From: Rhodococcus sp. 14-1411-2a
GTDB taxonomy: Bacteria; Actinomycetota; Actinomycetes; Mycobacteriales; Mycobacteriaceae
Assembly (NCBI RefSeq): GCF_002259485.1
Contig: NZ_NPGA01000009.1
Coordinates: 124,001-188,000 of the forward strand
Length of the DNA stretch: 64,000 nt
Direction: 5' to 3'
In this document: positions 1 to 64,000 of the stretch, in pieces
Layout of the letters: each line of letters opens with the position of its first letter
Numbering within the stretch: the stretch's first letter is position 1
The notes under the pieces: generated by a model
Databases searched by the model: none
What the model was told of the DNA's origin: nothing
The model's input: only the letters and a program-made list of their open reading frames with translations
Made by a program: the position numbers and the translations under genes

Positions 1-2
1 TC

Positions 3-719
3 GTGTTCATGCTGCCCGCCCTGCTCGACGGTGCACCCGCCATTCCGGTGGCCCTCGTCGCCGGTGCGGTGATTCTCTATGCCGTGCTCTATCTGGCGCA
101 CGGTGTGAACCTTCGGACCAGCTCGGCGCTGCTGGGCACCCTCACCTCGATGGCAGTGGCGGCGGTGCTGTCGTACGTCGCCATCCGCATGACCCACCTG
201 ACCGGATTGTCCGAGGAACAGAACACCGCCGTACAGACGTACATCGGCAACGTCAGCGTCACCGGTCTACTGTTGGCCGGCTTCATCATCGGCTCGCTCG
301 GTGTGCTCAACGACGTGACCATCACGCAGGCGTCAGCGGCCTTCGAGCTCGCCTCGGTCGACGAGACGGCGTCGCGGCGCGAGATCTTCACCGCCACGAT
401 GCGGGTGGGTCGCGATCACATCGCCAGCACCGTCTACACCCTCGTGCTCGCCTACGCCGGTGGCGCACTGCCGTTGCTGCTGCTCTTCAGCGTCGCCGAC
501 CGGTCCATCCAGGACGTGCTCACAGGCGATTCGGTGGCCATCGAGATCGTCCGCTCCGCAGTCGGCGGTGTGGCGCTTGCCCTGTCGGTTCCGCTGACCA
601 CGGCGATCGCCGTGCTGTTGGCCCGCCCCATCAACATGGGCGGGCCCTCCAACCGAGCGCAGCGCCGGGCGACGGCACCCACCCGCAAGAGCAGGCGCTC
701 CGGCCGTCACAGCGCGTGA
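3..719 (+). CDS. YibE/F-like integral membrane protein, 5' end outside the window
   Basis: This is the C-terminal part (about 238 residues) of a polytopic membrane protein; the frame is open to the window edge, so the true start lies upstream. About five hydrophobic segments are separated by short loops. The loop with [17 protein letters not shown] followed by a segment resembling [19 protein letters not shown] is characteristic of the YibE/YibF family of putative transporters of unknown substrate. The tail is strongly basic ([15 protein letters not shown]), consistent with a cytoplasmic end. A hairpin terminator follows the stop codon directly. The family call is from sequence resemblance; the substrate cannot be inferred. 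Confidence 0.75.
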
Positions 720-745
720 GCGGCTCCGCCGCACGTGAGTAGAAG

Positions 746-767
746 CTCGTAGTGGGCTACGAGTTTT
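746..767. terminator. Bidirectional hairpin terminator, CTCGTAG type
   Basis: A 7-bp stem (CTCGTAG at 746-752, CTACGAG at 757-763) with a TGGG loop is followed by TTTT. It sits between the convergent YibE/F-like gene and alanine dehydrogenase, so it can end both transcripts. The same stem occurs at 20766-20783, also between convergent genes. Confidence 0.7.
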
Positions 768-789
768 CGTGCACGTGCGGCGCAGCCGC

Positions 790-1872
790 TCAGGCGAACG
801 CAGCGGCGACGGTCTCCGACAACAGTGCACCGTTGTGCGTGCTCAGGCCGGCTTTGAGACCCGGGTCCGCCTCGCAGGCAGCTTCCCAACCCTTGTCGGC
901 GAGTGCGACGACGTACGGCAGGGTGGCGTTGGTGAGCGCGTAGGTGGAGGTGCGCGGTACGGCACCGGGCATGTTGGCGACACAGTAGAACACCGACTCG
1001 TGCACCTTGTACGTGGGATCGGCGTGGGTGGTGGCGTGCGAATCCTCGAAGCAGCCGCCCTGATCGATGGCGATGTCGACCAGAACCGAACCCGGCTTCA
1101 TACGCTGAACCAGACTGTTGGACACGAGCTTCGGCGCCTTCGCTCCGGGCACCAACACTGCGCCGATGACGAGATCCGCTGCGAGAACGGCCTGTTCGAG
1201 CTCGTAAGCGTTGGATACCAGAGTTTTCACCGCACCGCGGTACTGATCGTCGATGGCGCGCAGCGCCTTCACATCGAGATCGAGCACGGTGACGTCGGCG
1301 TGCATGCCGAAAGCGATTGCGGTGGCGTTCCTTCCGGACACGCCGGCTCCGATCACCACGACGTTGGCGGGGCGGACTCCGGGAACTCCGCCCATCAGAA
1401 CTCCGCGCCCGCCTTCACTGGACATCAGGTGGTAGGCACCGGCCTGCGGCGCGAGGCGTCCGGCAACCTCACTCATCGGGGCGAGCAACGGCAGGGAACC
1501 GTCTGCAGCAGTGACTGTTTCGTAGGCGATGGCGGTGGTACCCGACTCGAGCAGCGCATCGGTGCACGGCTTGGACGCCGCGAGGTGCAGGTAGGTGAAC
1601 AGCACCTGCCCCTTCCTCAGGCGTGAATACTCCTCGGCGATAGGTTCTTTGACCTTCAAGAGCAGGTCCGCAGTCTCCCAGACCTCGGCGACATCGGTGA
1701 GAATCTGCGCCCCGGCGGCCTTGTAGTCGGTATCGGTGAACGACGAACCAGCTCCTGCCTCGGTTTCGATGATCACTTCGTGTCCTCGCGAGACCAGTTC
1801 GTGCACGCCTGCCGGGGTGATGGCCACCCGGTATTCGTGGTTCTTGATCTCGCGTGGAATTCCGATCTTCAT
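790..1872 (-). CDS. ald: Alanine dehydrogenase
   Basis: NAD-dependent L-alanine dehydrogenase interconverts L-alanine with pyruvate plus ammonium; in actinobacteria it serves alanine catabolism and redox balance under low oxygen. The 360-residue product starts [16 protein letters not shown], the usual Ald N-terminus. Arg15, Lys75 (in VKEP), His96 and Asp270 fall where the substrate-binding and catalytic residues of mycobacterial Ald lie, and the NAD-binding glycine motif [10 protein letters not shown] is at about 173-182. The protein ends about ten residues short of the usual 371, with the end in ETVAAAFA. It is divergent from an Lrp/AsnC regulator 116 bp away, the arrangement of ald/aldR in mycobacteria. 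Confidence 0.95.
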
Positions 1873-1988
1873 GGCGGCCTCCTCGGTGGCGGGTGATGTG
1901 AAGCCGGGGCTCCATCCGTGTAGGCCAACTATGAATTATCTACGAAATACCTGCAACGGAAGTGAATATAATTCTGTACAATCCCAGA
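1873..1988. promoter_or_regulatory. ald/aldR divergent promoter region with A+T-rich operator candidates
   Basis: This 116-bp spacer is A+T-rich compared with its flanks. It contains the inverted repeat GAAT-ATA-ATTC at 1964-1974 and further AT-rich half-sites (ATGAATTATC at 1930-1939). Lrp/AsnC regulators bind such degenerate AT-rich palindromes, so this is the expected site for autoregulation and for alanine-dependent control of ald. The exact operators are inferred. Confidence 0.5.
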
Positions 1989-2513
1989 ATGGTGAGCAAT
2001 AGTTCGTTCGAGACGGGTGAAGCGGGGTCTCGGTCGAACGATGTTCGGTCGGTGCCACTGGACCGAATCGACCACATCCTGCTCGACGAGCTCCGCCGCG
2101 ACGCCCGTACACCCAACAACGCGCTCGCTGCCGCGGCCGGGATCGCACCGTCGACCGCACTGGCGCGGGTTCGTGCTTTGGTCGAACGCGGCGTCATCCG
2201 CGGCTTCCACGCCGAGGTAGACCCCGAGGCACTCGGCCAGGGCATTCAGGCCATGATCTCGGTTCGGCTGCAAGCAGATGCTCGACGACGCATCAGCGAA
2301 TTCGGTTCGAAGATCGCCTCACGGAAGGAGACGCTGAACATCTACTTCATTGCCGGTGCGGACGACTTCCTGGTGCATGTGGCAACCGTCGACACCGCCA
2401 CTCTTCGCGACTTCGTCGTCGAGAATCTCAGCGCCGACCCTGCTGTGGCCGCTACCGAGACCATCCTGATCTTCGAGCACATCAGGCCGCGAAACACTCA
2501 CGGAGAGAAGTGA
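1989..2513 (+). CDS. aldR: Lrp/AsnC family regulator, probable AldR
   Basis: This 174-residue protein has an N-terminal helix-turn-helix (about residues 15-60, with LDRIDHILLDELRRDAR opening the domain) and a C-terminal RAM effector domain that ends in ILIFEHIRP, the usual Lrp/AsnC layout. It is divergent from alanine dehydrogenase, as AldR is in mycobacteria, so it probably activates or represses ald in response to alanine. A GTG at 1962 would add nine residues, but the ATG at 1989 is preferred because the extra residues would be encoded by the probable operator. The gene ends 6 bp from the convergent Hsp70-like gene, with no room for a conventional terminator. Confidence 0.88.
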   Translation: MVSNSSFETGEAGSRSNDVRSVPLDRIDHILLDELRRDARTPNNALAAAAGIAPSTALARVRALVERGVIRGFHAEVDPEALGQGIQAMISVRLQADARRRISEFGSKIASRKETLNIYFIAGADDFLVHVATVDTATLRDFVVENLSADPAVAATETILIFEHIRPRNTHGEK

Positions 2514-2519
2514 ATCGGG

Positions 2520-4481
2520 TCAGGGAGCGGGCGGGGCAATCGGCGGGAAACCGGGCAGCGTGAAATCCGGGAATCCTGGAATCAGCGGCGGTGGCTGCTG
2601 CGTCGTCGGAGGAACGCTCTCGACGGGTGGCGGCGGCGCAGGCTCGGCCGTGGTCGTCGTCGGCTCCGGAGTCCACGGCTCCTGGTAGACCTCGGTCTCC
2701 GGTGGCACGGTGGTCGGTTCGACCGTGGTTTCCGGTGCAGGTGCGGGCGGCGGCAACACCGGCGCTGGTGTCACCGACGTGGGCGGCACCGTGGTGGTGA
2801 CAGCGGGAGCTTCGGTCTGGTTCCGACTGACCGAGGTGTCGACCACCTGCGGTGTGTTCTGCTGGGTGATCATGAACGCGGAGCCGCCCACCACCAAAGC
2901 GAGACCGAGCGCGAGAACACCTCCGGTGCGGAGCTTCCGCCGAGCCCGAGTGCGGTCGTCCTCGCCGTCGTCGTCGTCGTAATCGGCGTCGAGCCAGTAG
3001 ACGTTCTTCAGCTGGAACGGAACCGGCTTGCCGTCGTCTGCGGCCTCGGGCTTGGCAGCAGAGTTCTCGGCAGACGAATCCCCCGTGTTCGCGCTCAACG
3101 CAACGACCTCCCCGTCGACCCGCGCCCCCTGCACGTGGTCGTCGAGAACATCTTCCACCACCGGTGAGGTCTCCGGAACCGAATCGACTGCACTTGATTC
3201 GGCGGAGTCGGTGAACCTCGAGGAAGCGAATTCTCCCGAGGTACCGGTGGGATCGGCCGGGCCTTCTGACGTCGGGACTTCGGACACCGGCACTTCGGGC
3301 ACCGGCACCTCCGACACCGTGTCCTGCGACTGCGCGCCGACCGCTGCCGCCGCTATCCAGGGACGGGCCGGAACAGGACGCGCCGGCGAGGGAGCCGGGA
3401 CAGGCACACCGGGCGCGGCGTGCTGGGACTCGGTATTCGCCGGAACCGGACGGACCGGCGCGGGTAGCGGCGGCACCGGCACGGAAGCCGGTTCCGAGCG
3501 GACCCGCGACGCGGGTTCGGCGGTCATCGGCGCAGCGGACGTCGCCTGCCGATTCGGTGCCCGACGCGTTCCGGTTCGCGTGCGTGAATGCGGACGAGCA
3601 GCCAGTGCCGCTCCACGCGCCGCGACGGTCTCGGGCTCGGTCGGCACGATCGACGGGAGTTCGAGCAGTGGTCCGACGCGTTTCTGCACGATCGGCATGC
3701 GAGCTCCACCGCCGATCAGTACGACGGCGTCGATCGGAACGTTGGCACCGATCATCACGTCGCGCGCGAACTCGATGGCCTCGTCGAGCAGGTCGGTGAT
3801 GAGCAGCTCGAAGTTCTCTCGGGAGAGCAGGATCATGCCGCTGGCGTCGGGCAGACATACCGCGTCCTGAGTGGACAAGCGCTCCTTGGCAATGCGGCAG
3901 CGCTTCTCGAACAACGCCATGTCGGGGTCGGTCGGCTGCTTGCCGAGGCGTTGGAGCTGATTGTTGCGCACGTAGGCGTCGAGCAGATCTCCGCTGTACG
4001 CACCGGATCGCTGCGAGGCGATGACGGTGCGCTGCACCAGGTCCACGACGCTGACGGTCAGTCCTGAACTTCCGAGGTCGAAAAGTGCGACGGAATTGCA
4101 GTTGCGGGCCTCGCCCGTTGCCGCCAGATACTCGACGACAGCCTCCACCTCGGGGACCAGGTGATAGTTGTGCAGGCGCGCACCGCTGAGGGCAGCATGC
4201 AACGCGTCGGCCTGGCGGGGGTCGCGGTAGGCGACGCCGGTGGCGAGTTCGGGCTCGCTCTCCGCTGCGGCACCGATCGATTCGGCGGCCAGATGCGGAA
4301 GGTCTCCGCCGACACTGTCGATGAGTTCGTTGCGGAAGAACAGGGGCCGGTCGATGTCGGTGACCAGGCCGGACGGGTCTCCGACGGGTGACCCGAACTG
4401 CTCGGCTCGGGGCTGCGCCGTGCGCACGGCTCGGGTCCCCATGGACACCCCAAGCAGCACAGTCACGGTTGTCGGCCTCAT
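2520..4481 (-). CDS. Membrane-anchored Hsp70-like protein with Pro/Thr-rich C-terminal tail (paralogue 1)
   Basis: The 653-residue product has an actin/Hsp70-type ATPase fold in its first 300 residues. The second phosphate loop reads ALFDLGSSGLTVSVVD and the adenosine motif VVLIGGGARMPIV. A long low-complexity linker follows, then one hydrophobic segment (about 515-535, LALGLALVVGGSAFMI), and finally about 115 residues rich in Pro, Thr and Val ending in PPPLIPGFPDFTLPGFPP. An internal ATPase and an external proline-rich tail are predicted. It lacks the substrate-binding domain and EEVD-type tail of DnaK, so it is not a classical chaperone. The ATG at 4481 precedes MRPTTVTVLLGVSMG, which aligns with the paralogues at 4642-6090 and 25517-26875. 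Function unknown; mycobacteria have comparable proline-rich Hsp70-like proteins. Confidence 0.8.
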   Translation of the reverse strand: MRPTTVTVLLGVSMGTRAVRTAQPRAEQFGSPVGDPSGLVTDIDRPLFFRNELIDSVGGDLPHLAAESIGAAAESEPELATGVAYRDPRQADALHAALSGARLHNYHLVPEVEAVVEYLAATGEARNCNSVALFDLGSSGLTVSVVDLVQRTVIASQRSGAYSGDLLDAYVRNNQLQRLGKQPTDPDMALFEKRCRIAKERLSTQDAVCLPDASGMILLSRENFELLITDLLDEAIEFARDVMIGANVPIDAVVLIGGGARMPIVQKRVGPLLELPSIVPTEPETVAARGAALAARPHSRTRTGTRRAPNRQATSAAPMTAEPASRVRSEPASVPVPPLPAPVRPVPANTESQHAAPGVPVPAPSPARPVPARPWIAAAAVGAQSQDTVSEVPVPEVPVSEVPTSEGPADPTGTSGEFASSRFTDSAESSAVDSVPETSPVVEDVLDDHVQGARVDGEVVALSANTGDSSAENSAAKPEAADDGKPVPFQLKNVYWLDADYDDDDGEDDRTRARRKLRTGGVLALGLALVVGGSAFMITQQNTPQVVDTSVSRNQTEAPAVTTTVPPTSVTPAPVLPPPAPAPETTVEPTTVPPETEVYQEPWTPEPTTTTAEPAPPPPVESVPPTTQQPPPLIPGFPDFTLPGFPPIAPPAP

Positions 4482-4641
4482 TTCGATCGGCAGTTGTCTT
4501 CGGACGCGATCCACCTCGTCCAGAGCGCCAGGTTACCGCTTCGGCCGAATCGGCGGGGCGCGCGCCCCGGCGGTGGGCGGAGCCGGGCGTAGTGAAACCT
4601 GTCGCGCTCCCCACCCCGCCTGCTCGAACCGGACCCGAGGT

Positions 4642-6090
4642 CTATTCCGGCAGCTCCGGATCGACAGTCGGTAGGTACAGCTCGCCCGCGTAGGTGAACT
4701 CCCGCTCGTACAGGTCCGCGTCGGACAATCGAACGGGCCCGAGCACCGGCAGCTCGGCGGGTCCCGGATCGACCCCGTCGGCCGGGCCCGCGACGGCAGA
4801 AAGCGCAGCGGCGAACGTGGAATCAGTGGGAATCTGCTGGTCGATCAGCGGAGTGGGCGGCGGCGTGTTTCCCCGGGTGAACACCAATCCCACCACCGCG
4901 ACGATCAGCAGACTCACGGCGGCGAGCACGGACGCGTCTCGAATCGACCAGGTGCGTCGGCCGCGGCGAACCGGCTCGGCGACGACCCCCGGCTCGGGTG
5001 CCGCGGGTTCGAGCACCTCGGGCTGCAGGAGTGCAGGTTCGTCGAGATCTATGTCGGCCGGGACCGTATCGAAGGTGGTCGACGGGATCGTCAGATCCTC
5101 GGTCGCGAGTTGGTCGACGGTGAGGCCGTCGACCATCCACTCCTCGACGGTGTCGAAGTCGAGCGTCTCCGGCTCGACGGTGTCGAAGTCGAGCGTCTCC
5201 GGCTCGGCGAGCAGCTCGGGCGCATCGATCAGCTCTGACGCGTCGTCCGGGACGGTGATGATTCCCACATCGGCATGGAGAGATCCGTCGAAAGGGGTTT
5301 CGGCGGGTCTTTCGTCGAGTGCCGCACCCTCGGCGATGGCCATTGCAGGGTCGTCGGGCACGTGGACGGGAACGTTCCACTTGTCCTCGATGATGGTGCG
5401 CACCGCGGGGATGCCTGCACCGCCACCGATCAGCAGTACGGCATCGGGTGCCTGTTTGGAGGCCCAGTCCAGGGCGTCGGAGACGAGCGGTGTGATCTCT
5501 CGCTCGAATTCCTTCCGGCTGAGCAACATCGGGCCGCGGTTGGGTGCCCGGACGCCCACCGACGTGCTCACCAACTCCTTCAGCTCGCGGAAGAAGGCCT
5601 GGTACTCCTGATCGCCCTCGGGGCCGACCGGAGCCGGCAGAATGCCCTTGGCCATCACGATGCCGCGGACCACCTCGTCGAAGCGGTCACCGCTGATGTC
5701 GACGGTGCGTGCGGTCCACTCGACGTACTCGCCCGCCACATCGAGTGCGGTGGCCGAAAACCCCTTCTTGCCCAAATCCACCACCAGGACGTAGTCCTTG
5801 TCGGCCAGTTCCGGAACGGTGCGGGCATAGGCGAGCAGGGCGTGGGATTCCTCGACCATGCGAGCGTTCGGCACGGTGCCGTCGCCGAGGGTCTCCAGCA
5901 GCGCCGTCACGGCTGCGGTGTCCCATCCGGCGAGCACGATGTCCTCGAACGGCCCGAGGTCGACGAGCTTGCCGGGCAGCAGGTCGTGCGCACCCTCTGC
6001 GTCGATGGAGTCCTCGACGCGGCGGCCGTCGGCGATGTACGCGATGCGCACGGCACCGGTACCCACTGACACCCCGCAGACTCCACCCAT
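4642..6090 (-). CDS. Membrane-anchored Hsp70-like protein (paralogue 2)
   Basis: The 482-residue product has the same N-terminus as its neighbours (MGGVCGVSVGTGAVRI), an Hsp70/actin-type phosphate motif (LVVDLGKKGFSAT) and adenosine motif (AVLLIGGGAGIPAV). After an acidic linker there is one hydrophobic segment (about 395-415, SVLAAVSLLIVAVVGLVF) and a short extracytoplasmic tail of about 65 residues without the proline-rich ending of the other two copies. The linker contains a duplicated ETLDFDTVE block encoded by a 30-bp tandem repeat. It lies head-to-tail with paralogue 1 and divergent from the acyl carrier protein operon, sharing its 250-bp promoter region. Role unknown. Confidence 0.8.
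   Translation of the reverse strand: MGGVCGVSVGTGAVRIAYIADGRRVEDSIDAEGAHDLLPGKLVDLGPFEDIVLAGWDTAAVTALLETLGDGTVPNARMVEESHALLAYARTVPELADKDYVLVVDLGKKGFSATALDVAGEYVEWTARTVDISGDRFDEVVRGIVMAKGILPAPVGPEGDQEYQAFFRELKELVSTSVGVRAPNRGPMLLSRKEFEREITPLVSDALDWASKQAPDAVLLIGGGAGIPAVRTIIEDKWNVPVHVPDDPAMAIAEGAALDERPAETPFDGSLHADVGIITVPDDASELIDAPELLAEPETLDFDTVEPETLDFDTVEEWMVDGLTVDQLATEDLTIPSTTFDTVPADIDLDEPALLQPEVLEPAAPEPGVVAEPVRRGRRTWSIRDASVLAAVSLLIVAVVGLVFTRGNTPPPTPLIDQQIPTDSTFAAALSAVAGPADGVDPGPAELPVLGPVRLSDADLYEREFTYAGELYLPTVDPELPE
5146..5205. repeat. Perfect 30-bp tandem duplication inside an Hsp70-like gene
   Basis: Two identical adjacent copies (5146-5175 and 5176-5205) begin GACGGTGTCGAAGTC and end GTCTCCGGCTC. 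They keep the reading frame and encode the repeated linker peptide PETLDFDTVE. The copies match at every base, so the duplication is recent or maintained. Confidence 0.9.
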
Positions 6091-6211
6091 AGACCAGACA
6101 GTCCTTCACAGATTGTGTTTCGACGCCCGATCCGGCGTCCGTACGAGCCCCCGCTCCTCTCGAAGTGTACGGCGGCTCGGATACCCGATGCGGGCATCCC
6201 GGTAACGCTAC

Positions 6212-6234
6212 TAAACAATCTGCGATATTGTTTA
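6212..6234. promoter_or_regulatory. 8-bp inverted repeat operator upstream of the carrier-protein operon
   Basis: TAAACAAT (6212-6219) and ATTGTTTA (6227-6234) are perfect inverted arms separated by 7 bp, in a very A+T-rich patch between the divergent Hsp70-like gene and the acyl carrier protein gene. A 22-bp site of the same spacing (AAACAATCT, then GTTT) lies at 18748-18769, upstream of the second glycosyltransferase unit. It is a strong candidate operator; the cognate regulator is unknown. Confidence 0.65.
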
Positions 6235-6340
6235 AGAGGGTCTGGGGAGACTTTGGGTCGAAAAGGCACACTGCCAGCCGACCCTGAGTCGACGACGAGG
6301 CCGTCCGGTCTCGTGGTTAACGCGATCGGTGGAGGTTTCG

Positions 6341-6598
6341 ATGCAGACGCTCAATGCTCACGACGTGGTTCGAGTGCGAACCGTTCTGGAGAAATTCGGA
6401 AAGCTGCCGGTCCCCGTTGAGGGCATCGACGAAGCTGCCGATCTCTACGACAGCGGCCTCACCTCGCACGCCAGCGTCAACGTGATGATCGCGCTCGAGG
6501 ACGAGTTCGACGTCGAATTCCCCGACACCATGCTGCAGAAGTCGACGTTCGGCAGCATCAACGCGATCGCCGCGGCCATCGCCCAGCTGACGGACTGA
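6341..6598 (+). CDS. Acyl carrier protein, likely aminoacyl carrier
   Basis: This small acidic carrier protein (85 residues) has the phosphopantetheine attachment motif DSGL with Ser38, followed by helix II (ASVNVMIALEDEFDVEFPD). The ATG at 6341 has a good ribosome binding site (GGTGGAGG); a GTG at 6329 would add only four residues. It opens the large gene block, followed after 4 bp by an acyl-CoA dehydrogenase-like gene and then by an amino acid:carrier-protein ligase. In rhizobia such synthetase-like ligases charge exactly this kind of neighbouring small carrier, so the natural cargo is probably an amino acid rather than a fatty acid. Cargo identity is inferred. Confidence 0.85.
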   Translation: MQTLNAHDVVRVRTVLEKFGKLPVPVEGIDEAADLYDSGLTSHASVNVMIALEDEFDVEFPDTMLQKSTFGSINAIAAAIAQLTD

Positions 6599-6602
6599 GG
6601 CC

Positions 6603-7757
6603 ATGACCACCGTCTACGAGAGCTCGATCGACCAGTCGATCACCGACGTGCTGGCCGTACTGCGGACCTACGCCGACGAGGTCGATCGCGATGCCCGTTT
6701 TCCCACCGAATCGGTGGATGCGCTGCGCGACGCCGGCCTGCTCGGGGTCGGAATTCCGCGGGAGTTCGGCGGAGGCGGGGCAACACTGACCGACATAGCC
6801 CGGATCTCGCGCGCCCTCGGTGCCGAGTGCGCATCGACCGCGATGATCTTCGTGATGCACCAGTCACAGGTGCTCAGCATCGTCCGCCACGGCAAGTCCG
6901 ACGCCATGGCAGACCTGCAGCGTCGCATCGTGACCGATCGCATACTGGTGGCGTCGGCCACCACCGAGATCAACATCGGCGGAGACGTCCGCTCGAGCAG
7001 TTGTGCGGTGGAGTACGACGGTGAGCAGATCACGCTCAGCAAGAACGCACCGGTCATCTCCTACGGCGAGTACGCGCAGATCGTGTTGGCGACGGCGCGG
7101 CGCAGCGTCGACAGCCCGCCGAGCGATCAGGTGCTCGTGGTGTGCGAGAAGCCCGACGTGACGCTCGTCAAGACCGGCACCTGGGACACCCTCGGCTTTC
7201 GCGGCACCTGCAGCCCCGGCTTCATGCTGGACGCGCGCACAACGACGTCGAACATCCTGGGCGACAACTACGGCGACATCTCCGCTCAGACCATGCTTCC
7301 GGTAGCGCACGTGCTGTGGGGATCTGCGTGGCTCGGCATCGCCGACGCGGCGGTCACCAAAGCGCGCAAGTCGGTGCAGAAGGCCGCACGCAAGACTCCG
7401 GGAACGCCGCCGCCGAGCGCGCTGCGTCTCGCGGAGCTGATGGTGGTGCACGAGCAGTTGGTGGACACGGTGTTCGGTGCCGCAGCCAAGTTCGAGGCCG
7501 TCGCCGAGAGCCCCGCCGAGCTCGGAGCCATCGGGTTCGCGCTCAAGATCAACAACGTCAAGGTCACCGCGTCGACGCTCGTCATCGACATCGTCGGCAA
7601 GGCACTGCAGATCTGCGGCATCTCCGGGTACCGACAGGACGGCGAGATGAGCATCGGCCGTCATCTTCGGGACGCGCACGGGTCCGCGATCATGGTCAGC
7701 AACGAACGCATCCTGGGGCACAACGCCCAGCTCTCCCTCGTCTACAAGGGCAAATGA
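6603..7757 (+). CDS. Acyl-CoA dehydrogenase-family flavoprotein, probably acting on a carrier-bound thioester
   Basis: This 384-residue FAD flavoprotein of the acyl-CoA dehydrogenase superfamily has the usual order: N-terminal helices (LRDAGLLGVGIPREFGGGG), a middle beta-domain (DTLGFRGTCSPGF) and C-terminal helices. Near the C-terminus RHLRDA is retained, but the following IYEGT-type motif, which carries the catalytic Glu in most family members, reads IMVSNE, with Val365 in the Glu position. The base is therefore elsewhere or the chemistry differs. Because the gene lies between a carrier protein and its ligase, the substrate is probably the thioester on that carrier, as for the prolyl-carrier dehydrogenases of pyrrole pathways. 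Starts 4 bp after the carrier gene and overlaps the ligase by ATGA. Confidence 0.8.
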   Translation: MTTVYESSIDQSITDVLAVLRTYADEVDRDARFPTESVDALRDAGLLGVGIPREFGGGGATLTDIARISRALGAECASTAMIFVMHQSQVLSIVRHGKSDAMADLQRRIVTDRILVASATTEINIGGDVRSSSCAVEYDGEQITLSKNAPVISYGEYAQIVLATARRSVDSPPSDQVLVVCEKPDVTLVKTGTWDTLGFRGTCSPGFMLDARTTTSNILGDNYGDISAQTMLPVAHVLWGSAWLGIADAAVTKARKSVQKAARKTPGTPPPSALRLAELMVVHEQLVDTVFGAAAKFEAVAESPAELGAIGFALKINNVKVTASTLVIDIVGKALQICGISGYRQDGEMSIGRHLRDAHGSAIMVSNERILGHNAQLSLVYKGK

Positions 7758-8704
7758 TGACCACCACACACTCCGCACCGGAAACAGACATCAGCGAACT
7801 CGACTCGGCCCGAGCCGCTTTCCGCGCCGAGCTCGTCGACGCCGGCTTGCTGGTCCCCAGCTCGATCCCCGGATTGTACGGGCGCAGTGGCGAATTCGAG
7901 GACATCATCGAGTTCGTCGATGCCCGCGTCACCGAGGCAGGCGTCGCCGAACACGGCCGTCAGGCCACTCGATTCCGGTTCGCACCGGTCTTCCCTCGGG
8001 AAGCCTTCGAGCGCACCGACTACATCGCGTCGTTCCCCAACCTCACCGGCGCCATCAACACGTTCGAGGGCGACAACAAGGAACACGCTGCGTTGTTGGC
8101 GGAACGATCCGACGGCAAGGACTGGGATCACTTCCTGCATTCGGCGGGCACCATGCTGGTCTCGGCTGCCTGCCATCCTTCGTACTCGATGCTCACCGGC
8201 ACGCTGCCCGACGAGGGCACGCTGATGGACATCTACGGCTACTGCTTCCGGCACGAGCCCGCGGTGGATCCGGCTCGGATGCAGGCATTTCGGATGCACG
8301 AGTTCGTTCGAGTCGGCACCCCCGAAGACGCGATCGCACACCGCGAACGCTGGGTACCGCGCGGTCTTCAGGTGCTGGCAGATCTGGGGTTGGAAGCCGA
8401 GGCGGTCATCGCCAACGACCCGTTCTTCGGTCGCGCCGGACGCATGCTCGCGGCGAACCAGCGCAACGAGAACCTCAAGACCGAACTGGTAGTCAAGCTC
8501 TACGGAGATCTCGACGAGGGCACCGCGGTCGTCTCGTGCAACTGCCACCGCGATCACTTCGGGCACACCTTCGGCATCGAGACCGTCGACGGCGAACCGG
8601 CCCACAGCGCCTGCGTCGGCTTCGGCATGGAACGCATCGCCCTGGCGATGCTCCGCACCCATGGACTCGATCGATCGGCCTGGCCTGCCGCACTGCGCAA
8701 CTGA
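7754..8704 (+). CDS. Amino acid--[acyl-carrier-protein] ligase, SerRS-like
   Basis: The 316-residue protein resembles the catalytic core of atypical zinc-dependent seryl-tRNA synthetase without its tRNA-binding arm, the hallmark of amino acid:carrier-protein ligases described in Bradyrhizobium. These enzymes activate an amino acid (glycine or alanine in characterised cases) as the adenylate and load it on the phosphopantetheine of a small carrier. Visible features are zinc ligand candidates Cys140 (SAACHPSY), Glu183 (RMHEF, class II motif 2) and Cys287 (HSACVGFGMER, motif 3 with the conserved Arg). Their spacing fits the family. The start overlaps the dehydrogenase stop (ATGA), so the two are translationally coupled. 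An in-frame second ATG at 7757 is equally possible. The amino acid specificity cannot be read from sequence. Confidence 0.9.
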   Translation: MMTTTHSAPETDISELDSARAAFRAELVDAGLLVPSSIPGLYGRSGEFEDIIEFVDARVTEAGVAEHGRQATRFRFAPVFPREAFERTDYIASFPNLTGAINTFEGDNKEHAALLAERSDGKDWDHFLHSAGTMLVSAACHPSYSMLTGTLPDEGTLMDIYGYCFRHEPAVDPARMQAFRMHEFVRVGTPEDAIAHRERWVPRGLQVLADLGLEAEAVIANDPFFGRAGRMLAANQRNENLKTELVVKLYGDLDEGTAVVSCNCHRDHFGHTFGIETVDGEPAHSACVGFGMERIALAMLRTHGLDRSAWPAALRN

Positions 8705-8720
8705 TCGATACCGCTTCACC

Positions 8721-8734
8721 CGTGTACGTACACG
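8721..8734. promoter_or_regulatory. Perfect 14-bp palindrome before the fused hydrolase
   Basis: CGTGTACGTACACG is self-complementary across all 14 bases and lies in the 43-bp gap between the ligase and hydrolase genes, immediately before the ribosome binding site (AAGGA) of the GTG start at 8748. It could be an operator for an internal promoter, or an RNA hairpin that tunes translation or processing of the operon mRNA. No function is established. Confidence 0.4.
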
Positions 8735-8747
8735 AAGGACCAAACCT

Positions 8748-10520
8748 GTGAACAGTTCCCGCACCGCTCCCCGGCGCATCGGCTCAGTTCCCGCCGAGTC
8801 CTCTTCGCGTACGGCGGGCGGCAAGTACCCGATGTGGTTCGGCCCGGCCGACTCACCGCTGTTCGGCACCGTCCACGTGCCGTCCGGCGGTCGGGCGCGC
8901 GGCGGTGTGGTGCTGTGCCCACCACTGGGCAAGGAACAGGTCGATTCGTATCGCGGCATGACCCTGCTCGCGCAGAAGCTGTGTGCGCAGGGACTTCTGG
9001 TGCTGCGGTTCGACTATCGCGGCACCGGGGATTCGTGGGGCGATCAGGATCAGCCCGACGCGGTGGCGCACTGGCAGCGCAGCATCGTCGAAGCCGTCGC
9101 CTACGTTCGTGGTTGCGGGGTGAACGACGTCGGTCTCGTGGGTCTGCGCGTCGGTGCCTTGTTGGCGTGTTCGGTCGCCGCCGAGTGTGGCCCGCTCACC
9201 GCGATGACGCTGTGGGATCCGGTGGTCAGAGGACGGTCGTATCTGCACGAGCAGCGCGCGCTGTATTCGGTGAGCGTGACCACCGACTCCGACGCAGATC
9301 CCAGGGTGTCGATCATCGGCGCTGTGCTGCATCCCGATTCGGCTGCCGATTTCTCCGTGCTCGATGCCGCGAAGACGAGAACGGACGCGCCGGTGCTGGT
9401 GGCCACGCGCGCCGAGCGAGCCGATACCAAGCCCGTACGCAGGGTCGTCGAGACTCTCTCGGCTCAAGAACACATTCTGACCGCGCACGACGACTTTCTC
9501 GAGCCGAGTGATTTCGAGGTCGTCATCCCGACGTCCGACATCTCCTACCTCGCGACGTGGACGGCGTCGAAGTTCCCCGCGACGCCCGCGGCCGACGTCG
9601 CGGTGGAGCGTCGATCGCGATCAGTGGTCGACGGAATTCAGGAGAGCATCGAATACCTGGGCGCACAGCAGCTTTTCGCGATTCGGTCGTCCTCGGATCT
9701 GTGCCTGCCCGGTGGACCGACCGTGGTGTTGTATCCCACCGCCAACGAGCACCGTGTCGGTCCGGTCCGTATGTGGGTGGAACTGGCGCGGCTACTGCCT
9801 CGCTTCGGAGTGGCCACGGTGCGTTTCGATCGTCGCGGCACCGGCGAAAGCGGAACCGTGGCCGATACGGAGTTGACCCGGCTCTACAGCGACGAGGGCA
9901 ACGAGGATGCACTCACCGCCGTCCGGCAGTCGGGGTCGACCCCGGCCAACGTCCTGGTGGCCGGAATGTGCTCGGGCTCCTGGTATTCCAGCTTCGCCGC
10001 CCGGGAACTGGGGGTTCGTGCCGCAGTACTGCTCAACACCCTGGACTGGACCACTCGTCGACTCGAATTCGTCAAGCGTTCCTCGATGCACATCGAGGAG
10101 ACGGGACTGAAGGCTCGCGCACTCGACCGTCTGCACCACTGGGGTGTACGGACCAAGAATGCACTGCAGCCGCGAATCCCGTATGCCCTGTGGATCTGGC
10201 TCGGCCGGCGCGGATTGATCCAGGTTCCCGAGATCTCGTTGCGCATTCTCAGCGACCGCCGGGTGCAGACACGAGTTCTGCTCTCCCCCAACGACACCGC
10301 CTGGTTCGAGGCCAATCGGGGCCCGGAGGGAATGCGCCGGCTCCAGCGCCGATCGTCCGTGCCCACCGTCACCTCGTTCGAGTCCGGTGATCACTCGCTC
10401 TACGGTCGCGACCTGCGCGAGAACGTCCGAGCCGAACTTCTCGCGGCCACTGCTGCTGCGTTCGACCTCGAGATCACTGCTCCGTCGCCTCCCGTGCCGG
10501 TGGGGAAGGTTCGGTTGTGA
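8748..10520 (+). CDS. Tandem fused alpha/beta hydrolase, exosortase-associated hydrolase-like
   Basis: The 590-residue protein contains two alpha/beta hydrolase domains in tandem. Domain 1 (about 25-280) has LRFDYRGTGDS but reads GLRVG (132-136) at the nucleophile elbow, so Arg134 replaces the usual Ser. Domain 2 (about 300-580) has VRFDRRGTGES and GMCSG (406-410), placing Cys408 as nucleophile, with Asp and His candidates in SPNDTAWF and ESGDHSLYG. This pairing resembles the two separate hydrolases found in exosortase/exopolysaccharide loci. Domain 1 is probably structural or binding, domain 2 a possible thioesterase or acyltransferase acting on carrier- or glycan-bound groups. GTG 8748 is chosen over the upstream ATG because AAGGA precedes it. 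Overlaps the flippase by GTGA. Confidence 0.75.
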   Translation: MNSSRTAPRRIGSVPAESSSRTAGGKYPMWFGPADSPLFGTVHVPSGGRARGGVVLCPPLGKEQVDSYRGMTLLAQKLCAQGLLVLRFDYRGTGDSWGDQDQPDAVAHWQRSIVEAVAYVRGCGVNDVGLVGLRVGALLACSVAAECGPLTAMTLWDPVVRGRSYLHEQRALYSVSVTTDSDADPRVSIIGAVLHPDSAADFSVLDAAKTRTDAPVLVATRAERADTKPVRRVVETLSAQEHILTAHDDFLEPSDFEVVIPTSDISYLATWTASKFPATPAADVAVERRSRSVVDGIQESIEYLGAQQLFAIRSSSDLCLPGGPTVVLYPTANEHRVGPVRMWVELARLLPRFGVATVRFDRRGTGESGTVADTELTRLYSDEGNEDALTAVRQSGSTPANVLVAGMCSGSWYSSFAARELGVRAAVLLNTLDWTTRRLEFVKRSSMHIEETGLKARALDRLHHWGVRTKNALQPRIPYALWIWLGRRGLIQVPEISLRILSDRRVQTRVLLSPNDTAWFEANRGPEGMRRLQRRSSVPTVTSFESGDHSLYGRDLRENVRAELLAATAAAFDLEITAPSPPVPVGKVRL

Positions 10521-12193
10521 AGCACCGCGCTCCCAGGATTGCGCCACCCAAACACGAGCAGCTCGAACAACTTCGGTGGTACCCGGTCGAACCGGCGCGG
10601 TTCGACCTGGGCCTGATGAACAGCCCGACGATGCCGGTGCCGACCGTGCCTCGGCACAATCCCGTTCACTCGGTCGATGTTGCTGCCGACGTCGTCGAAC
10701 AGGCGACACCCGACACAGGACCGGGTTCGAAGGCGTCCGATCGCAACCTCGCGCTCAACTCGATGGCTCTGATGCTCTCGACGGCCATCACCGGCGCACT
10801 CGGCCTGCTGTTCTGGGCTGCGGCCGGTCGGCTCTATCCCGTGGCCGAGGTGGGCAGCGCGTCGGCGGTCATCACCTCCGCGGTGATGCTCTCCACGTTG
10901 TCCAATCTGAGCCTCGGTTCGATGTACGAGCGATTCCTGCCTATCTCGGGCCGGTTGGCCAAGTCGTTCATCGTGCGCGGCTACCTCACCGTCACCGCGT
11001 TCGCGTTCGTGCTCGGCGGCGGCTTCCTGCTGGTTGCGCCGGTGGACGAGATGTTCACCAACACCGCCGAAATCGTCTCGTTCCCGTTCTTCGTCGCAGT
11101 GCTCGCGGTGTTCGCGCTGCAGGATCAAACCTCCTCCGGCCTGGGCGTCGCCCGATGGGCGGCCGCCAAGAACGTCTTCCACGCCGTCTTCAAGTTCGTG
11201 TTGTTGTTGGCGCTCTTCTCGACCGAGCGCAGTACCTCGATCATCTCCGCCTGGGCCGTCCCCGCGATCGTGGCGTCGATCTTCGTCCTGCGCGCGATCC
11301 TGAAGAACGTCCGCACCGAACAGCGGTACGCAGGCAAGCCGGATCTGCCGCCCCGGCGTGAGATGTGGGCCTACTTCGGTTCGGCGTACGGCATCACCGC
11401 GCTCGGCTCGCTCGCTCCGCTGCTCGTGCCGATGATCGTCGTCGCCACCCTCGGTGCCGAGCAGAACGCCTACTTCTCGCTCACCTGGTCGATCGTCAGT
11501 GCTCTGTACATTCTGATCAGCGTGTTGATCGGACCGTACGTCGCCGAGGTCGCTGCCCACCCCGCGCAGTTCCACCGCCTGACGAAGCGGTTCATGACCC
11601 TGGTCTGCATCGTCGCGGTGGGTGGGTCGATCTTCCTGGCGTTCGTCGCGCCGTTCGGACTCGGCCTGATCGGCCAGGGTTATCGCGATCAGGGCACCAT
11701 CATCGTGCAGTTGGCCGCGCTGACCATCCCGCTCTCCGTCGTCGGTTCCCTGTACGACGGTTTGGCTCGGGTCCGTCGGCGCATGCGACTGGCCGTGATC
11801 GTGCAGGTGGTGGCCACCTCGATCATCATCGGCGGTTCGGTGGCACTGTCGTCGTCGATGGGCATCGCGGCCGTCGGCTGGGCGTACCTCGCCGCGGAGG
11901 CGTTCGGCGCACTCGTTCTGATCGTGCCGCTCGTCCGATGGATTCGTGAGCTGTCCGCAGGCAGCAACGGCGAGTCCGGTGACGACCAGGGCCCGTCGGG
12001 CTCCCCCGGACCTCGCGGGCCGATCGACGACAGCGATGCCCGTCCACCTCGATCCCGCCACGGAGAACCCCGACACGCCGAACCTCGGCACCGGGAACCG
12101 CCCCGTCGCGAGCCACAGGACGGCCGGCCGCAGCTCGACGAACCGTCACCGCGTCGCATCCCTGTCCACGCTCAACACAGGACGGCACCATGA
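10517..12193 (+). CDS. Wzx-type polysaccharide/lipid flippase
   Basis: The 558-residue protein has about twelve transmembrane segments between residues 80 and 480, starting SMALMLSTAITGALGLLFWAAAGR, and belongs to the MOP/MATE superfamily of lipid-linked oligosaccharide flippases. It would carry an undecaprenyl-linked saccharide across the cytoplasmic membrane. An unusual cytoplasmic N-terminal extension of about 75 residues and a hydrophilic, Arg/Pro-rich tail of about 75 residues flank the core. The GTG start overlaps the preceding stop codon (GTGA); an internal ATG at 10616 is the alternative. Its stop overlaps the next start by ATGA. The position among glycosyltransferases and a polytopic polymerase-like protein indicates a Wzx/Wzy-like export route. 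Confidence 0.85.
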   Translation: MKHRAPRIAPPKHEQLEQLRWYPVEPARFDLGLMNSPTMPVPTVPRHNPVHSVDVAADVVEQATPDTGPGSKASDRNLALNSMALMLSTAITGALGLLFWAAAGRLYPVAEVGSASAVITSAVMLSTLSNLSLGSMYERFLPISGRLAKSFIVRGYLTVTAFAFVLGGGFLLVAPVDEMFTNTAEIVSFPFFVAVLAVFALQDQTSSGLGVARWAAAKNVFHAVFKFVLLLALFSTERSTSIISAWAVPAIVASIFVLRAILKNVRTEQRYAGKPDLPPRREMWAYFGSAYGITALGSLAPLLVPMIVVATLGAEQNAYFSLTWSIVSALYILISVLIGPYVAEVAAHPAQFHRLTKRFMTLVCIVAVGGSIFLAFVAPFGLGLIGQGYRDQGTIIVQLAALTIPLSVVGSLYDGLARVRRRMRLAVIVQVVATSIIIGGSVALSSSMGIAAVGWAYLAAEAFGALVLIVPLVRWIRELSAGSNGESGDDQGPSGSPGPRGPIDDSDARPPRSRHGEPRHAEPRHREPPRREPQDGRPQLDEPSPRRIPVHAQHRTAP

Positions 12194-13470
12194 CTCAGAC
12201 CTATCGCGCCAGCTCACTGGACATGCTTCGGTCCGATTCGCGCATCGTGACCGTGCTGGGACCCGCGGACTTCGGTGATCTCGCACGAGTGCGGAGCCGG
12301 GTACTCGCACTGGCCTCGATCGGTCCTGCGACGCGGCTGGGCCTGCGCGCCGACCAGTCTTCGGTCGGCTGGGTCTACGAGCCGGAGCGGGTGGTCGAGC
12401 ACATCGTCGAGGGACCCGCCGTCGATCACGAGCAGTTGGCCAAGGAGCTCACCGAGTTCTCGCACGCGTCCGTTCCCGAGATCACTCTGCGGATCCGTCT
12501 GGCCGGTCGCTACCTGTTCCTCGATCTCAATCACGGTATCGGCGACGCTCTGTTGCCGGTCGACCTGTTCGCCTACTTGGCCGACGCACGTCCCGACGCC
12601 CCGCTCCCGGCGTGGGCGAGTAGGCCCGTCGACGGTCATCCTCTCCGAAAAGCACTGTTGCGCTGGATCGTTCGAAATCCCAGGAAAGTCTTGGACACGA
12701 TCCACGACCGCGTTCGTCCCGGCCCGAACCCGGAATACGCAGCCACCGCGCCTGCGCCGGACACCGCGTCGCCGACGGCATTTCGGCCGTGGGCACCGTC
12801 CGCGGCGGTGGCCACCGTGGTGACGCAGTCGGGTACCACCGATGCGATCCGGCGGTGGCGGGAATCCCACCTGCCCGGCGCGAGCGTCAGCGCGGTGATG
12901 TGTGCCGCCGTGGCTGCGGCGTTCGCGCGCACGTCGTTATCGCTCGATCGTTCCGCGGCGTTTCTGTTCGACTGCCGCCGCTACCTTCCGCCGTCGACGG
13001 TGGTGCTCGGCAACTTCGCAGCCGGGATCCGTTTCTCCGATATCGATCCAACCTCGGCTGGCGAGGTGCACGGGGCATTGTCCGGTGCCATCGCCAAGGG
13101 CCGTCCCATCGCATCCGCGACGATCAGCACCATCAAGTACAAGCGTGAACACAAGGCCGTCTCCGGGGTGTCAGCAGACCGAGTTCCGGTTCGCCCCAGA
13201 GTTCAGCTCATGTACTCCGATCTCGGTAGGGTCAGGCAGTTGGAGCAGGTCTCCTGGGTTGCCGAGCCCGCCGACCGCGCCTTCTTCGTGATCGCCGATC
13301 CGGGACTACCGGAGTCGGTGATGATCACGATGGAGACCATCGGTTCGGTCGTGTTCGTCTCGGCGTCGTTCCACGACAATGTTTTCGATCGCCACACAGT
13401 GCAAGCCGCACTCGATCTCGTAGCAGCGAACCCCCTCGCATTGCTGGCCCCTCAGGAGAAGACCGCATGA
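12190..13470 (+). CDS. HxxxD acyltransferase of the condensation-domain/PapA superfamily
   Basis: The 426-residue protein has the catalytic signature HGIGD (His115, Asp119) in the context LFLDLNHGIGDALLPVD, as in nonribosomal condensation domains and PapA-type acyltransferases. These move an acyl or aminoacyl group from a carrier-protein thioester to an amine or hydroxyl. The C-terminal half contains VMITMETIGSVVFVSASFHD, matching the usual conserved floor-loop region and terminal helix. As the only such enzyme in an operon containing a carrier protein and its ligase, it is the best candidate for transferring the carrier-bound group to the saccharide. Both ends overlap neighbouring genes by ATGA. 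The acceptor is inferred. Confidence 0.75.
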   Translation: MTQTYRASSLDMLRSDSRIVTVLGPADFGDLARVRSRVLALASIGPATRLGLRADQSSVGWVYEPERVVEHIVEGPAVDHEQLAKELTEFSHASVPEITLRIRLAGRYLFLDLNHGIGDALLPVDLFAYLADARPDAPLPAWASRPVDGHPLRKALLRWIVRNPRKVLDTIHDRVRPGPNPEYAATAPAPDTASPTAFRPWAPSAAVATVVTQSGTTDAIRRWRESHLPGASVSAVMCAAVAAAFARTSLSLDRSAAFLFDCRRYLPPSTVVLGNFAAGIRFSDIDPTSAGEVHGALSGAIAKGRPIASATISTIKYKREHKAVSGVSADRVPVRPRVQLMYSDLGRVRQLEQVSWVAEPADRAFFVIADPGLPESVMITMETIGSVVFVSASFHDNVFDRHTVQAALDLVAANPLALLAPQEKTA

Positions 13471-14177
13471 CCATCGAAGCGAAGCGCCCCACCGAACCCG
13501 AAGCGAACAGTCCGACGTCGAGCACCGTTGCGCCTGCAACGAAGCGATCGGTCTTCGTTGCCCACGTCGCTCGGTGGGCGGGCTTGTCGGTGGTGCAGTT
13601 CGTTCTCGTCGAGTACATCGTCTCGGCCACGTGGCGGGGTCTCTACAGCTACCGGAACAACTACATCAGCGAGCTCGGCGTTCCCTTCTGCGGGCCTACC
13701 GGCAACTGGCCGTGCAGCCAGCTCTACGTGCTGCTGAACGCCTCGATGGTGCTGTTCGGTGTGGCAATCGCCGCGGTGGGCGCATCCTGGTACATCGTTC
13801 GCCGGATCGACGGCAGGGCCGCGTCGTTCTTCCTCGTGGCCGGCGCGGGTGCCATGACCGCCGGCTTGGTCAACCAGGGCGTGAACTACCCCATTCACTC
13901 GTTCGGAGCCACCGCGTTCTTCATCTTCGGAAACTTCGGCCTCGTCGTCGCAGGCGGGCACCGGAGTCTGCCGCGCGGTATTCGCATCGTCGTGACCGCG
14001 CTCGGTGCCGTCGGTCTGGCCGGTTACTTCGCCTACATGAGTGGTCACGAGTTCGGTCTCGGTATCGGAAGCATGGAACGCATCGCCACCTATGCGCTTC
14101 TCGTGGGCATAGTCGTGCTGTCGGTCTCGCAGTTCAACGCGACGCGAGTTCCGAAGAACGTCGACGAGACCGCGTGA
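13467..14177 (+). CDS. DUF998-family integral membrane protein
   Basis: This 236-residue protein has six predicted membrane helices after a hydrophilic N-terminus of about 30 residues. The stretch YRNNYISELGVPFC following helix 1 and the segment LVNQGVNYPIH are typical of DUF998 proteins, which have no assigned biochemical activity. Both ends overlap neighbours (ATGA upstream, GTGA downstream), placing it firmly in the glycan operon. A role in transport, membrane lipid handling or acyl transfer across the membrane is possible but not visible in the sequence. Confidence 0.75.
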   Translation: MTIEAKRPTEPEANSPTSSTVAPATKRSVFVAHVARWAGLSVVQFVLVEYIVSATWRGLYSYRNNYISELGVPFCGPTGNWPCSQLYVLLNASMVLFGVAIAAVGASWYIVRRIDGRAASFFLVAGAGAMTAGLVNQGVNYPIHSFGATAFFIFGNFGLVVAGGHRSLPRGIRIVVTALGAVGLAGYFAYMSGHEFGLGIGSMERIATYALLVGIVVLSVSQFNATRVPKNVDETA

Positions 14178-15154
14178 GTCGTCATGCCGCATCGAGCCAC
14201 GAGTCCGGAACGGGGACCGTCGAGGTTTCGCGGCTACCAGGAACCGGGCTCATCGTCGAGCCTCCACGTCGACGCTGGCCTTCCGTTCTGGCGTTCCTCG
14301 TCGTGCTGGGTCTGGTCGTCGCCGGAACCGTGTACGGGATGACGCAGCGCTCGGACGGAGCCGACCCCGACTCCACTGCGCAGGGCACCGTCGACGCCAC
14401 CTCCACGACGTCGGCGTCCAATACCGAAGCCGCCAAGCCCGGATTCACCGTCTACGACGACTTCTCGGGCACGGCGGGCGATGCCATGTCGGACGACCGT
14501 TGGAGTCACGATGTCGGACAGACCGGTTGGGGCAACAACGAGAAGCAGGACTACACCGATTCGACCGAGAACTCGTCTCTCGACGGTGACGGCCACATGG
14601 TCATCAACGCGATGCGCAACGGTGACGGGTACACCTCGGCCCGAGTGACCACCAAGGACAAGTTCGAGTTCACCTACGGCCGCATCGAGGCCAGGATCAA
14701 GATGCCGGCCGGAGCCGGACTGCATCCGGCGTTCTGGATGCTCGGTACCGACCTGGACTCGGTCGGCTGGCCGCTGTCCGGCGAGATCGACATCATGGAG
14801 ACGTTGAACCAGGCCGATCAATACCACACCGGAATCCATGCGCCCCAACCCGATTCGTTGACCAGCCAGAAGGTGGACGCAGGCGGGATTCCGCCCGAGC
14901 CACTGTCCGAGAACTTCCATACCTACTGGGTAGAGCGCTCTCCCGGCCGCGTGACCACCGGCATCGACGGCACCACCTTGGCCACGATCACTCCGGCAGA
15001 CCTCACCGGCGGCAACGACTACTGGGTCTTCGACAAGCCGTTCTTCCTGCTGTTCAACGTCGCCGTCGCCGGTGACTGGCCCGGCCCCACCGACAACTCC
15101 ACGCCGTTCCCGGCGACCATGGCGGTCGACTGGGTGCGGTATCGCGCCGACTGA
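14174..15154 (+). CDS. Membrane-anchored GH16 glycoside hydrolase
   Basis: The 326-residue protein has a cytoplasmic N-terminus, one membrane segment (about 37-56, SVLAFLVVLGLVVAGTVYGM), a Ser/Thr-rich spacer, and an extracytoplasmic beta-jelly-roll domain from residue 92. The catalytic motif GEIDIMET gives Glu204 as nucleophile, Asp206 as helper and Glu209 as acid/base, the ExDxxE form of GH16. Family members hydrolyse or transglycosylate beta-1,3 or beta-1,3/1,4 glucans and related polymers. Here it probably trims or remodels the polymer made by the surrounding genes. The GTG start overlaps the DUF998 stop (GTGA). The exact linkage cannot be predicted. Confidence 0.88.
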   Translation: MSRHAASSHESGTGTVEVSRLPGTGLIVEPPRRRWPSVLAFLVVLGLVVAGTVYGMTQRSDGADPDSTAQGTVDATSTTSASNTEAAKPGFTVYDDFSGTAGDAMSDDRWSHDVGQTGWGNNEKQDYTDSTENSSLDGDGHMVINAMRNGDGYTSARVTTKDKFEFTYGRIEARIKMPAGAGLHPAFWMLGTDLDSVGWPLSGEIDIMETLNQADQYHTGIHAPQPDSLTSQKVDAGGIPPEPLSENFHTYWVERSPGRVTTGIDGTTLATITPADLTGGNDYWVFDKPFFLLFNVAVAGDWPGPTDNSTPFPATMAVDWVRYRAD

Positions 15155-15201
15155 GACCCCGCTCCACCTGCCCGTACGTGTCACCCGAAAGGACCCTCCC
15201 C

Positions 15202-16488
15202 GTGTTACCTCCCGCGCTCCCCAGACTGCAGTCTCCCGAATGGGACGGTGCCGTGTGGATCGGTGACATCGACCTGGAGCAGGATCTTCCGGACTCTCTC
15301 GTACTCGACGGTTCCGACGGTTACCACCGTGCCCGGTTGCTGATCCGACGCGGACCCGACCCGCTGGGCTTCGTCGAACTCGATGTCGTCGACGGCGCGG
15401 TCGCGGCAGACGATGCACGGAGGGCGGCGATGTCGCTCGCCCAGGTTCCGATGCCCGATGCCGTTCCCGAGACCGATCGAGCGTTGCCGCCGATCACCGT
15501 GGTGATCTGCACTCGTGACCGAGTCGATCATCTGCAGGGCGCGCTCGCGTCGGTGTCCGCTCTGGACTACCCGGATTTCGAGGTGGTCGTCGTCGACAAT
15601 GCGTCTCCGACCGACGCCACGCAGCAGTACGTTCGCGGGTTGGACGACTCCCGTGTTCGCGTCGTGTCCGAGCCGACGGCGGGTCTGTCGAGAGCCAGGA
15701 ACACGGGGTTACGAGCAGCGCGGCACGACATCGTCGCCTTCACCGACGACGACGTCGCCGTCGACGCGAGGTGGTTGCGCAGCATCGCCCGCGGCTTCGG
15801 GCGGGCCGAGCGGGTCACGTGCGTGTCCGGCATCGTGCCGAGTGGGGAGATCCGCACTCAGGCGCAGGCGTACTTCGATCGCCGCGTCGGATGGGCGAGT
15901 TCGGTGACGCCCCGGGTCTACGACCTGAAGAATCCACCGGCCGACGTGCCGCTGTTTCCGTTCCAGGTCGGGATGTACGGAACCGGAGCCAATTTCGCGG
16001 TCGACCGCGGACGGATGTTCGATCTGGGAGGATTCGACGAGGCATTGGGAGTGGGATCGCCGACCAACGGCGGTGAGGATCTCGACATGTTCTTCCGGGT
16101 GCTGATGGCCGGCGACAAGCTGGTGTACGAGCCTGCGGCCATCGTGTGGCACCGTCACCGCGCCGATCCCGAGGCGTTGGCGGTCCAGGCGCGCGGGTAC
16201 GGACTCGGGCTCGGCGCGTGGCTGTACACGGTCGCCACCGACCGCAGATCCGCGAGCCTCGCGGCGAAGGTTGCCGCCCGCCGACTCGGCAGCGCAATTC
16301 GGTTGTCGGCCAAGATGAGCAAGGTCGCCTCCCCTCCCGACGATCTCGCTGCCGACCTGCCCGACGGTATCGGCCGGATGGAACTGCTCTCCATCGCCAA
16401 GGGCCCCGCGGCCATCCGGCGCAGCAGGCGCGAAGGTCGCGAGCGCACTCCGCTGGCGGGGGTGAGCCGTGAACCTGTCCTCGACTGA
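15202..16488 (+). CDS. GT2 family glycosyltransferase
   Basis: The 428-residue protein has an N-terminal domain of about 100 residues followed by a GT-A catalytic domain opening at ITVVICTRDRVDHL. It contains VVVVDNASPTD, GLSRARNTGL and the metal/nucleotide-sugar motif AFTDDDVAVDARWL, plus the acceptor-side GGEDLDMFFR. It would transfer a sugar from a nucleotide donor to a lipid-linked intermediate on the cytoplasmic face. The GTG at 15202 follows AAAGGA at a suitable distance; an earlier GTG at 15178 has no ribosome binding site. It overlaps the next gene by 20 bp. Donor and linkage are unknown. Confidence 0.85.
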   Translation: MLPPALPRLQSPEWDGAVWIGDIDLEQDLPDSLVLDGSDGYHRARLLIRRGPDPLGFVELDVVDGAVAADDARRAAMSLAQVPMPDAVPETDRALPPITVVICTRDRVDHLQGALASVSALDYPDFEVVVVDNASPTDATQQYVRGLDDSRVRVVSEPTAGLSRARNTGLRAARHDIVAFTDDDVAVDARWLRSIARGFGRAERVTCVSGIVPSGEIRTQAQAYFDRRVGWASSVTPRVYDLKNPPADVPLFPFQVGMYGTGANFAVDRGRMFDLGGFDEALGVGSPTNGGEDLDMFFRVLMAGDKLVYEPAAIVWHRHRADPEALAVQARGYGLGLGAWLYTVATDRRSASLAAKVAARRLGSAIRLSAKMSKVASPPDDLAADLPDGIGRMELLSIAKGPAAIRRSRREGRERTPLAGVSREPVLD

Positions 16489-18718
16489 TTCCGGATACCG
16501 GTCCATCGCAGATCTGCGGCACAAGCTGTTCGTTCCGTCCGACTGGACCGATTGGCCCGTCGGCACCACCGACTCCGCCGCAGGCACACGGCGGCGCGCG
16601 GGTAGCCGATTGCGCTACTCCGACATCAGCGTCCTCGCCGCCCTGTCCGGCCTGGCCTCGATGATCGCGCTGCCGACGCTGGTTCGCGTCGTGCTTCTGA
16701 CGGTCCTGCTGTTCTTCGGACCCGGTGCCGCGATCCTGTCGTGGGTGCGCATCCCGCGCACCGCGGTTCCTGCCGCCCTGCCGATTCTGAGTATCTCGGT
16801 GGTGACACTGATGGTGTCGGCGGCGATGTGGGGCTACCGCTGGTCGCCCCGGATGTGGACGTTGTGGCTGTGCCTGGCCCTGATCGGCTCGTCGGTGCTC
16901 TGGTACCGCAAGCACGGCCGTCCCGACCTGCCGGTCTGGGTGGCGCAGGCACGTGAGGTCGTCTCGCCGTCGTCGCGAACGTCCGCCCTCGCTTCCGTGA
17001 AATTCGCTCTGACCGACCGAGAGACGTTGCGACGCAATGTTGCCGGCCTGATTCTGGCGTTGGCGTTCTTTCTGTGGCTGCCGTTGTTGCCCGGTCTCGA
17101 GCGCGCAACGTACTCGCAGTTCGGGCTGCTGACCGCCGGAACCGGCCCTGGTTTGGTGCTGTGCATGGTGCTGATCATGGCGGCGTTCCTGATCGCGCTG
17201 CGGCGTCATCAGCTGCGCACCATGCTGCTCGCCATCGGCCTGGCCATCGTGGTGCAGCGATTCACCGTCACCCTCGTCACCTCCGCTCCGATCTACGACT
17301 GGACGTACAAGCACGTCGCCGTCACCGAGTTCGTGCTCGATCTGAACCGACTGGCTCCGAGCGGCGTCGACATCTACAGCGAGTGGCCCAGCTTCTTCCT
17401 CGTCTCGGCCTGGTTCCAGCACGTCACCGGATACGACACGCTGGCTCTGGCGCACGTGTTCGCGCCGATGATCCACGTGGTGCTCGCGGCGGCCGTCTAC
17501 GGACTGGCGCGGGTCATGAAGTTCGACAAACGCGCCGCGATCACGGCGGCGATGCTCGCCGAGGTCATCAACTGGGTGGGCCAGGACTACTACTCACCGC
17601 AGGCGTGGGCCGTTCTGCTCGCCGTGGGCTTCCTGGCGCTGCTGATGTCCTCCTCGCTCACCCGGTCCGCGGCGTTCCTGTCGATCGTTCCGTTCGCGGC
17701 GCTGGTCCCCACGCACCAGCTGACGCCGTACTGGCTGATGGCCGTCACCGGCGTGCTGCTGGTGACGCGGCGAGCCAAGCCGTGGTGGTTGATGATTCCT
17801 CTCGGGATCATCCTGCTCGGATACCTGTATCCGCGACTGCCGATCGTGGCACCGTACGGACTCTTCCAGGGGTTCGACCCCGTACAGAACGCCGCGAGCA
17901 ACGTCGAGGCGGAGGGCGTGCTCGGCAAACAGATCACGTCCCTGGTCTGCCGCGCACTGTCCGGCGGGGTGTTCGTGCTGGCGTTCGTCTCGGCGATCTA
18001 CGCCTGGCGTACCAAGAAGACGTTCTGGGCACCGATGGTGATGGCGTTCGGATCGATCATGCTGCTCGCCGGGCAGAGCTACGGCGGCGAAGCGATCTTC
18101 CGGGTGTACCTGTACGCGATTCCCGGCTGCGTGCTGTTGATCACGCCGCTGTTCCTGGCCCTGTTCGATCGCAAGCCCTCCCAGGATCGCCCGTCCCGGG
18201 CCCGCAGGCTCACCGCCCGGACATCGGTTGCGGTCGCGACGGCCGGGGCTCTCGGCAGTGCCGTGCTGGGCTTGCAGAGCTACTTCGGCCTGTGGCCGAT
18301 CGTGCTCGAACACCGCGACCAGATCGACGACGCCCGCGCGGTCGCCGCACAGTCACCGTCCGGCACCGCGGTCACGATGCTGTACTCCTCGGGCTACCCG
18401 GCCCGGTCGACGTCGGACTACGGGCGCCTGACGGAGGCCAACGAGTACTGGGACGTCCCGCTCTACGCGCTGGGCCCCGAGTACATGGAAGGCTTCCCGA
18501 CGCCGGAGAAGCTCGGCCAGATCGATTACAACGCGTCGGTCAGCGACACACCCACCTACATGGTCCTGACCCGTCAGTCGCTCGAGGCGATGCAGTACTA
18601 CGGGTTCGTCGCCGACGATGCGGTCGCACGTTTCCGGCAGTGGCTCGCCACCAACTCGGCGTGGTCGGTGCGGTATCAGGACACCAACACGATCGTCTAC
18701 CAGTACCGATCGCGTTGA
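16469..18718 (+). CDS. Large polytopic membrane protein, GT-C or polymerase-like
   Basis: This 749-residue protein has about twelve to fourteen membrane helices between residues 50 and 620, and a soluble C-terminal domain of about 130 residues. The overall plan (extended luminal loop NRLAPSGVDIYSEWPSFFL after an early helix, THQLTPYW between later helices, soluble end) resembles GT-C glycosyltransferases and Wzy-like polymerases that use lipid-linked sugars outside the membrane. No diagnostic motif fixes which. It starts 20 bp inside the preceding GT2 gene and closes the long operon; a 219-bp A+T-rich spacer follows. It is the best candidate in the cluster for polymerisation or extracytoplasmic glycosylation. 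Shared transmembrane character alone would also allow other roles. Confidence 0.65.
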   Translation: MNLSSTDSGYRSIADLRHKLFVPSDWTDWPVGTTDSAAGTRRRAGSRLRYSDISVLAALSGLASMIALPTLVRVVLLTVLLFFGPGAAILSWVRIPRTAVPAALPILSISVVTLMVSAAMWGYRWSPRMWTLWLCLALIGSSVLWYRKHGRPDLPVWVAQAREVVSPSSRTSALASVKFALTDRETLRRNVAGLILALAFFLWLPLLPGLERATYSQFGLLTAGTGPGLVLCMVLIMAAFLIALRRHQLRTMLLAIGLAIVVQRFTVTLVTSAPIYDWTYKHVAVTEFVLDLNRLAPSGVDIYSEWPSFFLVSAWFQHVTGYDTLALAHVFAPMIHVVLAAAVYGLARVMKFDKRAAITAAMLAEVINWVGQDYYSPQAWAVLLAVGFLALLMSSSLTRSAAFLSIVPFAALVPTHQLTPYWLMAVTGVLLVTRRAKPWWLMIPLGIILLGYLYPRLPIVAPYGLFQGFDPVQNAASNVEAEGVLGKQITSLVCRALSGGVFVLAFVSAIYAWRTKKTFWAPMVMAFGSIMLLAGQSYGGEAIFRVYLYAIPGCVLLITPLFLALFDRKPSQDRPSRARRLTARTSVAVATAGALGSAVLGLQSYFGLWPIVLEHRDQIDDARAVAAQSPSGTAVTMLYSSGYPARSTSDYGRLTEANEYWDVPLYALGPEYMEGFPTPEKLGQIDYNASVSDTPTYMVLTRQSLEAMQYYGFVADDAVARFRQWLATNSAWSVRYQDTNTIVYQYRSR

Positions 18719-18747
18719 TCTCGTCACAAACTATGACGTGAATCTCC

Positions 18748-18769
18748 AAACAATCTCCCAGTTGGTTTG
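18748..18769. promoter_or_regulatory. Operator candidate before the second GT unit, matches the site at 6213-6234
   Basis: AAACAATCT opens a 22-bp element ending GGTTTG, with CAAAC/GTTTG arms. It aligns base for base in its first nine positions, and in the GTTT block, with the element at 6213-6234. TTGACA at 18778-18783 just downstream is a possible -35 box. The surrounding 219-bp spacer is clearly more A+T-rich than the coding sequence. Confidence 0.55.
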
Positions 18770-18937
18770 TTCGCGGCTTGACAAACTCGTAGCTTCTTTT
18801 AAGCTTGCTTTCAGTCAAAGGAAACAGGTTCTTACGCTTGAGAACGAGCGTTATGACACTGTCTGTGGATGCGGCGGGGGTCGATTCACGGAGTTCGGAG
18901 ACATCTGCCCATCGCACTCGACCCATGTGGAATGGAT

Positions 18938-19789
18938 ATGTTGAATCGTCAGAATCCCCGCGTCAGTGTCGTCATCCCGACGCTCAACGAGGCCGCGAAC
19001 CTTCGTCACGTCCTCCCCTTGCTCTCGCACGACTACGAGCTCGTGCTGGTCGACGGTGGATCCGTCGACGGCACCATCGACGCGGCGCGGGAGATCCGCG
19101 GTGACATTCGCATCATCAAGCAGACCCGCAAGGGCAAGGGCAACGCTCTCGCCTGCGGCTTCGAGGCCGCTACCGGCGACATCATCGTCATGTTCGACGC
19201 CGACGGTTCCGCCGATGCCGCCGAGATCCCGCGCTTCGTCGACGCCCTGATCGCCGGTGCCGACTTCGCCAAGGGCAGCCGGTTCTGCGAGGGTGGCGGA
19301 AGCCACGACATCACCCCGCTGCGCCGCGCAGGCAACGGTGGCCTGCACCTGGTGGCCAACACCCTCTTCGGGACTCGCTTCTCGGATCTCTGCTACGGCT
19401 ACAACGCCTTCTGGCGCGACCTGGTGCCGGTGCTGGATCTCCCCGTCGTCGATCAGCCCGGTGCCGAGGGCATGATGCTCTGGGGCGACGGTTTCGAGAT
19501 CGAGACCATCATCAACTGCCGCTTCGCCGAGGCGTCCGTGCGCATCGAAGAGGTGCCGAGCGTCGAATTGGCTCGCATCTACGGTCAGAGCAATCTGCGC
19601 ACCTTCTCCGACGGCTTCCGGGTGCTGCGCACGCTGATGACCGAGCGCATGCGTGCCCGCAGGATCAAGCGCAAGTCCATCGTTCGGCCGTTGCGAGAGT
19701 CGGTCGACGCCCGCACCGACATGGACCTCGAGTTCGAGGCCCTGGAGTCGTACAACGAGGTTCTCGAACTCCGCGAGAAGACGGCGTGA
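18938..19789 (+). CDS. GT2 glycosyltransferase, polyprenyl-phosphate glycosyltransferase-like
   Basis: The 283-residue GT-A protein resembles DPM1/polyprenyl-phosphate mannosyltransferases: VSVVIPTLNEAANL at the start, LVLVDGGSVDGT, the donor motif IVMFDADGSADAAE, and FEIETIINCRFAEA near the end. Members place a single sugar on a polyprenyl phosphate, giving a donor for extracytoplasmic GT-C enzymes; the large polytopic protein immediately upstream could be the user. No membrane helix is evident. ATG 18938 is chosen because GGAAT lies before it and the homology starts just after; ATG 18932 is possible. The stop overlaps the next start (GTGA). Confidence 0.85.
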   Translation: MLNRQNPRVSVVIPTLNEAANLRHVLPLLSHDYELVLVDGGSVDGTIDAAREIRGDIRIIKQTRKGKGNALACGFEAATGDIIVMFDADGSADAAEIPRFVDALIAGADFAKGSRFCEGGGSHDITPLRRAGNGGLHLVANTLFGTRFSDLCYGYNAFWRDLVPVLDLPVVDQPGAEGMMLWGDGFEIETIINCRFAEASVRIEEVPSVELARIYGQSNLRTFSDGFRVLRTLMTERMRARRIKRKSIVRPLRESVDARTDMDLEFEALESYNEVLELREKTA

Positions 19790-20748
19790 GTCTGCCGACT
19801 TCCTCGGTCGTCATCTGCGCGTACACCCTGGCTCGGTGGTCCGAACTACAGGCTGCCGTGCGTGCCGTCCTCGATCAGGTCGTTCCGGCGGACGAACTGA
19901 TCATCGTCATCGATCACAATGCGCAACTGGCCGAACGTGCGCGTGAGGAGTTCTCGCCGCTACACCGGACCGTGAACGTGGTGGAGAACAACCACCCACG
20001 TGGCCTCTCCGGAGCGCGCAACACCTCGCTCGACCTCGCGACCGGTGAGATCGTCGTCTTCTTGGACGACGACGCCTCACCGCGCACCTCAGAGTGGCTC
20101 GGAGCCATTCTGTCCCATTACTCGGACGATGCCGTGTACGCCGTTGGGGGCTCTGCATACCCGGTATGGCCGGACAAGCGTCCGGCCTTCTTACCGGCCG
20201 AGGTAGTGGGTGAACCCGGCGAACTCGATTGGGTCGTCGGGTGCACCTACCGCGGGCAGCCAACGGAAACCGCTCAGGTCCGCAATCTCATGGGCGCGAA
20301 CATGTCGTTCCGCCGTGAGCCCGTCGTCGCACTCGGCGGGTTCGTCTCCGGCATCGGCCGGATCGGTCGAGTGCCGCTCGGTTGCGAGGAGACGGAGCTG
20401 TGCATCCGTCTGCGTCAGACGCATCCCGACGCCCAGATCGTGTTCGATCCCTCGATCGTCGTCGATCACACCGTCAGCGCAGATCGAACTCGTCCGCGCT
20501 ACCTCATCACGCGCAGCTACGCCGAGGGCGTATCGAAGGCAGCGATCGCCCGGTTGATCGGGGCCGAGGACGCACTGTCCTCCGAGCGGGCATACACCGC
20601 CAAGATTCTTCCTCGCGCGGTCGGCCGGGAGACCAGCGCAGCGGCTCGCGGCAATCCCGTGCGCGCCTGGGGTGCGATGGCCGTGGTGGCCAGCGTCGGT
20701 GCAGCCGGAATCGGCTATGCCCGAGGAAGACTCAGTACGAGCCGCTAG
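19786..20748 (+). CDS. GT2 family glycosyltransferase
   Basis: The 320-residue protein has SSVVICAYTLARW, LIIVIDHNAQL, GLSGARNTSLDLA and the donor motif VVFLDDDASPRTSEW, followed by RNLMGANMSFRRE and the acceptor-side CEETELCIRLRQ. This order is typical of GT2 enzymes that extend lipid-linked oligosaccharides. One weak hydrophobic segment is present near the C-terminus (WGAMAVVASVGAAGIGY), so it may be peripherally anchored. The GTG start overlaps the preceding stop by GTGA. It ends 28 bp from the convergent GH2 gene across a shared hairpin. Confidence 0.85.
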   Translation: MSLPTSSVVICAYTLARWSELQAAVRAVLDQVVPADELIIVIDHNAQLAERAREEFSPLHRTVNVVENNHPRGLSGARNTSLDLATGEIVVFLDDDASPRTSEWLGAILSHYSDDAVYAVGGSAYPVWPDKRPAFLPAEVVGEPGELDWVVGCTYRGQPTETAQVRNLMGANMSFRREPVVALGGFVSGIGRIGRVPLGCEETELCIRLRQTHPDAQIVFDPSIVVDHTVSADRTRPRYLITRSYAEGVSKAAIARLIGAEDALSSERAYTAKILPRAVGRETSAAARGNPVRAWGAMAVVASVGAAGIGYARGRLSTSR

Positions 20749-20765
20749 CGGCACGTGCACAGAAC

Positions 20766-20783
20766 CTCGTAGTCCACTACGAG
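20766..20783. terminator. Hairpin terminator, CTCGTAGT type
   Basis: An 8-bp arm CTCGTAGT (20766-20773) pairs with ACTACGAG (20776-20783), leaving too small a loop for all pairs, so about seven close. It overlaps the stop codon of the convergent GH2 gene and follows the GT2 stop, so it can end both transcripts. It shares stem sequence and flanking GCACGTG with the hairpin at 746-767. Confidence 0.65.
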
Positions 20784-23197
20784 TTACCGCTCACGACCTT
20801 CGGTGCCACCGAGGCCCTCTCCACGGAGTTCAACGCGCGCACGTGTCCGCGCGGTACACCCCCGCCGCGACCGACGAGCGTCAGCGTACGAGGTTCGTTC
20901 GGTGCCAGGTGGAACCACGAGTCGGATACCTCGAAGCCGTCGATGTCGACGCAGACGTACTGCGCCGGCCAGTCGGATCGGACGGTCAGTTCCCATGTTC
21001 CAGAATCTTTTTCGACAACATTCGCCGTCAGCCCCACCGTGTTCTGACGACTCTGCACGCCGACGAGCGCGGTGGATCGCGCCGCCTCGACGCCGCTGTC
21101 GTCCAGAAACAGGACCGTGACGGCGGAGTAGGTGCGGCTGCCGAAGCGGTAGGCGTGGTTGACGTCGGTGAACGTGCCGACGATGGAATCCACCGTCAGT
21201 GCGATGGATCCGTTCGCCGGGGCGCTCACCGTGCGTTCGAACTCGTGGCTGCCGCGGGAGGCGTGCAGCACCACTCGAACGGTGCCCGATCGCGCCGGCC
21301 CGTCGTTGACCAGTTCCACCGAATAGCCGTCGAGTCCGTTGTCGGACAACAGCAGTGCCACCGGGGCGCTGGCCCGCGCCAACGCGTAGAAGGGGGCCTT
21401 GCGCACACCGGCGGTGTCGACGATGCCCCAGCCCGCACCGGCGACGGTGTCTCGCAGCGTCAGCACGAGGGCTCCGGCGCACCCCGAGGATGCTCGACGC
21501 CAGTGGCCGAACGCTTCGATGAACGCTTCGACGATCGCCGCCCTACCGTAATCGAGATACAGCTCTGCATCGTCGCGCCGGATCAGGTGTGGATCGACGC
21601 CGAAGATCGTGCGTACGTAGTGATCGCGCACGTCCTCGAAATCCCAGGACGAGCCGCGGTCACGTGGGACGGCGGCCTTCCAGTCGGGGTGGTGACCGGC
21701 AACGGCCGCGGACCCGAAGAACTTCTCCACCTGCGCCCGTTCCGGGGGAACTGCGAAGGCCAGGCACTCCGCCGCGAAACGTACTCCGGCAGTGCGGATA
21801 TCGGACAGTGGTCGGAGATAGCCGCCCACCCCGAAGTAGTGTGCGATACCGTCGCCCACGTGAGTGTGCAGTTCGCCGCTCACGCTGGACGGGCTCGATG
21901 TCACGTAGGCGACTCCGGGTACACGATCGGCGAGAAAGTTGGGAACGATGCTGTCCAGCATCACCATTCGCTGGTCCTCGGCTGCGAGTCCCAACATCGT
22001 GGGCTGCTGCTGCGTCTCGCTTCCACCACTGACAACCATCAGGGCAGGGTTGGCCGAGACCGTGTCGGCGAACGCGTCGAGCTCGCGGGTGACCGCTGCG
22101 GTGTACGTATCGTCGGTGGGCGGGTCGACGGTGCCGAACATGACGTCCTGCCACACCATGATGCCCAATTCTGCACACAGGGACCAGAATTCGGTCTGCT
22201 CGTACACCAGGGTGCCGACGATGCGCACCATGTTCAGACCCGCCGATCGGAGCTGCACGAGCGCCGCCCGCAGCTCGGGCTCGGGCGACCACAACCGCAC
22301 CGGGTCCAGCGGGGTCCACGTTCCTCCGCGGCAGAAGACGGTCTCGTCGTTGACCGTCAGTACTGCGCCGCCTGCCGTACGGTCCAGCTCTACCGTACGA
22401 AAACCGACGACGCCCAGGGGATGGACGGTGCCGTCGACCTCGAGCGCCACGCGATACGTTAGCGGTCGGCCGTGTGTATGGGGCCACCAGAGTTCGACGT
22501 CGGGCAGCGTCACCGCTGTGTCGACGCGCTCGACCCTGCCGAGCTCGAAGGCCCTGTCGTCGATCAGGATTCGAGCCACCCCGGGAGCGCCCAGGTCGGC
22601 GCGCAGTGTGACGATGCCGTCGGTTCCCGATACTTCCGTCGTCAGGTCGACGCGACGCACGTCGGGGATGGGGGTCATCGTCACCGGACGCCACGGTCCG
22701 ACGGGTACCGGAAGGGGTCCGTACACGGGTGCGCGACCGAGCATCGTCGTTCGCTCGTGTCGCAGCCCCTGCGCGGCGATCAGTGACGATCGCCACCGAC
22801 CGCGGGGGCGTCGGGACTTCAGTTGAGCTGCAAGCGATTCGATGTGGACGGCGATGGTGACGGTGTCACCGCAGTCCGGCAGATCGAGGGTCTCGGGAAC
22901 GAACATCGACGTCACGGTTCTGCGATGGACGCCATCGATCCAGATCCGGGCGCGGGTCGCGATGCCGCCGAAGCGCACTCGCACCCGGCGATGGTCACCG
23001 GTGGAGACGTGAGTGACGAACCACCAGTCGTGCTCGTCGGGGTCCACTGCGAGTGAGTGTCCGAGCGCAGTGGCAACCGTGCCCGGCACCACCGCGTCGA
23101 CCCAGTCGAGATCGTCTCCTAGGTCGGCAGGGTCGAGAACAGAGCCGGCGTCGGTTCGGGCCAGCCGCCACCGAGCGCCGTCGAGCAGATCGATCAC
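20777..23197 (-). CDS. GH2-family beta-mannosidase-like protein with altered catalytic motif
   Basis: The 806-residue protein has the GH2 layout: N-terminal jelly roll (RVRVRFGGIATRARIWIDG), immunoglobulin-like domain, TIM barrel from about 285 (CRGGTWTPLDP), and C-terminal beta domains. In mannosidase-type GH2 enzymes the acid/base Glu lies in a GNNE-type motif; here the region reads VVSGGSE, keeping Glu394 but with Ser393 replacing Asn. The probable nucleophile is Glu477 (RFAAECLAFAVPP). No signal peptide is evident, so it may act in the cytoplasm on intermediates. The GTG start overlaps the DUF1839 stop (GTGA). It is either an exo-beta-mannosidase of unusual active site or a divergent transglycosidase. 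Confidence 0.8.
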   Translation of the reverse strand: MIDLLDGARWRLARTDAGSVLDPADLGDDLDWVDAVVPGTVATALGHSLAVDPDEHDWWFVTHVSTGDHRRVRVRFGGIATRARIWIDGVHRRTVTSMFVPETLDLPDCGDTVTIAVHIESLAAQLKSRRPRGRWRSSLIAAQGLRHERTTMLGRAPVYGPLPVPVGPWRPVTMTPIPDVRRVDLTTEVSGTDGIVTLRADLGAPGVARILIDDRAFELGRVERVDTAVTLPDVELWWPHTHGRPLTYRVALEVDGTVHPLGVVGFRTVELDRTAGGAVLTVNDETVFCRGGTWTPLDPVRLWSPEPELRAALVQLRSAGLNMVRIVGTLVYEQTEFWSLCAELGIMVWQDVMFGTVDPPTDDTYTAAVTRELDAFADTVSANPALMVVSGGSETQQQPTMLGLAAEDQRMVMLDSIVPNFLADRVPGVAYVTSSPSSVSGELHTHVGDGIAHYFGVGGYLRPLSDIRTAGVRFAAECLAFAVPPERAQVEKFFGSAAVAGHHPDWKAAVPRDRGSSWDFEDVRDHYVRTIFGVDPHLIRRDDAELYLDYGRAAIVEAFIEAFGHWRRASSGCAGALVLTLRDTVAGAGWGIVDTAGVRKAPFYALARASAPVALLLSDNGLDGYSVELVNDGPARSGTVRVVLHASRGSHEFERTVSAPANGSIALTVDSIVGTFTDVNHAYRFGSRTYSAVTVLFLDDSGVEAARSTALVGVQSRQNTVGLTANVVEKDSGTWELTVRSDWPAQYVCVDIDGFEVSDSWFHLAPNEPRTLTLVGRGGGVPRGHVRALNSVERASVAPKVVSGNS

Positions 23198-24198
23198 GTG
23201 CCCAATGCACCTGCAACGATGTCCATGGCGGCAGCCCAGTTCTTGCTCATCTCGATCAGCGGCTCGTCGAGCACCACATCCCGGCCACGTGCGGCGCGCG
23301 CCATCCGGAATTGAACGGCCTTGGCGCCGGAGGCGGCATCGAGGAAGTGCGGCGCTGCCGCAGCGGCTCCCGTGATGCCACGACCTTCGAGGTAGTGCAC
23401 GTAGTTCGCCGCCAGTTCTGCCGTGGCACCGAATTGCCGGAGCAGGCCGAACGACCAGAGGTGGAATGCGTCGGGTCCCGCAGTCTGTACGAGCGGGATA
23501 TCGGCGACGATGCGGCGAGCCAGAGCGTCGACAGGGTTGCCAGGAGCTCGACGCGCCAGATGAGCGCGAGCGACGTCGAGGTCTCGATCACCGAAACCCG
23601 CGTCGAGTACTGCAGGATCCACTCGAATCTGCTCGACGTAGGGCAGCAGCACCTCCGCGTGCGGCTCGGGGGCGAGATTGAATATCCCGTCGAAGTCGGC
23701 TCCGGTGAGCTCGAAATAGCCGCGGTTGTGGAAGTACCCCATCACCTTGGCGTCGCGATCGACGAGATTCGGCACGATGGTGGTCTTGGTGTGCTGGTTG
23801 CGATAGCTGGTTCCCGCCGTGTCGGGCAGCCAGAATCCGTCGACCTCCACGGTGACGTGGATGCCGTCTTCCAGGCCTTCGACGACGTGCTCGAGTACGG
23901 GACGCCACACGTTCATCTCGGCGACGCCGATGCCGTACAGGCTGCGTAGGTCCTCGGGGGCGATCTTCACGAAATCCCACTGTCGACCGTCGCATCCGGC
24001 ACTCAGCACGAAGGCGAGAGCCGGAGTGGGATCTGCACCGAACGAGTGCAGAACTTCGATCCACAGGTCGACGTAACAGTTGGTCTCGGTCCAAATGCGG
24101 TCGTGATTGTGTATCGGGTGTGGTCGGTAACCGATGGGTTCGAGTTCGAGGACTCGTAGGCTGGTACCGAGCCTGTCCAGCACTGCATCGTTCGACAT
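23194..24198 (-). CDS. DUF1839 family protein
   Basis: The 334-residue protein has no signal peptide or membrane helix. Its opening (YRPHPIHNHDRIWTETNCYVDLWIEVLHSFG) and internal motifs FVLSAGCDGRQWDFVKI and QHTKTTIVPNLVDRD match DUF1839, a family of unknown biochemistry. My recollection is that DUF1839 genes accompany carrier-protein ligases of the SerRS-like type in rhizobial loci, which fits its place here. A good ribosome binding site (GGAGAGG) precedes the ATG. It is the first gene of the convergent two-gene unit with GH2. A role in acting on the carrier-bound aminoacyl group is possible but unproven. Confidence 0.8.
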   Translation of the reverse strand: MSNDAVLDRLGTSLRVLELEPIGYRPHPIHNHDRIWTETNCYVDLWIEVLHSFGADPTPALAFVLSAGCDGRQWDFVKIAPEDLRSLYGIGVAEMNVWRPVLEHVVEGLEDGIHVTVEVDGFWLPDTAGTSYRNQHTKTTIVPNLVDRDAKVMGYFHNRGYFELTGADFDGIFNLAPEPHAEVLLPYVEQIRVDPAVLDAGFGDRDLDVARAHLARRAPGNPVDALARRIVADIPLVQTAGPDAFHLWSFGLLRQFGATAELAANYVHYLEGRGITGAAAAAPHFLDAASGAKAVQFRMARAARGRDVVLDEPLIEMSKNWAAAMDIVAGALGT

Positions 24199-24552
24199 GA
24201 AGCCTCTCCTACCGGATCGAATGTCGGACGGTCCCCGAGCCGCATTTGTCCGTATTGCCTGTATCCAGGCCCCTAATCCTAACGAATCGGTTTGTTCTTC
24301 GCATTCGATCGGACGGTAAGATTGTTTTGCCCGGGCAAACTATTTCCAGGGCCACCATCTCGACAGCAGCGATACCCGATTCCGGTAACGCGGACAATCG
24401 CAAAGCGAGCAGTCGGTTCCGCGCCGGTAATGCCGGTGCGCAGCTTGTTCGTGATGACACTTGCACAATGGCTCTGAGCTGGGCACATGCCGAGTGTAGA
24501 CAACACCTGACACATCCATGCCCAACTCGGGCAGGCAAGAGGAGGCACGAGC
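24199..24552. other. Divergent promoter region between DUF1839 and exported nuclease-like genes
   Basis: This 354-bp spacer holds no plausible gene. It is A+T-rich in its first half. Visible elements are GGTTTGTTC (24289-24297, also at 18764-18772), AGATTGTTT (24319-24327, the complement of AAACAATCT at the other two cluster promoters) and the palindrome at 24326-24339. The nuclease-like gene's ribosome binding site AGAGGAGG is at 24538-24545. Confidence 0.7.
24319..24339. promoter_or_regulatory. Operator candidate: AGATTGTTT joined to a 14-bp palindrome
   Basis: AGATTGTTT (24319-24327) overlaps the perfect palindrome TTTGCCCGGGCAAA (24326-24339). It is about 120 bp upstream of the DUF1839 start. 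The 9-mer links this promoter to those at 6.2 and 18.7 kb; the palindrome is not shared. Confidence 0.5.
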
Positions 24553-25494
24553 GTGATGCGCCGTTTCGCATCCAGCGCAGCGCTGGTCATCGGCTGGGCT
24601 CTGCTCGCAGGCGTCGCCGGAATGTTCCTCGTTCGCCAAGTCGGTGTGACCGAGATCACTTTTGTTGCGTTCGTCGTGGGGGCTCCGTATCTCGGCGTCG
24701 CCGCGATCGTCGCCGTGATCCTGTTCGCCGCAGCGCGCTCCCGCATCGGATCGGCCGTCGCAGTACTGATCACCGTTGCCGTCGTCGGCGTTCAGGTGCC
24801 GATGTTCCTCGCCGACGGACCGGACAACACCGGCCCGCAACTGTCGGTCCTGACGGTCAACGTCGCGCACGGCGATGCCGACGCCGCGTCCATCGTCGAC
24901 GCGGTGCGGAGCAACGACGTCGACATTCTCGCGGTCCAGGAATTGACCCCGGAGGAAGTGGACGACCTGCAGGCCGCGGGCATCGACGACCTTCTGCCGT
25001 TCGCCTTCACCGCTGCGCTCCCGGTGGCCGATGGCACCGGGTTGTGGAGCCGCACTCCGCTGACCGACGGCATCCGCCTCGACAACTTCGGATTCGTACC
25101 GGTGCAGGCGAAAACCACCGTCGACGGACAGGATCTGACCGTCGTCTCCTTCCACGCGATGTCGCCTGCCACACCGCGCCACACCACCGAGTGGGCCGCC
25201 GACCTGGCCAGGATGCGGTCGATCATGGAGACCTATCAGGGCACCGTGCTCGTCGCGGGCGACTTCAACGCCACCAACGACCACCGGCAGTTCCGCACGC
25301 TGGCATCGTCCCCGTTCTCCGACGCGGCAGCCGGCGCCGGTGCGGGCCTGTTCCGCACGTTCCCGTCGGAACGTCCACTGGCGCGCTTGGATCACGTCGT
25401 GACGAGCGAGAACGTCCGCGCCCGGTCGGTCGAGCCGTTGCCGATCCCGGACAGCGATCACCTGGCGGTTCTTGCGCAGTTGCAGCTGCCCTGA
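24553..25494 (+). CDS. Membrane-anchored endonuclease/exonuclease/phosphatase family protein
   Basis: The 313-residue protein has three hydrophobic segments in its first 95 residues and an extracytoplasmic EEP domain from about 98. The EEP metal-site pattern is present: LTVNVAHGDAD, VQELTPEEVD, VVSFHAMS, VAGDFNATND and RLDHVVTSE, ending with SDHLAV. The family hydrolyses phosphodiester or phosphomonoester bonds in nucleic acids, phospholipids or phosphoinositides, so the substrate cannot be fixed. AGAGGAGG lies 7 nt before the GTG at 24553; ATG 24556 is in frame and possible. The gene is divergent from DUF1839 and convergent with the third Hsp70-like gene. Confidence 0.85.
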   Translation: MMRRFASSAALVIGWALLAGVAGMFLVRQVGVTEITFVAFVVGAPYLGVAAIVAVILFAAARSRIGSAVAVLITVAVVGVQVPMFLADGPDNTGPQLSVLTVNVAHGDADAASIVDAVRSNDVDILAVQELTPEEVDDLQAAGIDDLLPFAFTAALPVADGTGLWSRTPLTDGIRLDNFGFVPVQAKTTVDGQDLTVVSFHAMSPATPRHTTEWAADLARMRSIMETYQGTVLVAGDFNATNDHRQFRTLASSPFSDAAAGAGAGLFRTFPSERPLARLDHVVTSENVRARSVEPLPIPDSDHLAVLAQLQLP

Positions 25495-25516
25495 TCCGGG
25501 CGGCCGCGGATGCCGG

Positions 25517-26875
25517 TCAGAACCGCGGCAACTCGATGACCGGTGCAGGTGGCAACTGAATCTGCGGCAGCTGAATCTGCGGCAGGCCGGGAATCAGCGG
25601 CGGCGGCGCGGGCGCAGGCGCGGGCGCGGCGGGCGGCACGTATTCCGGCTCGGAATAGGTGCGAGCCGGGGCCTGAGCGGCCTCGGTGGTCGGCGGCACA
25701 GTGGTCGTCGGTGGCACGGTGGTGGGCGGTGCGGTGGTCCTCGGCGTCGTGGGCACCGCGGTGACGGGTGCGCTGGTCTCGACCGGTGAACTCGTCGGCT
25801 CCGTCGAGCTGCCGCCGTATCCGAGGGACAACCCGAGTGCGGCGATGGCAACGAGACCCCCTGCGACGAGCACTGCGCCGCGCACCTTGCGCTTGGAGTC
25901 GGCGGGCTTGTCTCCGGTGGGCTCGGGGCTCAACCAATCCGGAGCCCCGGTCAACGACGCGGGATCGGACGGAGACTGCCGAACGCCCGGTTGTGGGCTC
26001 GGTCGACGCGGCGCATCGGCCACCGGGGTCGCGAGCAGAGCTGCACCGCGTGCGGCCACCGACTCCGGGTCCGCCGGGGTCACGACGGGGAGGCCGATCC
26101 ACGCACCGAGAATGGATTCCACCAGAGGAATGCGAGCTCCGCCGCCGATGAGGAAGAGAGCGTCGACGTGCTTGGGTGACCGACCGATCACGTCACGCAC
26201 CAGCCGCGCCGAGTACTCGATCGGGACGGTCACCAGAGACTCGAACGACTCACGCGAGATCAGGATGACGCCGCCGTCACCGGGCAGGCACACCGCGCCA
26301 CTGGTCGACAGCTGCTCCTTGGCCACCCGGCACCGCGCGGTGAACTCGCTCAGTTCCTGGTTGTCGGCAATGTCGACGCCCTGCTTGGCGAGCTGATTGT
26401 CCGAGATGAGCCGATCGAAGTCGTCGCCGCTGATGTCGATGGTGCGTTCGGCGAGCAGAACCTGACCGGTACCGCGGTCGATCACGCTGATCGTCAGTCC
26501 GGAGCTGCCCAGATCGTAGAGGGCGATGGTGCCGAAGTGGCCCAGCTCGCCCGAGGCCTCCAGATACTGCAACGCTGCTCGTGCCTCGGGAACCAGTCGG
26601 TAGTTGTAGAGCCGCTGGCTCGCCATTGCCTGCTGGATCTCGCCGAACTGTTGCTGGTCCCGATATGCGACACCTGTCGCTTGCACCGGTCCACCGTCGC
26701 CCGGCTGCGAGAGCACGACTCCGATCGACTCGGCGGCCAATTCCTCCGCGCGGTCCCAGTAGGCGTCGACGGTGTCGTGATGGAAATCGAGGCGGCCCGA
26801 ATCCTGAGGGCGCGCGTCGGGACGAGCCATGCGCACAGCGCTGGCCCCCACCGACACACCGAGAACTTCGGTCAT
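25517..26875 (-). CDS. Membrane-anchored Hsp70-like protein with proline-rich tail (paralogue 3)
   Basis: The 452-residue protein begins MTEVLGVSVGASAVRMA, like the paralogues at 2520 and 4642. The ATPase part has ALYDLGSSGLTISVID and ALFLIGGGARIPLV. A membrane segment (about 335-355, GAVLVAGGLVAIAALGLSLGY) leads to an extracytoplasmic Thr/Pro-rich tail ending PPPLIPGLPQIQLPQIQLPP, closely matching the end of paralogue 1. It lacks a DnaK substrate-binding domain. It is divergent from a tyrosine phosphatase gene. The preserved tail motif suggests a specific partner outside the membrane, such as cell wall or polymer, but no function is known. Confidence 0.8.
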   Translation of the reverse strand: MTEVLGVSVGASAVRMARPDARPQDSGRLDFHHDTVDAYWDRAEELAAESIGVVLSQPGDGGPVQATGVAYRDQQQFGEIQQAMASQRLYNYRLVPEARAALQYLEASGELGHFGTIALYDLGSSGLTISVIDRGTGQVLLAERTIDISGDDFDRLISDNQLAKQGVDIADNQELSEFTARCRVAKEQLSTSGAVCLPGDGGVILISRESFESLVTVPIEYSARLVRDVIGRSPKHVDALFLIGGGARIPLVESILGAWIGLPVVTPADPESVAARGAALLATPVADAPRRPSPQPGVRQSPSDPASLTGAPDWLSPEPTGDKPADSKRKVRGAVLVAGGLVAIAALGLSLGYGGSSTEPTSSPVETSAPVTAVPTTPRTTAPPTTVPPTTTVPPTTEAAQAPARTYSEPEYVPPAAPAPAPAPPPLIPGLPQIQLPQIQLPPAPVIELPRF

Positions 26876-27017
26876 TACCCGCCTTCGGTCGACTTCCCCG
26901 TGAACACACGCCGAGACTGGATGTCACGAACCAGTCTCGATCCCCCGCCAATGGCACACTGTAGCGCGTCCCTCGGTGCTCAGTGCGGCACCCGAGCACA
27001 GCACTAGAGTTGCGGGC

Positions 27018-27527
27018 ATGCGCGTTCTGTTCGTCTGTACCGGGAACATCTGTCGATCGCCCACAGCCGAGCGCCTTGCGGCTGCATTCGCACGAGAAGG
27101 TGGCTTCGAGCTCACCGCGAGCAGCGCCGGAACGCAGGGCTTGACCGGGCACGCCATGGATCCGACGGCGGCGACGGTGCTGACTCAGCTCGGCGGCGAT
27201 CCGGACGGTTTCGTTGCCCGACGCCTCACGCCCGCGATCGCGTCCGACGCCGATCTCGTGCTGACGATGACGGCGGCACATCGCGACGCCGTCCTGGCTC
27301 TCGCACCGCGGCAGATGCGTCGCACCTTCACTCTGCTGGAGGCGTCGGGCCTCGTCGCCGCATCGGGCGCGCAGTCCATCGCGACCCTGGCCGACGCACG
27401 GGCGGTGCACCGTGTCGACACACTCGACATCGGCGATCCGTACCGGCGTGATCATTCGGTGTACGAACAGGCCGGGGAGTCCATCGCGGAGGCGCTGCCC
27501 CATGTTCTGCGGTTGTCGACGCAGTGA
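27018..27527 (+). CDS. Low-molecular-weight protein tyrosine phosphatase
   Basis: The 169-residue protein begins MRVLFVCTGNICRSPTAERL, containing the CX5R active site (Cys7 to Arg13), and has the late acid motif DIGDPYRRDHSVYEQA with Asp-Pro. This is the cysteine-based LMW-PTP family. In bacteria these enzymes dephosphorylate tyrosine kinases of capsule/exopolysaccharide export or secreted targets such as mycobacterial PtpA. No partner kinase is visible in this window. An earlier ATG at 26976 would add fourteen residues absent from the family, so the ATG at 27018 is preferred. Confidence 0.92.
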   Translation: MRVLFVCTGNICRSPTAERLAAAFAREGGFELTASSAGTQGLTGHAMDPTAATVLTQLGGDPDGFVARRLTPAIASDADLVLTMTAAHRDAVLALAPRQMRRTFTLLEASGLVAASGAQSIATLADARAVHRVDTLDIGDPYRRDHSVYEQAGESIAEALPHVLRLSTQ

Positions 27528-27617
27528 ACGTCCATCTCTCACCGCCCCGCTCGCTGAGGTAACGTTCTCGCATCATTGCCGACCATCCGGGTCCGGCCAC
27601 GGCGTTAGGGTCTGTGC

Positions 27618-28004
27618 ATGCGCGACAAGGTCATCGCGTCGGCAGCAGTGGCGAGCGCCGGAGTGGCAGTCGCAGTCGGCTTGACCATCGGTGCTCTCGG
27701 TGGCGCGTTCGACGACACGAGCCAGACCGTTCGTCCGCCCGCTCTGAAGTCGGACAGTCTGAGTTCGGTCGAGACGACACCGACGTCGACGATCGTCATC
27801 GTGCCGCCCTCGCCCACCTGGCAGGTCGCGGTACCCACCACTGCTCGTCCCACGACGACCACTCCGGATCGGTCCGAGACCACGACGCGAAGCCCGCGCC
27901 GAACCCCGTCCTCGGATCGAACGACCACCACCTCCGCGGAAAATTCGGACGATTCCGACGACGAGAGCAGCACCACCGAATCCGAATCCGACTCCGGGCG
28001 CTAG
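27618..28004 (+). CDS. Thr/Ser-rich secreted or membrane-anchored hypothetical protein
   Basis: The 128-residue product has a basic start (MRDKVIAS) and one hydrophobic segment (about 8-30, AAVASAGVAVAVGLTIGALGG), then an extended low-complexity region rich in Thr, Ser, Pro and Asp, ending in an acidic repeat-like tail. This resembles a signal anchor with an extracytoplasmic stalk. There is no recognised domain. It lies 90 bp after the tyrosine phosphatase and may be cotranscribed. The tail composition resembles the stalk of the adjacent Hsp70-like protein. Function unknown. Confidence 0.6.
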   Translation: MRDKVIASAAVASAGVAVAVGLTIGALGGAFDDTSQTVRPPALKSDSLSSVETTPTSTIVIVPPSPTWQVAVPTTARPTTTTPDRSETTTRSPRRTPSSDRTTTTSAENSDDSDDESSTTESESDSGR

Positions 28005-28019
28005 GGTACCGGCCGGGGG

Positions 28020-29810
28020 TTATCGGCTCGGCTTCGTCAGCGCTGCGTTGTCGCCGATTCGCAACGCGGCCACCAGTTCTCGGTAGAGCGAGTCGGTGTT
28101 CATGAGCTCGGAGTGCGTGCCCCTGGCGCGGACCACTCCGTCCTCCATCACCAGGATCGTGTCGGCGTCGAGCACGGTGGACAACCTGTGCGCGATGGTC
28201 ACGACGGCGGAGTCGGCCGCGATCGATCGGATCACCTCGTGGATTGCCGCCTCGGTGCGGCCGTCGACCTGCGCTGTGGCCTCGTCGAGCAGAAGGATTT
28301 CCGGACGACGAACGATGGCTCTGGCCAATGCAATTCGTTGACGCTGCCCTCCGGAGACGGTCGATCCGATCAGGTCGGTGTCCAACCCTTCGTCCAGCGC
28401 GCGGATCGCCGAGTCCAGGTGCACCGACTCGAGCGCCGCCCAGATGTCGGCTTCGCTGGCCTCGGGATGGCTGAACAGGAGGTTCTCGCGGATCGAGCCG
28501 GGAAGCACCGGCGTCTCCTGCTCCACGTAGGACAACCGCGCTCGCACTTCGTCGATGGTCAGCTCGTCGTACGGGGTTCCGCCGAGCCTGATCTCGCCGG
28601 ACTCGGGGGTCAGGAAGCGCAGGATCAACGAGAAGACGCTGGTCTTGCCTGCTCCCGACGGTCCGACGATCGCGGTGTGTCCACGCGCGGGCACCTCGAG
28701 GTCCATCCCGCGCACGGCCGGCTCCCTACCCGGTGCGTATCGTGCTGTGACGCTGCGGAATTCGAGGGCCGGAGCGGGCGCACGGGTCTTCTCCGACCGG
28801 TTCGAAGCCGTCTCCCCTTTCTCGGTGACCAGGTCGTCGATCTGGCGAATACGGGCCGCCGCAGCCATACCGGCCTGCAGTGCGGTGATGTTCGTGGCCA
28901 GTGTGGACACCGGGCCCATCACCTGGAATGCGTACAGCAGAAACGCGATCAGGCTGGACACGGCCAGCGCTCCGGTACTGACGCGATAGCCGCCGAGGCC
29001 GAGGATTCCGATGATCGCCAACTGCACTCCGCCTCCGGCGAACGTCCATGCCAACGCGGAGATCTTGACCGCCCTGACGCTGTGCTGAGCGGAGATTCGC
29101 GCCTCGGAGATGACTCGCTCCGATTCGCGAGCCTCGGCCCTGCTGGACTTGACGGTCCGAATCGCCCGCAGCGTGCCGTCGAGAATTCCGCCGAGGCGGC
29201 CCACTGCCTCCTGGGATTGCCGCTGTGCGACGGCGATCGGAGGCATCAGGCGAGCGAACAGCACCGCGATCGCAATGATGGCCACGGTGATCGCGCCGAG
29301 CAGCACCAAATCCAGCACAGCCATGAGAATCAGTGCGCCCACGAGGCCGACCACACTGTTGACTATGGCCACCAACGCATTCGAGGTGGCCTCGCGCAGC
29401 AGAACGGTATCGGAGGTGACCCGGGTGACGAGCTCTCCGGTGGGTCGAGTGCCCAGACTTCCCACCGTGGCACCGAAGTACTTGCGCACAATGGATTTAC
29501 GGGCGTCGAGGACCACGCGTTCGGCGAGGACCCCCAGCACGATCCACTGCAGGTAGAGCACCAGCGAACCCACCACGAGAAGAGCCACCAGAATCAGCAC
29601 CGGCTGGATCAAGGAGGCGTCGGTGCCGAGGCCGTCGAGCACTCCTTTGGCTACCATCGGCGTCGCCAGTGCCGCTCCGGTGCCGACGAGGCCGAGTGTC
29701 AAGCCGAGCGACAGGGTGCGACGGTGCGGGCGGACGAACTGCCACAGCACACGCAGATTCGGGACCGTTATCTTCTTCTTCTCTGCGGTAGCGATCTGCA
29801 CGTCGACCAT
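28020..29810 (-). CDS. ABC transporter, fused permease and ATPase (exporter type)
   Basis: The 596-residue protein has a six-helix transmembrane domain (about 35-310) and a C-terminal nucleotide-binding domain. Walker A is GPSGAGKTS, the signature motif STVSGGQRQR, Walker B ILLLDEAT, and the H-loop His is in VTIAHRLST. This is a type I exporter half-transporter, probably a homodimer, of the lipid/multidrug type. The substrate is not predictable. The start at ATG 29810 precedes MVDVQIATAEKKK. It is separate from the neighbouring anti-sigma genes, with a 30-bp gap. Confidence 0.9.
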   Translation of the reverse strand: MVDVQIATAEKKKITVPNLRVLWQFVRPHRRTLSLGLTLGLVGTGAALATPMVAKGVLDGLGTDASLIQPVLILVALLVVGSLVLYLQWIVLGVLAERVVLDARKSIVRKYFGATVGSLGTRPTGELVTRVTSDTVLLREATSNALVAIVNSVVGLVGALILMAVLDLVLLGAITVAIIAIAVLFARLMPPIAVAQRQSQEAVGRLGGILDGTLRAIRTVKSSRAEARESERVISEARISAQHSVRAVKISALAWTFAGGGVQLAIIGILGLGGYRVSTGALAVSSLIAFLLYAFQVMGPVSTLATNITALQAGMAAAARIRQIDDLVTEKGETASNRSEKTRAPAPALEFRSVTARYAPGREPAVRGMDLEVPARGHTAIVGPSGAGKTSVFSLILRFLTPESGEIRLGGTPYDELTIDEVRARLSYVEQETPVLPGSIRENLLFSHPEASEADIWAALESVHLDSAIRALDEGLDTDLIGSTVSGGQRQRIALARAIVRRPEILLLDEATAQVDGRTEAAIHEVIRSIAADSAVVTIAHRLSTVLDADTILVMEDGVVRARGTHSELMNTDSLYRELVAALRIGDNAALTKPSR

Positions 29811-29840
29811 GGCACCAGTGTGCCGGATGGGGCGGTCGGG

Positions 29841-30296
29841 CTAGGTCGCGTCCCAGATCATGTGCACGGTCGTACCGTTCTGGTCCGAGGTGACGGCGGC
29901 GCTGTCGGCCAACGCCCGCATGAGCGGCACGCCCCGCCCGCGGTTGGGATCGGAGTTGTGCGATGCCCAGTCGCCGCGATCGGTCACTTTCACTTCTATT
30001 CGCCCCTCCGCGGCACACGAGACTCGAATGTCGAGTGTTCCGCGGTCGGTGTGGTCTCGGTATGCGTGCTCGACGCTGTTCGCTATTGCCTCGTACGTGG
30101 CGAGCACCACGTCGTACGCACGATCGGGGTCGACGCCCACATTGCCCAACCAGTCACCGAGCTCACGACGAAGCTCCGACGCTCGATCGGCGTCGGCAGG
30201 TTCGCCGGTGAACAGCAGTTCTTCCATTCGCGCACCTGCCGTCGAGATGGAACTGTCGGTACGTGAGTCGTCACCTCCGGAGAGAGTCGCCATCAT
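29841..30296 (-). CDS. Anti-sigma factor serine kinase-like ATP-binding protein
   Basis: The 151-residue protein has a GHKL/HATPase_c fold: the N-box YEAIANSVEHAY, the G1 motif VTDRGDW and the G2-like NRGRGVPLMRALAD. These are the features of RsbW/SpoIIAB-type anti-sigma kinases, which hold a sigma factor and phosphorylate an antagonist. The adjacent upstream gene encodes a STAS antagonist, so the two form a partner-switching pair. No sigma factor gene is in the window, so the target is unknown. Two adjacent ATG codons exist (30296 and 30293). Confidence 0.85.
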   Translation of the reverse strand: MMATLSGGDDSRTDSSISTAGARMEELLFTGEPADADRASELRRELGDWLGNVGVDPDRAYDVVLATYEAIANSVEHAYRDHTDRGTLDIRVSCAAEGRIEVKVTDRGDWASHNSDPNRGRGVPLMRALADSAAVTSDQNGTTVHMIWDAT

Positions 30297-30317
30297 GAAT
30301 CCCGTCTACCCAAAAGT

Positions 30318-30698
30318 TCAGGATCTACCCGCGTGAAGTGCAACGAATGCTTCGTCGACCGTTGCATAGATTCCGAACACCTCGTCCAGACCGACGAGAG
30401 TGAGGGGACGACCGGTGGCCGGACCATCCGCGACCACGGCAAACCCGGCGTTGCCACCGAGTTGCTGATGCGTCGACGCCAACAGGGACATGCCGGCGGA
30501 CGCGAGAAATCCCACATCACTGAGATCGATCACCACAGCCGTCGGCGATTTCTCGAGCACGATAGCTACCGACTCGGACAGATCGGGAGCAGTCACCAGA
30601 TCCAGTTCACCGGACACCGCCAGAACCACGTCCCGGTCACGCCATTCCACGATCACATCGAAGTGCTGGGGCCCGAGGCCCGTGTCGTCCGCAGTCAC
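30318..30698 (-). CDS. STAS-domain anti-sigma factor antagonist
   Basis: The 126-residue protein is a single STAS domain: VVLAVSGELDLVTAPDL at the start and IDLSDVGFLASAGMSLL, in which the Ser of ASAG is the expected phosphorylation site. Dephosphorylated antagonist binds the kinase and frees its sigma factor. It is 21 bp upstream of the kinase gene and on the same strand. The window offers no phosphatase partner for it. Confidence 0.88.
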   Translation of the reverse strand: MTADDTGLGPQHFDVIVEWRDRDVVLAVSGELDLVTAPDLSESVAIVLEKSPTAVVIDLSDVGFLASAGMSLLASTHQQLGGNAGFAVVADGPATGRPLTLVGLDEVFGIYATVDEAFVALHAGRS

Positions 30699-30778
30699 AC
30701 GCCGACTTTACCCCGGCCCACCCTGGCCGACCTTCTTCCACTCGGCCGAGTGGCCCGACTCCCACTAGGCTCGCTTCG

Positions 30779-31183
30779 ATGATCGAGGCACTGCAGGGAG
30801 CGGACCGTCGTCGATCGTTCGGTGAGTACCTTGCGGTCACCGTCGGTGGCGGGGTCGGTGCGGCGTTGCGATACGAGGTCTGGACGTGGCGAGGATCGCC
30901 GAGGTGGCTGTTGATGAGCACGTTCGGAGTCAACGTGTTCGGGTGCCTCGTCGTCGGCTCTGCCCTGGGCTACCTGTGGGGACGGCCCGCCCCGGTTGCC
31001 CGCGCCGCCCTGTTCGGGCTGGCGTGCGGGTTCACCACCTTCAGCCTGTACGCGTTCCAAGCGGTGACGCATCGCGGTGCATGGAATTCGGTGGTGTATC
31101 TGGTGGGAACGCCGATCATCGCGTTGACCGCCATGGCACTCGGCGCGGCGATCACCAAGCCGAGGCCGAGCAGCATTCGATGA
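30779..31183 (+). CDS. crcB: Fluoride channel CrcB/Fluc, first of a pair
   Basis: The 134-residue protein has four membrane helices. Family motifs are visible: GGGVGAALRYE, TFGVNVFGCLVVG (with the channel Asn) and GFTTFSLYAFQ, containing the Phe/Ser/Thr residues of the fluoride pore. Fluc proteins export fluoride as dual-topology or heterodimeric dimers. The gene overlaps a second, diverged copy by ATGA. I looked for a fluoride riboswitch in the 80 bp upstream and saw no convincing one. The N-terminus of about twenty residues before the first helix is longer than usual. Confidence 0.92.
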   Translation: MIEALQGADRRRSFGEYLAVTVGGGVGAALRYEVWTWRGSPRWLLMSTFGVNVFGCLVVGSALGYLWGRPAPVARAALFGLACGFTTFSLYAFQAVTHRGAWNSVVYLVGTPIIALTAMALGAAITKPRPSSIR

Positions 31184-31545
31184 CGACCATGATTCTGGTG
31201 GCCGTCGGGGGTGGGCTGGCTGCGCTCGGGCAGTTCGTGTTCTCGTACGCCATCAGGTCCAGGCGACGGTTGTCCGCGCTCAATCTGCTGGCGTGTGCGG
31301 CATTGGGGTTGGTGTTCGCTCTCGATCCACCGGACCGGTTTCGTTCGCTGGTGGGCATCGGATTTCTGGCGTCGGTGGCCCCGTTGGCCACGGTGGCGCT
31401 GGCTACGCTTCGGCTCACCAGAAGCCAGGAGTACCGCAGCGCAACAGTATTTTTCGCTGCCAACGTGGTGGGTGGAATCGCTGCCGTGATGTTCGGATTC
31501 CTGGCGTGGAAGTCCGGCATCACGCTCTATCACAAGATTTTCTGA
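31180..31545 (+). CDS. CrcB-like protein, diverged second subunit
   Basis: The 121-residue protein has four predicted membrane helices and begins MTTMILVAVGGGLAALGQFV. It keeps the CrcB pattern GGGLAALG but with Gln in place of the usual Arg after it, SALNLLACAALGL for the Asn-containing helix, and FFAANVVGGIAA late. The Thr/Phe pore motif of the first copy is not clear. It overlaps the first crcB by ATGA. In several Gram-positive bacteria two unequal Fluc proteins form a heterodimer, which this pair could do. The other option is a decayed copy. Confidence 0.7.
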   Translation: MTTMILVAVGGGLAALGQFVFSYAIRSRRRLSALNLLACAALGLVFALDPPDRFRSLVGIGFLASVAPLATVALATLRLTRSQEYRSATVFFAANVVGGIAAVMFGFLAWKSGITLYHKIF

Positions 31546-31555
31546 CCCGCTCGGA

Positions 31556-32131
31556 TCAGTCGTCCGCCGAGTTCTCGCACGGTCCCTGTACGCCCGCCTT
31601 GACGAAGCCCGCGATCTGGTAGAGGTAGGTGAACTCCCATTCGACGAGGGAGAAGTCGTAGGCACGTGGCGTCGGACGCATCGTGACGGTTCCGTCGAAG
31701 CACTGGTCGAAGATGTACCGGGCGCGGGGTAGGTGGTAGCGCCACGTGACGACGATGACGTGATTCCACCCTCGCTCGCGGGCGAGTTCCTCGGTGAACA
31801 TCGCTTCTCCGCGTGTGGTCGACGGAGTCGGCGGAATGCACAGCACCTCGAACTCGGTCGTCGATGCCGCGCAGTACTTCTTCATGGTCGGGTCGCGGGA
31901 ACCGTAGGGATCGGAGAGCACCACCGTCTTCGCCAGACCCTGCTCGGCGAGCGAGATGCCGTACGCCTCGCGGCCGTCGTGTTCGCCGCCCAGTACGACG
32001 ATCGCGTCGGCCGTGGTCATCGGATCGACGCGAGCCTTCGTGAACGCGACGTAGCCGCCCACACCGATCGCAGACACCAGGACAACCGGGATCGCGAAGG
32101 CCAGAAACAGCAACAGACGTCCGCGGAACAC
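31556..32131 (-). CDS. YdcF/DUF218 family membrane-anchored protein
   Basis: The 191-residue protein has one N-terminal membrane helix (about 7-30) and a YdcF-type Rossmann-like domain: DAIVVLGGEHDGREA, TVVLSDPYGSRD, TTRGEAMFTEELA and VIVVTWRYHLPRA. YdcF proteins bind S-adenosylmethionine in E. coli, and family members are linked to envelope polymer processing; the reaction is unsettled. It ends 11 bp from the convergent CrcB-like gene. Confidence 0.82.
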   Translation of the reverse strand: MFRGRLLLFLAFAIPVVLVSAIGVGGYVAFTKARVDPMTTADAIVVLGGEHDGREAYGISLAEQGLAKTVVLSDPYGSRDPTMKKYCAASTTEFEVLCIPPTPSTTRGEAMFTEELARERGWNHVIVVTWRYHLPRARYIFDQCFDGTVTMRPTPRAYDFSLVEWEFTYLYQIAGFVKAGVQGPCENSADD

Positions 32132-32181
32132 CTCACCAGGTTAAGGAAGGTGCACCGCGGGCGCGCGGTCAGAGACTCGGA

Positions 32182-32388
32182 TCACTCACTCGGCTGAGGC
32201 ACGGTGACGTTGCAGTCGGTGACCTCGGGGTTGATGCCGAGGTAGTTGAGCGGTCCTGCGACGACAGTGAGGGCGATGGTGCCCGCTCCGCCGCAGTTCT
32301 CGGGTGCGCTCTCGAAGTAACCACGTTGGTACGACGCGAATGCACCGATGATGAGCCAGACCAGAACGATCAACGTAACGAATCTCAT
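32182..32388 (-). CDS. Small membrane protein, hypothetical
   Basis: The 68-residue protein has one hydrophobic N-terminal segment (MRFVTLIVLVWLIIGAFASY) and a short polar tail with two Cys. Similar small proteins with the FASYQRGYF-type motif are common in actinobacteria and have no assigned role. The internal ATG at 32388 is chosen over 32460 because it places the helix at the N-terminus. It is 50 bp downstream of no other gene on its strand and appears monocistronic. Confidence 0.65.
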   Translation of the reverse strand: MRFVTLIVLVWLIIGAFASYQRGYFESAPENCGGAGTIALTVVAGPLNYLGINPEVTDCNVTVPQPSE

Positions 32389-32467
32389 GGTGCCCCCTAA
32401 GGCGGTCAGCCGCCGTTCGGCTGTCGAGAGTGACGTATGTCCGATTGTCGCAGTGTTCAAACCGCAG

Positions 32468-33202
32468 TCATTCGCTCCGCCTGGACAGTGTCTGCGACAG
32501 GTAGTCGCTCAGTGCCTGTTCCTGGACGCGATCGAGGGCACGCGCCAACTCCGCCTGTGCCGATTTCATCGCCAGGCTGCGCATCTTCTCGAACATCTCG
32601 GTGGTCTCGGCCACCTCCCCCGACTTGGGGAGCCACCCCGGACCGTGTTTCGCGGCCAGATGGTCGGTCACGCTCCCCACCATCGATTCGGCGATGGCGT
32701 TCATCTTCGATGCGGTTCTCTCGTGCTGGTCGAGGAGTTCCTCCAGGGTGAAGCCGTACTGGCTCAGATCGACGAACACCTCGAGGAGAGTGGGATCGAG
32801 TATCTCGGCCTGATCTCCGTCGATTCTGATCAGTTTCGCTTCGATGAGTCGGGCAACGATGTCGTCGTTGTCCTCACCGAGAAATTGCGCAATCAGTTCG
32901 ACGGGGATGACCGTGGTCTCGGTCGACGACCACTTGCGGGTCACGATTTCCTGCAGGCCGAGGATTTCTTCCAGGTCCTTGCCCTGCTCCCAGCCCGAGA
33001 GGAAATCCGCGATGTGCGCCGAGGTGAACCCCCGTTGCAGCAGCGAGTCGATCACCTTGAGTCGAGTCAGGTGATCGTCGTCGTAGATACCGACGCGACC
33101 GCGGAGCGTGGGCGGCGGAAGCAGTCCTCGTTCCTGGTACGCCCGCACGTTGCGAGTGGTCGTCTTGGCCTCTCGGGCCAAGTCGTCGATTCGATACTCC
33201 AC
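32468..33202 (-). CDS. MerR-family transcriptional regulator
   Basis: The 244-residue protein starts with a MerR winged helix-turn-helix: YRIDDLAREAKTTTRNVRAYQERGLLPPP, followed by GIYDDDHLTRLKVIDSLLQRG and a long coiled-coil region. The C-terminal 150 residues contain no recognisable metal-binding Cys cluster, so it is probably a small-molecule or stress sensor. The GTG at 33202 has AGGTAGGGAGA upstream. It lies 80 bp after the FMO gene on the same strand, so it may belong to that operon or act on it. Confidence 0.85.
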   Translation of the reverse strand: MEYRIDDLAREAKTTTRNVRAYQERGLLPPPTLRGRVGIYDDDHLTRLKVIDSLLQRGFTSAHIADFLSGWEQGKDLEEILGLQEIVTRKWSSTETTVIPVELIAQFLGEDNDDIVARLIEAKLIRIDGDQAEILDPTLLEVFVDLSQYGFTLEELLDQHERTASKMNAIAESMVGSVTDHLAAKHGPGWLPKSGEVAETTEMFEKMRSLAMKSAQAELARALDRVQEQALSDYLSQTLSRRSE

Positions 33203-33282
33203 CGATCTCCCTACCTCCGCCGCGCGTCGACCCACAGGATATACGTCGACCACGCGGCGGAAGGCGGACCCGAAGCCGAACG

Positions 33283-34818
33283 TCATCGCAACGGCAGCGC
33301 GCTCTCGTGCACCCGCAGCGGCTCTCGCTGCCGTTCTACGCGGCGCGGAGTCATCGTGAAATCGCCCTGCTCGACGCCTCTGAGCTGGTTGACGTACTGG
33401 GTGGCGAAACCGGGGAACATGGTGGCGTTGAAGCCGTCCTCGGTGAGATACCAACTGCTGCAACCCGAATTCCAGGTCGTCTTGGCGAGTTTGCGCTGCA
33501 TCTCCTCGTTGTAGGCATCCTGAACGTCCTGGCGCACATCGGCGCTGTGCAGGTTGCCGTCGAGCACCAGGGAGATGGCCTCGACGAGGTAGTCGATCTG
33601 GGCTTCCATGTACACCAGGGCCGAGCTGTGCCCCGGTCCGGAGTTCGGGCCGAAGGTGAAGTACATGTTCGGGTAGCCCGATACGGCAATGCTCTTGTAC
33701 GCCTTGGCCCCTGCGCTCCACTCGTCGGCCAGTACCCGGCCGTCACGCCCGGTGATCGGGATGGGGGTTCCGGTGTTGGAGACATCGAACCCGGTGGCGA
33801 ACACGATCGCGTCGAACTGATGCTCGACGCCTTCCACGGTCCGAATTCCCTTGGGCGAGAGCGTTGCGATCGGCCACGTCACCAGCGTGCAGTTCGGCTT
33901 CTGCAAGGCCGGGTAGTAGTCGCTGGTCATCAACAACCTCTTGCAGCCGGCCCGGAACCGCGGGGTCAGCTGGCGTCGCAGCCATGGATCGCGAACCTGA
34001 CGCCGCAGATGGGCGCGACCGACCAGTTCGACGATGCGCGTCAGCGGGGTCTTCCAGACGACTCCGAGGGCGACGGACTCGTGGCCCCAGAACCACAGCG
34101 AACGCGCCAGGGTCTGGGCCTGCGGATAACGGGCGTACCGACGCTTGGTGCTGCCCTGTGTCTTTCGGTTCATTCTGGGCAGCGTCCAGCCCGGGGTGCG
34201 CTGGAACACCTTGACCGTGTCGGCGATCTTCACCAGTTCCGGAACGATCTGCACCGCGCTCGCCCCGGTTCCGACCACGGCGACCTTCTTACCTTCGAAG
34301 TCGTAGTCGTGATCCCACCGAGCACTGTGGATCTTGTGCCCCTCGTAGGTGTCGATGCCCCGGATGTTCGGCAGGCTGGCATTGGCGAGCGGCCCCGACG
34401 CCATCACCACCGTGCGCGCTCGAACATCGGGGTGCCCGTCGATGCTCAGGTGCCAATGCCCGGCCGCCTCGTTCCAGATGATGTCGACCACATTGTGCCC
34501 GAATCGAATACGCGACTCGATGTCGAACTCCCCCACCATCGTGTGGATGTACTCGAGAATCTCACCGCTGCCGGAGTAGGTGTGCGACCAGTTGGGGTTG
34601 GGCGCAAAACTGTACGAGTACAACCTGGACGGGATGTCGCACGCGGCGCCCGGATAAGTGTTGTCTCGCCAGGTTCCTCCGACTGCGCTTCCGCGTTCGA
34701 GGATGACGAAGTTGTCGATACCTTTGTTGCGCAGTCGGATAGCGGAACCGATTCCGGCAAACCCTGCGCCGACGATCACCGCATCGAGTACACCGTCGCG
34801 CACATCGAACTCGCTCAT
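33283..34818 (-). CDS. FAD-dependent Baeyer-Villiger-type monooxygenase
   Basis: The 511-residue protein has the FAD site VIVGAGFAGIGSAI, the BVMO fingerprint FxGxxxHxxxW as YEGHKIHSARW, and the NADPH site VAVVGTGASAVQIV. Family members insert oxygen next to ketones or oxidise thioamides, consuming NADPH and O2. The start overlaps the ferritin-like gene by ATGA, placing it as the last enzyme of an esterase-SDR-diiron-FMO operon. The substrate is unknown; an alicyclic or long-chain ketone is a reasonable guess from the SDR and esterase partners. A related but distinct BVMO is encoded at 41751. Confidence 0.9.
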   Translation of the reverse strand: MSEFDVRDGVLDAVIVGAGFAGIGSAIRLRNKGIDNFVILERGSAVGGTWRDNTYPGAACDIPSRLYSYSFAPNPNWSHTYSGSGEILEYIHTMVGEFDIESRIRFGHNVVDIIWNEAAGHWHLSIDGHPDVRARTVVMASGPLANASLPNIRGIDTYEGHKIHSARWDHDYDFEGKKVAVVGTGASAVQIVPELVKIADTVKVFQRTPGWTLPRMNRKTQGSTKRRYARYPQAQTLARSLWFWGHESVALGVVWKTPLTRIVELVGRAHLRRQVRDPWLRRQLTPRFRAGCKRLLMTSDYYPALQKPNCTLVTWPIATLSPKGIRTVEGVEHQFDAIVFATGFDVSNTGTPIPITGRDGRVLADEWSAGAKAYKSIAVSGYPNMYFTFGPNSGPGHSSALVYMEAQIDYLVEAISLVLDGNLHSADVRQDVQDAYNEEMQRKLAKTTWNSGCSSWYLTEDGFNATMFPGFATQYVNQLRGVEQGDFTMTPRRVERQREPLRVHESALPLR

Positions 34819-35735
34819 GCGACGGGCTCGTAGGTCAGTTCCTTGGCCCAGGTCGGCTCGGAATTGAGAGTCTTCGTGGGGTACCGACGCGTGAGCTTCA
34901 CCAGGCCGTCCGCCAGCAGGTGGTACGGGTGCTTGCGATTGATCACGATGCTGCCGTGCCATTGCACGATGCGGTACATGGGCACCCGCAGCGCAACGGG
35001 ATTGCGCTGACCGACACTCTTGAACCGCTTCATCGCGGTGTAAAGGCGCTCCTCGTCGACACCCATCTCGACGATGTTGTCGCGCATCTTGTTCAGCAAC
35101 GGGATGTACCGCAGCGTTCCGACGATGAGGGCCGGGTTCATCCACGCGCCGACGGTGTCGACCAGAATCTTGCGCATCCGCGAATGCCCGAGAAGCTCGA
35201 TCACGGCGAAATCGACTGCGAGATGCCGCGATTCGTCGGAGTTGATCTTCTTGAAGACTGCCTGACACACCGGATCGTCGATCTCGTCCATGATGAATTT
35301 GACCAACGCACCGTCCAATGCGACCTCGAGCATCGGAATGACGGTGCCCAGTACGGCCAGTGACAGCCCGTCCGAGTGCTTGTCCAGCCAGTCGATGACG
35401 AGCTTGACGTTGATGTTGGGCTCGGGCATCTCGTCGCCGTCGAGCATGCCCCACCGCCGCATGAGAGCAAGTTCGGCGTTGGCGTGCTTTTGCTCCTCGG
35501 CGTGGAAGTAGCGGTAGATCTCCGCCAGCGTCTCGTTCGGTGCCTTGAGCGCCATCGCCGCGAAGCCGCGAGCGCCCACGTTCTCGATCCACATCAGATC
35601 GGACATGAAGGGCTTGAGTTTGGCATGCAGTTCCGGGCTGATGGTGTCGGCTCCCGGGCCGTCCCAATCGATGTCCGCCAACGCCCACTGACGGTCCTTG
35701 ATCTTGGTCAGCATGTCTTCGAAATCCATTGCCAT
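34815..35735 (-). CDS. Ferritin-like diiron protein, possible oxygenase or desaturase
   Basis: The 306-residue all-helical protein has two metal-type motifs: EIYRYFHAEEQKHANAE (EExxH) and INSDESRHLAVDF (ExxH). These fit a non-haem diiron site of the ferritin/desaturase superfamily. No membrane helix or signal peptide is strong. It overlaps the downstream FMO by ATGA and follows the SDR by one base. A diiron oxygenase would need electrons, and a plant-type ferredoxin reductase is encoded divergently 2 kb away. Substrate unknown; a role as hydroxylase, aldehyde-type or N-oxygenase is possible. Confidence 0.65.
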   Translation of the reverse strand: MAMDFEDMLTKIKDRQWALADIDWDGPGADTISPELHAKLKPFMSDLMWIENVGARGFAAMALKAPNETLAEIYRYFHAEEQKHANAELALMRRWGMLDGDEMPEPNINVKLVIDWLDKHSDGLSLAVLGTVIPMLEVALDGALVKFIMDEIDDPVCQAVFKKINSDESRHLAVDFAVIELLGHSRMRKILVDTVGAWMNPALIVGTLRYIPLLNKMRDNIVEMGVDEERLYTAMKRFKSVGQRNPVALRVPMYRIVQWHGSIVINRKHPYHLLADGLVKLTRRYPTKTLNSEPTWAKELTYEPVA

Positions 35736-35736
35736 G

Positions 35737-36615
35737 TCAGGCTCCTGTGGTTGTAGTAGCGAGGGATTCGTTCTTCGCCGCGTCCTGGTCGGCGGGCATC
35801 ACCCGATTGAGCAACCCGAGAAAACGCACGTACACCGCGGGCAGCAGTCTCTTGAATCGCCAGACGGCCTTGGCGTCGAACTGGGGGACGACGTAGAGCC
35901 GACCCCTGTCGAAAGCATCGAGTGTTCGGGCAGCGATCTTGTCCGGCGAGCGTCCGGTCCAGCGCATGGCCATCTCGGCCAGCCGGGACGAACTCGCGGT
36001 GATGCGGCCGTCCACGGCCACGTTGGTCTTGACGAAGGTGGGGCACAGAACCGAGATGCGCACACCGGTACCCGACAGTTCCGCCGCCATTGTTTCCGAC
36101 AGCGACATCACGGCCGCCTTGCCGACGTTGTACGGACCCATCAGAGGCGCGGCGGCAAAGCCTGCGGCGGAGGCGACGTTGATGATTCCGCCCTCACCGG
36201 CGGCCCGCAGCGCAGGCGTGAACACCTCACAGCCGTGGATCACTCCCCAGAGGTTGATCCCCAACGCCCAGTTCCAGTCCTCGAAACCGATGTTGCCGAC
36301 GGGCTTTCCACCGATCCCGACGCCGGCGTTGTTGATCAGCACCGTCGTCGGTCCGTCGAATTCGATGCCGGCACGTAGCGCCAACTCCTCGACGTTCTCG
36401 CGGATCGACACATCGCATTCGACGGCGTATCCGGTGGCACCGAGGGCGTTCACCATCGCTACCGTCTCCTGCGCGCGCGGCAACGAGATATCGGCACACA
36501 TGACTGCTCCGCCGCGACGAGCCAGTTCGAGTGCGAAGGCCCGACCGATGCCACTGCCCGCGCCGGTCACGACCGCTCTTGACCCGTACGACGGTTTTCC
36601 GTTCTTGCTTCTCAT
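35737..36615 (-). CDS. Short-chain dehydrogenase/reductase
   Basis: The 292-residue protein has the SDR NAD(P)-binding motif VTGAGSGIGRAFA, Asn in LINNAGVG, the catalytic Ser in NVASAAG and YNVGK (Tyr-x3-Lys). A C-terminal extension of about 60 residues follows. It would oxidise an alcohol or reduce a ketone. The start overlaps the esterase stop (ATGA) and its stop is one base before the diiron gene. In the Mycobacterium mymA operon a comparable SDR lies with an esterase and a BVMO. Confidence 0.9.
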   Translation of the reverse strand: MRSKNGKPSYGSRAVVTGAGSGIGRAFALELARRGGAVMCADISLPRAQETVAMVNALGATGYAVECDVSIRENVEELALRAGIEFDGPTTVLINNAGVGIGGKPVGNIGFEDWNWALGINLWGVIHGCEVFTPALRAAGEGGIINVASAAGFAAAPLMGPYNVGKAAVMSLSETMAAELSGTGVRISVLCPTFVKTNVAVDGRITASSSRLAEMAMRWTGRSPDKIAARTLDAFDRGRLYVVPQFDAKAVWRFKRLLPAVYVRFLGLLNRVMPADQDAAKNESLATTTTGA

Positions 36616-37619
36616 CGACTTACCTGTTCCTTCGAATCATGTTGCACAACTGAGTTATCGAGTGCATGGGTGATGAATTCGGCTGCACGCTCGAGCGCGT
36701 GAGCGGCCTCGGGGATCAGCCGCGGGAGAGCCTGGAACACGTGCATCTGGTCGGGCCAGATCTCCAGTTCGCTTCGTCCGCCTGCCGCGTCGATCATGGC
36801 GTGCAGGTGTCGCGCGTCGCCGCGCAGCATTTCGGCTCCGCCGACTTGAATCAGGGTGGGTGGCAGGTCGCGTACGAGCGCGAGGTCGAGCCGCAATCGC
36901 GGCAGATCGGCGTCGTGGCCCTCGGTGTACAGGGCCACGAGCCCTCGCGCTGCCTTCGCCGAGATCATCGGGTCCTTGCACGTACGCTCCATCCGGGCCG
37001 ACAGCTCGAAGTCGAGGTCCACCAGCGGCGAGAACAACACCATCGCCCCCGGCTGCGGCGTCCCGGTCCGATCGTTCTCGATGAGCAGGTCGGCAGCGAG
37101 GTGGCCGCCGGCCGAGTCCCCGGCGATGACGATGTTCGCAGCGGTGTACCCCTGGCCGAGTAGCCAGCGGTACGCGGATTCGAGGTCGTCGGCGGCGGCG
37201 GGAAACGGGTGTTCCGGGGCCAACCGGTAGTCGACCGTGAACACCGGCAGGCCGGTCGCGGAGGACAACCGCGCGGTCAGACCACGATGCGTCCGTGCCG
37301 AACAGATGACGTACGCGCTGCCGTGGATGTAGAGAATCACGCGGGGTCCAGGGGTCAGGCCGGATGCTCGCACCCATTCGCCGCGCACCGGGCCGTCGCC
37401 CACGATGTCCACTCTCGTCCCCTTCGGCACCGGACCGAAGAGATTCATCGACGTAGCGACGAGGCGTCGGGAGAACTCGATGCCGCTGCGGGACGTCGGA
37501 AGCAGGTTCGTCATCGGGCGCAGCGTCAGCCGAGTCATCAACGCTGCCAGTCGCGTTCGCCGAGACCCGGCACCGAATGCGCCGCGCGGCAGGTAGTCGT
37601 TGTTCGTGGTCGAAGTCAC
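36612..37619 (-). CDS. Alpha/beta hydrolase, hormone-sensitive-lipase/LipR-like esterase
   Basis: The 335-residue protein has the HSL-family esterase arrangement: oxyanion motif position ILYIHGSAYVIC, DYRLAPEHPFPAA, nucleophile GDSAGGHLA and late Asp/His candidates in RGDARHLH and DQMHVFQALPR. The usual HGGG oxyanion motif is HGSA here, a conservative variant. It is the first gene of the operon leading to SDR, diiron protein and FMO, and is divergent from the ferredoxin reductase across 106 bp. Confidence 0.88.
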   Translation of the reverse strand: MTSTTNNDYLPRGAFGAGSRRTRLAALMTRLTLRPMTNLLPTSRSGIEFSRRLVATSMNLFGPVPKGTRVDIVGDGPVRGEWVRASGLTPGPRVILYIHGSAYVICSARTHRGLTARLSSATGLPVFTVDYRLAPEHPFPAAADDLESAYRWLLGQGYTAANIVIAGDSAGGHLAADLLIENDRTGTPQPGAMVLFSPLVDLDFELSARMERTCKDPMISAKAARGLVALYTEGHDADLPRLRLDLALVRDLPPTLIQVGGAEMLRGDARHLHAMIDAAGGRSELEIWPDQMHVFQALPRLIPEAAHALERAAEFITHALDNSVVQHDSKEQVSR

Positions 37620-37639
37620 CTCGTCACCTTCACCCGCTA

Positions 37640-37676
37640 TTCGCCATTTGTCAATGGCCTATTAATTGGTGGCGAA
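37640..37676. promoter_or_regulatory. Inverted-repeat operator candidates in the esterase/ferredoxin reductase spacer
   Basis: TTCGCCA (37640-37646) and TGGCGAA (37670-37676) form a 7-bp inverted repeat. Inside it lies CCATTTGTCAATGG (37644-37657), itself a smaller inverted repeat containing GTCAATG, which also occurs at 43386-43392 upstream of the second BVMO operon. Position between divergent catabolic genes suggests a shared regulator. Confidence 0.5.
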
Positions 37677-37725
37677 GTGTGCGACAGTGACGACCGACAC
37701 GCAACGAGCCCGAAAGAGGGAACAA

Positions 37726-38820
37726 GTGACGATGTTCAGGAGCGCACCACCGGCAGACCTCGGTACGTCGACCAGCGGTCCCGAGGCGGGAATCTTCGAG
37801 CTGGAAATCACCGAGGTGACCCACGAGACCGAGGACGCCGTCTCGCTCGGATTCGCGGTCCCCGAGCATGCGGAGACACACTTTCGGTACGCGCCGGGAC
37901 AGTTCCTCACCCTGGAGATCCCCTGCACCGAAGGCGGTTCGGTGGCCCGCTGCTATTCCTTCTCGAGCTCCCCGGTACGCGACCCGTTCCCCACCGTGAC
38001 GGTCAAACGAATCCAGGACGGGCTCGCGTCACATTGGTTGCACGACAACGCAGTTCGAGGGATGCGACTGAAGGCGCTGAAGCCGTCGGGCATGTTCGGA
38101 CCGGAGAACTGGGACGTCGATTTCGTACTTCTGGCCGCCGGTAGCGGCATCACGCCGATGATGTCGATCATCAAAACCGCACTGTTGCGGCACGAGAACC
38201 GCATCACCCTCGTCTATGCCAACCAGAACCGCGGCTCGGTGATCTTCGCGGAGCAACTGACCGAACTTCGGTCTCGTTTTCCTGATCGACTCGACGTACA
38301 TCACTGGTACACGTCGGACTCGGGATTGCCCACTGCTGCAGGGCTGGCCACGATGAATGCGGCCGTTCCGCCGGAGTGCGAGGCGTTCCTGTGCGGTCCG
38401 CCGCAGTACATGAACGTCGCCGAGGAGTGGCTCGCCCGCACCGGCACGGTCGCACGCAGAACGCATCGAGAGGTGTTCTCCTCCTTCGACTCCAACCCGT
38501 TTCGGGACGACAGGACCGCAACTGCCCACGAATCGGATGCGAACTCCGTCACCGCTCGGGCCGAGATCGACGGTATCGAGACCGAATTCTCCTGGAATGC
38601 GGACACGAAGCTTCTCGACCGGCTCCTCGAGCTCGGTCTCGATCCGCCGTACGTGTGCCGCGAAGGGACGTGCGGCGGCTGCGCGTACACACTCACCGAG
38701 GGCACTGTGACCATGCTCGCCAACGAGACACTCGACGACCACGAGCTCGAACACGGGGTTCGATTGGCATGCCAGTCCGTGCCCGAATCCCAGGCGATCC
38801 GTGCGGTGTTCGACCGCTGA
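37726..38820 (+). CDS. Ferredoxin reductase with C-terminal 2Fe-2S domain, KshB-like
   Basis: The 364-residue protein has an FNR-like flavin domain (RCYSFSSSP), an NAD(P) domain (LLAAGSGITPMMSI, CGPPQYM) and a C-terminal plant-type 2Fe-2S domain with CREGTCGGC plus a later Cys in RLACQS. This order matches KshB and related Rieske-oxygenase reductases. It can supply electrons to an oxygenase; none of the Rieske type is in the window, so the divergent diiron protein is a candidate partner. The GTG at 37726 has AGAGGG 5 nt upstream. It overlaps the ABC1 kinase gene by TGATG. Confidence 0.88.
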   Translation: MTMFRSAPPADLGTSTSGPEAGIFELEITEVTHETEDAVSLGFAVPEHAETHFRYAPGQFLTLEIPCTEGGSVARCYSFSSSPVRDPFPTVTVKRIQDGLASHWLHDNAVRGMRLKALKPSGMFGPENWDVDFVLLAAGSGITPMMSIIKTALLRHENRITLVYANQNRGSVIFAEQLTELRSRFPDRLDVHHWYTSDSGLPTAAGLATMNAAVPPECEAFLCGPPQYMNVAEEWLARTGTVARRTHREVFSSFDSNPFRDDRTATAHESDANSVTARAEIDGIETEFSWNADTKLLDRLLELGLDPPYVCREGTCGGCAYTLTEGTVTMLANETLDDHELEHGVRLACQSVPESQAIRAVFDR

Positions 38821-40229
38821 TGCCCGACGCGATGGGCCGTGACACCGACTCCGACGGAGCGCCTACCGAGGCCCTCGACATCGCGCATCCCGACCTCACA
38901 CATTTCGGACTCGAAGAGTTGGGCCGGGCCGCGTGGATCACCGTGGTAATCCTGGCTGCCGCAGCGATCGCCGTCGTTCGCTGGCCGGTGTCCTGGCTCG
39001 CCAAACGCCGTCGCTTCACGGTCTCCCTAGCCGAAGGTGTGGTCAAAGGATTCGAGGCGCTGGGGCCGACGTTCGTCAAACTGGGACAACTCATGGCGTC
39101 GTCGCCCGGTGTGTTCCCCCCGGTTCTTGCCGATGCGTGTCTGCGCTTGCTCGACGGTGTGCCACCCGTCCCGGCCCACAAGGCTCGCCGTGTCATCGAA
39201 CGCGACCTGGGTGGCAGTATCGCGGAACTGTTCACCTCGTTCGACGACGTGCCGCTCTCGGCAGCATCCGTGGCGCAGGTCCACGCCTGCGTGCTACCCG
39301 ACGGGCGCGAGGCGGTCGTCAAAGTACAGCGGCCCGAAATCCGTCGTCGCATGCGAGTCGATCTACGGGTGGCCTTCACCGGTGCGTCGTTGTTGGAGAG
39401 GTTCTTCGAGGTCTTCCGCATCGCCAACGCGACGGCCGTTGTCCGTGACCTCGACGAGTTGACGGCCGAGGAACTCGACAGTGCAGCAGAAGCATTGCGT
39501 CAGCAACGCTTTCGCGACAACCTGTATGTCTTCGGGGACAATTCTCACGTGATGGTTCCGGACATCTACTGGAGCCATTGCGGACCCCGGGTGATCTGCA
39601 TGGAACGAGTTCGAGGAACCCCGGTGGGCCGTATCACGCCGGGCGATCTCGCCGGGCTCGATTCCGAGCTGCAGTTGCGTCGCGGCGTCAAGGTCTGGCT
39701 GGAAGCCGTTGTGCTGCAAGGCCCCTTCCACGGTGATGTACATGCCGGCAATCTATGGGCACTGGACGACGGACGGGTGGGATTCCTGGACTTCGGAATC
39801 GTCGGGGAACTACCCGAGCAGTGGCGCGAGGTACTTCGCGAGATGTTTCGTGCCTCCCTGTTCGACGGCAACTACACCGAAGCTGCGCGACGCATCCGCA
39901 TGCTCGGCATCACCGAGGGAACAACTTTGGGCGACAAGCTGATCGGTCTGCAGCTGAGGAAGTTGTTCGAGCCGATTCTGGGTAGAGGAGCCGCCCGCGT
40001 CGACCTGAGCAAACTCGTCGCGTCTCTGGTCGAGACAGGCAGGCGCTGGGGTATCGCGACACCGGAGGAACTGGTGTTGTTCGGCAAGCAGCTCGGCTAC
40101 TTCGAGCGCTACTCGGCTGCACTCGCACCGGAATGGGTGTTGGGTCGAGACCTGTTCCTGTTCAGAAACATTCTCCCGGAGGAAGTGGCCGCAGCGGTGG
40201 CCGCGAGGAACATCGCGCTCCCGGACTGA
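38820..40229 (+). CDS. ABC1/UbiB family atypical kinase
   Basis: The 469-residue protein has one membrane helix near residues 35-55 and the ABC1 kinase-like fold: VKLGQLMASSPGVFPP (KxGQ motif), AVVKVQRPE (lysine of the ATP site), FHGDVHAGN and FLDFGIVGE (metal-binding Asp). ABC1/UbiB proteins act as ATPases or kinases in isoprenoid lipid metabolism. The start overlaps the ferredoxin reductase stop. It ends 4 bp from the convergent TetR gene. The substrate is unknown. Confidence 0.88.
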   Translation: MPDAMGRDTDSDGAPTEALDIAHPDLTHFGLEELGRAAWITVVILAAAAIAVVRWPVSWLAKRRRFTVSLAEGVVKGFEALGPTFVKLGQLMASSPGVFPPVLADACLRLLDGVPPVPAHKARRVIERDLGGSIAELFTSFDDVPLSAASVAQVHACVLPDGREAVVKVQRPEIRRRMRVDLRVAFTGASLLERFFEVFRIANATAVVRDLDELTAEELDSAAEALRQQRFRDNLYVFGDNSHVMVPDIYWSHCGPRVICMERVRGTPVGRITPGDLAGLDSELQLRRGVKVWLEAVVLQGPFHGDVHAGNLWALDDGRVGFLDFGIVGELPEQWREVLREMFRASLFDGNYTEAARRIRMLGITEGTTLGDKLIGLQLRKLFEPILGRGAARVDLSKLVASLVETGRRWGIATPEELVLFGKQLGYFERYSAALAPEWVLGRDLFLFRNILPEEVAAAVAARNIALPD

Positions 40230-40233
40230 GCCC

Positions 40234-40911
40234 TCACGGCTCGTCGATCAACGGGTGAGATTCCGACGCGAATCGCTCGGCCGAGCCCGCGGCGCGCGCT
40301 ATGCCGGCAATTCCGCTCCAGACCATCATGGTGAGGTAGTCGACGAGCTCCTCGGCCGTCATGGTTCGATCGAAGATCCACCAGTGTGACGCCAATCGAA
40401 CAGCACCGATCATTGCGAAGGCGATGGGCATCGAACCGGCCGTGGAGAACTCACGCTCTAGGAATCTGTCGGCGATGACGGTGGCCAGGAGCTCGGCGAT
40501 CAGCCCCTCCGCCGCGGTGATGACGTCCTGGTTGCCCGAGACGGCGTTGTTGGCGTGGACGTAGATGTAGATCTCGGGATCCGTGTCGACCGTCGAGACG
40601 TAGGCTGAAATCACTGCCCGGGTGAGGTGATACTCGTCGAGGTCCTCGGACATCGCGTCCTTGATCCGAGGCACCAGCTCGGTCTCGACGTATCGCGCCA
40701 TGGCAGCGTCGGTCAGGCCCCGTTTGTCGGTGAAATGCTTGTACAGAACAGTTTTCGAGACTCCGTTCGCAGAGGCGATGTCGTCCATGCCGATGTTGTG
40801 ACCCTGCTGTCGGATGGTGTCCAGAGTGCAGTCGAGCAGTTCACGCCGCCGCGTGATCCGATGATCGCGCCACCGGTGGCTTCGGCCGTCGACCTTCTCC
40901 GGAACGCTCAC
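40234..40911 (-). CDS. TetR-family transcriptional regulator
   Basis: The 225-residue protein has an N-terminal HTH (RRELLDCTLDTIRQQG, then GMDDIASANGVSKTVLYKHF) and an all-helical ligand domain. The GTG at 40911 overlaps the alpha/beta hydrolase stop codon (GTGA), so it is the last gene of the BVMO-hydrolase-TetR operon. It probably represses that operon in response to its substrate; the inverted repeat at 43369-43392 is the likely operator. Confidence 0.9.
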   Translation of the reverse strand: MSVPEKVDGRSHRWRDHRITRRRELLDCTLDTIRQQGHNIGMDDIASANGVSKTVLYKHFTDKRGLTDAAMARYVETELVPRIKDAMSEDLDEYHLTRAVISAYVSTVDTDPEIYIYVHANNAVSGNQDVITAAEGLIAELLATVIADRFLEREFSTAGSMPIAFAMIGAVRLASHWWIFDRTMTAEELVDYLTMMVWSGIAGIARAAGSAERFASESHPLIDEP

Positions 40912-41729
40912 GCCGACTGCGAGACGGTTCGTGATCCCCTCAACAGAATCGACGCCACCAGCTCCGGATCGTCCGACATCGGTACGTGCCCGAGCCCCGC
41001 GTACGTCGTCACGTCCGCCTGCGGAAAGGTTCGACGCACCAGCGGTGCCTGATACACCGGCAGAACCCAGTCGCGACGCCCCCACGCGACGGTGACCGGA
41101 ACATCCTCGTCTACCGGAATACTGAAGCGCGGCACTGCGTTACCCGCTGCGTCGATCGCCCGGTTGGTGGTGATACTGAGCGCGTCGATGGTGGCCGTCG
41201 CGGCGGGAACTCGCCACGGCTTGGCGTAGAAGACACCGTTGGCGATCGTGCGACCGACGACCGAACGCATGACGGCCGGTGCGATGGGGCTGATCACTCG
41301 GGACAATGCACGCAGCAATCGGAACACGAGCAGCGCACGCGTCTGATCCCAGTGTCCGCGAAAGAATCCGGCCGGCGAGAGCGCGGTGGCCGAGGCAACC
41401 GATCCGCGGGCGGCGAGTTCGAGGGCGAAGTATCCACCCAACGAGTTTCCGGCCACGTGCGGCTTCTCGCCGTCCACCGCCACGTGCTCGAGGAACCGCT
41501 CCAGTTCGGCGACGATCCACGGGCCGAGATCGAACTCCTCGGTGGGTAGTTCGGGTGAATCACCGTGGCCGGGCAGGTCGACCGTCACCACTCGCCGGTG
41601 CTGCGCGAGTGTCTCGATGACGCTGTCCCAGGCGTGTTGCCGATGAACTATCCCATGGATCAGCACCAGGGTCGGTCCCTCGCCGCGGATGGTGTGCGCG
41701 AGCGCGGGGCCCTCGATGTCGAAAGTCAT
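40908..41729 (-). CDS. Alpha/beta hydrolase
   Basis: The 273-residue protein has LVLIHGIVHRQHAW, DLPGHGDSPEL, the nucleophile GNSLGGYFAL and a terminal His in GLGHVPMSDDP. It is a canonical esterase/lactonase-like fold. Placed after a BVMO, it probably hydrolyses the ester or lactone product made by that enzyme. It begins 21 bp after the BVMO stop and overlaps the TetR gene. Confidence 0.88.
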   Translation of the reverse strand: MTFDIEGPALAHTIRGEGPTLVLIHGIVHRQHAWDSVIETLAQHRRVVTVDLPGHGDSPELPTEEFDLGPWIVAELERFLEHVAVDGEKPHVAGNSLGGYFALELAARGSVASATALSPAGFFRGHWDQTRALLVFRLLRALSRVISPIAPAVMRSVVGRTIANGVFYAKPWRVPAATATIDALSITTNRAIDAAGNAVPRFSIPVDEDVPVTVAWGRRDWVLPVYQAPLVRRTFPQADVTTYAGLGHVPMSDDPELVASILLRGSRTVSQSA

Positions 41730-41750
41730 TGCGGTCCGATCTGTTCTCGT

Positions 41751-43286
41751 TTATCCGGTGCGAGCGTCTACTGCTTCGGGGCCGGCCACCCGTGCAGGCA
41801 CGGTCCGTCCGAACGTCATCGATTCGGTGAGATCGTCGAAGCGCGCGTCTATTCTGTCGAGAATATAGTTCTGCCTCACCGACCAGGGCCGCTCGGTCCC
41901 CGATTTGGGTAGCTCGTCCAAGGATCGCGTGACGTATCCCGATGCGAGGTCCACGACCGGTCGAGATTCCACCGGCTTGCCCGCTCGGTCGGGAATTGCG
42001 TGGGTGTAGCCGTGAGACTGCATGTACACCAACAGTTTCGCCACCGCCTTGGCCGTCATGTCGGCTTTGAGCGTCCACGATGCATTCGTGTACCCGATGC
42101 ACCAGGCAACGTTGGGCACGTCCTCGAGCATGTGCCCCTTGTAGACGAACTTGTCGTGCGCCGCGAAGGGCTTTCCGTCCAGTGACAGCGCGATGCCACC
42201 GAAGGCCTTGAGCTTCAACCCCGTTGCAGTGACGATGATGTCGGCCGGGATCTCGTCTCTGGATTCCAGGACGATGCCGTCGGCGGTCACGCGGGAGATT
42301 CGGTCGGTCACCACGGTCGCACGACCGGAACGAATGGCCTTGAACAGGTCGCCGTCCGGCACCACACACAGTCGCTGGTCCCACGGGGCGTACATCGGAT
42401 CGAAGTGCTTGTCGACGTCGTATCCCCGCGGCAATTGCGCCTTCGTCATGGCCCGGAACACCCTGCGGGCCGTCTTCGGTGCGCGTCGACACAACTGATA
42501 CGAGCCGACCATCAACAGTGCATTACGCCACCGCAATGCACTGTGCGCCAGGGAGTCCGGCAGTACGCGCTGAGTGAGCGTGGTGAACGGGTCGGTCATC
42601 GGCAGTGACGCGATGTAGGTGGGCGAGCGCTGCAGCATCGTCACCGACGCGGCCTCGACTGCCAGGGAGGGCACCAAAGTGATTGCGGTTGCGCCACTTC
42701 CGATCACGACGACCCTCTTGCCCGAGTGGTCCAGATCCTCGGGCCACTGCTGAGGGTGCACCATCTGCCCGGTGAACTCGTCGGCCCCGGGAAGATCGGG
42801 GGTGTATCCGCCGGAGTAGTCGAAGTATCCGGTGCACAGGAACACGAATCGGCTGCGATAGGTCTTCGGAACACCGCTCGAAAGCGTCTCGACGGTCCAC
42901 AGGTCCGTCGACGAATCCCAGTTCGCGGCCTCGACCGACGTCGAGAAATCGGTGTGTTCGTCGATACCGTTCGCGTACGCGGTATCGACGATGTAATTGC
43001 GGATGTCTTCGCCGTGCGCGAGCAGGGTGTCTCCCTGCCACGGCGTGTGCGGGAACGAGAACGTGAAGATGTCGCTGTCCGACCGAATTCCGGGGTACCG
43101 GAACAGGTCCCAGGTACCGCCTGCGCGCTCGCGACCTTCCAGGATGGTGTAGCTGAGCTCCGGTGCCATCTGCTGCAGGCGATATGCGGCTCCGACGCCC
43201 GATATGCCTGCACCGATGATGAGAACGTCCTGGAAGTTGTCGACGGAGCCGTCGAACTCGGGCCATCGAACTCGGCTTGTCGTCAC
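41751..43286 (-). CDS. FAD-dependent Baeyer-Villiger monooxygenase, MymA/EthA-like
   Basis: The 511-residue protein has the FAD site LIIGAGISGVGAAYRL, the BVMO fingerprint FTGQMVHPQQW and the second nucleotide site VVVIGSGATAITLV. The sequence fits the mycobacterial MymA/EthA group, which oxidise ketones or sulfur compounds. GTG 43286, with a GCGAGG upstream, is preferred; ATG 43316 would add ten residues without a convincing ribosome binding site. First gene of a BVMO-hydrolase-TetR operon, a typical ketone-to-ester-to-acid route. Confidence 0.9.
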   Translation of the reverse strand: MTTSRVRWPEFDGSVDNFQDVLIIGAGISGVGAAYRLQQMAPELSYTILEGRERAGGTWDLFRYPGIRSDSDIFTFSFPHTPWQGDTLLAHGEDIRNYIVDTAYANGIDEHTDFSTSVEAANWDSSTDLWTVETLSSGVPKTYRSRFVFLCTGYFDYSGGYTPDLPGADEFTGQMVHPQQWPEDLDHSGKRVVVIGSGATAITLVPSLAVEAASVTMLQRSPTYIASLPMTDPFTTLTQRVLPDSLAHSALRWRNALLMVGSYQLCRRAPKTARRVFRAMTKAQLPRGYDVDKHFDPMYAPWDQRLCVVPDGDLFKAIRSGRATVVTDRISRVTADGIVLESRDEIPADIIVTATGLKLKAFGGIALSLDGKPFAAHDKFVYKGHMLEDVPNVAWCIGYTNASWTLKADMTAKAVAKLLVYMQSHGYTHAIPDRAGKPVESRPVVDLASGYVTRSLDELPKSGTERPWSVRQNYILDRIDARFDDLTESMTFGRTVPARVAGPEAVDARTG

Positions 43287-43368
43287 GTCGTGCCTCGCTG
43301 TCTCGCCGAACACCATCGCGGATCGGCCCGACTGTGCGGCGGATCGCGACTTACATCACACAATGTGC

Positions 43369-43392
43369 CATTGACGAGTGGCGGTGTCAATG
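43369..43392. promoter_or_regulatory. Operator candidate CATTGAC-N10-GTCAATG
   Basis: CATTGAC (43369-43375) and GTCAATG (43386-43392) are inverted 7-bp arms with a 10-bp spacer, about 80 bp upstream of the BVMO start and 37 bp before a short leader-like coding sequence on the other strand. This is the size expected of a TetR-type operator. The GTCAATG half-site recurs at 37650-37656. Confidence 0.55.
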
Positions 43393-43428
43393 ACAGTGTT
43401 CACCGCACACCGAAGACAGGAACCCCTC

Positions 43429-43488
43429 ATGAACCACACATCACCTGTTGCCTGCATCCACACAGCACAGGGAACCAGAATCCGATGA
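43429..43488 (+). CDS. Possible 19-residue leader peptide
   Basis: A short frame MNHTSPVACIHTAQGTRIR begins at an ATG with AGGAA upstream and ends at a TGA that overlaps the ATG of the following small frame (ATGA). The overlap suggests translational coupling. There is no family evidence and it could be chance. Confidence 0.25.
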   Translation: MNHTSPVACIHTAQGTRIR

Positions 43489-43643
43489 CTGCAGTGGCGG
43501 TCGGGGCCGCAGGAGTCATCGCTCTCGTCCTACTGGCGTCGAGGGGATCGGGCCTGGACTTCGAGCGACGTGCCCTGTCCGGCGCATACAAGCCGGTGCG
43601 CTCGAAGTGGCCGAAGCGACCGTTCACGCGCCGACGCACGTAA
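43485..43643 (+). CDS. Small membrane peptide, hypothetical
   Basis: A 52-residue frame starts MTAVAVGAAGVIALVLLASRG, a single hydrophobic helix, followed by a basic tail (KPVRSKWPKRPFTRRR). It starts inside the stop codon of the 19-residue frame. The gene lies between the BVMO operon and a TetR gene on its own strand. The composition is that of a small inner-membrane peptide, but there is no recognised homologue. Confidence 0.4.
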   Translation: MTAVAVGAAGVIALVLLASRGSGLDFERRALSGAYKPVRSKWPKRPFTRRRT

Positions 43644-43716
43644 CGAGCTCGCGAGCGGTTCATTCCGTTCCGTGACGTCGACAACGGCAGCGGGCCCGGT
43701 CAGTACTCTCGACCCC

Positions 43717-44361
43717 ATGGGCGATCGGAAGTACGCAGGCAGGTCGCCCGAGGAGCGATCCTCCGAACGCATCGCCCGTCTCATGGACACCGCGATCGCT
43801 CTGTTCGGCAGCCACGGGTACGCGGCGACCACGATCGGGATGTTGTGCGCGGAATCGAACGTGTCGACCCGTCACTTCTATCGCGAGATCGGAAGCCGGT
43901 CGGAGCTGCTCAAGAAGATCGTCACCACCATGAATCAGGACGGCGAGCACGCTGCACGAGAGGCACTGACCGCCGACGGTCGGCAACCGGTGTTGGCGTC
44001 GATCGACGCCGCAATCCGGGCGTACCTCGGCGTCACGTGTCGCACCAGGATGTCGGCTCGGGTCTGCTACGTCGAAGTGGTCGGCGTCAGTACCGACATC
44101 GAACTGTGGCGCATGAACCAGCGAGACGTCATCGTCGAGATGTTCGACTCCCTGGCGACCACCGCCGCAGCACGAGGAGAACTGCCGAACAGGAACTATC
44201 GCCTGGTCATTCTCGCAATTATTGGTGCCGCCAACATCTTCGCCCAGGAATGGGCCCTGAGCCGCAGTTCCGACGTCGGAACCACCGATGACACCTTCAC
44301 CCCGTACATCGACACCCTCGTCGAGTTGGTCACTGCCGCACTGACGACACCACTCCCCTGA
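43717..44361 (+). CDS. TetR-family transcriptional regulator
   Basis: The 214-residue protein has the HTH region SERIARLMDTAIALFGSHG, then TIGMLCAESNVSTRHFYREI, and a helical C-terminal ligand domain. The following gene is 19 bp away. The neighbours do not show a clear target. ATG 43717 follows the spacer and precedes MGDRKYAGRSPEER; no upstream start improves on it. Confidence 0.88.
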   Translation: MGDRKYAGRSPEERSSERIARLMDTAIALFGSHGYAATTIGMLCAESNVSTRHFYREIGSRSELLKKIVTTMNQDGEHAAREALTADGRQPVLASIDAAIRAYLGVTCRTRMSARVCYVEVVGVSTDIELWRMNQRDVIVEMFDSLATTAAARGELPNRNYRLVILAIIGAANIFAQEWALSRSSDVGTTDDTFTPYIDTLVELVTAALTTPLP

Positions 44362-44380
44362 CCGGAACCAGGTTCGAACC

Positions 44381-45404
44381 ATGCTCCTACTCGCGTTGGC
44401 CGTCGTCTTGGTCGTCACGTCGTTCGTCCGTATCCGGCGAGACCCGCGTCGGCTGTCCAACGGCCTGACTGTCATTGCGGCTCTCGCTGCGCTGGCGATC
44501 GGATCGCTGAGTCTGCTGCATCGGCTGGACGCCCGGGTCGAGGCGATTCTCGTCGTTGCGGTGCTGACGGCAATACTGCTGACGGCAATCGGACTCGTGG
44601 GCGCAGCGGCCATCAATGGGCTGGTGGTGATCAGGCGCGAAGGGCTCCGACTCTCGACCGCACTGCCACTTGCTCTGGCGGTTGCGGTGACGCTGGGCGT
44701 CGGGCTGTTCGTCGCAGTGGCGGCCGTGCTGGAAACGCACACTCTGCCCCTGTGGTTGCTGGCCGCGGTCTGGACAGGGGTGCTGTTCTCGGTCTGCCTC
44801 GGCGTCCAGCTCGCCGCGTTCTCTGTCCACGCGCTGATCTACGGACACTTGGAGCCACCGAAAGGAAGTTCAGCCGTTGTTGCTCTGGGATGCGGGCTTG
44901 GGCTCGGGAGGAACCGTGACGCCTCTTCTCGAGAGCCGACTGAACCGCGCCCTCGATGTGTACAACGCCGAAGTGGCGTCCGGACATCGCCCGGCCCTGG
45001 TCGTATCCGGCGGGCAAGGGTCCGACGAGGAAACTGCGGAGGCCACGGCGATGAAGAAGTACCTGATCGGCAAGGGTGTGGCCGAGAAACTGATCCTCGC
45101 CGAGGCGCGCTCGCGAAACACTCGGGAGAACTTGACGATGACGCGGGACCTTCTCGAGTCGTCGGACCTGAGGTCGGAGCCGATGATCGTGGTGACCAGC
45201 AACTTTCACGTCCTGCGAACGGCCGCGTTCACTCGCGATCTGGGTCTCGACGCCCATGTGACGGGAGCCGACACGGCACGTTTCTACGCACCGACGGCGT
45301 TCCTGCGCGAGTTCGTCGCAATCCTGCATCGCTACCGCAAGCCCAACATCGCCCTGCTGGTCGGCATCGCTTCGATCGTGGTGATTCTCCAGCACGTGAA
45401 CTGA
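44381..45404 (+). pseudogene. YdcF/DUF218 membrane protein broken by a frameshift
   Basis: The N-terminal part (from 44381) has four or five membrane helices and reads into SSAVVALGCGLG, the start of a YdcF domain. At that point the YdcF sequence continues only in the next frame, with GSGGTVTPLLESRLNRALD onward, including LVVSGGQGSDE, RSRNTRENL and VTSNFHVLRTAAF, ending with a last membrane helix. The join lies between about 44891 and 44907, in a run of G-rich codons, and removal of one base restores a single frame of about 340 residues. This is either a real disrupted gene or a one-base sequence error. Confidence 0.8.
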
Positions 45405-45589
45405 CAATGCGGGCCCGACGGCACCAGGGAACTGCGCGACATCGAGCATCCCCACCGATAGTGACCCGGAACACGCCCGTCGGACGTATGTTTCGGAGCG
45501 TCGATTTCGACTCATACCTAACGGCGTCGTCCGCGACGCCCCCAGCTCCGGGTATCCGGAGACGACCTACACGAAAGAGGTACGCACCG

Positions 45590-46180
45590 ATGGCCGACTT
45601 CATCGACAAGGCTCAGCACAAGGCAGAGGAACTGGCCGGGACTGCGAAGGAGAAGGCCGGCGAGGCAACCGGTGACGACAGCCTTCGCGCCGAGGGTGCC
45701 AAGGATCAGGCGAAGGCCAACACTCATCAGGCCGCCGACAAGGTCTCCGACGTCGCCGAAAGCGCCGCCGACTCCGCAGCCGGTGCCGCCAAGGAGGCCA
45801 AGCACGCAGCCGCCGATGTCGCGGACAAGGCGTCCGACGTGGCCGAGGACGTCAAGAACACCGTCAAGGACAAGGTCTCGAACGTCGATGCCGACGACGT
45901 CAAGGAGAAGGCCTCGCAGGTCGCCGACAAGGCAGCCGACAAGGCCTCCGCCGTCGCCGACGACGTGAAGAACACGGTTCGCAACATCGACTCCGAGGAT
46001 GTCGCCCAGGCTGCGAAGGTCGGCACTCCGATCATCGCAGCCGTCGCAGCCGCGGCCGGTGCCGTCGCGTTCGTACTGATCCGTCGACGCAACCGTCGCC
46101 GTAGCGCTGCGCACTTGTTCGTTCCGTCGAAGCGCACCACCCGCAAGCTCGCCAAGAAGGCCCGCAAGCACAGCTTCTGA
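45590..46180 (+). CDS. CsbD-like, helical repeat-rich stress protein with membrane anchor
   Basis: The 196-residue protein begins MADFIDKAQHKAEELAGTAKEKAG, a CsbD-like motif, followed by multiple Ala/Lys/Asp-rich heptad-like repeats (VADKASDVAED, VADKAADKASAVADD). A hydrophobic helix near residue 145-165 (TPIIAAVAAAAGAVAFVLI) and a very basic tail follow. Proteins of this type are induced by general stress and are often abundant, but their function is unknown. AAAGAGG precedes the ATG at 45590. A strong terminator follows. Confidence 0.75.
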   Translation: MADFIDKAQHKAEELAGTAKEKAGEATGDDSLRAEGAKDQAKANTHQAADKVSDVAESAADSAAGAAKEAKHAAADVADKASDVAEDVKNTVKDKVSNVDADDVKEKASQVADKAADKASAVADDVKNTVRNIDSEDVAQAAKVGTPIIAAVAAAAGAVAFVLIRRRNRRRSAAHLFVPSKRTTRKLAKKARKHSF

Positions 46181-46190
46181 AGGTAATTGC

Positions 46191-46229
46191 GCAGAAAAGC
46201 CCCGCCTCCATCGAGGCGGGGCTTTCTGC
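46191..46229. terminator. Strong bidirectional intrinsic terminator
   Basis: A GC-rich inverted repeat with arms AGCCCCGCCTC and GAGGCGGGGCT, loop CAT, and A- and T-rich outer ends (GCAGAAAA / TTTCTGC) lies between the convergent CsbD-like and hypothetical genes. It can end both transcripts. Confidence 0.9.
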
Positions 46230-46232
46230 GTC

Positions 46233-46529
46233 CTACAGCGGCTTGAGTGCCCGGCTGGGTACCCAGTGAGTGACGGTTTCGCTGCGGTCTCGTGACATCA
46301 ACTCGTACGTGACGCGGCCCAGCCAATCTCCGTCCACGGTGATGGACCACTCGACCAGATCTCCCGGCACGACGCGTCGCACATCGAATCCCTCGGGATT
46401 GAACTTCGAGGCGTGGTGCGGCGGCAGCGGGTAGAGGATGTTCAGGTCGATCCACACCTTCAGCGGTGGTCGGAGCAGCTTGAACGGGCGCACGGCAGAC
46501 GCCGGTCGAGGTTGTGCGCGCCGTGCCAT
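46233..46529 (-). CDS. Hypothetical protein, conserved actinobacterial type
   Basis: The 98-residue protein begins MARRAQPRPASAVRP and contains KVWIDLNILYPLPPHHASKF and VVPGDLVEWSITVDGDWLGRV. It has no membrane helix, signal peptide or recognised domain. It may be a small PilZ-like or DNA-interacting protein, but this is not supported. The internal ATG at 46529 is chosen because the longer version adds a chance-looking Arg/Thr-rich leader. The downstream terminator supports it as a real gene. Confidence 0.55.
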   Translation of the reverse strand: MARRAQPRPASAVRPFKLLRPPLKVWIDLNILYPLPPHHASKFNPEGFDVRRVVPGDLVEWSITVDGDWLGRVTYELMSRDRSETVTHWVPSRALKPL

Positions 46530-46582
46530 CGTTCGATCATACGTTCGATCAGTACGTCGATCCACCGCCCTGGACAACGAAG

Positions 46583-46617
46583 AACGGCCACCCGCACACG
46601 AGGTGCAGGTGGCCGTT
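46583..46617. terminator. Intrinsic terminator hairpin after the mycolyltransferase
   Basis: Arms AACGGCCACC (46583-46592) and GGTGGCCGTT (46608-46617) form a 10-bp stem with a 15-nt loop, just beyond the stop codon of the minus-strand mycolyltransferase gene. Confidence 0.75.
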
Positions 46618-46634
46618 GTTCGGTGCTGGAAAGA

Positions 46635-47687
46635 TCAGATTCCGAGCGATCCCGCCAGGAACGGCCAGGAGTTGTGCAGGTCGTCCTGCCAGTAGCCCCA
46701 CGAGTGGTTTCCGACCGGGCGGAAGTCCACGGTGGCCGGGATACCGAGCTGATCGAGGCGCTTGGCCAGGTTCGAGGTGCAGAAGTTGGTGGCAACTTCG
46801 ATGCCACCGCCGACGATGACCTGGTTGGCAAGCGTCGCCGGGTCGTTCTTCAGACGCGGGTTGGCAAAGGTGTCGTTCGGGGCACCGGGCAGTCCGCTGC
46901 CGGTGCTCATGTAGATCTGCGTTCCGCGGAGCTTCTCGGCGTTGAGCAGCGGGTCGTTCTCGCGCCACACGGGGCCGTCGAGCGGTCCCCACATGTTCTC
47001 GACGTTGCCGCCGCCGTAGGTCTCGACGACGAGCTTGACGAACTGCTGACCGATGGGGTCGGAGGTCTGAGCGCAGCCGCTGTACGCCGCGACGCCGGTG
47101 AACTTGCCCGGGTACTTGATCGCGATGTTGAGAACCGAGGTGCCCGTCATGGACAGCGCTGCGAGCGACTGGCGACCGTTGGTGTCGAACTGGGCGTCGA
47201 TCAGCGGGGGCAGCTCTTCACCGAGGAAGGTGCTCCACTTGTTGCTACCGAGCTTCGGATCGTCCTGGAGCCAGTCGGTGTAGTAGGACCACTTGCCCTT
47301 CTGCGGAGTCACGATGTAGGCGTTCTTGTCCGACAGGAAGGCCTCGGCGTCGGTCTGCGACTGCCACGATGCGGCATCCTCGCCGCCGCCTGCGCCGTTG
47401 AGCAGGTACAGCACCGGGCGGGACACGCTGTCGTCGGCCGGCTTCTGCACCGTCACGGGAATGGTGCGGTTCATGGACGCCGAGTACACCTGGAGCTGGA
47501 CCTGGCGGTTCTCGAGGGTGTTCACCGACTCGATCCTCGATCCGTTGCTCGACTGCGTCGTAGCCGCAGGCAGCTCTTCCGCGGACGCGACGGGCGTCAT
47601 CAGCGCGGTCGGGAGGATCGCCACTGCGAGGGCGACGGCCGTAGCCGAACCGATTCGCCGGAAGCCGTGTCGTCGAGATCGTGGCAC
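46635..47687 (-). CDS. Secreted mycolyltransferase/esterase, antigen 85 family
   Basis: The 350-residue protein has a signal peptide (basic start, hydrophobic core AVALAVAILPTALM, cleavage likely after ASA). The mature part has the antigen 85 fold: PVLYLLNGAGGGEDAASW, the nucleophile region LSMTGTSVLN, and a late His in VGNHSWGYW. The usual GxSxG reads LSMTG, as in other rhodococcal homologues. It transfers mycolic acids to trehalose or arabinogalactan in the mycomembrane. This is the clearest evidence that the host makes mycolates. Confidence 0.92.
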   Translation of the reverse strand: MPRSRRHGFRRIGSATAVALAVAILPTALMTPVASAEELPAATTQSSNGSRIESVNTLENRQVQLQVYSASMNRTIPVTVQKPADDSVSRPVLYLLNGAGGGEDAASWQSQTDAEAFLSDKNAYIVTPQKGKWSYYTDWLQDDPKLGSNKWSTFLGEELPPLIDAQFDTNGRQSLAALSMTGTSVLNIAIKYPGKFTGVAAYSGCAQTSDPIGQQFVKLVVETYGGGNVENMWGPLDGPVWRENDPLLNAEKLRGTQIYMSTGSGLPGAPNDTFANPRLKNDPATLANQVIVGGGIEVATNFCTSNLAKRLDQLGIPATVDFRPVGNHSWGYWQDDLHNSWPFLAGSLGI

Positions 47688-47743
47688 GCTGTTTCACCTT
47701 TTCGTCGAGTTACACCGGTCGAGTCTCTACATCGGCCGAAGAT

Positions 47744-47759
47744 GAGGTGACGTTACCTC
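47744..47759. promoter_or_regulatory. Near-perfect 16-bp palindrome in a divergent spacer
   Basis: GAGGTGACGTTACCTC has seven of eight complementary pairs and lies in the 213-bp spacer between the mycolyltransferase and the small secreted protein. It could be an operator; no regulator is known. Confidence 0.3.
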
Positions 47760-47900
47760 GAGCAAACGACCCGAGCGTTATGGACCGGACGAATCCGAGA
47801 CGCGATCGTGATGTGCTCGGCAACGCAGACGCAGAGGTGTTCCCACGAGACGAGTGTCTGTGGTCTATTGGGTGCCCGTCCCGCGAAGGAGTCGATCGAG

Positions 47901-48296
47901 ATGTTTCGTCGCACCGCTGTCATTGCTTGCGTCATTGCAGGTGCCGCTGCTTTCGGAACGGGAACGGCCGCAGCCGACGAGTGGCCCACTCCGCCGCCGT
48001 ATCCGAGTCCGTCGGCTCCACAGGATGTCACCGGATTCCTCACCCCGCAGGACCCGGACTACTGGAACCCGTTCGTCAGCAAGAATCGACTGACCTCGCC
48101 CTACGGCAACAGCACTCGCATCGTCTGCACCGGATTTCACGGAGTGCTCGGCTCCTGCTGGCAGGCCGACTCGAATGGCAACCCGCACAAGCTGATTCTG
48201 CTGAACATGAACTACCCGGGTTCGACGGGTCAGCTGCTGCCCGGCGGAGGTCCCGGGCACTTCGTCTACCCAGGCTTCATCCCCGGCATCGGCTGA
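47901..48296 (+). CDS. Small secreted protein, hypothetical
   Basis: The 131-residue protein has a typical signal peptide (MFRRTAVIACVIAGAAAFGTGTAAA) and a mature, Pro-rich then Gly-rich region (PTPPPYPSPS, QDPDYWNPF, LLPGGGPGHFVYPGF) with two Cys residues. No domain is recognised. A ribosome binding site AAGGAG lies 10 nt before the ATG at 47901; the ATG at 47808 is too far upstream. Such small secreted actinobacterial proteins are often cell-surface components. Divergent from the mycolyltransferase. Confidence 0.7.
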   Translation: MFRRTAVIACVIAGAAAFGTGTAAADEWPTPPPYPSPSAPQDVTGFLTPQDPDYWNPFVSKNRLTSPYGNSTRIVCTGFHGVLGSCWQADSNGNPHKLILLNMNYPGSTGQLLPGGGPGHFVYPGFIPGIG

Positions 48297-48324
48297 CCCG
48301 CACCTGGTTGTTCACTATCGTCGA

Positions 48325-48349
48325 CCGATCGCGGATTTCCGCCGATCGG
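48325..48349. terminator. Probable convergent terminator
   Basis: Arms around CCGATCGCGG (48325-48334) and CCGCCGATCGG (48339-48349) can pair with one bulge, with loop ATTT, in the gap between the convergent secreted protein and NADH dehydrogenase genes. There is no clear T tract. Confidence 0.35.
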
Positions 48350-48375
48350 CGACGGTACTGAACGCTGGCGTTCGC

Positions 48376-49683
48376 TCAGTTGTACGGCTTACGCGCAGTT
48401 TCCGGGTCGCCGTAGGTGATGGCACGTTCGCGTCGGGTACCGGTGGCCAGGGTTGCGGCCCAGTTGATCAGTGTCCCGACGCGATTGCGGTTGCCGGCCA
48501 GGAATGCGATGTGGATGACTCCCCACGACACCCAGCCCACGAAGCCCGACATCTTCAGCGGCCCGGCCTGCACCAGCGCGTGACCGCGGGCGATGTAGGC
48601 CGCGGTGCCGAGATCTCGGTACTTGAAATCCTTACGCGCAGAGCCGGACAGGTCTGCTGCGATGGCCGCGCCCGCCGCGCGTCCGCCCTGCATCGCCACT
48701 TCGGCAACTCCCGCGAGCTTGTTCAGCGACATGATGTCTCCGACGACGAAGACGTTGCGGTGTCCCGGGATCGAGAGGTCCGGCTGCACGGCGATCCGTC
48801 CGGAGCGATCCTGTTCGACGCCCATCGCGTCGGCGAGTCGTTTCACGAACGGAACGGCTTCGACGCCTGCGGTCCACAGCACGGTGTGGGTGTCGTAGCG
48901 AATGACGGTCTTGGGTTCGGCCTTGGCCGTGACCTCGACGTCGGTGGCCGTGACGTCGGTGACGTGAACTCCGAGATGGGTTTCCACGCCTACCGCGTCG
49001 AGGGTGCGTTGCGCTTTCTTCGTCAGGGAATCGGGGAACGATTCGAGGACGCGGTCACCGCCGTGGAAGAGCAGCACCCGCGCTTCCGACGGGTGAATGG
49101 TGTCGAACTCCTTCGCCAACGCCCGAGTCGCGAGTTCCCTTATCTGACCGGCCAATTCGACTCCGGTCGGGCCTCCCCCCGCCACGGCGAACGTGAGCCA
49201 TGGTCGGCGTTCCTCCACGGTGGGCAGAGACTCCGCCATCTCGAAGGCGGAGATCAGCTTTCGCCTGATCGCGAGGGCATCGTCGAGGGTCTTCATCCCC
49301 GGTGCCCACTGCACGTATTCGTCGTGGCCGTGATACGCCTGCTGCATTCCGACGGCAACGACGAGGTAGTCGTAGGGCAGCTCGAAGGTCGAGCCGTCGA
49401 ACCGACTGGCCGTCACCACTCCACCGTCACCCACCGCGGTCACCGAGGTCGCTTCACCCAGCGCCACATACACGTTCTTCTGCTTACGCAGTAGGTGCCG
49501 CAGCGGACTGGCGATCGAACCCTCGGACACCAGACCGGTGGCGCATTGATAGAGCAGTGGCTGGAAGACGTGAGAGGTGCCGCGCTCGAGCACGGTGACA
49601 TCGACGTCCTCGTTACGCAAACGGCGCGCCGCGTGCAGCCCGCCGAATCCTCCGCCGATGACCAATACCCGTGGACGTGCCAT
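48376..49683 (-). CDS. ndh: Type II NADH dehydrogenase (NAD(P)/FAD oxidoreductase)
   Basis: The 435-residue protein has the FAD motif VLVIGGGFGGLHAARRL, the second nucleotide motif AVAGGGPTGVELAGQI, the quinone-site type VLWTAGVEAVPF, and the late FAD motif FVVGDIMSLN. A C-terminal region with PLKMSGFVGWVSWGVIHIAFLAGNRNR is the membrane-association part. It oxidises NADH and reduces quinone without pumping protons. ATG 49683 is preceded by AGGGAGA. The N-terminus MARPRVLVIGGG matches the family. Confidence 0.92.
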   Translation of the reverse strand: MARPRVLVIGGGFGGLHAARRLRNEDVDVTVLERGTSHVFQPLLYQCATGLVSEGSIASPLRHLLRKQKNVYVALGEATSVTAVGDGGVVTASRFDGSTFELPYDYLVVAVGMQQAYHGHDEYVQWAPGMKTLDDALAIRRKLISAFEMAESLPTVEERRPWLTFAVAGGGPTGVELAGQIRELATRALAKEFDTIHPSEARVLLFHGGDRVLESFPDSLTKKAQRTLDAVGVETHLGVHVTDVTATDVEVTAKAEPKTVIRYDTHTVLWTAGVEAVPFVKRLADAMGVEQDRSGRIAVQPDLSIPGHRNVFVVGDIMSLNKLAGVAEVAMQGGRAAGAAIAADLSGSARKDFKYRDLGTAAYIARGHALVQAGPLKMSGFVGWVSWGVIHIAFLAGNRNRVGTLINWAATLATGTRRERAITYGDPETARKPYN

Positions 49684-49744
49684 GTGAATATTCTCCCTCG
49701 GACCGACCGCAGAGAAGGACTCTCCGAGTGGCCAGCCTACTCGA

Positions 49745-49775
49745 GGACCGCACCCCTGATCAGGAGTGCGGCCCT
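49745..49775. terminator. Hairpin between DUF305 and NADH dehydrogenase genes
   Basis: CCGCAC-C-CCTGATCAGG-A-GTGCGG forms a long stem with two mismatches, extended by AGG/CCT outside. It lies 16 bp after the DUF305 stop on its strand and is probably its terminator. No T tract follows. Confidence 0.55.
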
Positions 49776-49790
49776 CGGTGTCGATCCGGG

Positions 49791-50417
49791 TCAGCCGAGC
49801 AGCGCCCGCATGGTGTCGATTTCCTGCTGCTGCGTGGCCACGATCGTGCGAGCCATTTCCTGTGCGTCGGGGTTCGAGCCGTCCGCGATCTCGGTGTTCG
49901 CCATCTCGATCGCGCCTTCGTGATGCTCGATCATCATCGTCAGCCACTGGCGGTCGAACTCGGCACCGGTGGCCGCACTCAACGCGTCCATGTCCTCCTG
50001 GGCCATCATGCCCATGCCCGAGCTGTGGTCCATTCCGCCCATCTCACCCATGTCGGACGAGGGCGCGGGCTGACCCCATTCGGCAAGCCAGGCGGTCATT
50101 CGGTCCATTTCCGGTTGCTGTGCGGCCTCGATCGCCGACGCCAACGCCACGACGTCCGGATTGTCGGTGCGGCCCTGGACCATTGCCGCCATTTCGACCG
50201 CCTGCGCATGATGCGGGTACATCATCTGCGCGAACATCACGTCCGCATCGTTGAATTCTGCCGACGCGTCGGACTGGCTCGATGACGCCGACGACGAGTT
50301 CGACGAGCCCATCGAATGGCCGTCCATCGACGAGTCGGAGGTGTCGCTGCTGCAGCCTGCGACGAGAAATGCGCTCACGGTGGCAGCAGCCAGCGAAGCG
50401 ACGAGTGTTGTACGCAT
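49791..50417 (-). CDS. DUF305 lipoprotein, copper-associated
   Basis: The 208-residue protein starts with a lipoprotein signal peptide ending LVAGC (Cys22). After a Ser/Met/His-rich spacer come two DUF305 modules, each with a metal-type His pair: MMYPHHAQAVEMA and MMIEHHEGAIEMA. Met-rich stretches (MGEMGGMDHSSGMGMM) also fit copper binding. DUF305 proteins are common in copper resistance loci. It is followed upstream by a DUF6153 gene and a CsoR-type operator, supporting a periplasmic/extracytoplasmic copper role. Confidence 0.85.
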   Translation of the reverse strand: MRTTLVASLAAATVSAFLVAGCSSDTSDSSMDGHSMGSSNSSSASSSQSDASAEFNDADVMFAQMMYPHHAQAVEMAAMVQGRTDNPDVVALASAIEAAQQPEMDRMTAWLAEWGQPAPSSDMGEMGGMDHSSGMGMMAQEDMDALSAATGAEFDRQWLTMMIEHHEGAIEMANTEIADGSNPDAQEMARTIVATQQQEIDTMRALLG

Positions 50418-50493
50418 GTGAAACTCCTTGAACGAGTGCGAAATACAGGGATGAGTGAATCCGCCGGTGGTCGTACGTTCACCGGGCTCCCTG

Positions 50494-50889
50494 TCACACT
50501 CGCAAGGTCACCGATCTGTCCAGCTCCCAGAGGGTCCACGGCGGAGCACGCTCCGAGATGGAGTCGGTGCGCCCACCGATGCCGTCCGCCGATATCAGCG
50601 AGTAGCCGATGTCGACGCTCGTCGACGGAACCGACAGAGCAGCCCACGACACCGTGGTTCCCGCGCACGGATGCATCATCTGGTGCGCCGCCGGGCAGTC
50701 GTGTTCACCGACCGCCACCTGCACGGGCCCCTCATGGTGCATCGCCGACGCCATGGCAGCGTGTTCGTTGCTCGCCGACGCGGTCGGCGTCGCCGAGTGC
50801 ATCAGCAGCACCCCGAAGATCGTCAGTGCGATCAGCAATCCGGCCGCCGAGGCAATGCCCTGGCGACGGCGTCGGATCACTCGATGCAT
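50494..50889 (-). CDS. DUF6153-like membrane protein, copper-associated
   Basis: The 131-residue protein has one N-terminal membrane helix (ASAAGLLIALTIFGVLLMH) and an exposed region with several His, Met and Cys residues (HAAMASAMHHEGP, EHDCPAAHQMMHPC). Such a profile fits metal binding. DUF6153 proteins usually lie beside DUF305 in copper-responsive loci. A CsoR-like operator is 22 bp upstream of the start. The function is not defined biochemically. Confidence 0.75.
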   Translation of the reverse strand: MHRVIRRRRQGIASAAGLLIALTIFGVLLMHSATPTASASNEHAAMASAMHHEGPVQVAVGEHDCPAAHQMMHPCAGTTVSWAALSVPSTSVDIGYSLISADGIGGRTDSISERAPPWTLWELDRSVTLRV

Positions 50890-50910
50890 GTCGCCGACGA
50901 TAGCAAGATA

Positions 50911-50925
50911 TACCCCCTAGGGGTA
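50911..50925. promoter_or_regulatory. CsoR-type copper operator
   Basis: TACCCC (50911-50916) and GGGGTA (50920-50925) are perfect inverted arms with a 3-bp spacer, inside ATATACCCCCTAGGGGTAGC. This matches the G/C-tract, A/T-end form of actinobacterial CsoR operators. It is 22 bp upstream of the DUF6153 start on the minus strand. No csoR gene is in the window. Confidence 0.75.
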
Positions 50926-50933
50926 GCCGGCAG

Positions 50934-50967
50934 GGACTTCCGCCTCGCACCGAAGGACTTCCGCCTC
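50934..50967. promoter_or_regulatory. Two direct-repeat DosR-like boxes
   Basis: GGACTTCCGCCTC occurs at 50934-50946 and again at 50955-50967, exactly 21 bp apart (two helical turns). Each resembles half of the DosR/DevR consensus (GGGACT then GNCCC). They lie 74 bp upstream of the universal stress protein gene, the first gene of an operon with phosphoketolase, and next to the copper operator. Confidence 0.5.
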
Positions 50968-51040
50968 TGTCGGCGGCGAGCCGATCCGAGCCATGCTCGG
51001 TGGGTATCTGCACACGCAAGTCAATGGACGGGAATTCGTC

Positions 51041-51919
51041 ATGAATGCATCGAGTCGGGTAGTCGTCGGAGTCGACGGATCTGCCACATCGCTCGACGCG
51101 GTCCGCTGGGCAACGCGCGAGGCCGTTCGACGCCACGCTCCGCTCGAGTTGGTCACGTCGTCTCTGTTCGCGCCGGGAACCTACGGGGATGCCATCAGTC
51201 TCCGGATCGGTGCATTCTCGGACCCGGACGTCGAGGCCAAGCGTGTGCTGACCGCAGCGGTCGATGTTGCGCACAAGACTGCCGCCGGCAATTCGCTGAT
51301 TCTCGATACGCGCCTCGAACACGGCTCTGCTGCACGGAATCTGACGCACTTCGACGTCGCTCCCGCCATGATCGTCGTGGGGTCGAGGGGTCTGGGCGAG
51401 TTCACCGGCGGGTTGATCGGGTCGGTCAGTACCGCAGTGGTCACGCATGCCAAATGCCCTGTTGCAGTAGTCAAATCGAACATCGTCAGCGACGGTCCGG
51501 TTGTCGTCGGGGTGGATTGCACCGCCAACAGTCAGCCTGCGATCGGATTCGCTCTGAAGGAAGCGTCACTGCGCGGAGTCGACCTCGTCGCTGTACACGC
51601 CTGGAGCGACCTCGAACTCGGCAGCGTGTTGACGCGCGACGACGAGGGTCCGTGGGTCGATTCCGAACTCGCCGAGAAGACGTCGTTGGCGGAGAGCCTG
51701 GCCGGCTGGTCGGAGGACTACCCGGACGTCACCATCCATCGAGTGGTGGTTCAGGACAGGCCTGTTCGTGAGCTGGTCCGAGCGTCGGAGGCAGCGCAGT
51801 TGATCGTCGTGGGAAGCCGCGGTCGGGGTGGATTCGCATCGATGCTTCTCGGTTCCACCTCGCGTGCGGTGTTGCATTCGGTGGATGTTCCCGTCGTCGT
51901 CGTTCCCACCGATCGATGA
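51041..51919 (+). CDS. Universal stress protein, two Usp domains
   Basis: The 292-residue protein has two Usp domains, each opening VVGVDGS or VVGVDC and closing with an ATP motif: VVGSRGLGEFTGGLIGS and VVGSRGRGGFASMLLGS, the G-x2-G-x9-G(S/T) pattern. ATP-binding Usp proteins of this type are induced under hypoxia in mycobacteria. ATG 51041 (MNASSR) is preferred; the earlier ATG at 50993 would add sixteen residues before the first strand. It overlaps the phosphoketolase gene (ATGA), so the two are coupled. Confidence 0.88.
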   Translation: MNASSRVVVGVDGSATSLDAVRWATREAVRRHAPLELVTSSLFAPGTYGDAISLRIGAFSDPDVEAKRVLTAAVDVAHKTAAGNSLILDTRLEHGSAARNLTHFDVAPAMIVVGSRGLGEFTGGLIGSVSTAVVTHAKCPVAVVKSNIVSDGPVVVGVDCTANSQPAIGFALKEASLRGVDLVAVHAWSDLELGSVLTRDDEGPWVDSELAEKTSLAESLAGWSEDYPDVTIHRVVVQDRPVRELVRASEAAQLIVVGSRGRGGFASMLLGSTSRAVLHSVDVPVVVVPTDR

Positions 51920-54306
51920 GCGTGGAGTCGATCGAGTTTTCTTACAGCTCAGATGAATTGGATGCCGACCTGCGCTACTGGGCTGCGGCGAACTATCTGA
52001 CGGTGGCGCAGATCTATCTGCAGGACAACGTATTGCTGCGTCGTCCTCTGGAGGTAGCGCACATCAAACCGAGGCTGCTCGGGCACTGGGGCACCAGTCC
52101 CGGACTCTCGATGATCTACACCCTCCTCAATCGGGTGATTCGTCGAACCCATTCGGATTGGCTGTACGTCACCGGTCCTGGCCACGGCGGTCCGGCGTTG
52201 GTGGCGAACACCTACCTCGAGGGAACCTACAGCGAGATCTACCCGAACATCTCGCTCGACAACGAGGGCGTTCGACGGCTGTGCCGTCAGTTCTCCACTC
52301 CCGGCGGCATTCCGAGCCATGTCAGCGTCCAGACTCCGGGCAGCATTCACGAGGGCGGCGAGCTGGGTTACGCCCTCGTCCACGCCGCCGGTGCCGCGTT
52401 CGACAATCCTGATCTGATCGTTGCCTGTGTCGTCGGGGACGGTGAGGCCGAAACCGGTCCCCTGTCCGGTTCGTGGAAGATCCCGGCCTTTCTGAATCCG
52501 ATTCGCGACGGCGCCGTCTTGCCCATCCTGCATCTGAACGACGGCAAGATTTCCGGACCGACGGTTCTCGGACGCAGCACCGATCAATCGGTAGCCGACT
52601 ATCTGAGCGGCCAGGGGTGGGCACCCCTCTTCGTCGAAGGCGACGACCCACGAGAGGTGTTCCCTGCGCTCCACGCAGCCCTCACGCGAGCTCACGACGC
52701 GATCGAGACAATCCAGCACGCCGCCCGCAACGGAGAACCACAGCACGACATCGAGTGGCCCGCCATCGTTCTGCGCACCCCCAAGGGCTGGACCGGGCCG
52801 CACGAGGTGGACGGCAAGCTCATCGAGGGCACCCACTGGGCGCACCAGGTACCGCTGTCGGAAGTCCGCGAGAACCCGTCGCATCTGGCGCAGCTCGAGA
52901 AGTGGCTGCTCTCCTACGACCCCCGATCGCTGTTCGACGACGACGGCGCTCCCGTCGACTCGATTCGCGAGCTCGCTCCGTCGGGCACCGAACGTCTCGG
53001 TGCCACGCCGTATGCGAACGGAGGACTACTTCTGCAGCCCTTGGTCATTCGCGATCTGGAGAACTATGCGCTCACCGTGGAGTCCCCGGGGCGCACGTCG
53101 CACGAGACGACCACCGTGCTCGGGGAGATGATGCGTGATATCTACCTCGACAACGCACAACCCCACGGCGGCGGCAACTTTCGCCTGTTCTGTCCCGACG
53201 AGACCGCGAGCAACCGGCTGCAGGCGGTGTTCGAGGTGACCGATCGATGCTGGCAGTTGCCGACCACCGAGTTCGACGACGATCTCGGTCCCGACGGTCG
53301 CGTGATGGAGGTGCTCAGCGAGCATCTGTGCGAGGGCTGGCTGGAGGCGTATCTGCTGTCGGGTCGACACGGCCTGTTCGCCAGCTACGAGGCCTTCGCC
53401 ATGGTGAGCGTGTCGATGCTGATCCAGCACACCAAGTGGCTTCAGCACGCGGCAACACTCGCGTGGCGGGCACCCGTCGCCTCGCTCAACGTGCTGCTCA
53501 CCAGCACGTGTTGGCGCAACGACCACAACGGATTCAGCCATCAGGGCCCCGGACTGATCGACGCGGTCATTCCTCTGGCATCATATGTGGTGCGCGTGTG
53601 GCTGCCACCGGATTCCAATACGCTGCTCGCGGTTGCCGATCATTGTTTCCGCAGTCGAGGTCACGTCAACGTTCTGGTGGTGGACAAGCAGAGTCACCCG
53701 CAGTATCTGACGCTTCCCGAGGCGCGGGCGCATGCAGCGGCAGGTGCGTCCCGCTGGGACTGGGCCGGCACCGAATCGGTCGACGCCGAGGAAGATCCCG
53801 AGATCGTTCTGGCGTGTGCAGGCGACGTCCCGACCGAGGAAACCCTCGCTGCCGCAGAGTTGTTGCGGACGTGGACTCCCGAGCTCAGGGTTCGGGTGGT
53901 CAACGTCATCGATCTGATGGCGCTGCTCCCCGTCGGCGATCATCCCCACGGATTCTCCGACGAGCAGTTCGCGGACCTGTTCACCACCTCGGTCGATGTG
54001 GTCTTCGCGTTCCACGGTTATCCCCGTGCGGTGCACCAACTGGTGCACGGCCGACCGGACGCCCAGCGGTTCCACGTGCGCGGATTCATCGAGCAGGGCA
54101 CCACGACAACACCGTTCGACATGGTGGTGCTCAACAAGATCAGTCGCTACCATCTCGCCCTCGCGGCACTCGACCGGACAACAACCACGCCGACCGGTGC
54201 CGAGGCACTACGGCAACACTGCCAGGACCAACTGGCACGACACGACGCCTACATCCGAGAGCATTTCGAGGACCTCCCCGAGATCCGGCAGTGGCGGTGG
54301 TCGTGA
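51916..54306 (+). CDS. xfp: Phosphoketolase (xylulose-5-phosphate/fructose-6-phosphate)
   Basis: The 796-residue protein is of the usual length for Xfp. It shows the thiamine-diphosphate motif GDGEAETGPLSGSW, TGPGHGGPALVANTYLEG at the N-terminus and SHQGPGLIDAVI in the middle. It cleaves a ketose phosphate to acetyl phosphate and an aldose phosphate with no ATP spent. With Usp, DosS and DosR nearby, it probably supports survival when respiration is limited. The start overlaps the Usp stop (ATGA). It is convergent with another Usp gene. Confidence 0.95.
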   Translation: MSVESIEFSYSSDELDADLRYWAAANYLTVAQIYLQDNVLLRRPLEVAHIKPRLLGHWGTSPGLSMIYTLLNRVIRRTHSDWLYVTGPGHGGPALVANTYLEGTYSEIYPNISLDNEGVRRLCRQFSTPGGIPSHVSVQTPGSIHEGGELGYALVHAAGAAFDNPDLIVACVVGDGEAETGPLSGSWKIPAFLNPIRDGAVLPILHLNDGKISGPTVLGRSTDQSVADYLSGQGWAPLFVEGDDPREVFPALHAALTRAHDAIETIQHAARNGEPQHDIEWPAIVLRTPKGWTGPHEVDGKLIEGTHWAHQVPLSEVRENPSHLAQLEKWLLSYDPRSLFDDDGAPVDSIRELAPSGTERLGATPYANGGLLLQPLVIRDLENYALTVESPGRTSHETTTVLGEMMRDIYLDNAQPHGGGNFRLFCPDETASNRLQAVFEVTDRCWQLPTTEFDDDLGPDGRVMEVLSEHLCEGWLEAYLLSGRHGLFASYEAFAMVSVSMLIQHTKWLQHAATLAWRAPVASLNVLLTSTCWRNDHNGFSHQGPGLIDAVIPLASYVVRVWLPPDSNTLLAVADHCFRSRGHVNVLVVDKQSHPQYLTLPEARAHAAAGASRWDWAGTESVDAEEDPEIVLACAGDVPTEETLAAAELLRTWTPELRVRVVNVIDLMALLPVGDHPHGFSDEQFADLFTTSVDVVFAFHGYPRAVHQLVHGRPDAQRFHVRGFIEQGTTTTPFDMVVLNKISRYHLALAALDRTTTTPTGAEALRQHCQDQLARHDAYIREHFEDLPEIRQWRWS

Positions 54307-54323
54307 CTGCCGGACCCGTCGAG

Positions 54324-55208
54324 CTACCCGCGGGCGATGATCAACGGGCAGTCGACGCGGTGGGCCAGTGAACGAACCGTGGATCCGAGAAGTCTGTCGC
54401 TGAAACCGTTGCGTCCGCTCGAACCGACGACCACGGCCTGGGCGCGCGGTGACACCTCGAGGATCTTCTCGACCACGTTGCCGCGCAGCACTTTCTGCTG
54501 GACCACGACGTCCGGATACTGTTCGCTCCAGCCGGACAGGCTCTCCGCCAACACGGTTCGGCCGTTCGACACGATCGCATCGGATCTGTCGGTCGCGGAC
54601 GCGTCGGGCGAGGAGATCGGTTCGTCCGTGGACACATGCACTGCAACCAATTCCGTTCCTCGGAGCGAGGCTTCGTCGAATGCCAACCGAACGGCGTTCT
54701 GGTTGTGCGGCGACCCGTCGACGCCGAGGACAACAGGGCCTCCCGACGAATGCAGCTCCACACTTTTCGGCACGATGACCACCGGGCAGTGCGCTTGAAC
54801 GGCCACCGCGGTGCTCACCGAGCCGAGCAGTTCAGCGAAATAATCGCCGTTGCCGCGCGAGCCCACCACCATCATCGAGGCACTGGAGGACTGCTCCAGC
54901 ATGGCCTGAATCGTCGGGCCCACAATCGATTCGCTCATGATCTCGAGACCGTCGGGGTCCTTCACCGACCGTCGCGCAACCAGCGAAGCCCAGGCCAGGA
55001 CCGACTCGGCGGCTTTGTGCTCCTCGGAGCCGATGTGAGACGGCAGCGCGACGAAGCTGGTGTACAGGACCTTGACTTGATAGGCGGACACCAGCTTCAC
55101 CGGTACCCCACGCAACTCGGCCGCATGAGCGGCCCACCCGACTGCGTCGAGCGACGAGCCGGAGCCGTCGACACCGACGACGATCGGAGACTGCCTCGAG
55201 GTACTCAT
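54324..55208 (-). CDS. Universal stress protein, two Usp domains
   Basis: The 294-residue protein begins MSTSRQSPIVVGVDGSGSS. Two Usp domains are present, each with an ATP-type motif: VVGSRGNGDYFAELLGS and VVGSSGRNGFSDRLLGS. ATG 55208 overlaps the stop codon of the upstream Usp gene (ATGA) and lacks the basic leader of the ATG at 55235. The two Usp genes form an operon. Confidence 0.88.
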   Translation of the reverse strand: MSTSRQSPIVVGVDGSGSSLDAVGWAAHAAELRGVPVKLVSAYQVKVLYTSFVALPSHIGSEEHKAAESVLAWASLVARRSVKDPDGLEIMSESIVGPTIQAMLEQSSSASMMVVGSRGNGDYFAELLGSVSTAVAVQAHCPVVIVPKSVELHSSGGPVVLGVDGSPHNQNAVRLAFDEASLRGTELVAVHVSTDEPISSPDASATDRSDAIVSNGRTVLAESLSGWSEQYPDVVVQQKVLRGNVVEKILEVSPRAQAVVVGSSGRNGFSDRLLGSTVRSLAHRVDCPLIIARG

Positions 55209-56047
55209 GCGTGCGGGACGACGAGGACGGGGCAATGGGCATGCCGCAGTACGGCGGTCAGTGTTCGTCCCGGCACTCTGTCTCGCTCGTGGCCGACCAC
55301 CATCAGCTGGGCCGTCTCGGAGACCGCCACGAGTTCCGATCCCGAGTCGGCCTCGGCGTACACCGACGCCACGCGAACGTCTGGGTAGTCCGCGCCGAAG
55401 GGTTCGAGCCGAACGTCCATTGCCGATTCGGGGTGTAGCCCGTCACCGGGTCCACTGAGGGCGGACGCGAGAATGGAGGAGACGGCCTGGGTGTGCACCG
55501 CCAACACGCTGGCCGACCTGATCGATGCCTCGTGAAACGCCTGAGCGACAACAACATCGGCTTGTGAAATGTCGGCATCACCCAGCGCCGCGACGACCGG
55601 TCCGCGGCGTTCGGCGTCGAAGTGCCGGACGATCGCCACGGGGTTGGGCGATGCTTCGACCACGGCTCCGACCATCGATCCGAGTACCCAGGCGGTCACT
55701 GCACTGCCGGTCGTGGTCCCCAGTACGAGCAGAGACGCAGATCCCGCTTCGGTCGACATCACCGATTCGGGCCGCCCGTGTGCAACGACCGATTCCACGG
55801 CAATCGCCGGATCGATCGATGCGGCCACATGCGCTGCGCGACTCAATGCCGCGCGGGCATAGTCGCCGTCGACATCCGGAGCGCCGTAGACGGTTTCGGG
55901 CTCGTCGTGGCCGGCGATCACGTGGATCAAACGAAGCGACGTCCCCCGCCCACGTGCCTCCTGCACGGCGAATCGGACCGCATCGAGCGCGGTCTCCGAT
56001 CCGTCGATACCGACCACGACGGGTCCGGCGGTGTGTGCACTGTTCAT
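55205..56047 (-). CDS. Universal stress protein with degenerate ATP motifs
   Basis: The 280-residue protein has two Usp-like domains, opening VVVGIDGSETALDAVRF and VVAALGDADISQADV. The ATP motifs are altered: LVLGTTTGSAVTAWVLGS in domain 1 and MVVGHERDRVPGRTL in domain 2, where the glycine pattern is lost. It may have lost nucleotide binding or act as a regulatory partner of the Usp that follows it. First gene of the two-Usp operon; it lies 120 bp from the sensor kinase stop. Confidence 0.8.
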   Translation of the reverse strand: MNSAHTAGPVVVGIDGSETALDAVRFAVQEARGRGTSLRLIHVIAGHDEPETVYGAPDVDGDYARAALSRAAHVAASIDPAIAVESVVAHGRPESVMSTEAGSASLLVLGTTTGSAVTAWVLGSMVGAVVEASPNPVAIVRHFDAERRGPVVAALGDADISQADVVVAQAFHEASIRSASVLAVHTQAVSSILASALSGPGDGLHPESAMDVRLEPFGADYPDVRVASVYAEADSGSELVAVSETAQLMVVGHERDRVPGRTLTAVLRHAHCPVLVVPHA

Positions 56048-56167
56048 CGGGTTCCTCTCGGTGGTGCGACGATAGGTTCTGCACCTTCACCGAGAACGCT
56101 ACGAGCGCACACCCACCCGACGCAGCGGCCGGAGGTCACCGAAACAGGTGACGAACGACTGCACCCG

Positions 56168-58535
<2,368 letters not shown>

Positions 58536-58630
58536 AGCGACACCCCTCACCTGCGTCCACACTGGGCGCCTCGACTTCCGAGCCTACGGGTCGCAGGTAC
58601 GGCCGGCCCGACCTTTCGTCACCGAATCAA

Positions 58631-58644
58631 TGGACCAAAGTCCT
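58631..58644. promoter_or_regulatory. DosR-like box upstream of a Usp gene
   Basis: TGGACCAAAGTCCT contains perfect inverted arms GGAC and GTCC (58632-58635, 58640-58643) with a CAAA spacer, close to the DosR consensus GGGACTWWAGTCCC. It is about 90 bp before the start of the Usp gene at 58732. Confidence 0.6.
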
Positions 58645-58731
58645 TCGTGTCGGTGTTGTTGTCCTGCCGCGCCCGAGGCTGTGCGAGGCGTCTGATGGAT
58701 GTTCCGACACCACGACCGAGGAGGTCGCACG

Positions 58732-59661
58732 ATGGGTTCACTACCGACCGTCGTCGGAGTCGACGGATCAGCTGCAGCGTTGGATGCAGTGCGCTGGGCA
58801 GTTCTCGACGCACACCTCCACAGCTCCGATCTGGTTCTCGTCTCGGCGATGTCACTTCCGAAGGCGCTGACGGGGGTTGGGATACTCCCCGAACCCGCTG
58901 TCGAACAATCGAGATCGGAAATCAGAACGATTCTGGACGAGGCCAGGGCGCTGGCGTCCCGCGTGAGCGCGACGGCCGGTCCGATCGGCATCGACACCGT
59001 CTCGTCCGAGAACCCCGCCGTTGCCACGTTGCTCGACCTCTCGACCACCGCCCGCATGGTCGTCATCGCCACCCGCGGTCTCGGCGGGGCCGAGCAACGA
59101 TCACTCGGGTCGATCGGTTTCGCCGTCACCACCCATGCTCGATGCCCGGTCACGGTGGTGCGTGGTTGGTCGGGCGACGGCCTGGACACGACGCATCCGG
59201 TGGTCGTCGGGGTGGACGGAACGAGAGCGAGCGCGGCGGCGGTGGCGCTGGCATTCGAGGAGGCCTCCGTGCGGTCGGCTCCGCTCACGGCAGTGCACAG
59301 CTGGTCCGACGCGGATCTGACGGTCGGACTTCCGATTCGAGGATTGGAATGGCCGGCCAATCGGCCCGCAGCGGCGGATCAACTGACCCGGATGCTCGAG
59401 CCGCACACACGTCGTCATCCCACGGTGGCGGTGCGCACCGTGGTGGTCAAGGACCGGCCGGTGCAGGCTCTACTCGATCATGCACAGGGCGCTCAACTTC
59501 TGGTGATCGGCAGTCACGGGCGCGGCGGCTACGGAGAGATGATGCTCGGGTCCACCAGCCGGTCGGTGCTGGCGCGTGCGCACTGCCCGGTCACAGTCGT
59601 TCCGTCGCCCGGCCGCCGCCTCGCGCGGATCACCGCAACGGCAGCGGCAGATCCCGAGTGA
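58732..59661 (+). CDS. Universal stress protein, two Usp domains
   Basis: The 309-residue protein begins MGSLPTVVGVDGSAAALDAVRW. The second domain keeps VIGSHGRGGYGEMMLGS, the ATP motif; the first reads VIATRGLGGAEQRSLGS, also close. ATG 58732 has GAGGTCG upstream; an ATG at 58699 would add a short basic leader. It is divergent from the dosR-like gene and has a DosR-like box in its promoter. Confidence 0.88.
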   Translation: MGSLPTVVGVDGSAAALDAVRWAVLDAHLHSSDLVLVSAMSLPKALTGVGILPEPAVEQSRSEIRTILDEARALASRVSATAGPIGIDTVSSENPAVATLLDLSTTARMVVIATRGLGGAEQRSLGSIGFAVTTHARCPVTVVRGWSGDGLDTTHPVVVGVDGTRASAAAVALAFEEASVRSAPLTAVHSWSDADLTVGLPIRGLEWPANRPAAADQLTRMLEPHTRRHPTVAVRTVVVKDRPVQALLDHAQGAQLLVIGSHGRGGYGEMMLGSTSRSVLARAHCPVTVVPSPGRRLARITATAAADPE

Positions 59662-59695
59662 TAACGCGCGCGGACTGTCGTTCGCCCACGAACGA

Positions 59696-59709
59696 GGGTA
59701 CAAATGCCC
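59696..59709. promoter_or_regulatory. GGG-N8-CCC box before the DUF4342 gene
   Basis: GGGTACAAATGCCC has the spacing of the DosR consensus (GGG-N8-CCC) and lies 35 bp upstream of the DUF4342 start. The core differs from the consensus, so the call is tentative. Confidence 0.35.
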
Positions 59710-59744
59710 TACGCGAGCGAAGCCTGCGGCAGCAGGCTGTAGCC

Positions 59745-60029
59745 ATGAGCGAATCCGACAGCACCCCATCCACCCCGACCACCGACACTCTCCGGGTTCG
59801 CGGTGAGAAGTTGACCGAAACGGTCAAGAAGTTGCTGCACGACGGCAACATTCGGCGAATCGTGGTGAAGAACGATCAGGGGCACACCATCATCGAGATA
59901 CCGGTGACTGCAGGTGTAGCGGTCGCGATCGTCGCACCCGTCCTCGTCGCGGTCGCTGCGATCGCCGCAGTGCTGGACGACTGCACCATCGAGGTCCACC
60001 GCGTCGACGAACACCGTCCCGCCGCCTGA
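59745..60029 (+). CDS. DUF4342 family membrane-associated protein
   Basis: The 94-residue protein has a DUF4342-type region: LRVRGEKLTETVKKLLHDGNIRRIVVKN, then EIPVTAGVAVAIVAPVLVAV, which includes a hydrophobic helix, and a polar C-terminus. DUF4342 proteins have no assigned function; the fold resembles other small membrane-binding stress proteins. The GTG/ATG choice is clear (ATG 59745). Preceded by a DosR-like box and followed 51 bp later by the ABC transporter genes. Confidence 0.75.
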   Translation: MSESDSTPSTPTTDTLRVRGEKLTETVKKLLHDGNIRRIVVKNDQGHTIIEIPVTAGVAVAIVAPVLVAVAAIAAVLDDCTIEVHRVDEHRPAA

Positions 60030-60080
60030 GCGCACGTCTGCTCACTCCGAACGACTCGCCGCCACAGGGGAACGAACACC

Positions 60081-61028
60081 ATGCCTTATCCGATCGAAGT
60101 ACGCGCGCTGAGCAAGAGCTACGGCGACAAGCTCGTCATCGACGACTTGTCGTTCGTTGTCGAACCCGGCACTGTCACAGGATTTCTCGGCCCGAACGGG
60201 TCGGGTAAGTCCACCACGATGCGGTTGATCGTCGGCTTGGATCGTCCCGACGCCGGCACTGCACTGATCGGCGGCGTCGAGTACGCCCAGTTGAACAAGC
60301 CGCTGCTCACCGTGGGAACCCTGCTGGACTCCGAGGCCGTCCACCCAGGGCGATCGGCCTACAACCACCTGCTGTATCTGGCTCGTACGCAACGTATTTC
60401 AACGTCTCGGATCATCTATGTTCTGGAGCTGGTCGGGCTTCGCGACGTCAGCGGCGAACGTACCGGATCGTTCTCGCTCGGCATGCGGAAGCGACTCGGA
60501 ATCGCTGCAGCCCTGCTGGGCGACCCGGCGGTGCTCATTCTGGACGAGCCGATCAACGGGTTGGACCCGGACGGCATCTACTGGATGCGCAACCTCATGA
60601 AGAACCTGGCGGGAGAGGGACGAACCGTCTTCGTCTCCAGCCATCTGATGGGCGAGATGGCGCAGACCGCAGACCATCTCGTGGTCATCGATCACGGCAA
60701 GCTGATCGCCGAATGCACGCCCGCGGAGTTGATAGCTCGCAGCAGTCGAGCGTCGGTGCTGGTCTCGTCCTCCGATTCTGCGCGGCTCGCAACGGTGGTC
60801 GACGCGGCCGGAGGTTCGAGCGATGCCCTCGGTCACGACGGACTCACCGTTCGTGATCTCTCCGCACACCAGGTCGGGGAGCTCGCCCAACAGCAGAACA
60901 TCGCGATCTATCAGCTGACCCCGCAGGAGGCATCGCTGGAAGAAGCGTTCATGACCCTCACCCACCTCGACGACGTCGAACACGACCGTCCGCTCGTCGC
61001 TCACTCTCGCGGACAGGCGACATCATGA
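60081..61028 (+). CDS. ABC transporter ATP-binding protein, multidrug/bacteriocin type
   Basis: The 315-residue protein has Walker A (FLGPNGSGKSTTMRL), a signature of the LGMRKR type (SFSLGMRKRLGIAAALL) that replaces LSGGQ, Walker B (LILDEPINGLDP) and the H-loop VSSHLMGEM. A C-terminal domain of about 100 residues follows, as in antibiotic and lantibiotic exporters. It overlaps the permease gene (ATGA) and would form an ATPase dimer with it. The substrate is unknown. Confidence 0.9.
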   Translation: MPYPIEVRALSKSYGDKLVIDDLSFVVEPGTVTGFLGPNGSGKSTTMRLIVGLDRPDAGTALIGGVEYAQLNKPLLTVGTLLDSEAVHPGRSAYNHLLYLARTQRISTSRIIYVLELVGLRDVSGERTGSFSLGMRKRLGIAAALLGDPAVLILDEPINGLDPDGIYWMRNLMKNLAGEGRTVFVSSHLMGEMAQTADHLVVIDHGKLIAECTPAELIARSSRASVLVSSSDSARLATVVDAAGGSSDALGHDGLTVRDLSAHQVGELAQQQNIAIYQLTPQEASLEEAFMTLTHLDDVEHDRPLVAHSRGQATS

Positions 61029-61864
61029 GTATCACCGCACCGCGCACCGCAACCAAGCCCCCCGAGCGAGAACACCATCGCGACGATGTTGTCGGACTGG
61101 CGACTTCGGAGTGGACGAAGCTGATCTCACTGCGATCGACGATCTGGTCGCTGGCCACATTGGTGATCCTCACCATCGGCTTCACCGGCTTCTTCACCTG
61201 GTTCACGGTCGCGTACTGGGACAACGTCGATCCGGTTTCCCAGCTTCAGATCGTCTCCGACCCGGCACGCCAGATCCTGGGGGCAGGGTTCCAACTCGGC
61301 CAGTTGGCGGTGTGTGTCCTCGGTGTTCTGGTGGTCACGAGCGAATACTCGAGCGGCACGATCAGGGCCAGTCTGCTGGCGGTGCCCTCACGAATACCGA
61401 TGTTGGCGGCCAAAACCGGTGTGTTCATGGCCGTCGTGTTCGTCATCGGGGAGATCACGGCATTCCCCACATTCTTCCTCGGTTCGGCCATCATGGACTC
61501 CAAAGCATCTGTGTCGCTGAGCGATCCCGGCGTGCTGCGAGCGGTGATCGGTGCCGGCCTGTACCTTTCGCTGCTCGGCGCCATGGCGGTCGCCGTCGGT
61601 GCCATCGTCCGACACACCGCGGGAGCCATCACGGGCATGATCGGGTTCGTTCTCGTACTGGCACCGCTCACCCAACTGATCCCCGGCACCGTCGGACGGC
61701 ACATCCAGGCGTACCTGCCCTCGCAGGCCGGCAGTCTGATCGCCTCACCCCGGCAAGCTCCCTCCGACTTGCTCACTCCCTGGCAGGGTTTCGGAGTCGC
61801 AGCACTGTGGACGGTCCTGCTGCTCGCCCTCGCGGCATATCTCCTTCGCCGACGCGATGCCTGA
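61025..61864 (+). CDS. ABC-2 type permease
   Basis: The 279-residue protein has six membrane helices, starting with SEWTKLISLRSTIWSLATLV, the usual ABC-2 opening, and containing VVTSEYSSGTIRASLLAVPSR. It is the membrane partner of the ATP-binding protein; the start overlaps its stop codon by ATGA. Confidence 0.9.
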   Translation: MSITAPRTATKPPEREHHRDDVVGLATSEWTKLISLRSTIWSLATLVILTIGFTGFFTWFTVAYWDNVDPVSQLQIVSDPARQILGAGFQLGQLAVCVLGVLVVTSEYSSGTIRASLLAVPSRIPMLAAKTGVFMAVVFVIGEITAFPTFFLGSAIMDSKASVSLSDPGVLRAVIGAGLYLSLLGAMAVAVGAIVRHTAGAITGMIGFVLVLAPLTQLIPGTVGRHIQAYLPSQAGSLIASPRQAPSDLLTPWQGFGVAALWTVLLLALAAYLLRRRDA

Positions 61865-61895
61865 CATCGATCTCACAACAGGGGGACAAATCACC

Positions 61896-62534
61896 ATGAA
61901 CGAACTGACCGCGTCTGCCGGTGGCGCAAGCCTCATCGCGTTCCATGTCCTGGCCTCGATTCCTCTGCGCAAGTGGCGCACGACGTGGGGCGCGACGCCG
62001 GCCGAGGTAGACGAAGCACTGCCTGGTGACGAGAGCGTGCCACACCCGGCGTGGACGTACACCCATGCGATCGATATCGACACGACACCGGATCTCGTGT
62101 GGCCTTGGTTGATTCAACTCGGCCAGCAGCGGGCAGGCTTCTACAGCTACCGCGGACTGGAGAACATGGTCGGTTGCAACATCACGTCGGCGACGGGAAT
62201 CGACCCTCGATTCCAGACTCTCGAGGTCGGCGACGACGTGATTCTGCATCCCCAATCACCATCTCTGACAGTGACGCTGGTCGACGACGGAACCGCCTTC
62301 GTGCTGCTCGGTGCAGACCCCGACTCGGCCGACCGGGCACTCTGGTCGTTTCATTTGCGCGCCCTGCCCGGTGGAAGAACTCGACTGATCGAGCGGGGAC
62401 GGTATTCGCACGCTGCAACATTGAAGAGTCGCTTGGTCTTCGGGCGCTACTTCGTCGAGCCCATCGGATTCGTCATGAGCAGAAAGATGCTGCGCACCAT
62501 CGCAGCAAATGCTGCGACGGCCCAACACGCCTAA
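61896..62534 (+). CDS. SRPBCC-fold family protein
   Basis: The 212-residue protein has an N-terminal hydrophobic stretch (about 8-22) and a START/SRPBCC-like domain: YTHAIDIDTTPDLVWPWLIQLGQQRAGFYS, then DRALWSFHLRALPGGRTRLI. The fold binds small hydrophobic ligands; the ligand is unknown. The ATG at 61896 with AGGGGGA upstream is preferred. An ATG at 61857, inside the permease gene, would also be in frame. The gene follows the ABC transporter and is probably cotranscribed. Confidence 0.7.
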   Translation: MNELTASAGGASLIAFHVLASIPLRKWRTTWGATPAEVDEALPGDESVPHPAWTYTHAIDIDTTPDLVWPWLIQLGQQRAGFYSYRGLENMVGCNITSATGIDPRFQTLEVGDDVILHPQSPSLTVTLVDDGTAFVLLGADPDSADRALWSFHLRALPGGRTRLIERGRYSHAATLKSRLVFGRYFVEPIGFVMSRKMLRTIAANAATAQHA

Positions 62535-63427
62535 CCTTTCGAGAACACCCCGCCCAGTCGGCGGAGATCGTCCAGAATGTCGTTGACCCGGCTCATCAGG
62601 GAGATGTGTCCCTCTCCTTCGATCAGATGGGCCTGCGCTCCTGCGACGTTCGCCGCCAACCAACGAGCGTGGGCGAACGGAACCATCGTGTCAAGACTGC
62701 CCTGCCATATCGACACCGGTGTGCTGATCTCGCTCAGGTCGAATCCCCATGGGCGCGTGTGGGTCAGGTCGTCGTCACGCCAGCCCACGATGCCTTGACG
62801 TCCGGCCGCGTTGACCGATGCGGCGAGGTACTCGGTGAGTCCCTCGGTCAGCGCGGCGCGGTCGACCGGTGGAGCCAACGCTCCCAATCCTGCCGCTACC
62901 TGGTCCGGGGTGACACCGAAGAACCCTTTTCGGATATCGAGAAACGACTCCAAGGCTTCGACGCCGGCGAACACGGCCGTGTACTCGTCGATGTTCTCCT
63001 CGGCCATTCCGTCGCGAATGTCGCCGTCGTAGTCGGCGGCCGGAGCGATCCCGACGCAGCAGGCGGCAGCGAGGCACCGACCGGGCAGCAGTGCTGCACA
63101 GGCCAATGCACGCGGTCCCCCACCTGACCAGCCGATCGTGAGAAATTCGCCGATGCCGAGGTGGTCGAGCACTGCCTCCGTGTCGGCGGCGTCATCCGCC
63201 ACCGTAGCGGTGGTCGCACCGTCCGGACGTGGGGAGGATGCTCCGTACCCCGGCCTCGAGTAGGAGACGACCCGCAATCCCTGTGCAGCAGCTGCCCGTT
63301 CGAGGGTCTGGAACGGTACTGCACCCTGCGGGGTGCCGTGGTGATAGACGAGTGGAAGCGCGTCGACCGGCCCTGTATCGAGTACTTCGAGGCTGCGGCC
63401 GTCCTCGGTCGGGACCAGAACTGTCAT
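62531..63427 (-). CDS. Alpha/beta hydrolase
   Basis: The 298-residue protein has LVYHHGTPQGAVPF, SRPGYGASSPRPD, the nucleophile GWSGGGPRALA, and late Asp (GSLDTMVPF) and His (EGEGHISL). It is a typical small esterase/epoxide-hydrolase-like enzyme. The start overlaps the DUF5994 stop (ATGA), and its end overlaps the SRPBCC stop on the other strand by four bases. Substrate unknown. Confidence 0.88.
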   Translation of the reverse strand: MTVLVPTEDGRSLEVLDTGPVDALPLVYHHGTPQGAVPFQTLERAAAAQGLRVVSYSRPGYGASSPRPDGATTATVADDAADTEAVLDHLGIGEFLTIGWSGGGPRALACAALLPGRCLAAACCVGIAPAADYDGDIRDGMAEENIDEYTAVFAGVEALESFLDIRKGFFGVTPDQVAAGLGALAPPVDRAALTEGLTEYLAASVNAAGRQGIVGWRDDDLTHTRPWGFDLSEISTPVSIWQGSLDTMVPFAHARWLAANVAGAQAHLIEGEGHISLMSRVNDILDDLRRLGGVFSKG

Positions 63428-63915
63428 TTGTCTTCGATGCTGCTGCCGGATGCGTCGGTCAACGTCAATCCGAGCAACTGTTGCACCGTCTCTGTGTTTC
63501 CGCGCTGACCGGCACCGTGTAGCAGTACCTGCGCCGCAAGCCCACTCATCAACGGCGGTACCACGAGCAGCGTCACACTGTCGCCGTCGCGAGTGCGAAC
63601 ACCGAGTGTGTGGTGTGGCTGAAACCGGTAGCCGTCCAGGTGAATTCTCCGTGCGCCTACGGTGACGCGCCGGGGTGCCTTCTGCCACTCGTCGAGGCGA
63701 TAGAGCACTCGATCGATCGGACCGAGCCGCCGCGACAGGGCAGCGACGAGATCGGGTGCTTCGTAGTCGAGGTCGTCACTGTACGACAGCCACGCACCGT
63801 CGACTTCACCTGTTTCCCAGTCATTCTCGTTCGGTGGAGTCAGGGTCAGACGCCGATCACTGTCGGACGGCAAGGAGCGACCGACCCGATCGTAATGGGA
63901 TGCATTGTTCCTCAT
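63424..63915 (-). CDS. DUF5994-like protein
   Basis: The 163-residue protein contains DGAWLSYSDDLDYEAPDLVAAL, RVLYRLDEWQKAPRRV and RIHLDGYRFQPHHTL, matching the DUF5994 pattern of actinobacterial proteins of unknown function. ATG 63915, with GAAGAG upstream, is preferred over 63957. It is followed by the alpha/beta hydrolase through an ATGA overlap. The promoter reaches the end of the window. Confidence 0.75.
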   Translation of the reverse strand: MRNNASHYDRVGRSLPSDSDRRLTLTPPNENDWETGEVDGAWLSYSDDLDYEAPDLVAALSRRLGPIDRVLYRLDEWQKAPRRVTVGARRIHLDGYRFQPHHTLGVRTRDGDSVTLLVVPPLMSGLAAQVLLHGAGQRGNTETVQQLLGLTLTDASGSSIEDK

Positions 63916-63985
63916 GACAGGCTCTTCTCTGTGGGGTGTTCCGCTGTCCACTTGCACGCTAGCGATGCGTCGACCCGGCCCGGAA

Positions 63986-64000
63986 GGGTACGAAGTACCC
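63986..64000. promoter_or_regulatory. Perfect inverted repeat at the window edge
   Basis: GGGTAC and GTACCC (63986-64000) are perfect arms with a GAA spacer, about 70 bp upstream of the DUF5994 start. GGGTAC also opens the box at 59696, so it may be a variant DosR-type site. The window ends here, so the context is incomplete. Confidence 0.4.

Follow-up and report, generated by a model that had tools for sequence, protein, structure and literature searches.

In the present study, we analyzed a 64-kb window (the whole stretch of DNA presented above), the source genus of which is Rhodococcus (Rhodococcoides). We found that the natural unit of its glycan locus is not the whole 18 kb; it is a module encoding an acyl carrier protein (ACP or CP), an acyl-CoA-dehydrogenase-like flavoprotein (ACDH), a SerRS-like ligase, a DUF1839 protein, a GH2-like enzyme and usually an alpha/beta hydrolase fusion (ABH), because these genes shift as a block between glycan cassettes and also stand alone. 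We consider it probable that this core is a CP-dependent amino-sugar aminoacylation module and that the decorated sugar is built into an exported glycan in Rhodococcoides. A broader proposal, which we put forward tentatively and with rather more doubt, is that an unnamed module present in at least four phyla uses a tRNA-synthetase-derived ligase, a CP and a CcbD-fold transferase to put a (probably oxidized) amino acid on the amino sugar of cell-surface glycans, by a route apart from the Dlt, tRNA-dependent and NRPS routes. The structures of amino acid:CP ligases were solved more than 10 years ago, with no biological role known (review PMC9437257). If true, the proposal would give these tRNA-synthetase-like ligases their first concrete job.

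The genes formed three transcription units, at 6329-18718 (+), 18869-20748 (+) and 24198-20777 (-), with stop/start overlaps of mostly 4 nt, as the initial annotation had described. Its assignments of an ACP, an ACDH-like flavoprotein, a ligase, a GH16 protein, three GT2 enzymes, a GH2-like enzyme and a DUF1839 protein were all backed by profile matches. The CP gene (6329 or 6341..6598, +) matched PF00550 (E=2e-8) and NF005480 (103 bits; cut-off 72). The phosphopantetheine site is Ser46 in the motif GLTSHA, and Ser46, Glu57 and Glu63 were at least 95% conserved in 108 sequences. A PPTase gene lies beside the CP gene in many relatives, and such an enzyme would convert the CP to its holo form. 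The ligase gene (7754..8704, +), which encodes a SerRS-like class II core, matched NF005479 with 433 bits (cut-off 357). The ligase family was defined by the lack of a tRNA-binding domain and a length of about 310-350 aa; the protein in the window has 316 aa and no such domain, and its SerRS match was restricted to the SerRS C-terminal core. Bradyrhizobium Bll0957, which has a carrier protein of its own, belongs to the same family (E=2e-71), and the comparison with the Bll0957 structures gave E=2e-71 to 7e-69. The ligase residues C139, E182 and C286, invariant in 11 sequences, aligned with the positions of the Bll0957 Zn ligands, Cys131, Glu176 and Cys279. By family membership, the enzyme is predicted to be an amino acid:CP ligase that charges the CP with a small amino acid, predicted to be Gly or Ala, after activating it with ATP. 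Selenocysteine was considered for the Tsukamurella ligases, for which an in-frame TGA is reported, and was rejected; the TGA is merely the C-terminal stop.

The ACDH gene (6603..7757, +; PF02771/PF00441) lies between the CP and ligase genes. In an HMMER alignment to 5ol2/7p98 that was read by eye, no catalytic Glu was apparent at the SCAD/MCAD or IVD position. The ACAD-fold flavoprotein might conceivably alter, perhaps oxidize, the aminoacyl group while it is on the CP. The gene adjoining bll0957, bll0958, encodes an acyl-CoA dehydrogenase (PMC10888616); therefore, the reference ligase shares part of the module neighborhood. Published work on Bll0957, as reviewed, does not assign it a biological role (PMC9437257), whereas for the module we can name a transferase and the probable kind of acceptor.

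That transferase would be the DUF1839 protein (23194..24198, -; PF08893, E=5e-103, 345 bits, cut-off 22.5). We regard it as a candidate CcbD-type CP aminoacyltransferase because of a full-length structural match, an invariant Cys/His pair and a conserved basic C-terminal helix. Its AlphaFold (AF2) model (pLDDT 92) matched CcbD over the full length with a Z of 19.6, 288 aligned residues and an rmsd of 3.3. The best 14 matches in the structure search (VIA) were all CcbD, AziU2/U3 or CtaG (Z 16-20), the next reaching a Z of 8.1, and Foldseek on the same model agreed. When the DUF1839 profile was searched against PDB sequences, CcbD was not recovered; the fold search alone found it, so that the likeness to CcbD was seen at the level of the fold only. 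C41 and H157 were at least 95% conserved in 64 sequences. The triad is C41-T140-H157, with His and Thr/Ser swapped relative to the Cys-His-Glu order of the lincosamide enzyme. The order is also unlike that of CtaG, C11, H128 and D144 of which are mutated in PDB entries 9qvk, 9qvo and 9qvs according to the entry titles. An independent prediction gave DUF1839 a papain-like fold, the triad being C-(T/S)-H (PMC10318531). CcbD is reported to couple a CP-tethered amino acid with the amine of a thiooctose by a ping-pong mechanism, through a triad like that of cysteine proteases, and to dock the CP via C-terminal Arg residues (PMC12945683). In DUF1839, K293, Q296 and R301 are conserved on the penultimate helix (278-303), a candidate CP-docking helix that may correspond to that of CcbD. 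The aminoacyl group would then pass to Cys41, from which an amino sugar would accept it on its amine to form an amide. Taken together, the tie between ligase and DUF1839 and the CcbD fold turn the question of the ligases' role into one reaction that is testable with three purified proteins.

The fold that DUF1839 shares with CcbD does not settle the acceptor. CtaG (closthioamide) and AziU3/AziU2 (azinomycin) have the same fold across most of DUF1839 (Z about 17) and are secondary-metabolite enzymes of other pathways; neither CtaG nor AziU3 is known to act on sugars. A functional parallel is lincosamide synthetase (LmbC/CcbC A-domain, LmbN/CcbZ carrier domain, LmbD/CcbD), which, like the module, combines a free-standing activating enzyme, a CP and a CcbD-fold cysteine transferase and makes the bond expected of the module, an amide between amino acid and amino sugar. 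It differs in that activation is by an NRPS A domain instead of a SerRS-like ligase; the module additionally has the flavoprotein, the GH2-like enzyme and ABH, and often lies in exopolysaccharide loci. Mycothiol MshC is a tRNA-synthetase-like enzyme that makes an aminoacyl-amino sugar, a product like the one proposed here, but it is a class I CysRS relative and works without a carrier protein. MshC is among the enzymes listed in PMC9437257. BtrH of the butirosin pathway is a papain-like acyl-ACP:aminoglycoside acyltransferase, in which an amino sugar likewise receives an acyl group carried by a CP (PMC10318531); it belongs to PF14399 and not to the DUF1839 family, and is likened here by description.

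Gene association was expressed as raw counts, which ignore kinship among the genomes. The gene order of the module was the same in Actinobacteria, Acidobacteria, Planctomycetes and Proteobacteria. A ligase was present in all of the DUF1839-positive genomes (47/47), at a gap of at most 14.5 kb. The co-conservation that the initial annotation had proposed to examine was found for DUF1839 and the ligase, but the GH16 and Wzx cassette was restricted to Rhodococcoides. GH2 occurred in 65/65 ligase loci with DUF1839 and in 0/27 without it. These results indicated that DUF1839 and GH2, which had been treated as the tail end of the locus, are core members. The ligase, in turn, does not depend on DUF1839, since 27 of the 92 ligase loci lack it; a CP gene was near the ligase in 90 of the 92. 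A free-standing NRPS condensation domain was found in 7/27 loci without DUF1839 and in 1/65 with it.

The GH2/beta-mannosidase-like enzyme (20777..23197, -) matched 6bye (E=1e-25). Both catalytic Glu residues, E394 and E477 in the alignment to 6bye, were at least 95% conserved in 60 sequences, and the Asn before the acid/base Glu is mostly replaced by Ser (most relatives have GGSE and a few have GGNE). The enzyme is cytoplasmic, with no TM-like segment. Strictly tied to DUF1839, it may work in the cytoplasm on a glycoside that bears the aminoacylated sugar. The ABH gene (8661..10520, likely start 8832, +), which the initial annotation overlooked, encodes a fusion of exosortase A system hydrolase 2 and hydrolase 1 domains that has 562-619 aa. 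The two domains matched TIGR03101 and TIGR03100, respectively; unlike the exosortase A hydrolases, they are fused in one protein, score under the curated cut-offs and have no exosortase gene nearby. A literature search for exosortase-A hydrolases with carrier proteins gave nothing useful. In the C-terminal domain, the nucleophile is a Cys (GMCSG), C437, which was at least 95% conserved together with H578 in 78 sequences; the N-terminal domain lacks the nucleophilic Ser. ABH may catalyze another acyl transfer, or an editing reaction, that depends on a thioester.

A reversal of these roles, with DUF1839 removing or editing aminoacyl groups as a thioesterase, protease or amidase and the actual transfer falling to ABH, appears improbable. 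It would agree with the mostly hydrolytic character of the papain-like fold, with the invariant Cys of ABH and with the occurrence of ABH both with DUF1839 (50/65 loci) and without it (22/27). The nearest structures are nevertheless all enzymes of CP pathways and not hydrolases, acting in transfer or condensation of acyl groups or, in the case of AziU2/U3, in ring building, and 15 loci have DUF1839 without a nearby ABH.

We then considered the destination of the product. The initial annotation had placed the ligase and its carrier within glycan loci, and the association was far above chance: at least 36 of 67 genomes had a PF02397 initiating sugar transferase no more than 25 kb from the ligase, against about 1.7 expected. 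In most Mycobacteriaceae, the ligase was surrounded by initiating sugar transferase, Wzx, Wzz and GT4 genes, well over chance. These surroundings argue against a small diffusible aminoacyl-amino sugar, like mycothiol or the lincosamides, for which the glycan genes would supply the sugar or merely co-locate. We regard such a metabolite as unlikely, although it is the most serious of the alternatives. In Azospirillum, Mycetohabitans and some gammaproteobacterial contigs, the module is self-contained and no glycan-export genes adjoin it; CcbD acts on a small sugar; hydropathy revealed no TM-like segment in the core enzymes except one in ABH; and a core glycosidase fits the release of a free product. 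Of the amino-acid-bearing glycan suggested earlier, the aminoacylated sugar stands as the product with the best support, and not every copy of the module has export genes beside it. In Rhodococcoides, entry of the aminoacyl-amino sugar into an exported glycan is the most likely outcome: the GT2 enzymes would incorporate the decorated sugar into a lipid-linked glycan, and a genus-specific membrane cassette would export it. In other genera, where the module is paired with unrelated Wzx/Wzy-type glycan loci, it would supply those loci. At window-type loci, the glycan pathway is incomplete on paper, because the nearest PF02397 initiating transferase is about 165 kb off, with none nearby.

The initial annotation had read the 18 kb as a single system. 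As one co-evolved system in which the HxxxD enzyme, and not DUF1839, moves the carrier-bound group, this reading has only a slight probability. The operon 6329-18718 with its overlapping genes and a layout conserved in at least 14 Rhodococcoides loci are in keeping with it. The ACP-ACDH-ligase-DUF1839-GH2 unit, usually with ABH, did hold together; the remainder did not, since the module is mobile among unrelated glycan cassettes, which partly refutes the single system. Even a single genus can hold the same module beside unrelated cassettes. Wherever the module was seen outside Rhodococcoides, the Wzx, HxxxD, DUF998, GH16 and POLY genes were absent, the one exception being a distant WZX relative found in a MAG from Micrococcales, and they were also missing from several species within the genus. 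Independent movement of the ligase and carrier genes relative to the glycan genes, named beforehand as evidence against a single system, was thus observed in part. The fold of the HxxxD enzyme was also unconfirmed. This putative acyltransferase (12190..13470, +) carries the motif HGxGD (HGIGD in the window), with H115, G116 and D119 invariant in 8 sequences, and had no Pfam or PDB match. An AlphaFold (AF2) model with 8 close relatives had a pLDDT of 33, giving an unusable fold. Profile comparison with the true condensation-domain family k25 revealed no similarity.

The two GT2 genes of the second transcription unit encode GT2b (18869..19789, +; PF00535), of the polyprenyl-phosphate glycosyltransferase type, and GT2c (19786..20748, +; PF00535, E=2e-18). 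The best NCBIfam matches of GT2b were AglJ and dolichyl-phosphate hexose transferase, both under their cut-offs. GT2a (15178..16488, +; PF00535, E=2e-25) lies in the first unit, before the large polytopic protein POLY (16469..18718, +), which has 9 TM-like segments and is possibly a polymerase or of GT-C type. POLY had no match in the PDB, and its comparison with EpsG/Wzy (E=0.2) gave a sub-threshold hint only. The putative Wzx-like flippase (10517 or 10616..12193, +) has 11 TM-like segments by hydropathy, inside the range of 10-14 TM segments for a Wzx flippase and consistent with the earlier call; no flippase profile was significant, PF01943 and PF13440 were not matched in Pfam, and profile-profile comparison with bona fide Wzx was weak (E=0.008, probability 5%), leaving the call unconfirmed. 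The GH16 protein (14174..15154, +) matched PF00722 (E=4e-16) and has an N-terminal membrane anchor with a TM-like segment at 38. It is preceded by a DUF998 membrane protein (13467..14177, +; PF06197, E=7e-11), which, like ABH, had been overlooked.

The region (6341-24198) comprised 14 genes. The plus strand encoded a carrier protein (ACP), an acyl-CoA-dehydrogenase-like flavoprotein (ACDH), an amino acid:carrier protein ligase (LIG), an alpha/beta hydrolase fusion (ABH), a putative flippase (WZX), an HGxGD-motif protein (HXXXD), a DUF998 protein, a GH16 protein, the glycosyltransferase GT2a, a large polytopic protein (POLY) and then the glycosyltransferases GT2b and GT2c; DUF1839 and a beta-mannosidase-like GH2 (20777-23197) were encoded on the minus strand. 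The initial annotation had listed these genes correctly apart from ABH and DUF998, which it overlooked, and apart from the HxxxD and Wzx labels, which are supported only by a motif and by transmembrane segments, respectively. Two Rhodococcus genomes, sp. 14-2483-1-2 and 06-462-5, encoded ligases 97% identical to that of the window, and further close loci belonged to Rhodococcoides kroppenstedtii and R. trifolii, which places the source in the Rhodococcoides clade of Rhodococcus. As a mosaic, the 18-kb block joins a module of wide distribution (ACP-ACDH-LIG-DUF1839-GH2, usually with ABH) to a genus-level cassette (WZX, HXXXD, DUF998, GH16 and POLY).

Using the NF005479 profile, the ligase was found in 67 of the 201 family genomes. 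The neighbours of 40 ligase loci were compared, and ACP, ACDH, LIG, GH2 and DUF1839 formed a constant set, with variable surrounding genes. The window's genus contained two unrelated layouts around the module: the window type, ABH-WZX-HXXXD-DUF998-GH16-GT2a-POLY-GT2b-GT2c, and a second with GT4 enzymes, a Pfam-positive Wzx, another glycosyltransferase and Wzz (L033, L035-L037, L039). The set of HXXXD, DUF998, GH16 and POLY was seen in the window's genus only. In two further genera (L049, L062-L064), relatives of GT2a, GT2b and GT2c (50-60% identity) likewise lay downstream of the module. A genome-wide scan yielding 80 named loci revealed the order ACP-ACDH-LIG-DUF1839-GH2-(ABH) repeatedly in Actinobacteria, Acidobacteria MAGs, Planctomycetes, Azospirillum, Bosea, Thiomonas, Burkholderiales and gammaproteobacterial MAGs. 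A Myxococcales MAG carried a partial copy ended by the contig edge, and all six module genes were present on annotated plasmid records of Azospirillum brasilense Sp7 and Mycetohabitans rhizoxinica. Next to the carrier protein gene there was frequently a gene for a 4'-phosphopantetheinyl transferase (family k6, PF01648). On a Rhizobium leguminosarum plasmid (L153:7578-12555), a short form, ACP-ACDH-ligase-DUF1839, was followed by a GH2 remnant and an IS5 element. Two genomes of a Tsukamurella-like genus (L056, L070) encoded a second ligase paralogue, and no carrier protein or transferase was detectable in its adjoining genes.

Of the 201 family genomes, 47 carried DUF1839, and all 47 were ligase-positive, with the two genes at most 14.5 kb apart; such nesting would arise by chance at about 10^-29.5, a figure that ignores phylogeny. 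In a phylum-wide sample (n=396), 10 genomes were ligase-positive, and the three with DUF1839 all fell within those 10. Among 92 ligase loci, DUF1839 and GH2 were both present in 65 and both absent from 27; the 65 included 14 window-type loci whose fetched stretch stopped short of DUF1839 (6 of the 14 confirmed separately), and excluding these 14 gave 51 versus 27. ABH was equally common with DUF1839 (50/65) and without it (22/27). When the six proteins were compared by their distance matrices across 41 complete loci, correlations ran from 0.64 to 0.93, species relatedness still included, with DUF1839-GH2 as the top pair. In one Rhodococcus genome, an in-frame TAG split DUF1839 (L063:6933-7898), either because the gene has decayed into a pseudogene or because of an error in sequencing.

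A free-standing NRPS condensation domain was found in 7 of the 27 loci without DUF1839, the seven including close relatives, versus 1 of the 65 with it, a weak hint, as if one carrier-protein-dependent transferase stood in for another. The glycan loci with a free-standing condensation domain beside the ligase were L052, L057, L058, L059, L061, L069, L071, L072, L109, L113 and L115, and some of these proteins were extended at the C-terminus by a segment that matched the end of an adenylation-type ligase.

A structural model of DUF1839, built from the window protein and 31 relatives (pLDDT 92, pTM 0.89), was searched with Foldseek, and VIA-align was concordant. CcbD (Z 19.6), AziU2/U3 (17.5) and CtaG (16.9) ranked highest, aligning over almost the entire chain, and the next entry dropped to Z 8. 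CcbD follows a ping-pong mechanism with a cysteine-protease-like triad, passing carrier-bound proline via Cys to a thiooctose amino group, and docks the carrier protein via Arg312-Arg324, close to its C-terminus (PMC12945683); for LmbD, there is genetic evidence (PMC4351081). In DUF1839, C41, T140 and H157 were conserved at 95% or more, and K293, Q296 and R301 lay on a helix at the chain place that, matched by sequence distance, corresponds to the CcbD docking region. Lincosamide synthetase is the counterpart of the module's core chemistry, and describing the locus as a glycan cluster without a described counterpart was too wide. The ligase, the carrier protein and the DUF1839 fold are already known singly; a literature search, whose reach excluded most subscription papers, including the founding ligase papers, found neither the module nor its distribution described, nor a connection of DUF1839 with CcbD, and only one of the papers it covered mentioned the DUF1839 family. 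The simplest reading, which we moderately favour, is that the ligase would load the carrier protein and DUF1839 would pass the group, perhaps after the flavoprotein had acted, to an amino sugar. Gene content, co-conservation, fold match and conserved residues were observed, whereas the amino acid, the acceptor, the step order and the roles of ACDH, GH2 and ABH are putative.

LIG kept all three Zn-ligand positions of Bll0957, and ACP kept Ser46. ACDH distantly resembled the prolyl-PCP dehydrogenases RedW and PigA and kept the ACAD fold; in an alignment read by eye, Glu was apparently missing at both known catalytic positions, so ordinary alpha,beta-dehydrogenation is not assured. GH2 kept both catalytic Glu residues and had no TM-like segment. 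In its family, the usual Asn before the acid/base was mostly replaced by Ser, suggesting that the active site may accommodate an unusual sugar. In ABH, a Cys nucleophile was kept in the second of the two domains, and the Ser of the first had been lost.

PF02397 genes occurred within 25 kb of the ligase in at least 36 of the 67 ligase-positive genomes (about 1.7 expected from copy number), which supports a glycan setting in Mycobacteriaceae, with the final glycan itself presumptive. The window type was an exception, its PF02397 genes lying about 165 kb from the ligase. GT2b resembled polyprenyl-phosphate glycosyltransferases, with profile matches below cut-offs, and could, in place of a PF02397 enzyme, start the lipid-linked sugar.

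Three divergent Hsp70/MreB-like proteins were encoded on the minus strand on both sides of the locus (2520-4448, 4642-6090 and 25517-26875), and their relatives adjoined the module in 25 of 25 loci of the window's genus, irrespective of the glycan cassette. Just upstream of the module were an alanine dehydrogenase (790-1872, minus strand) and a divergent Lrp/AsnC regulator (1989-2513, plus strand), neighbours that may be relevant should alanine be what the ligase loads.
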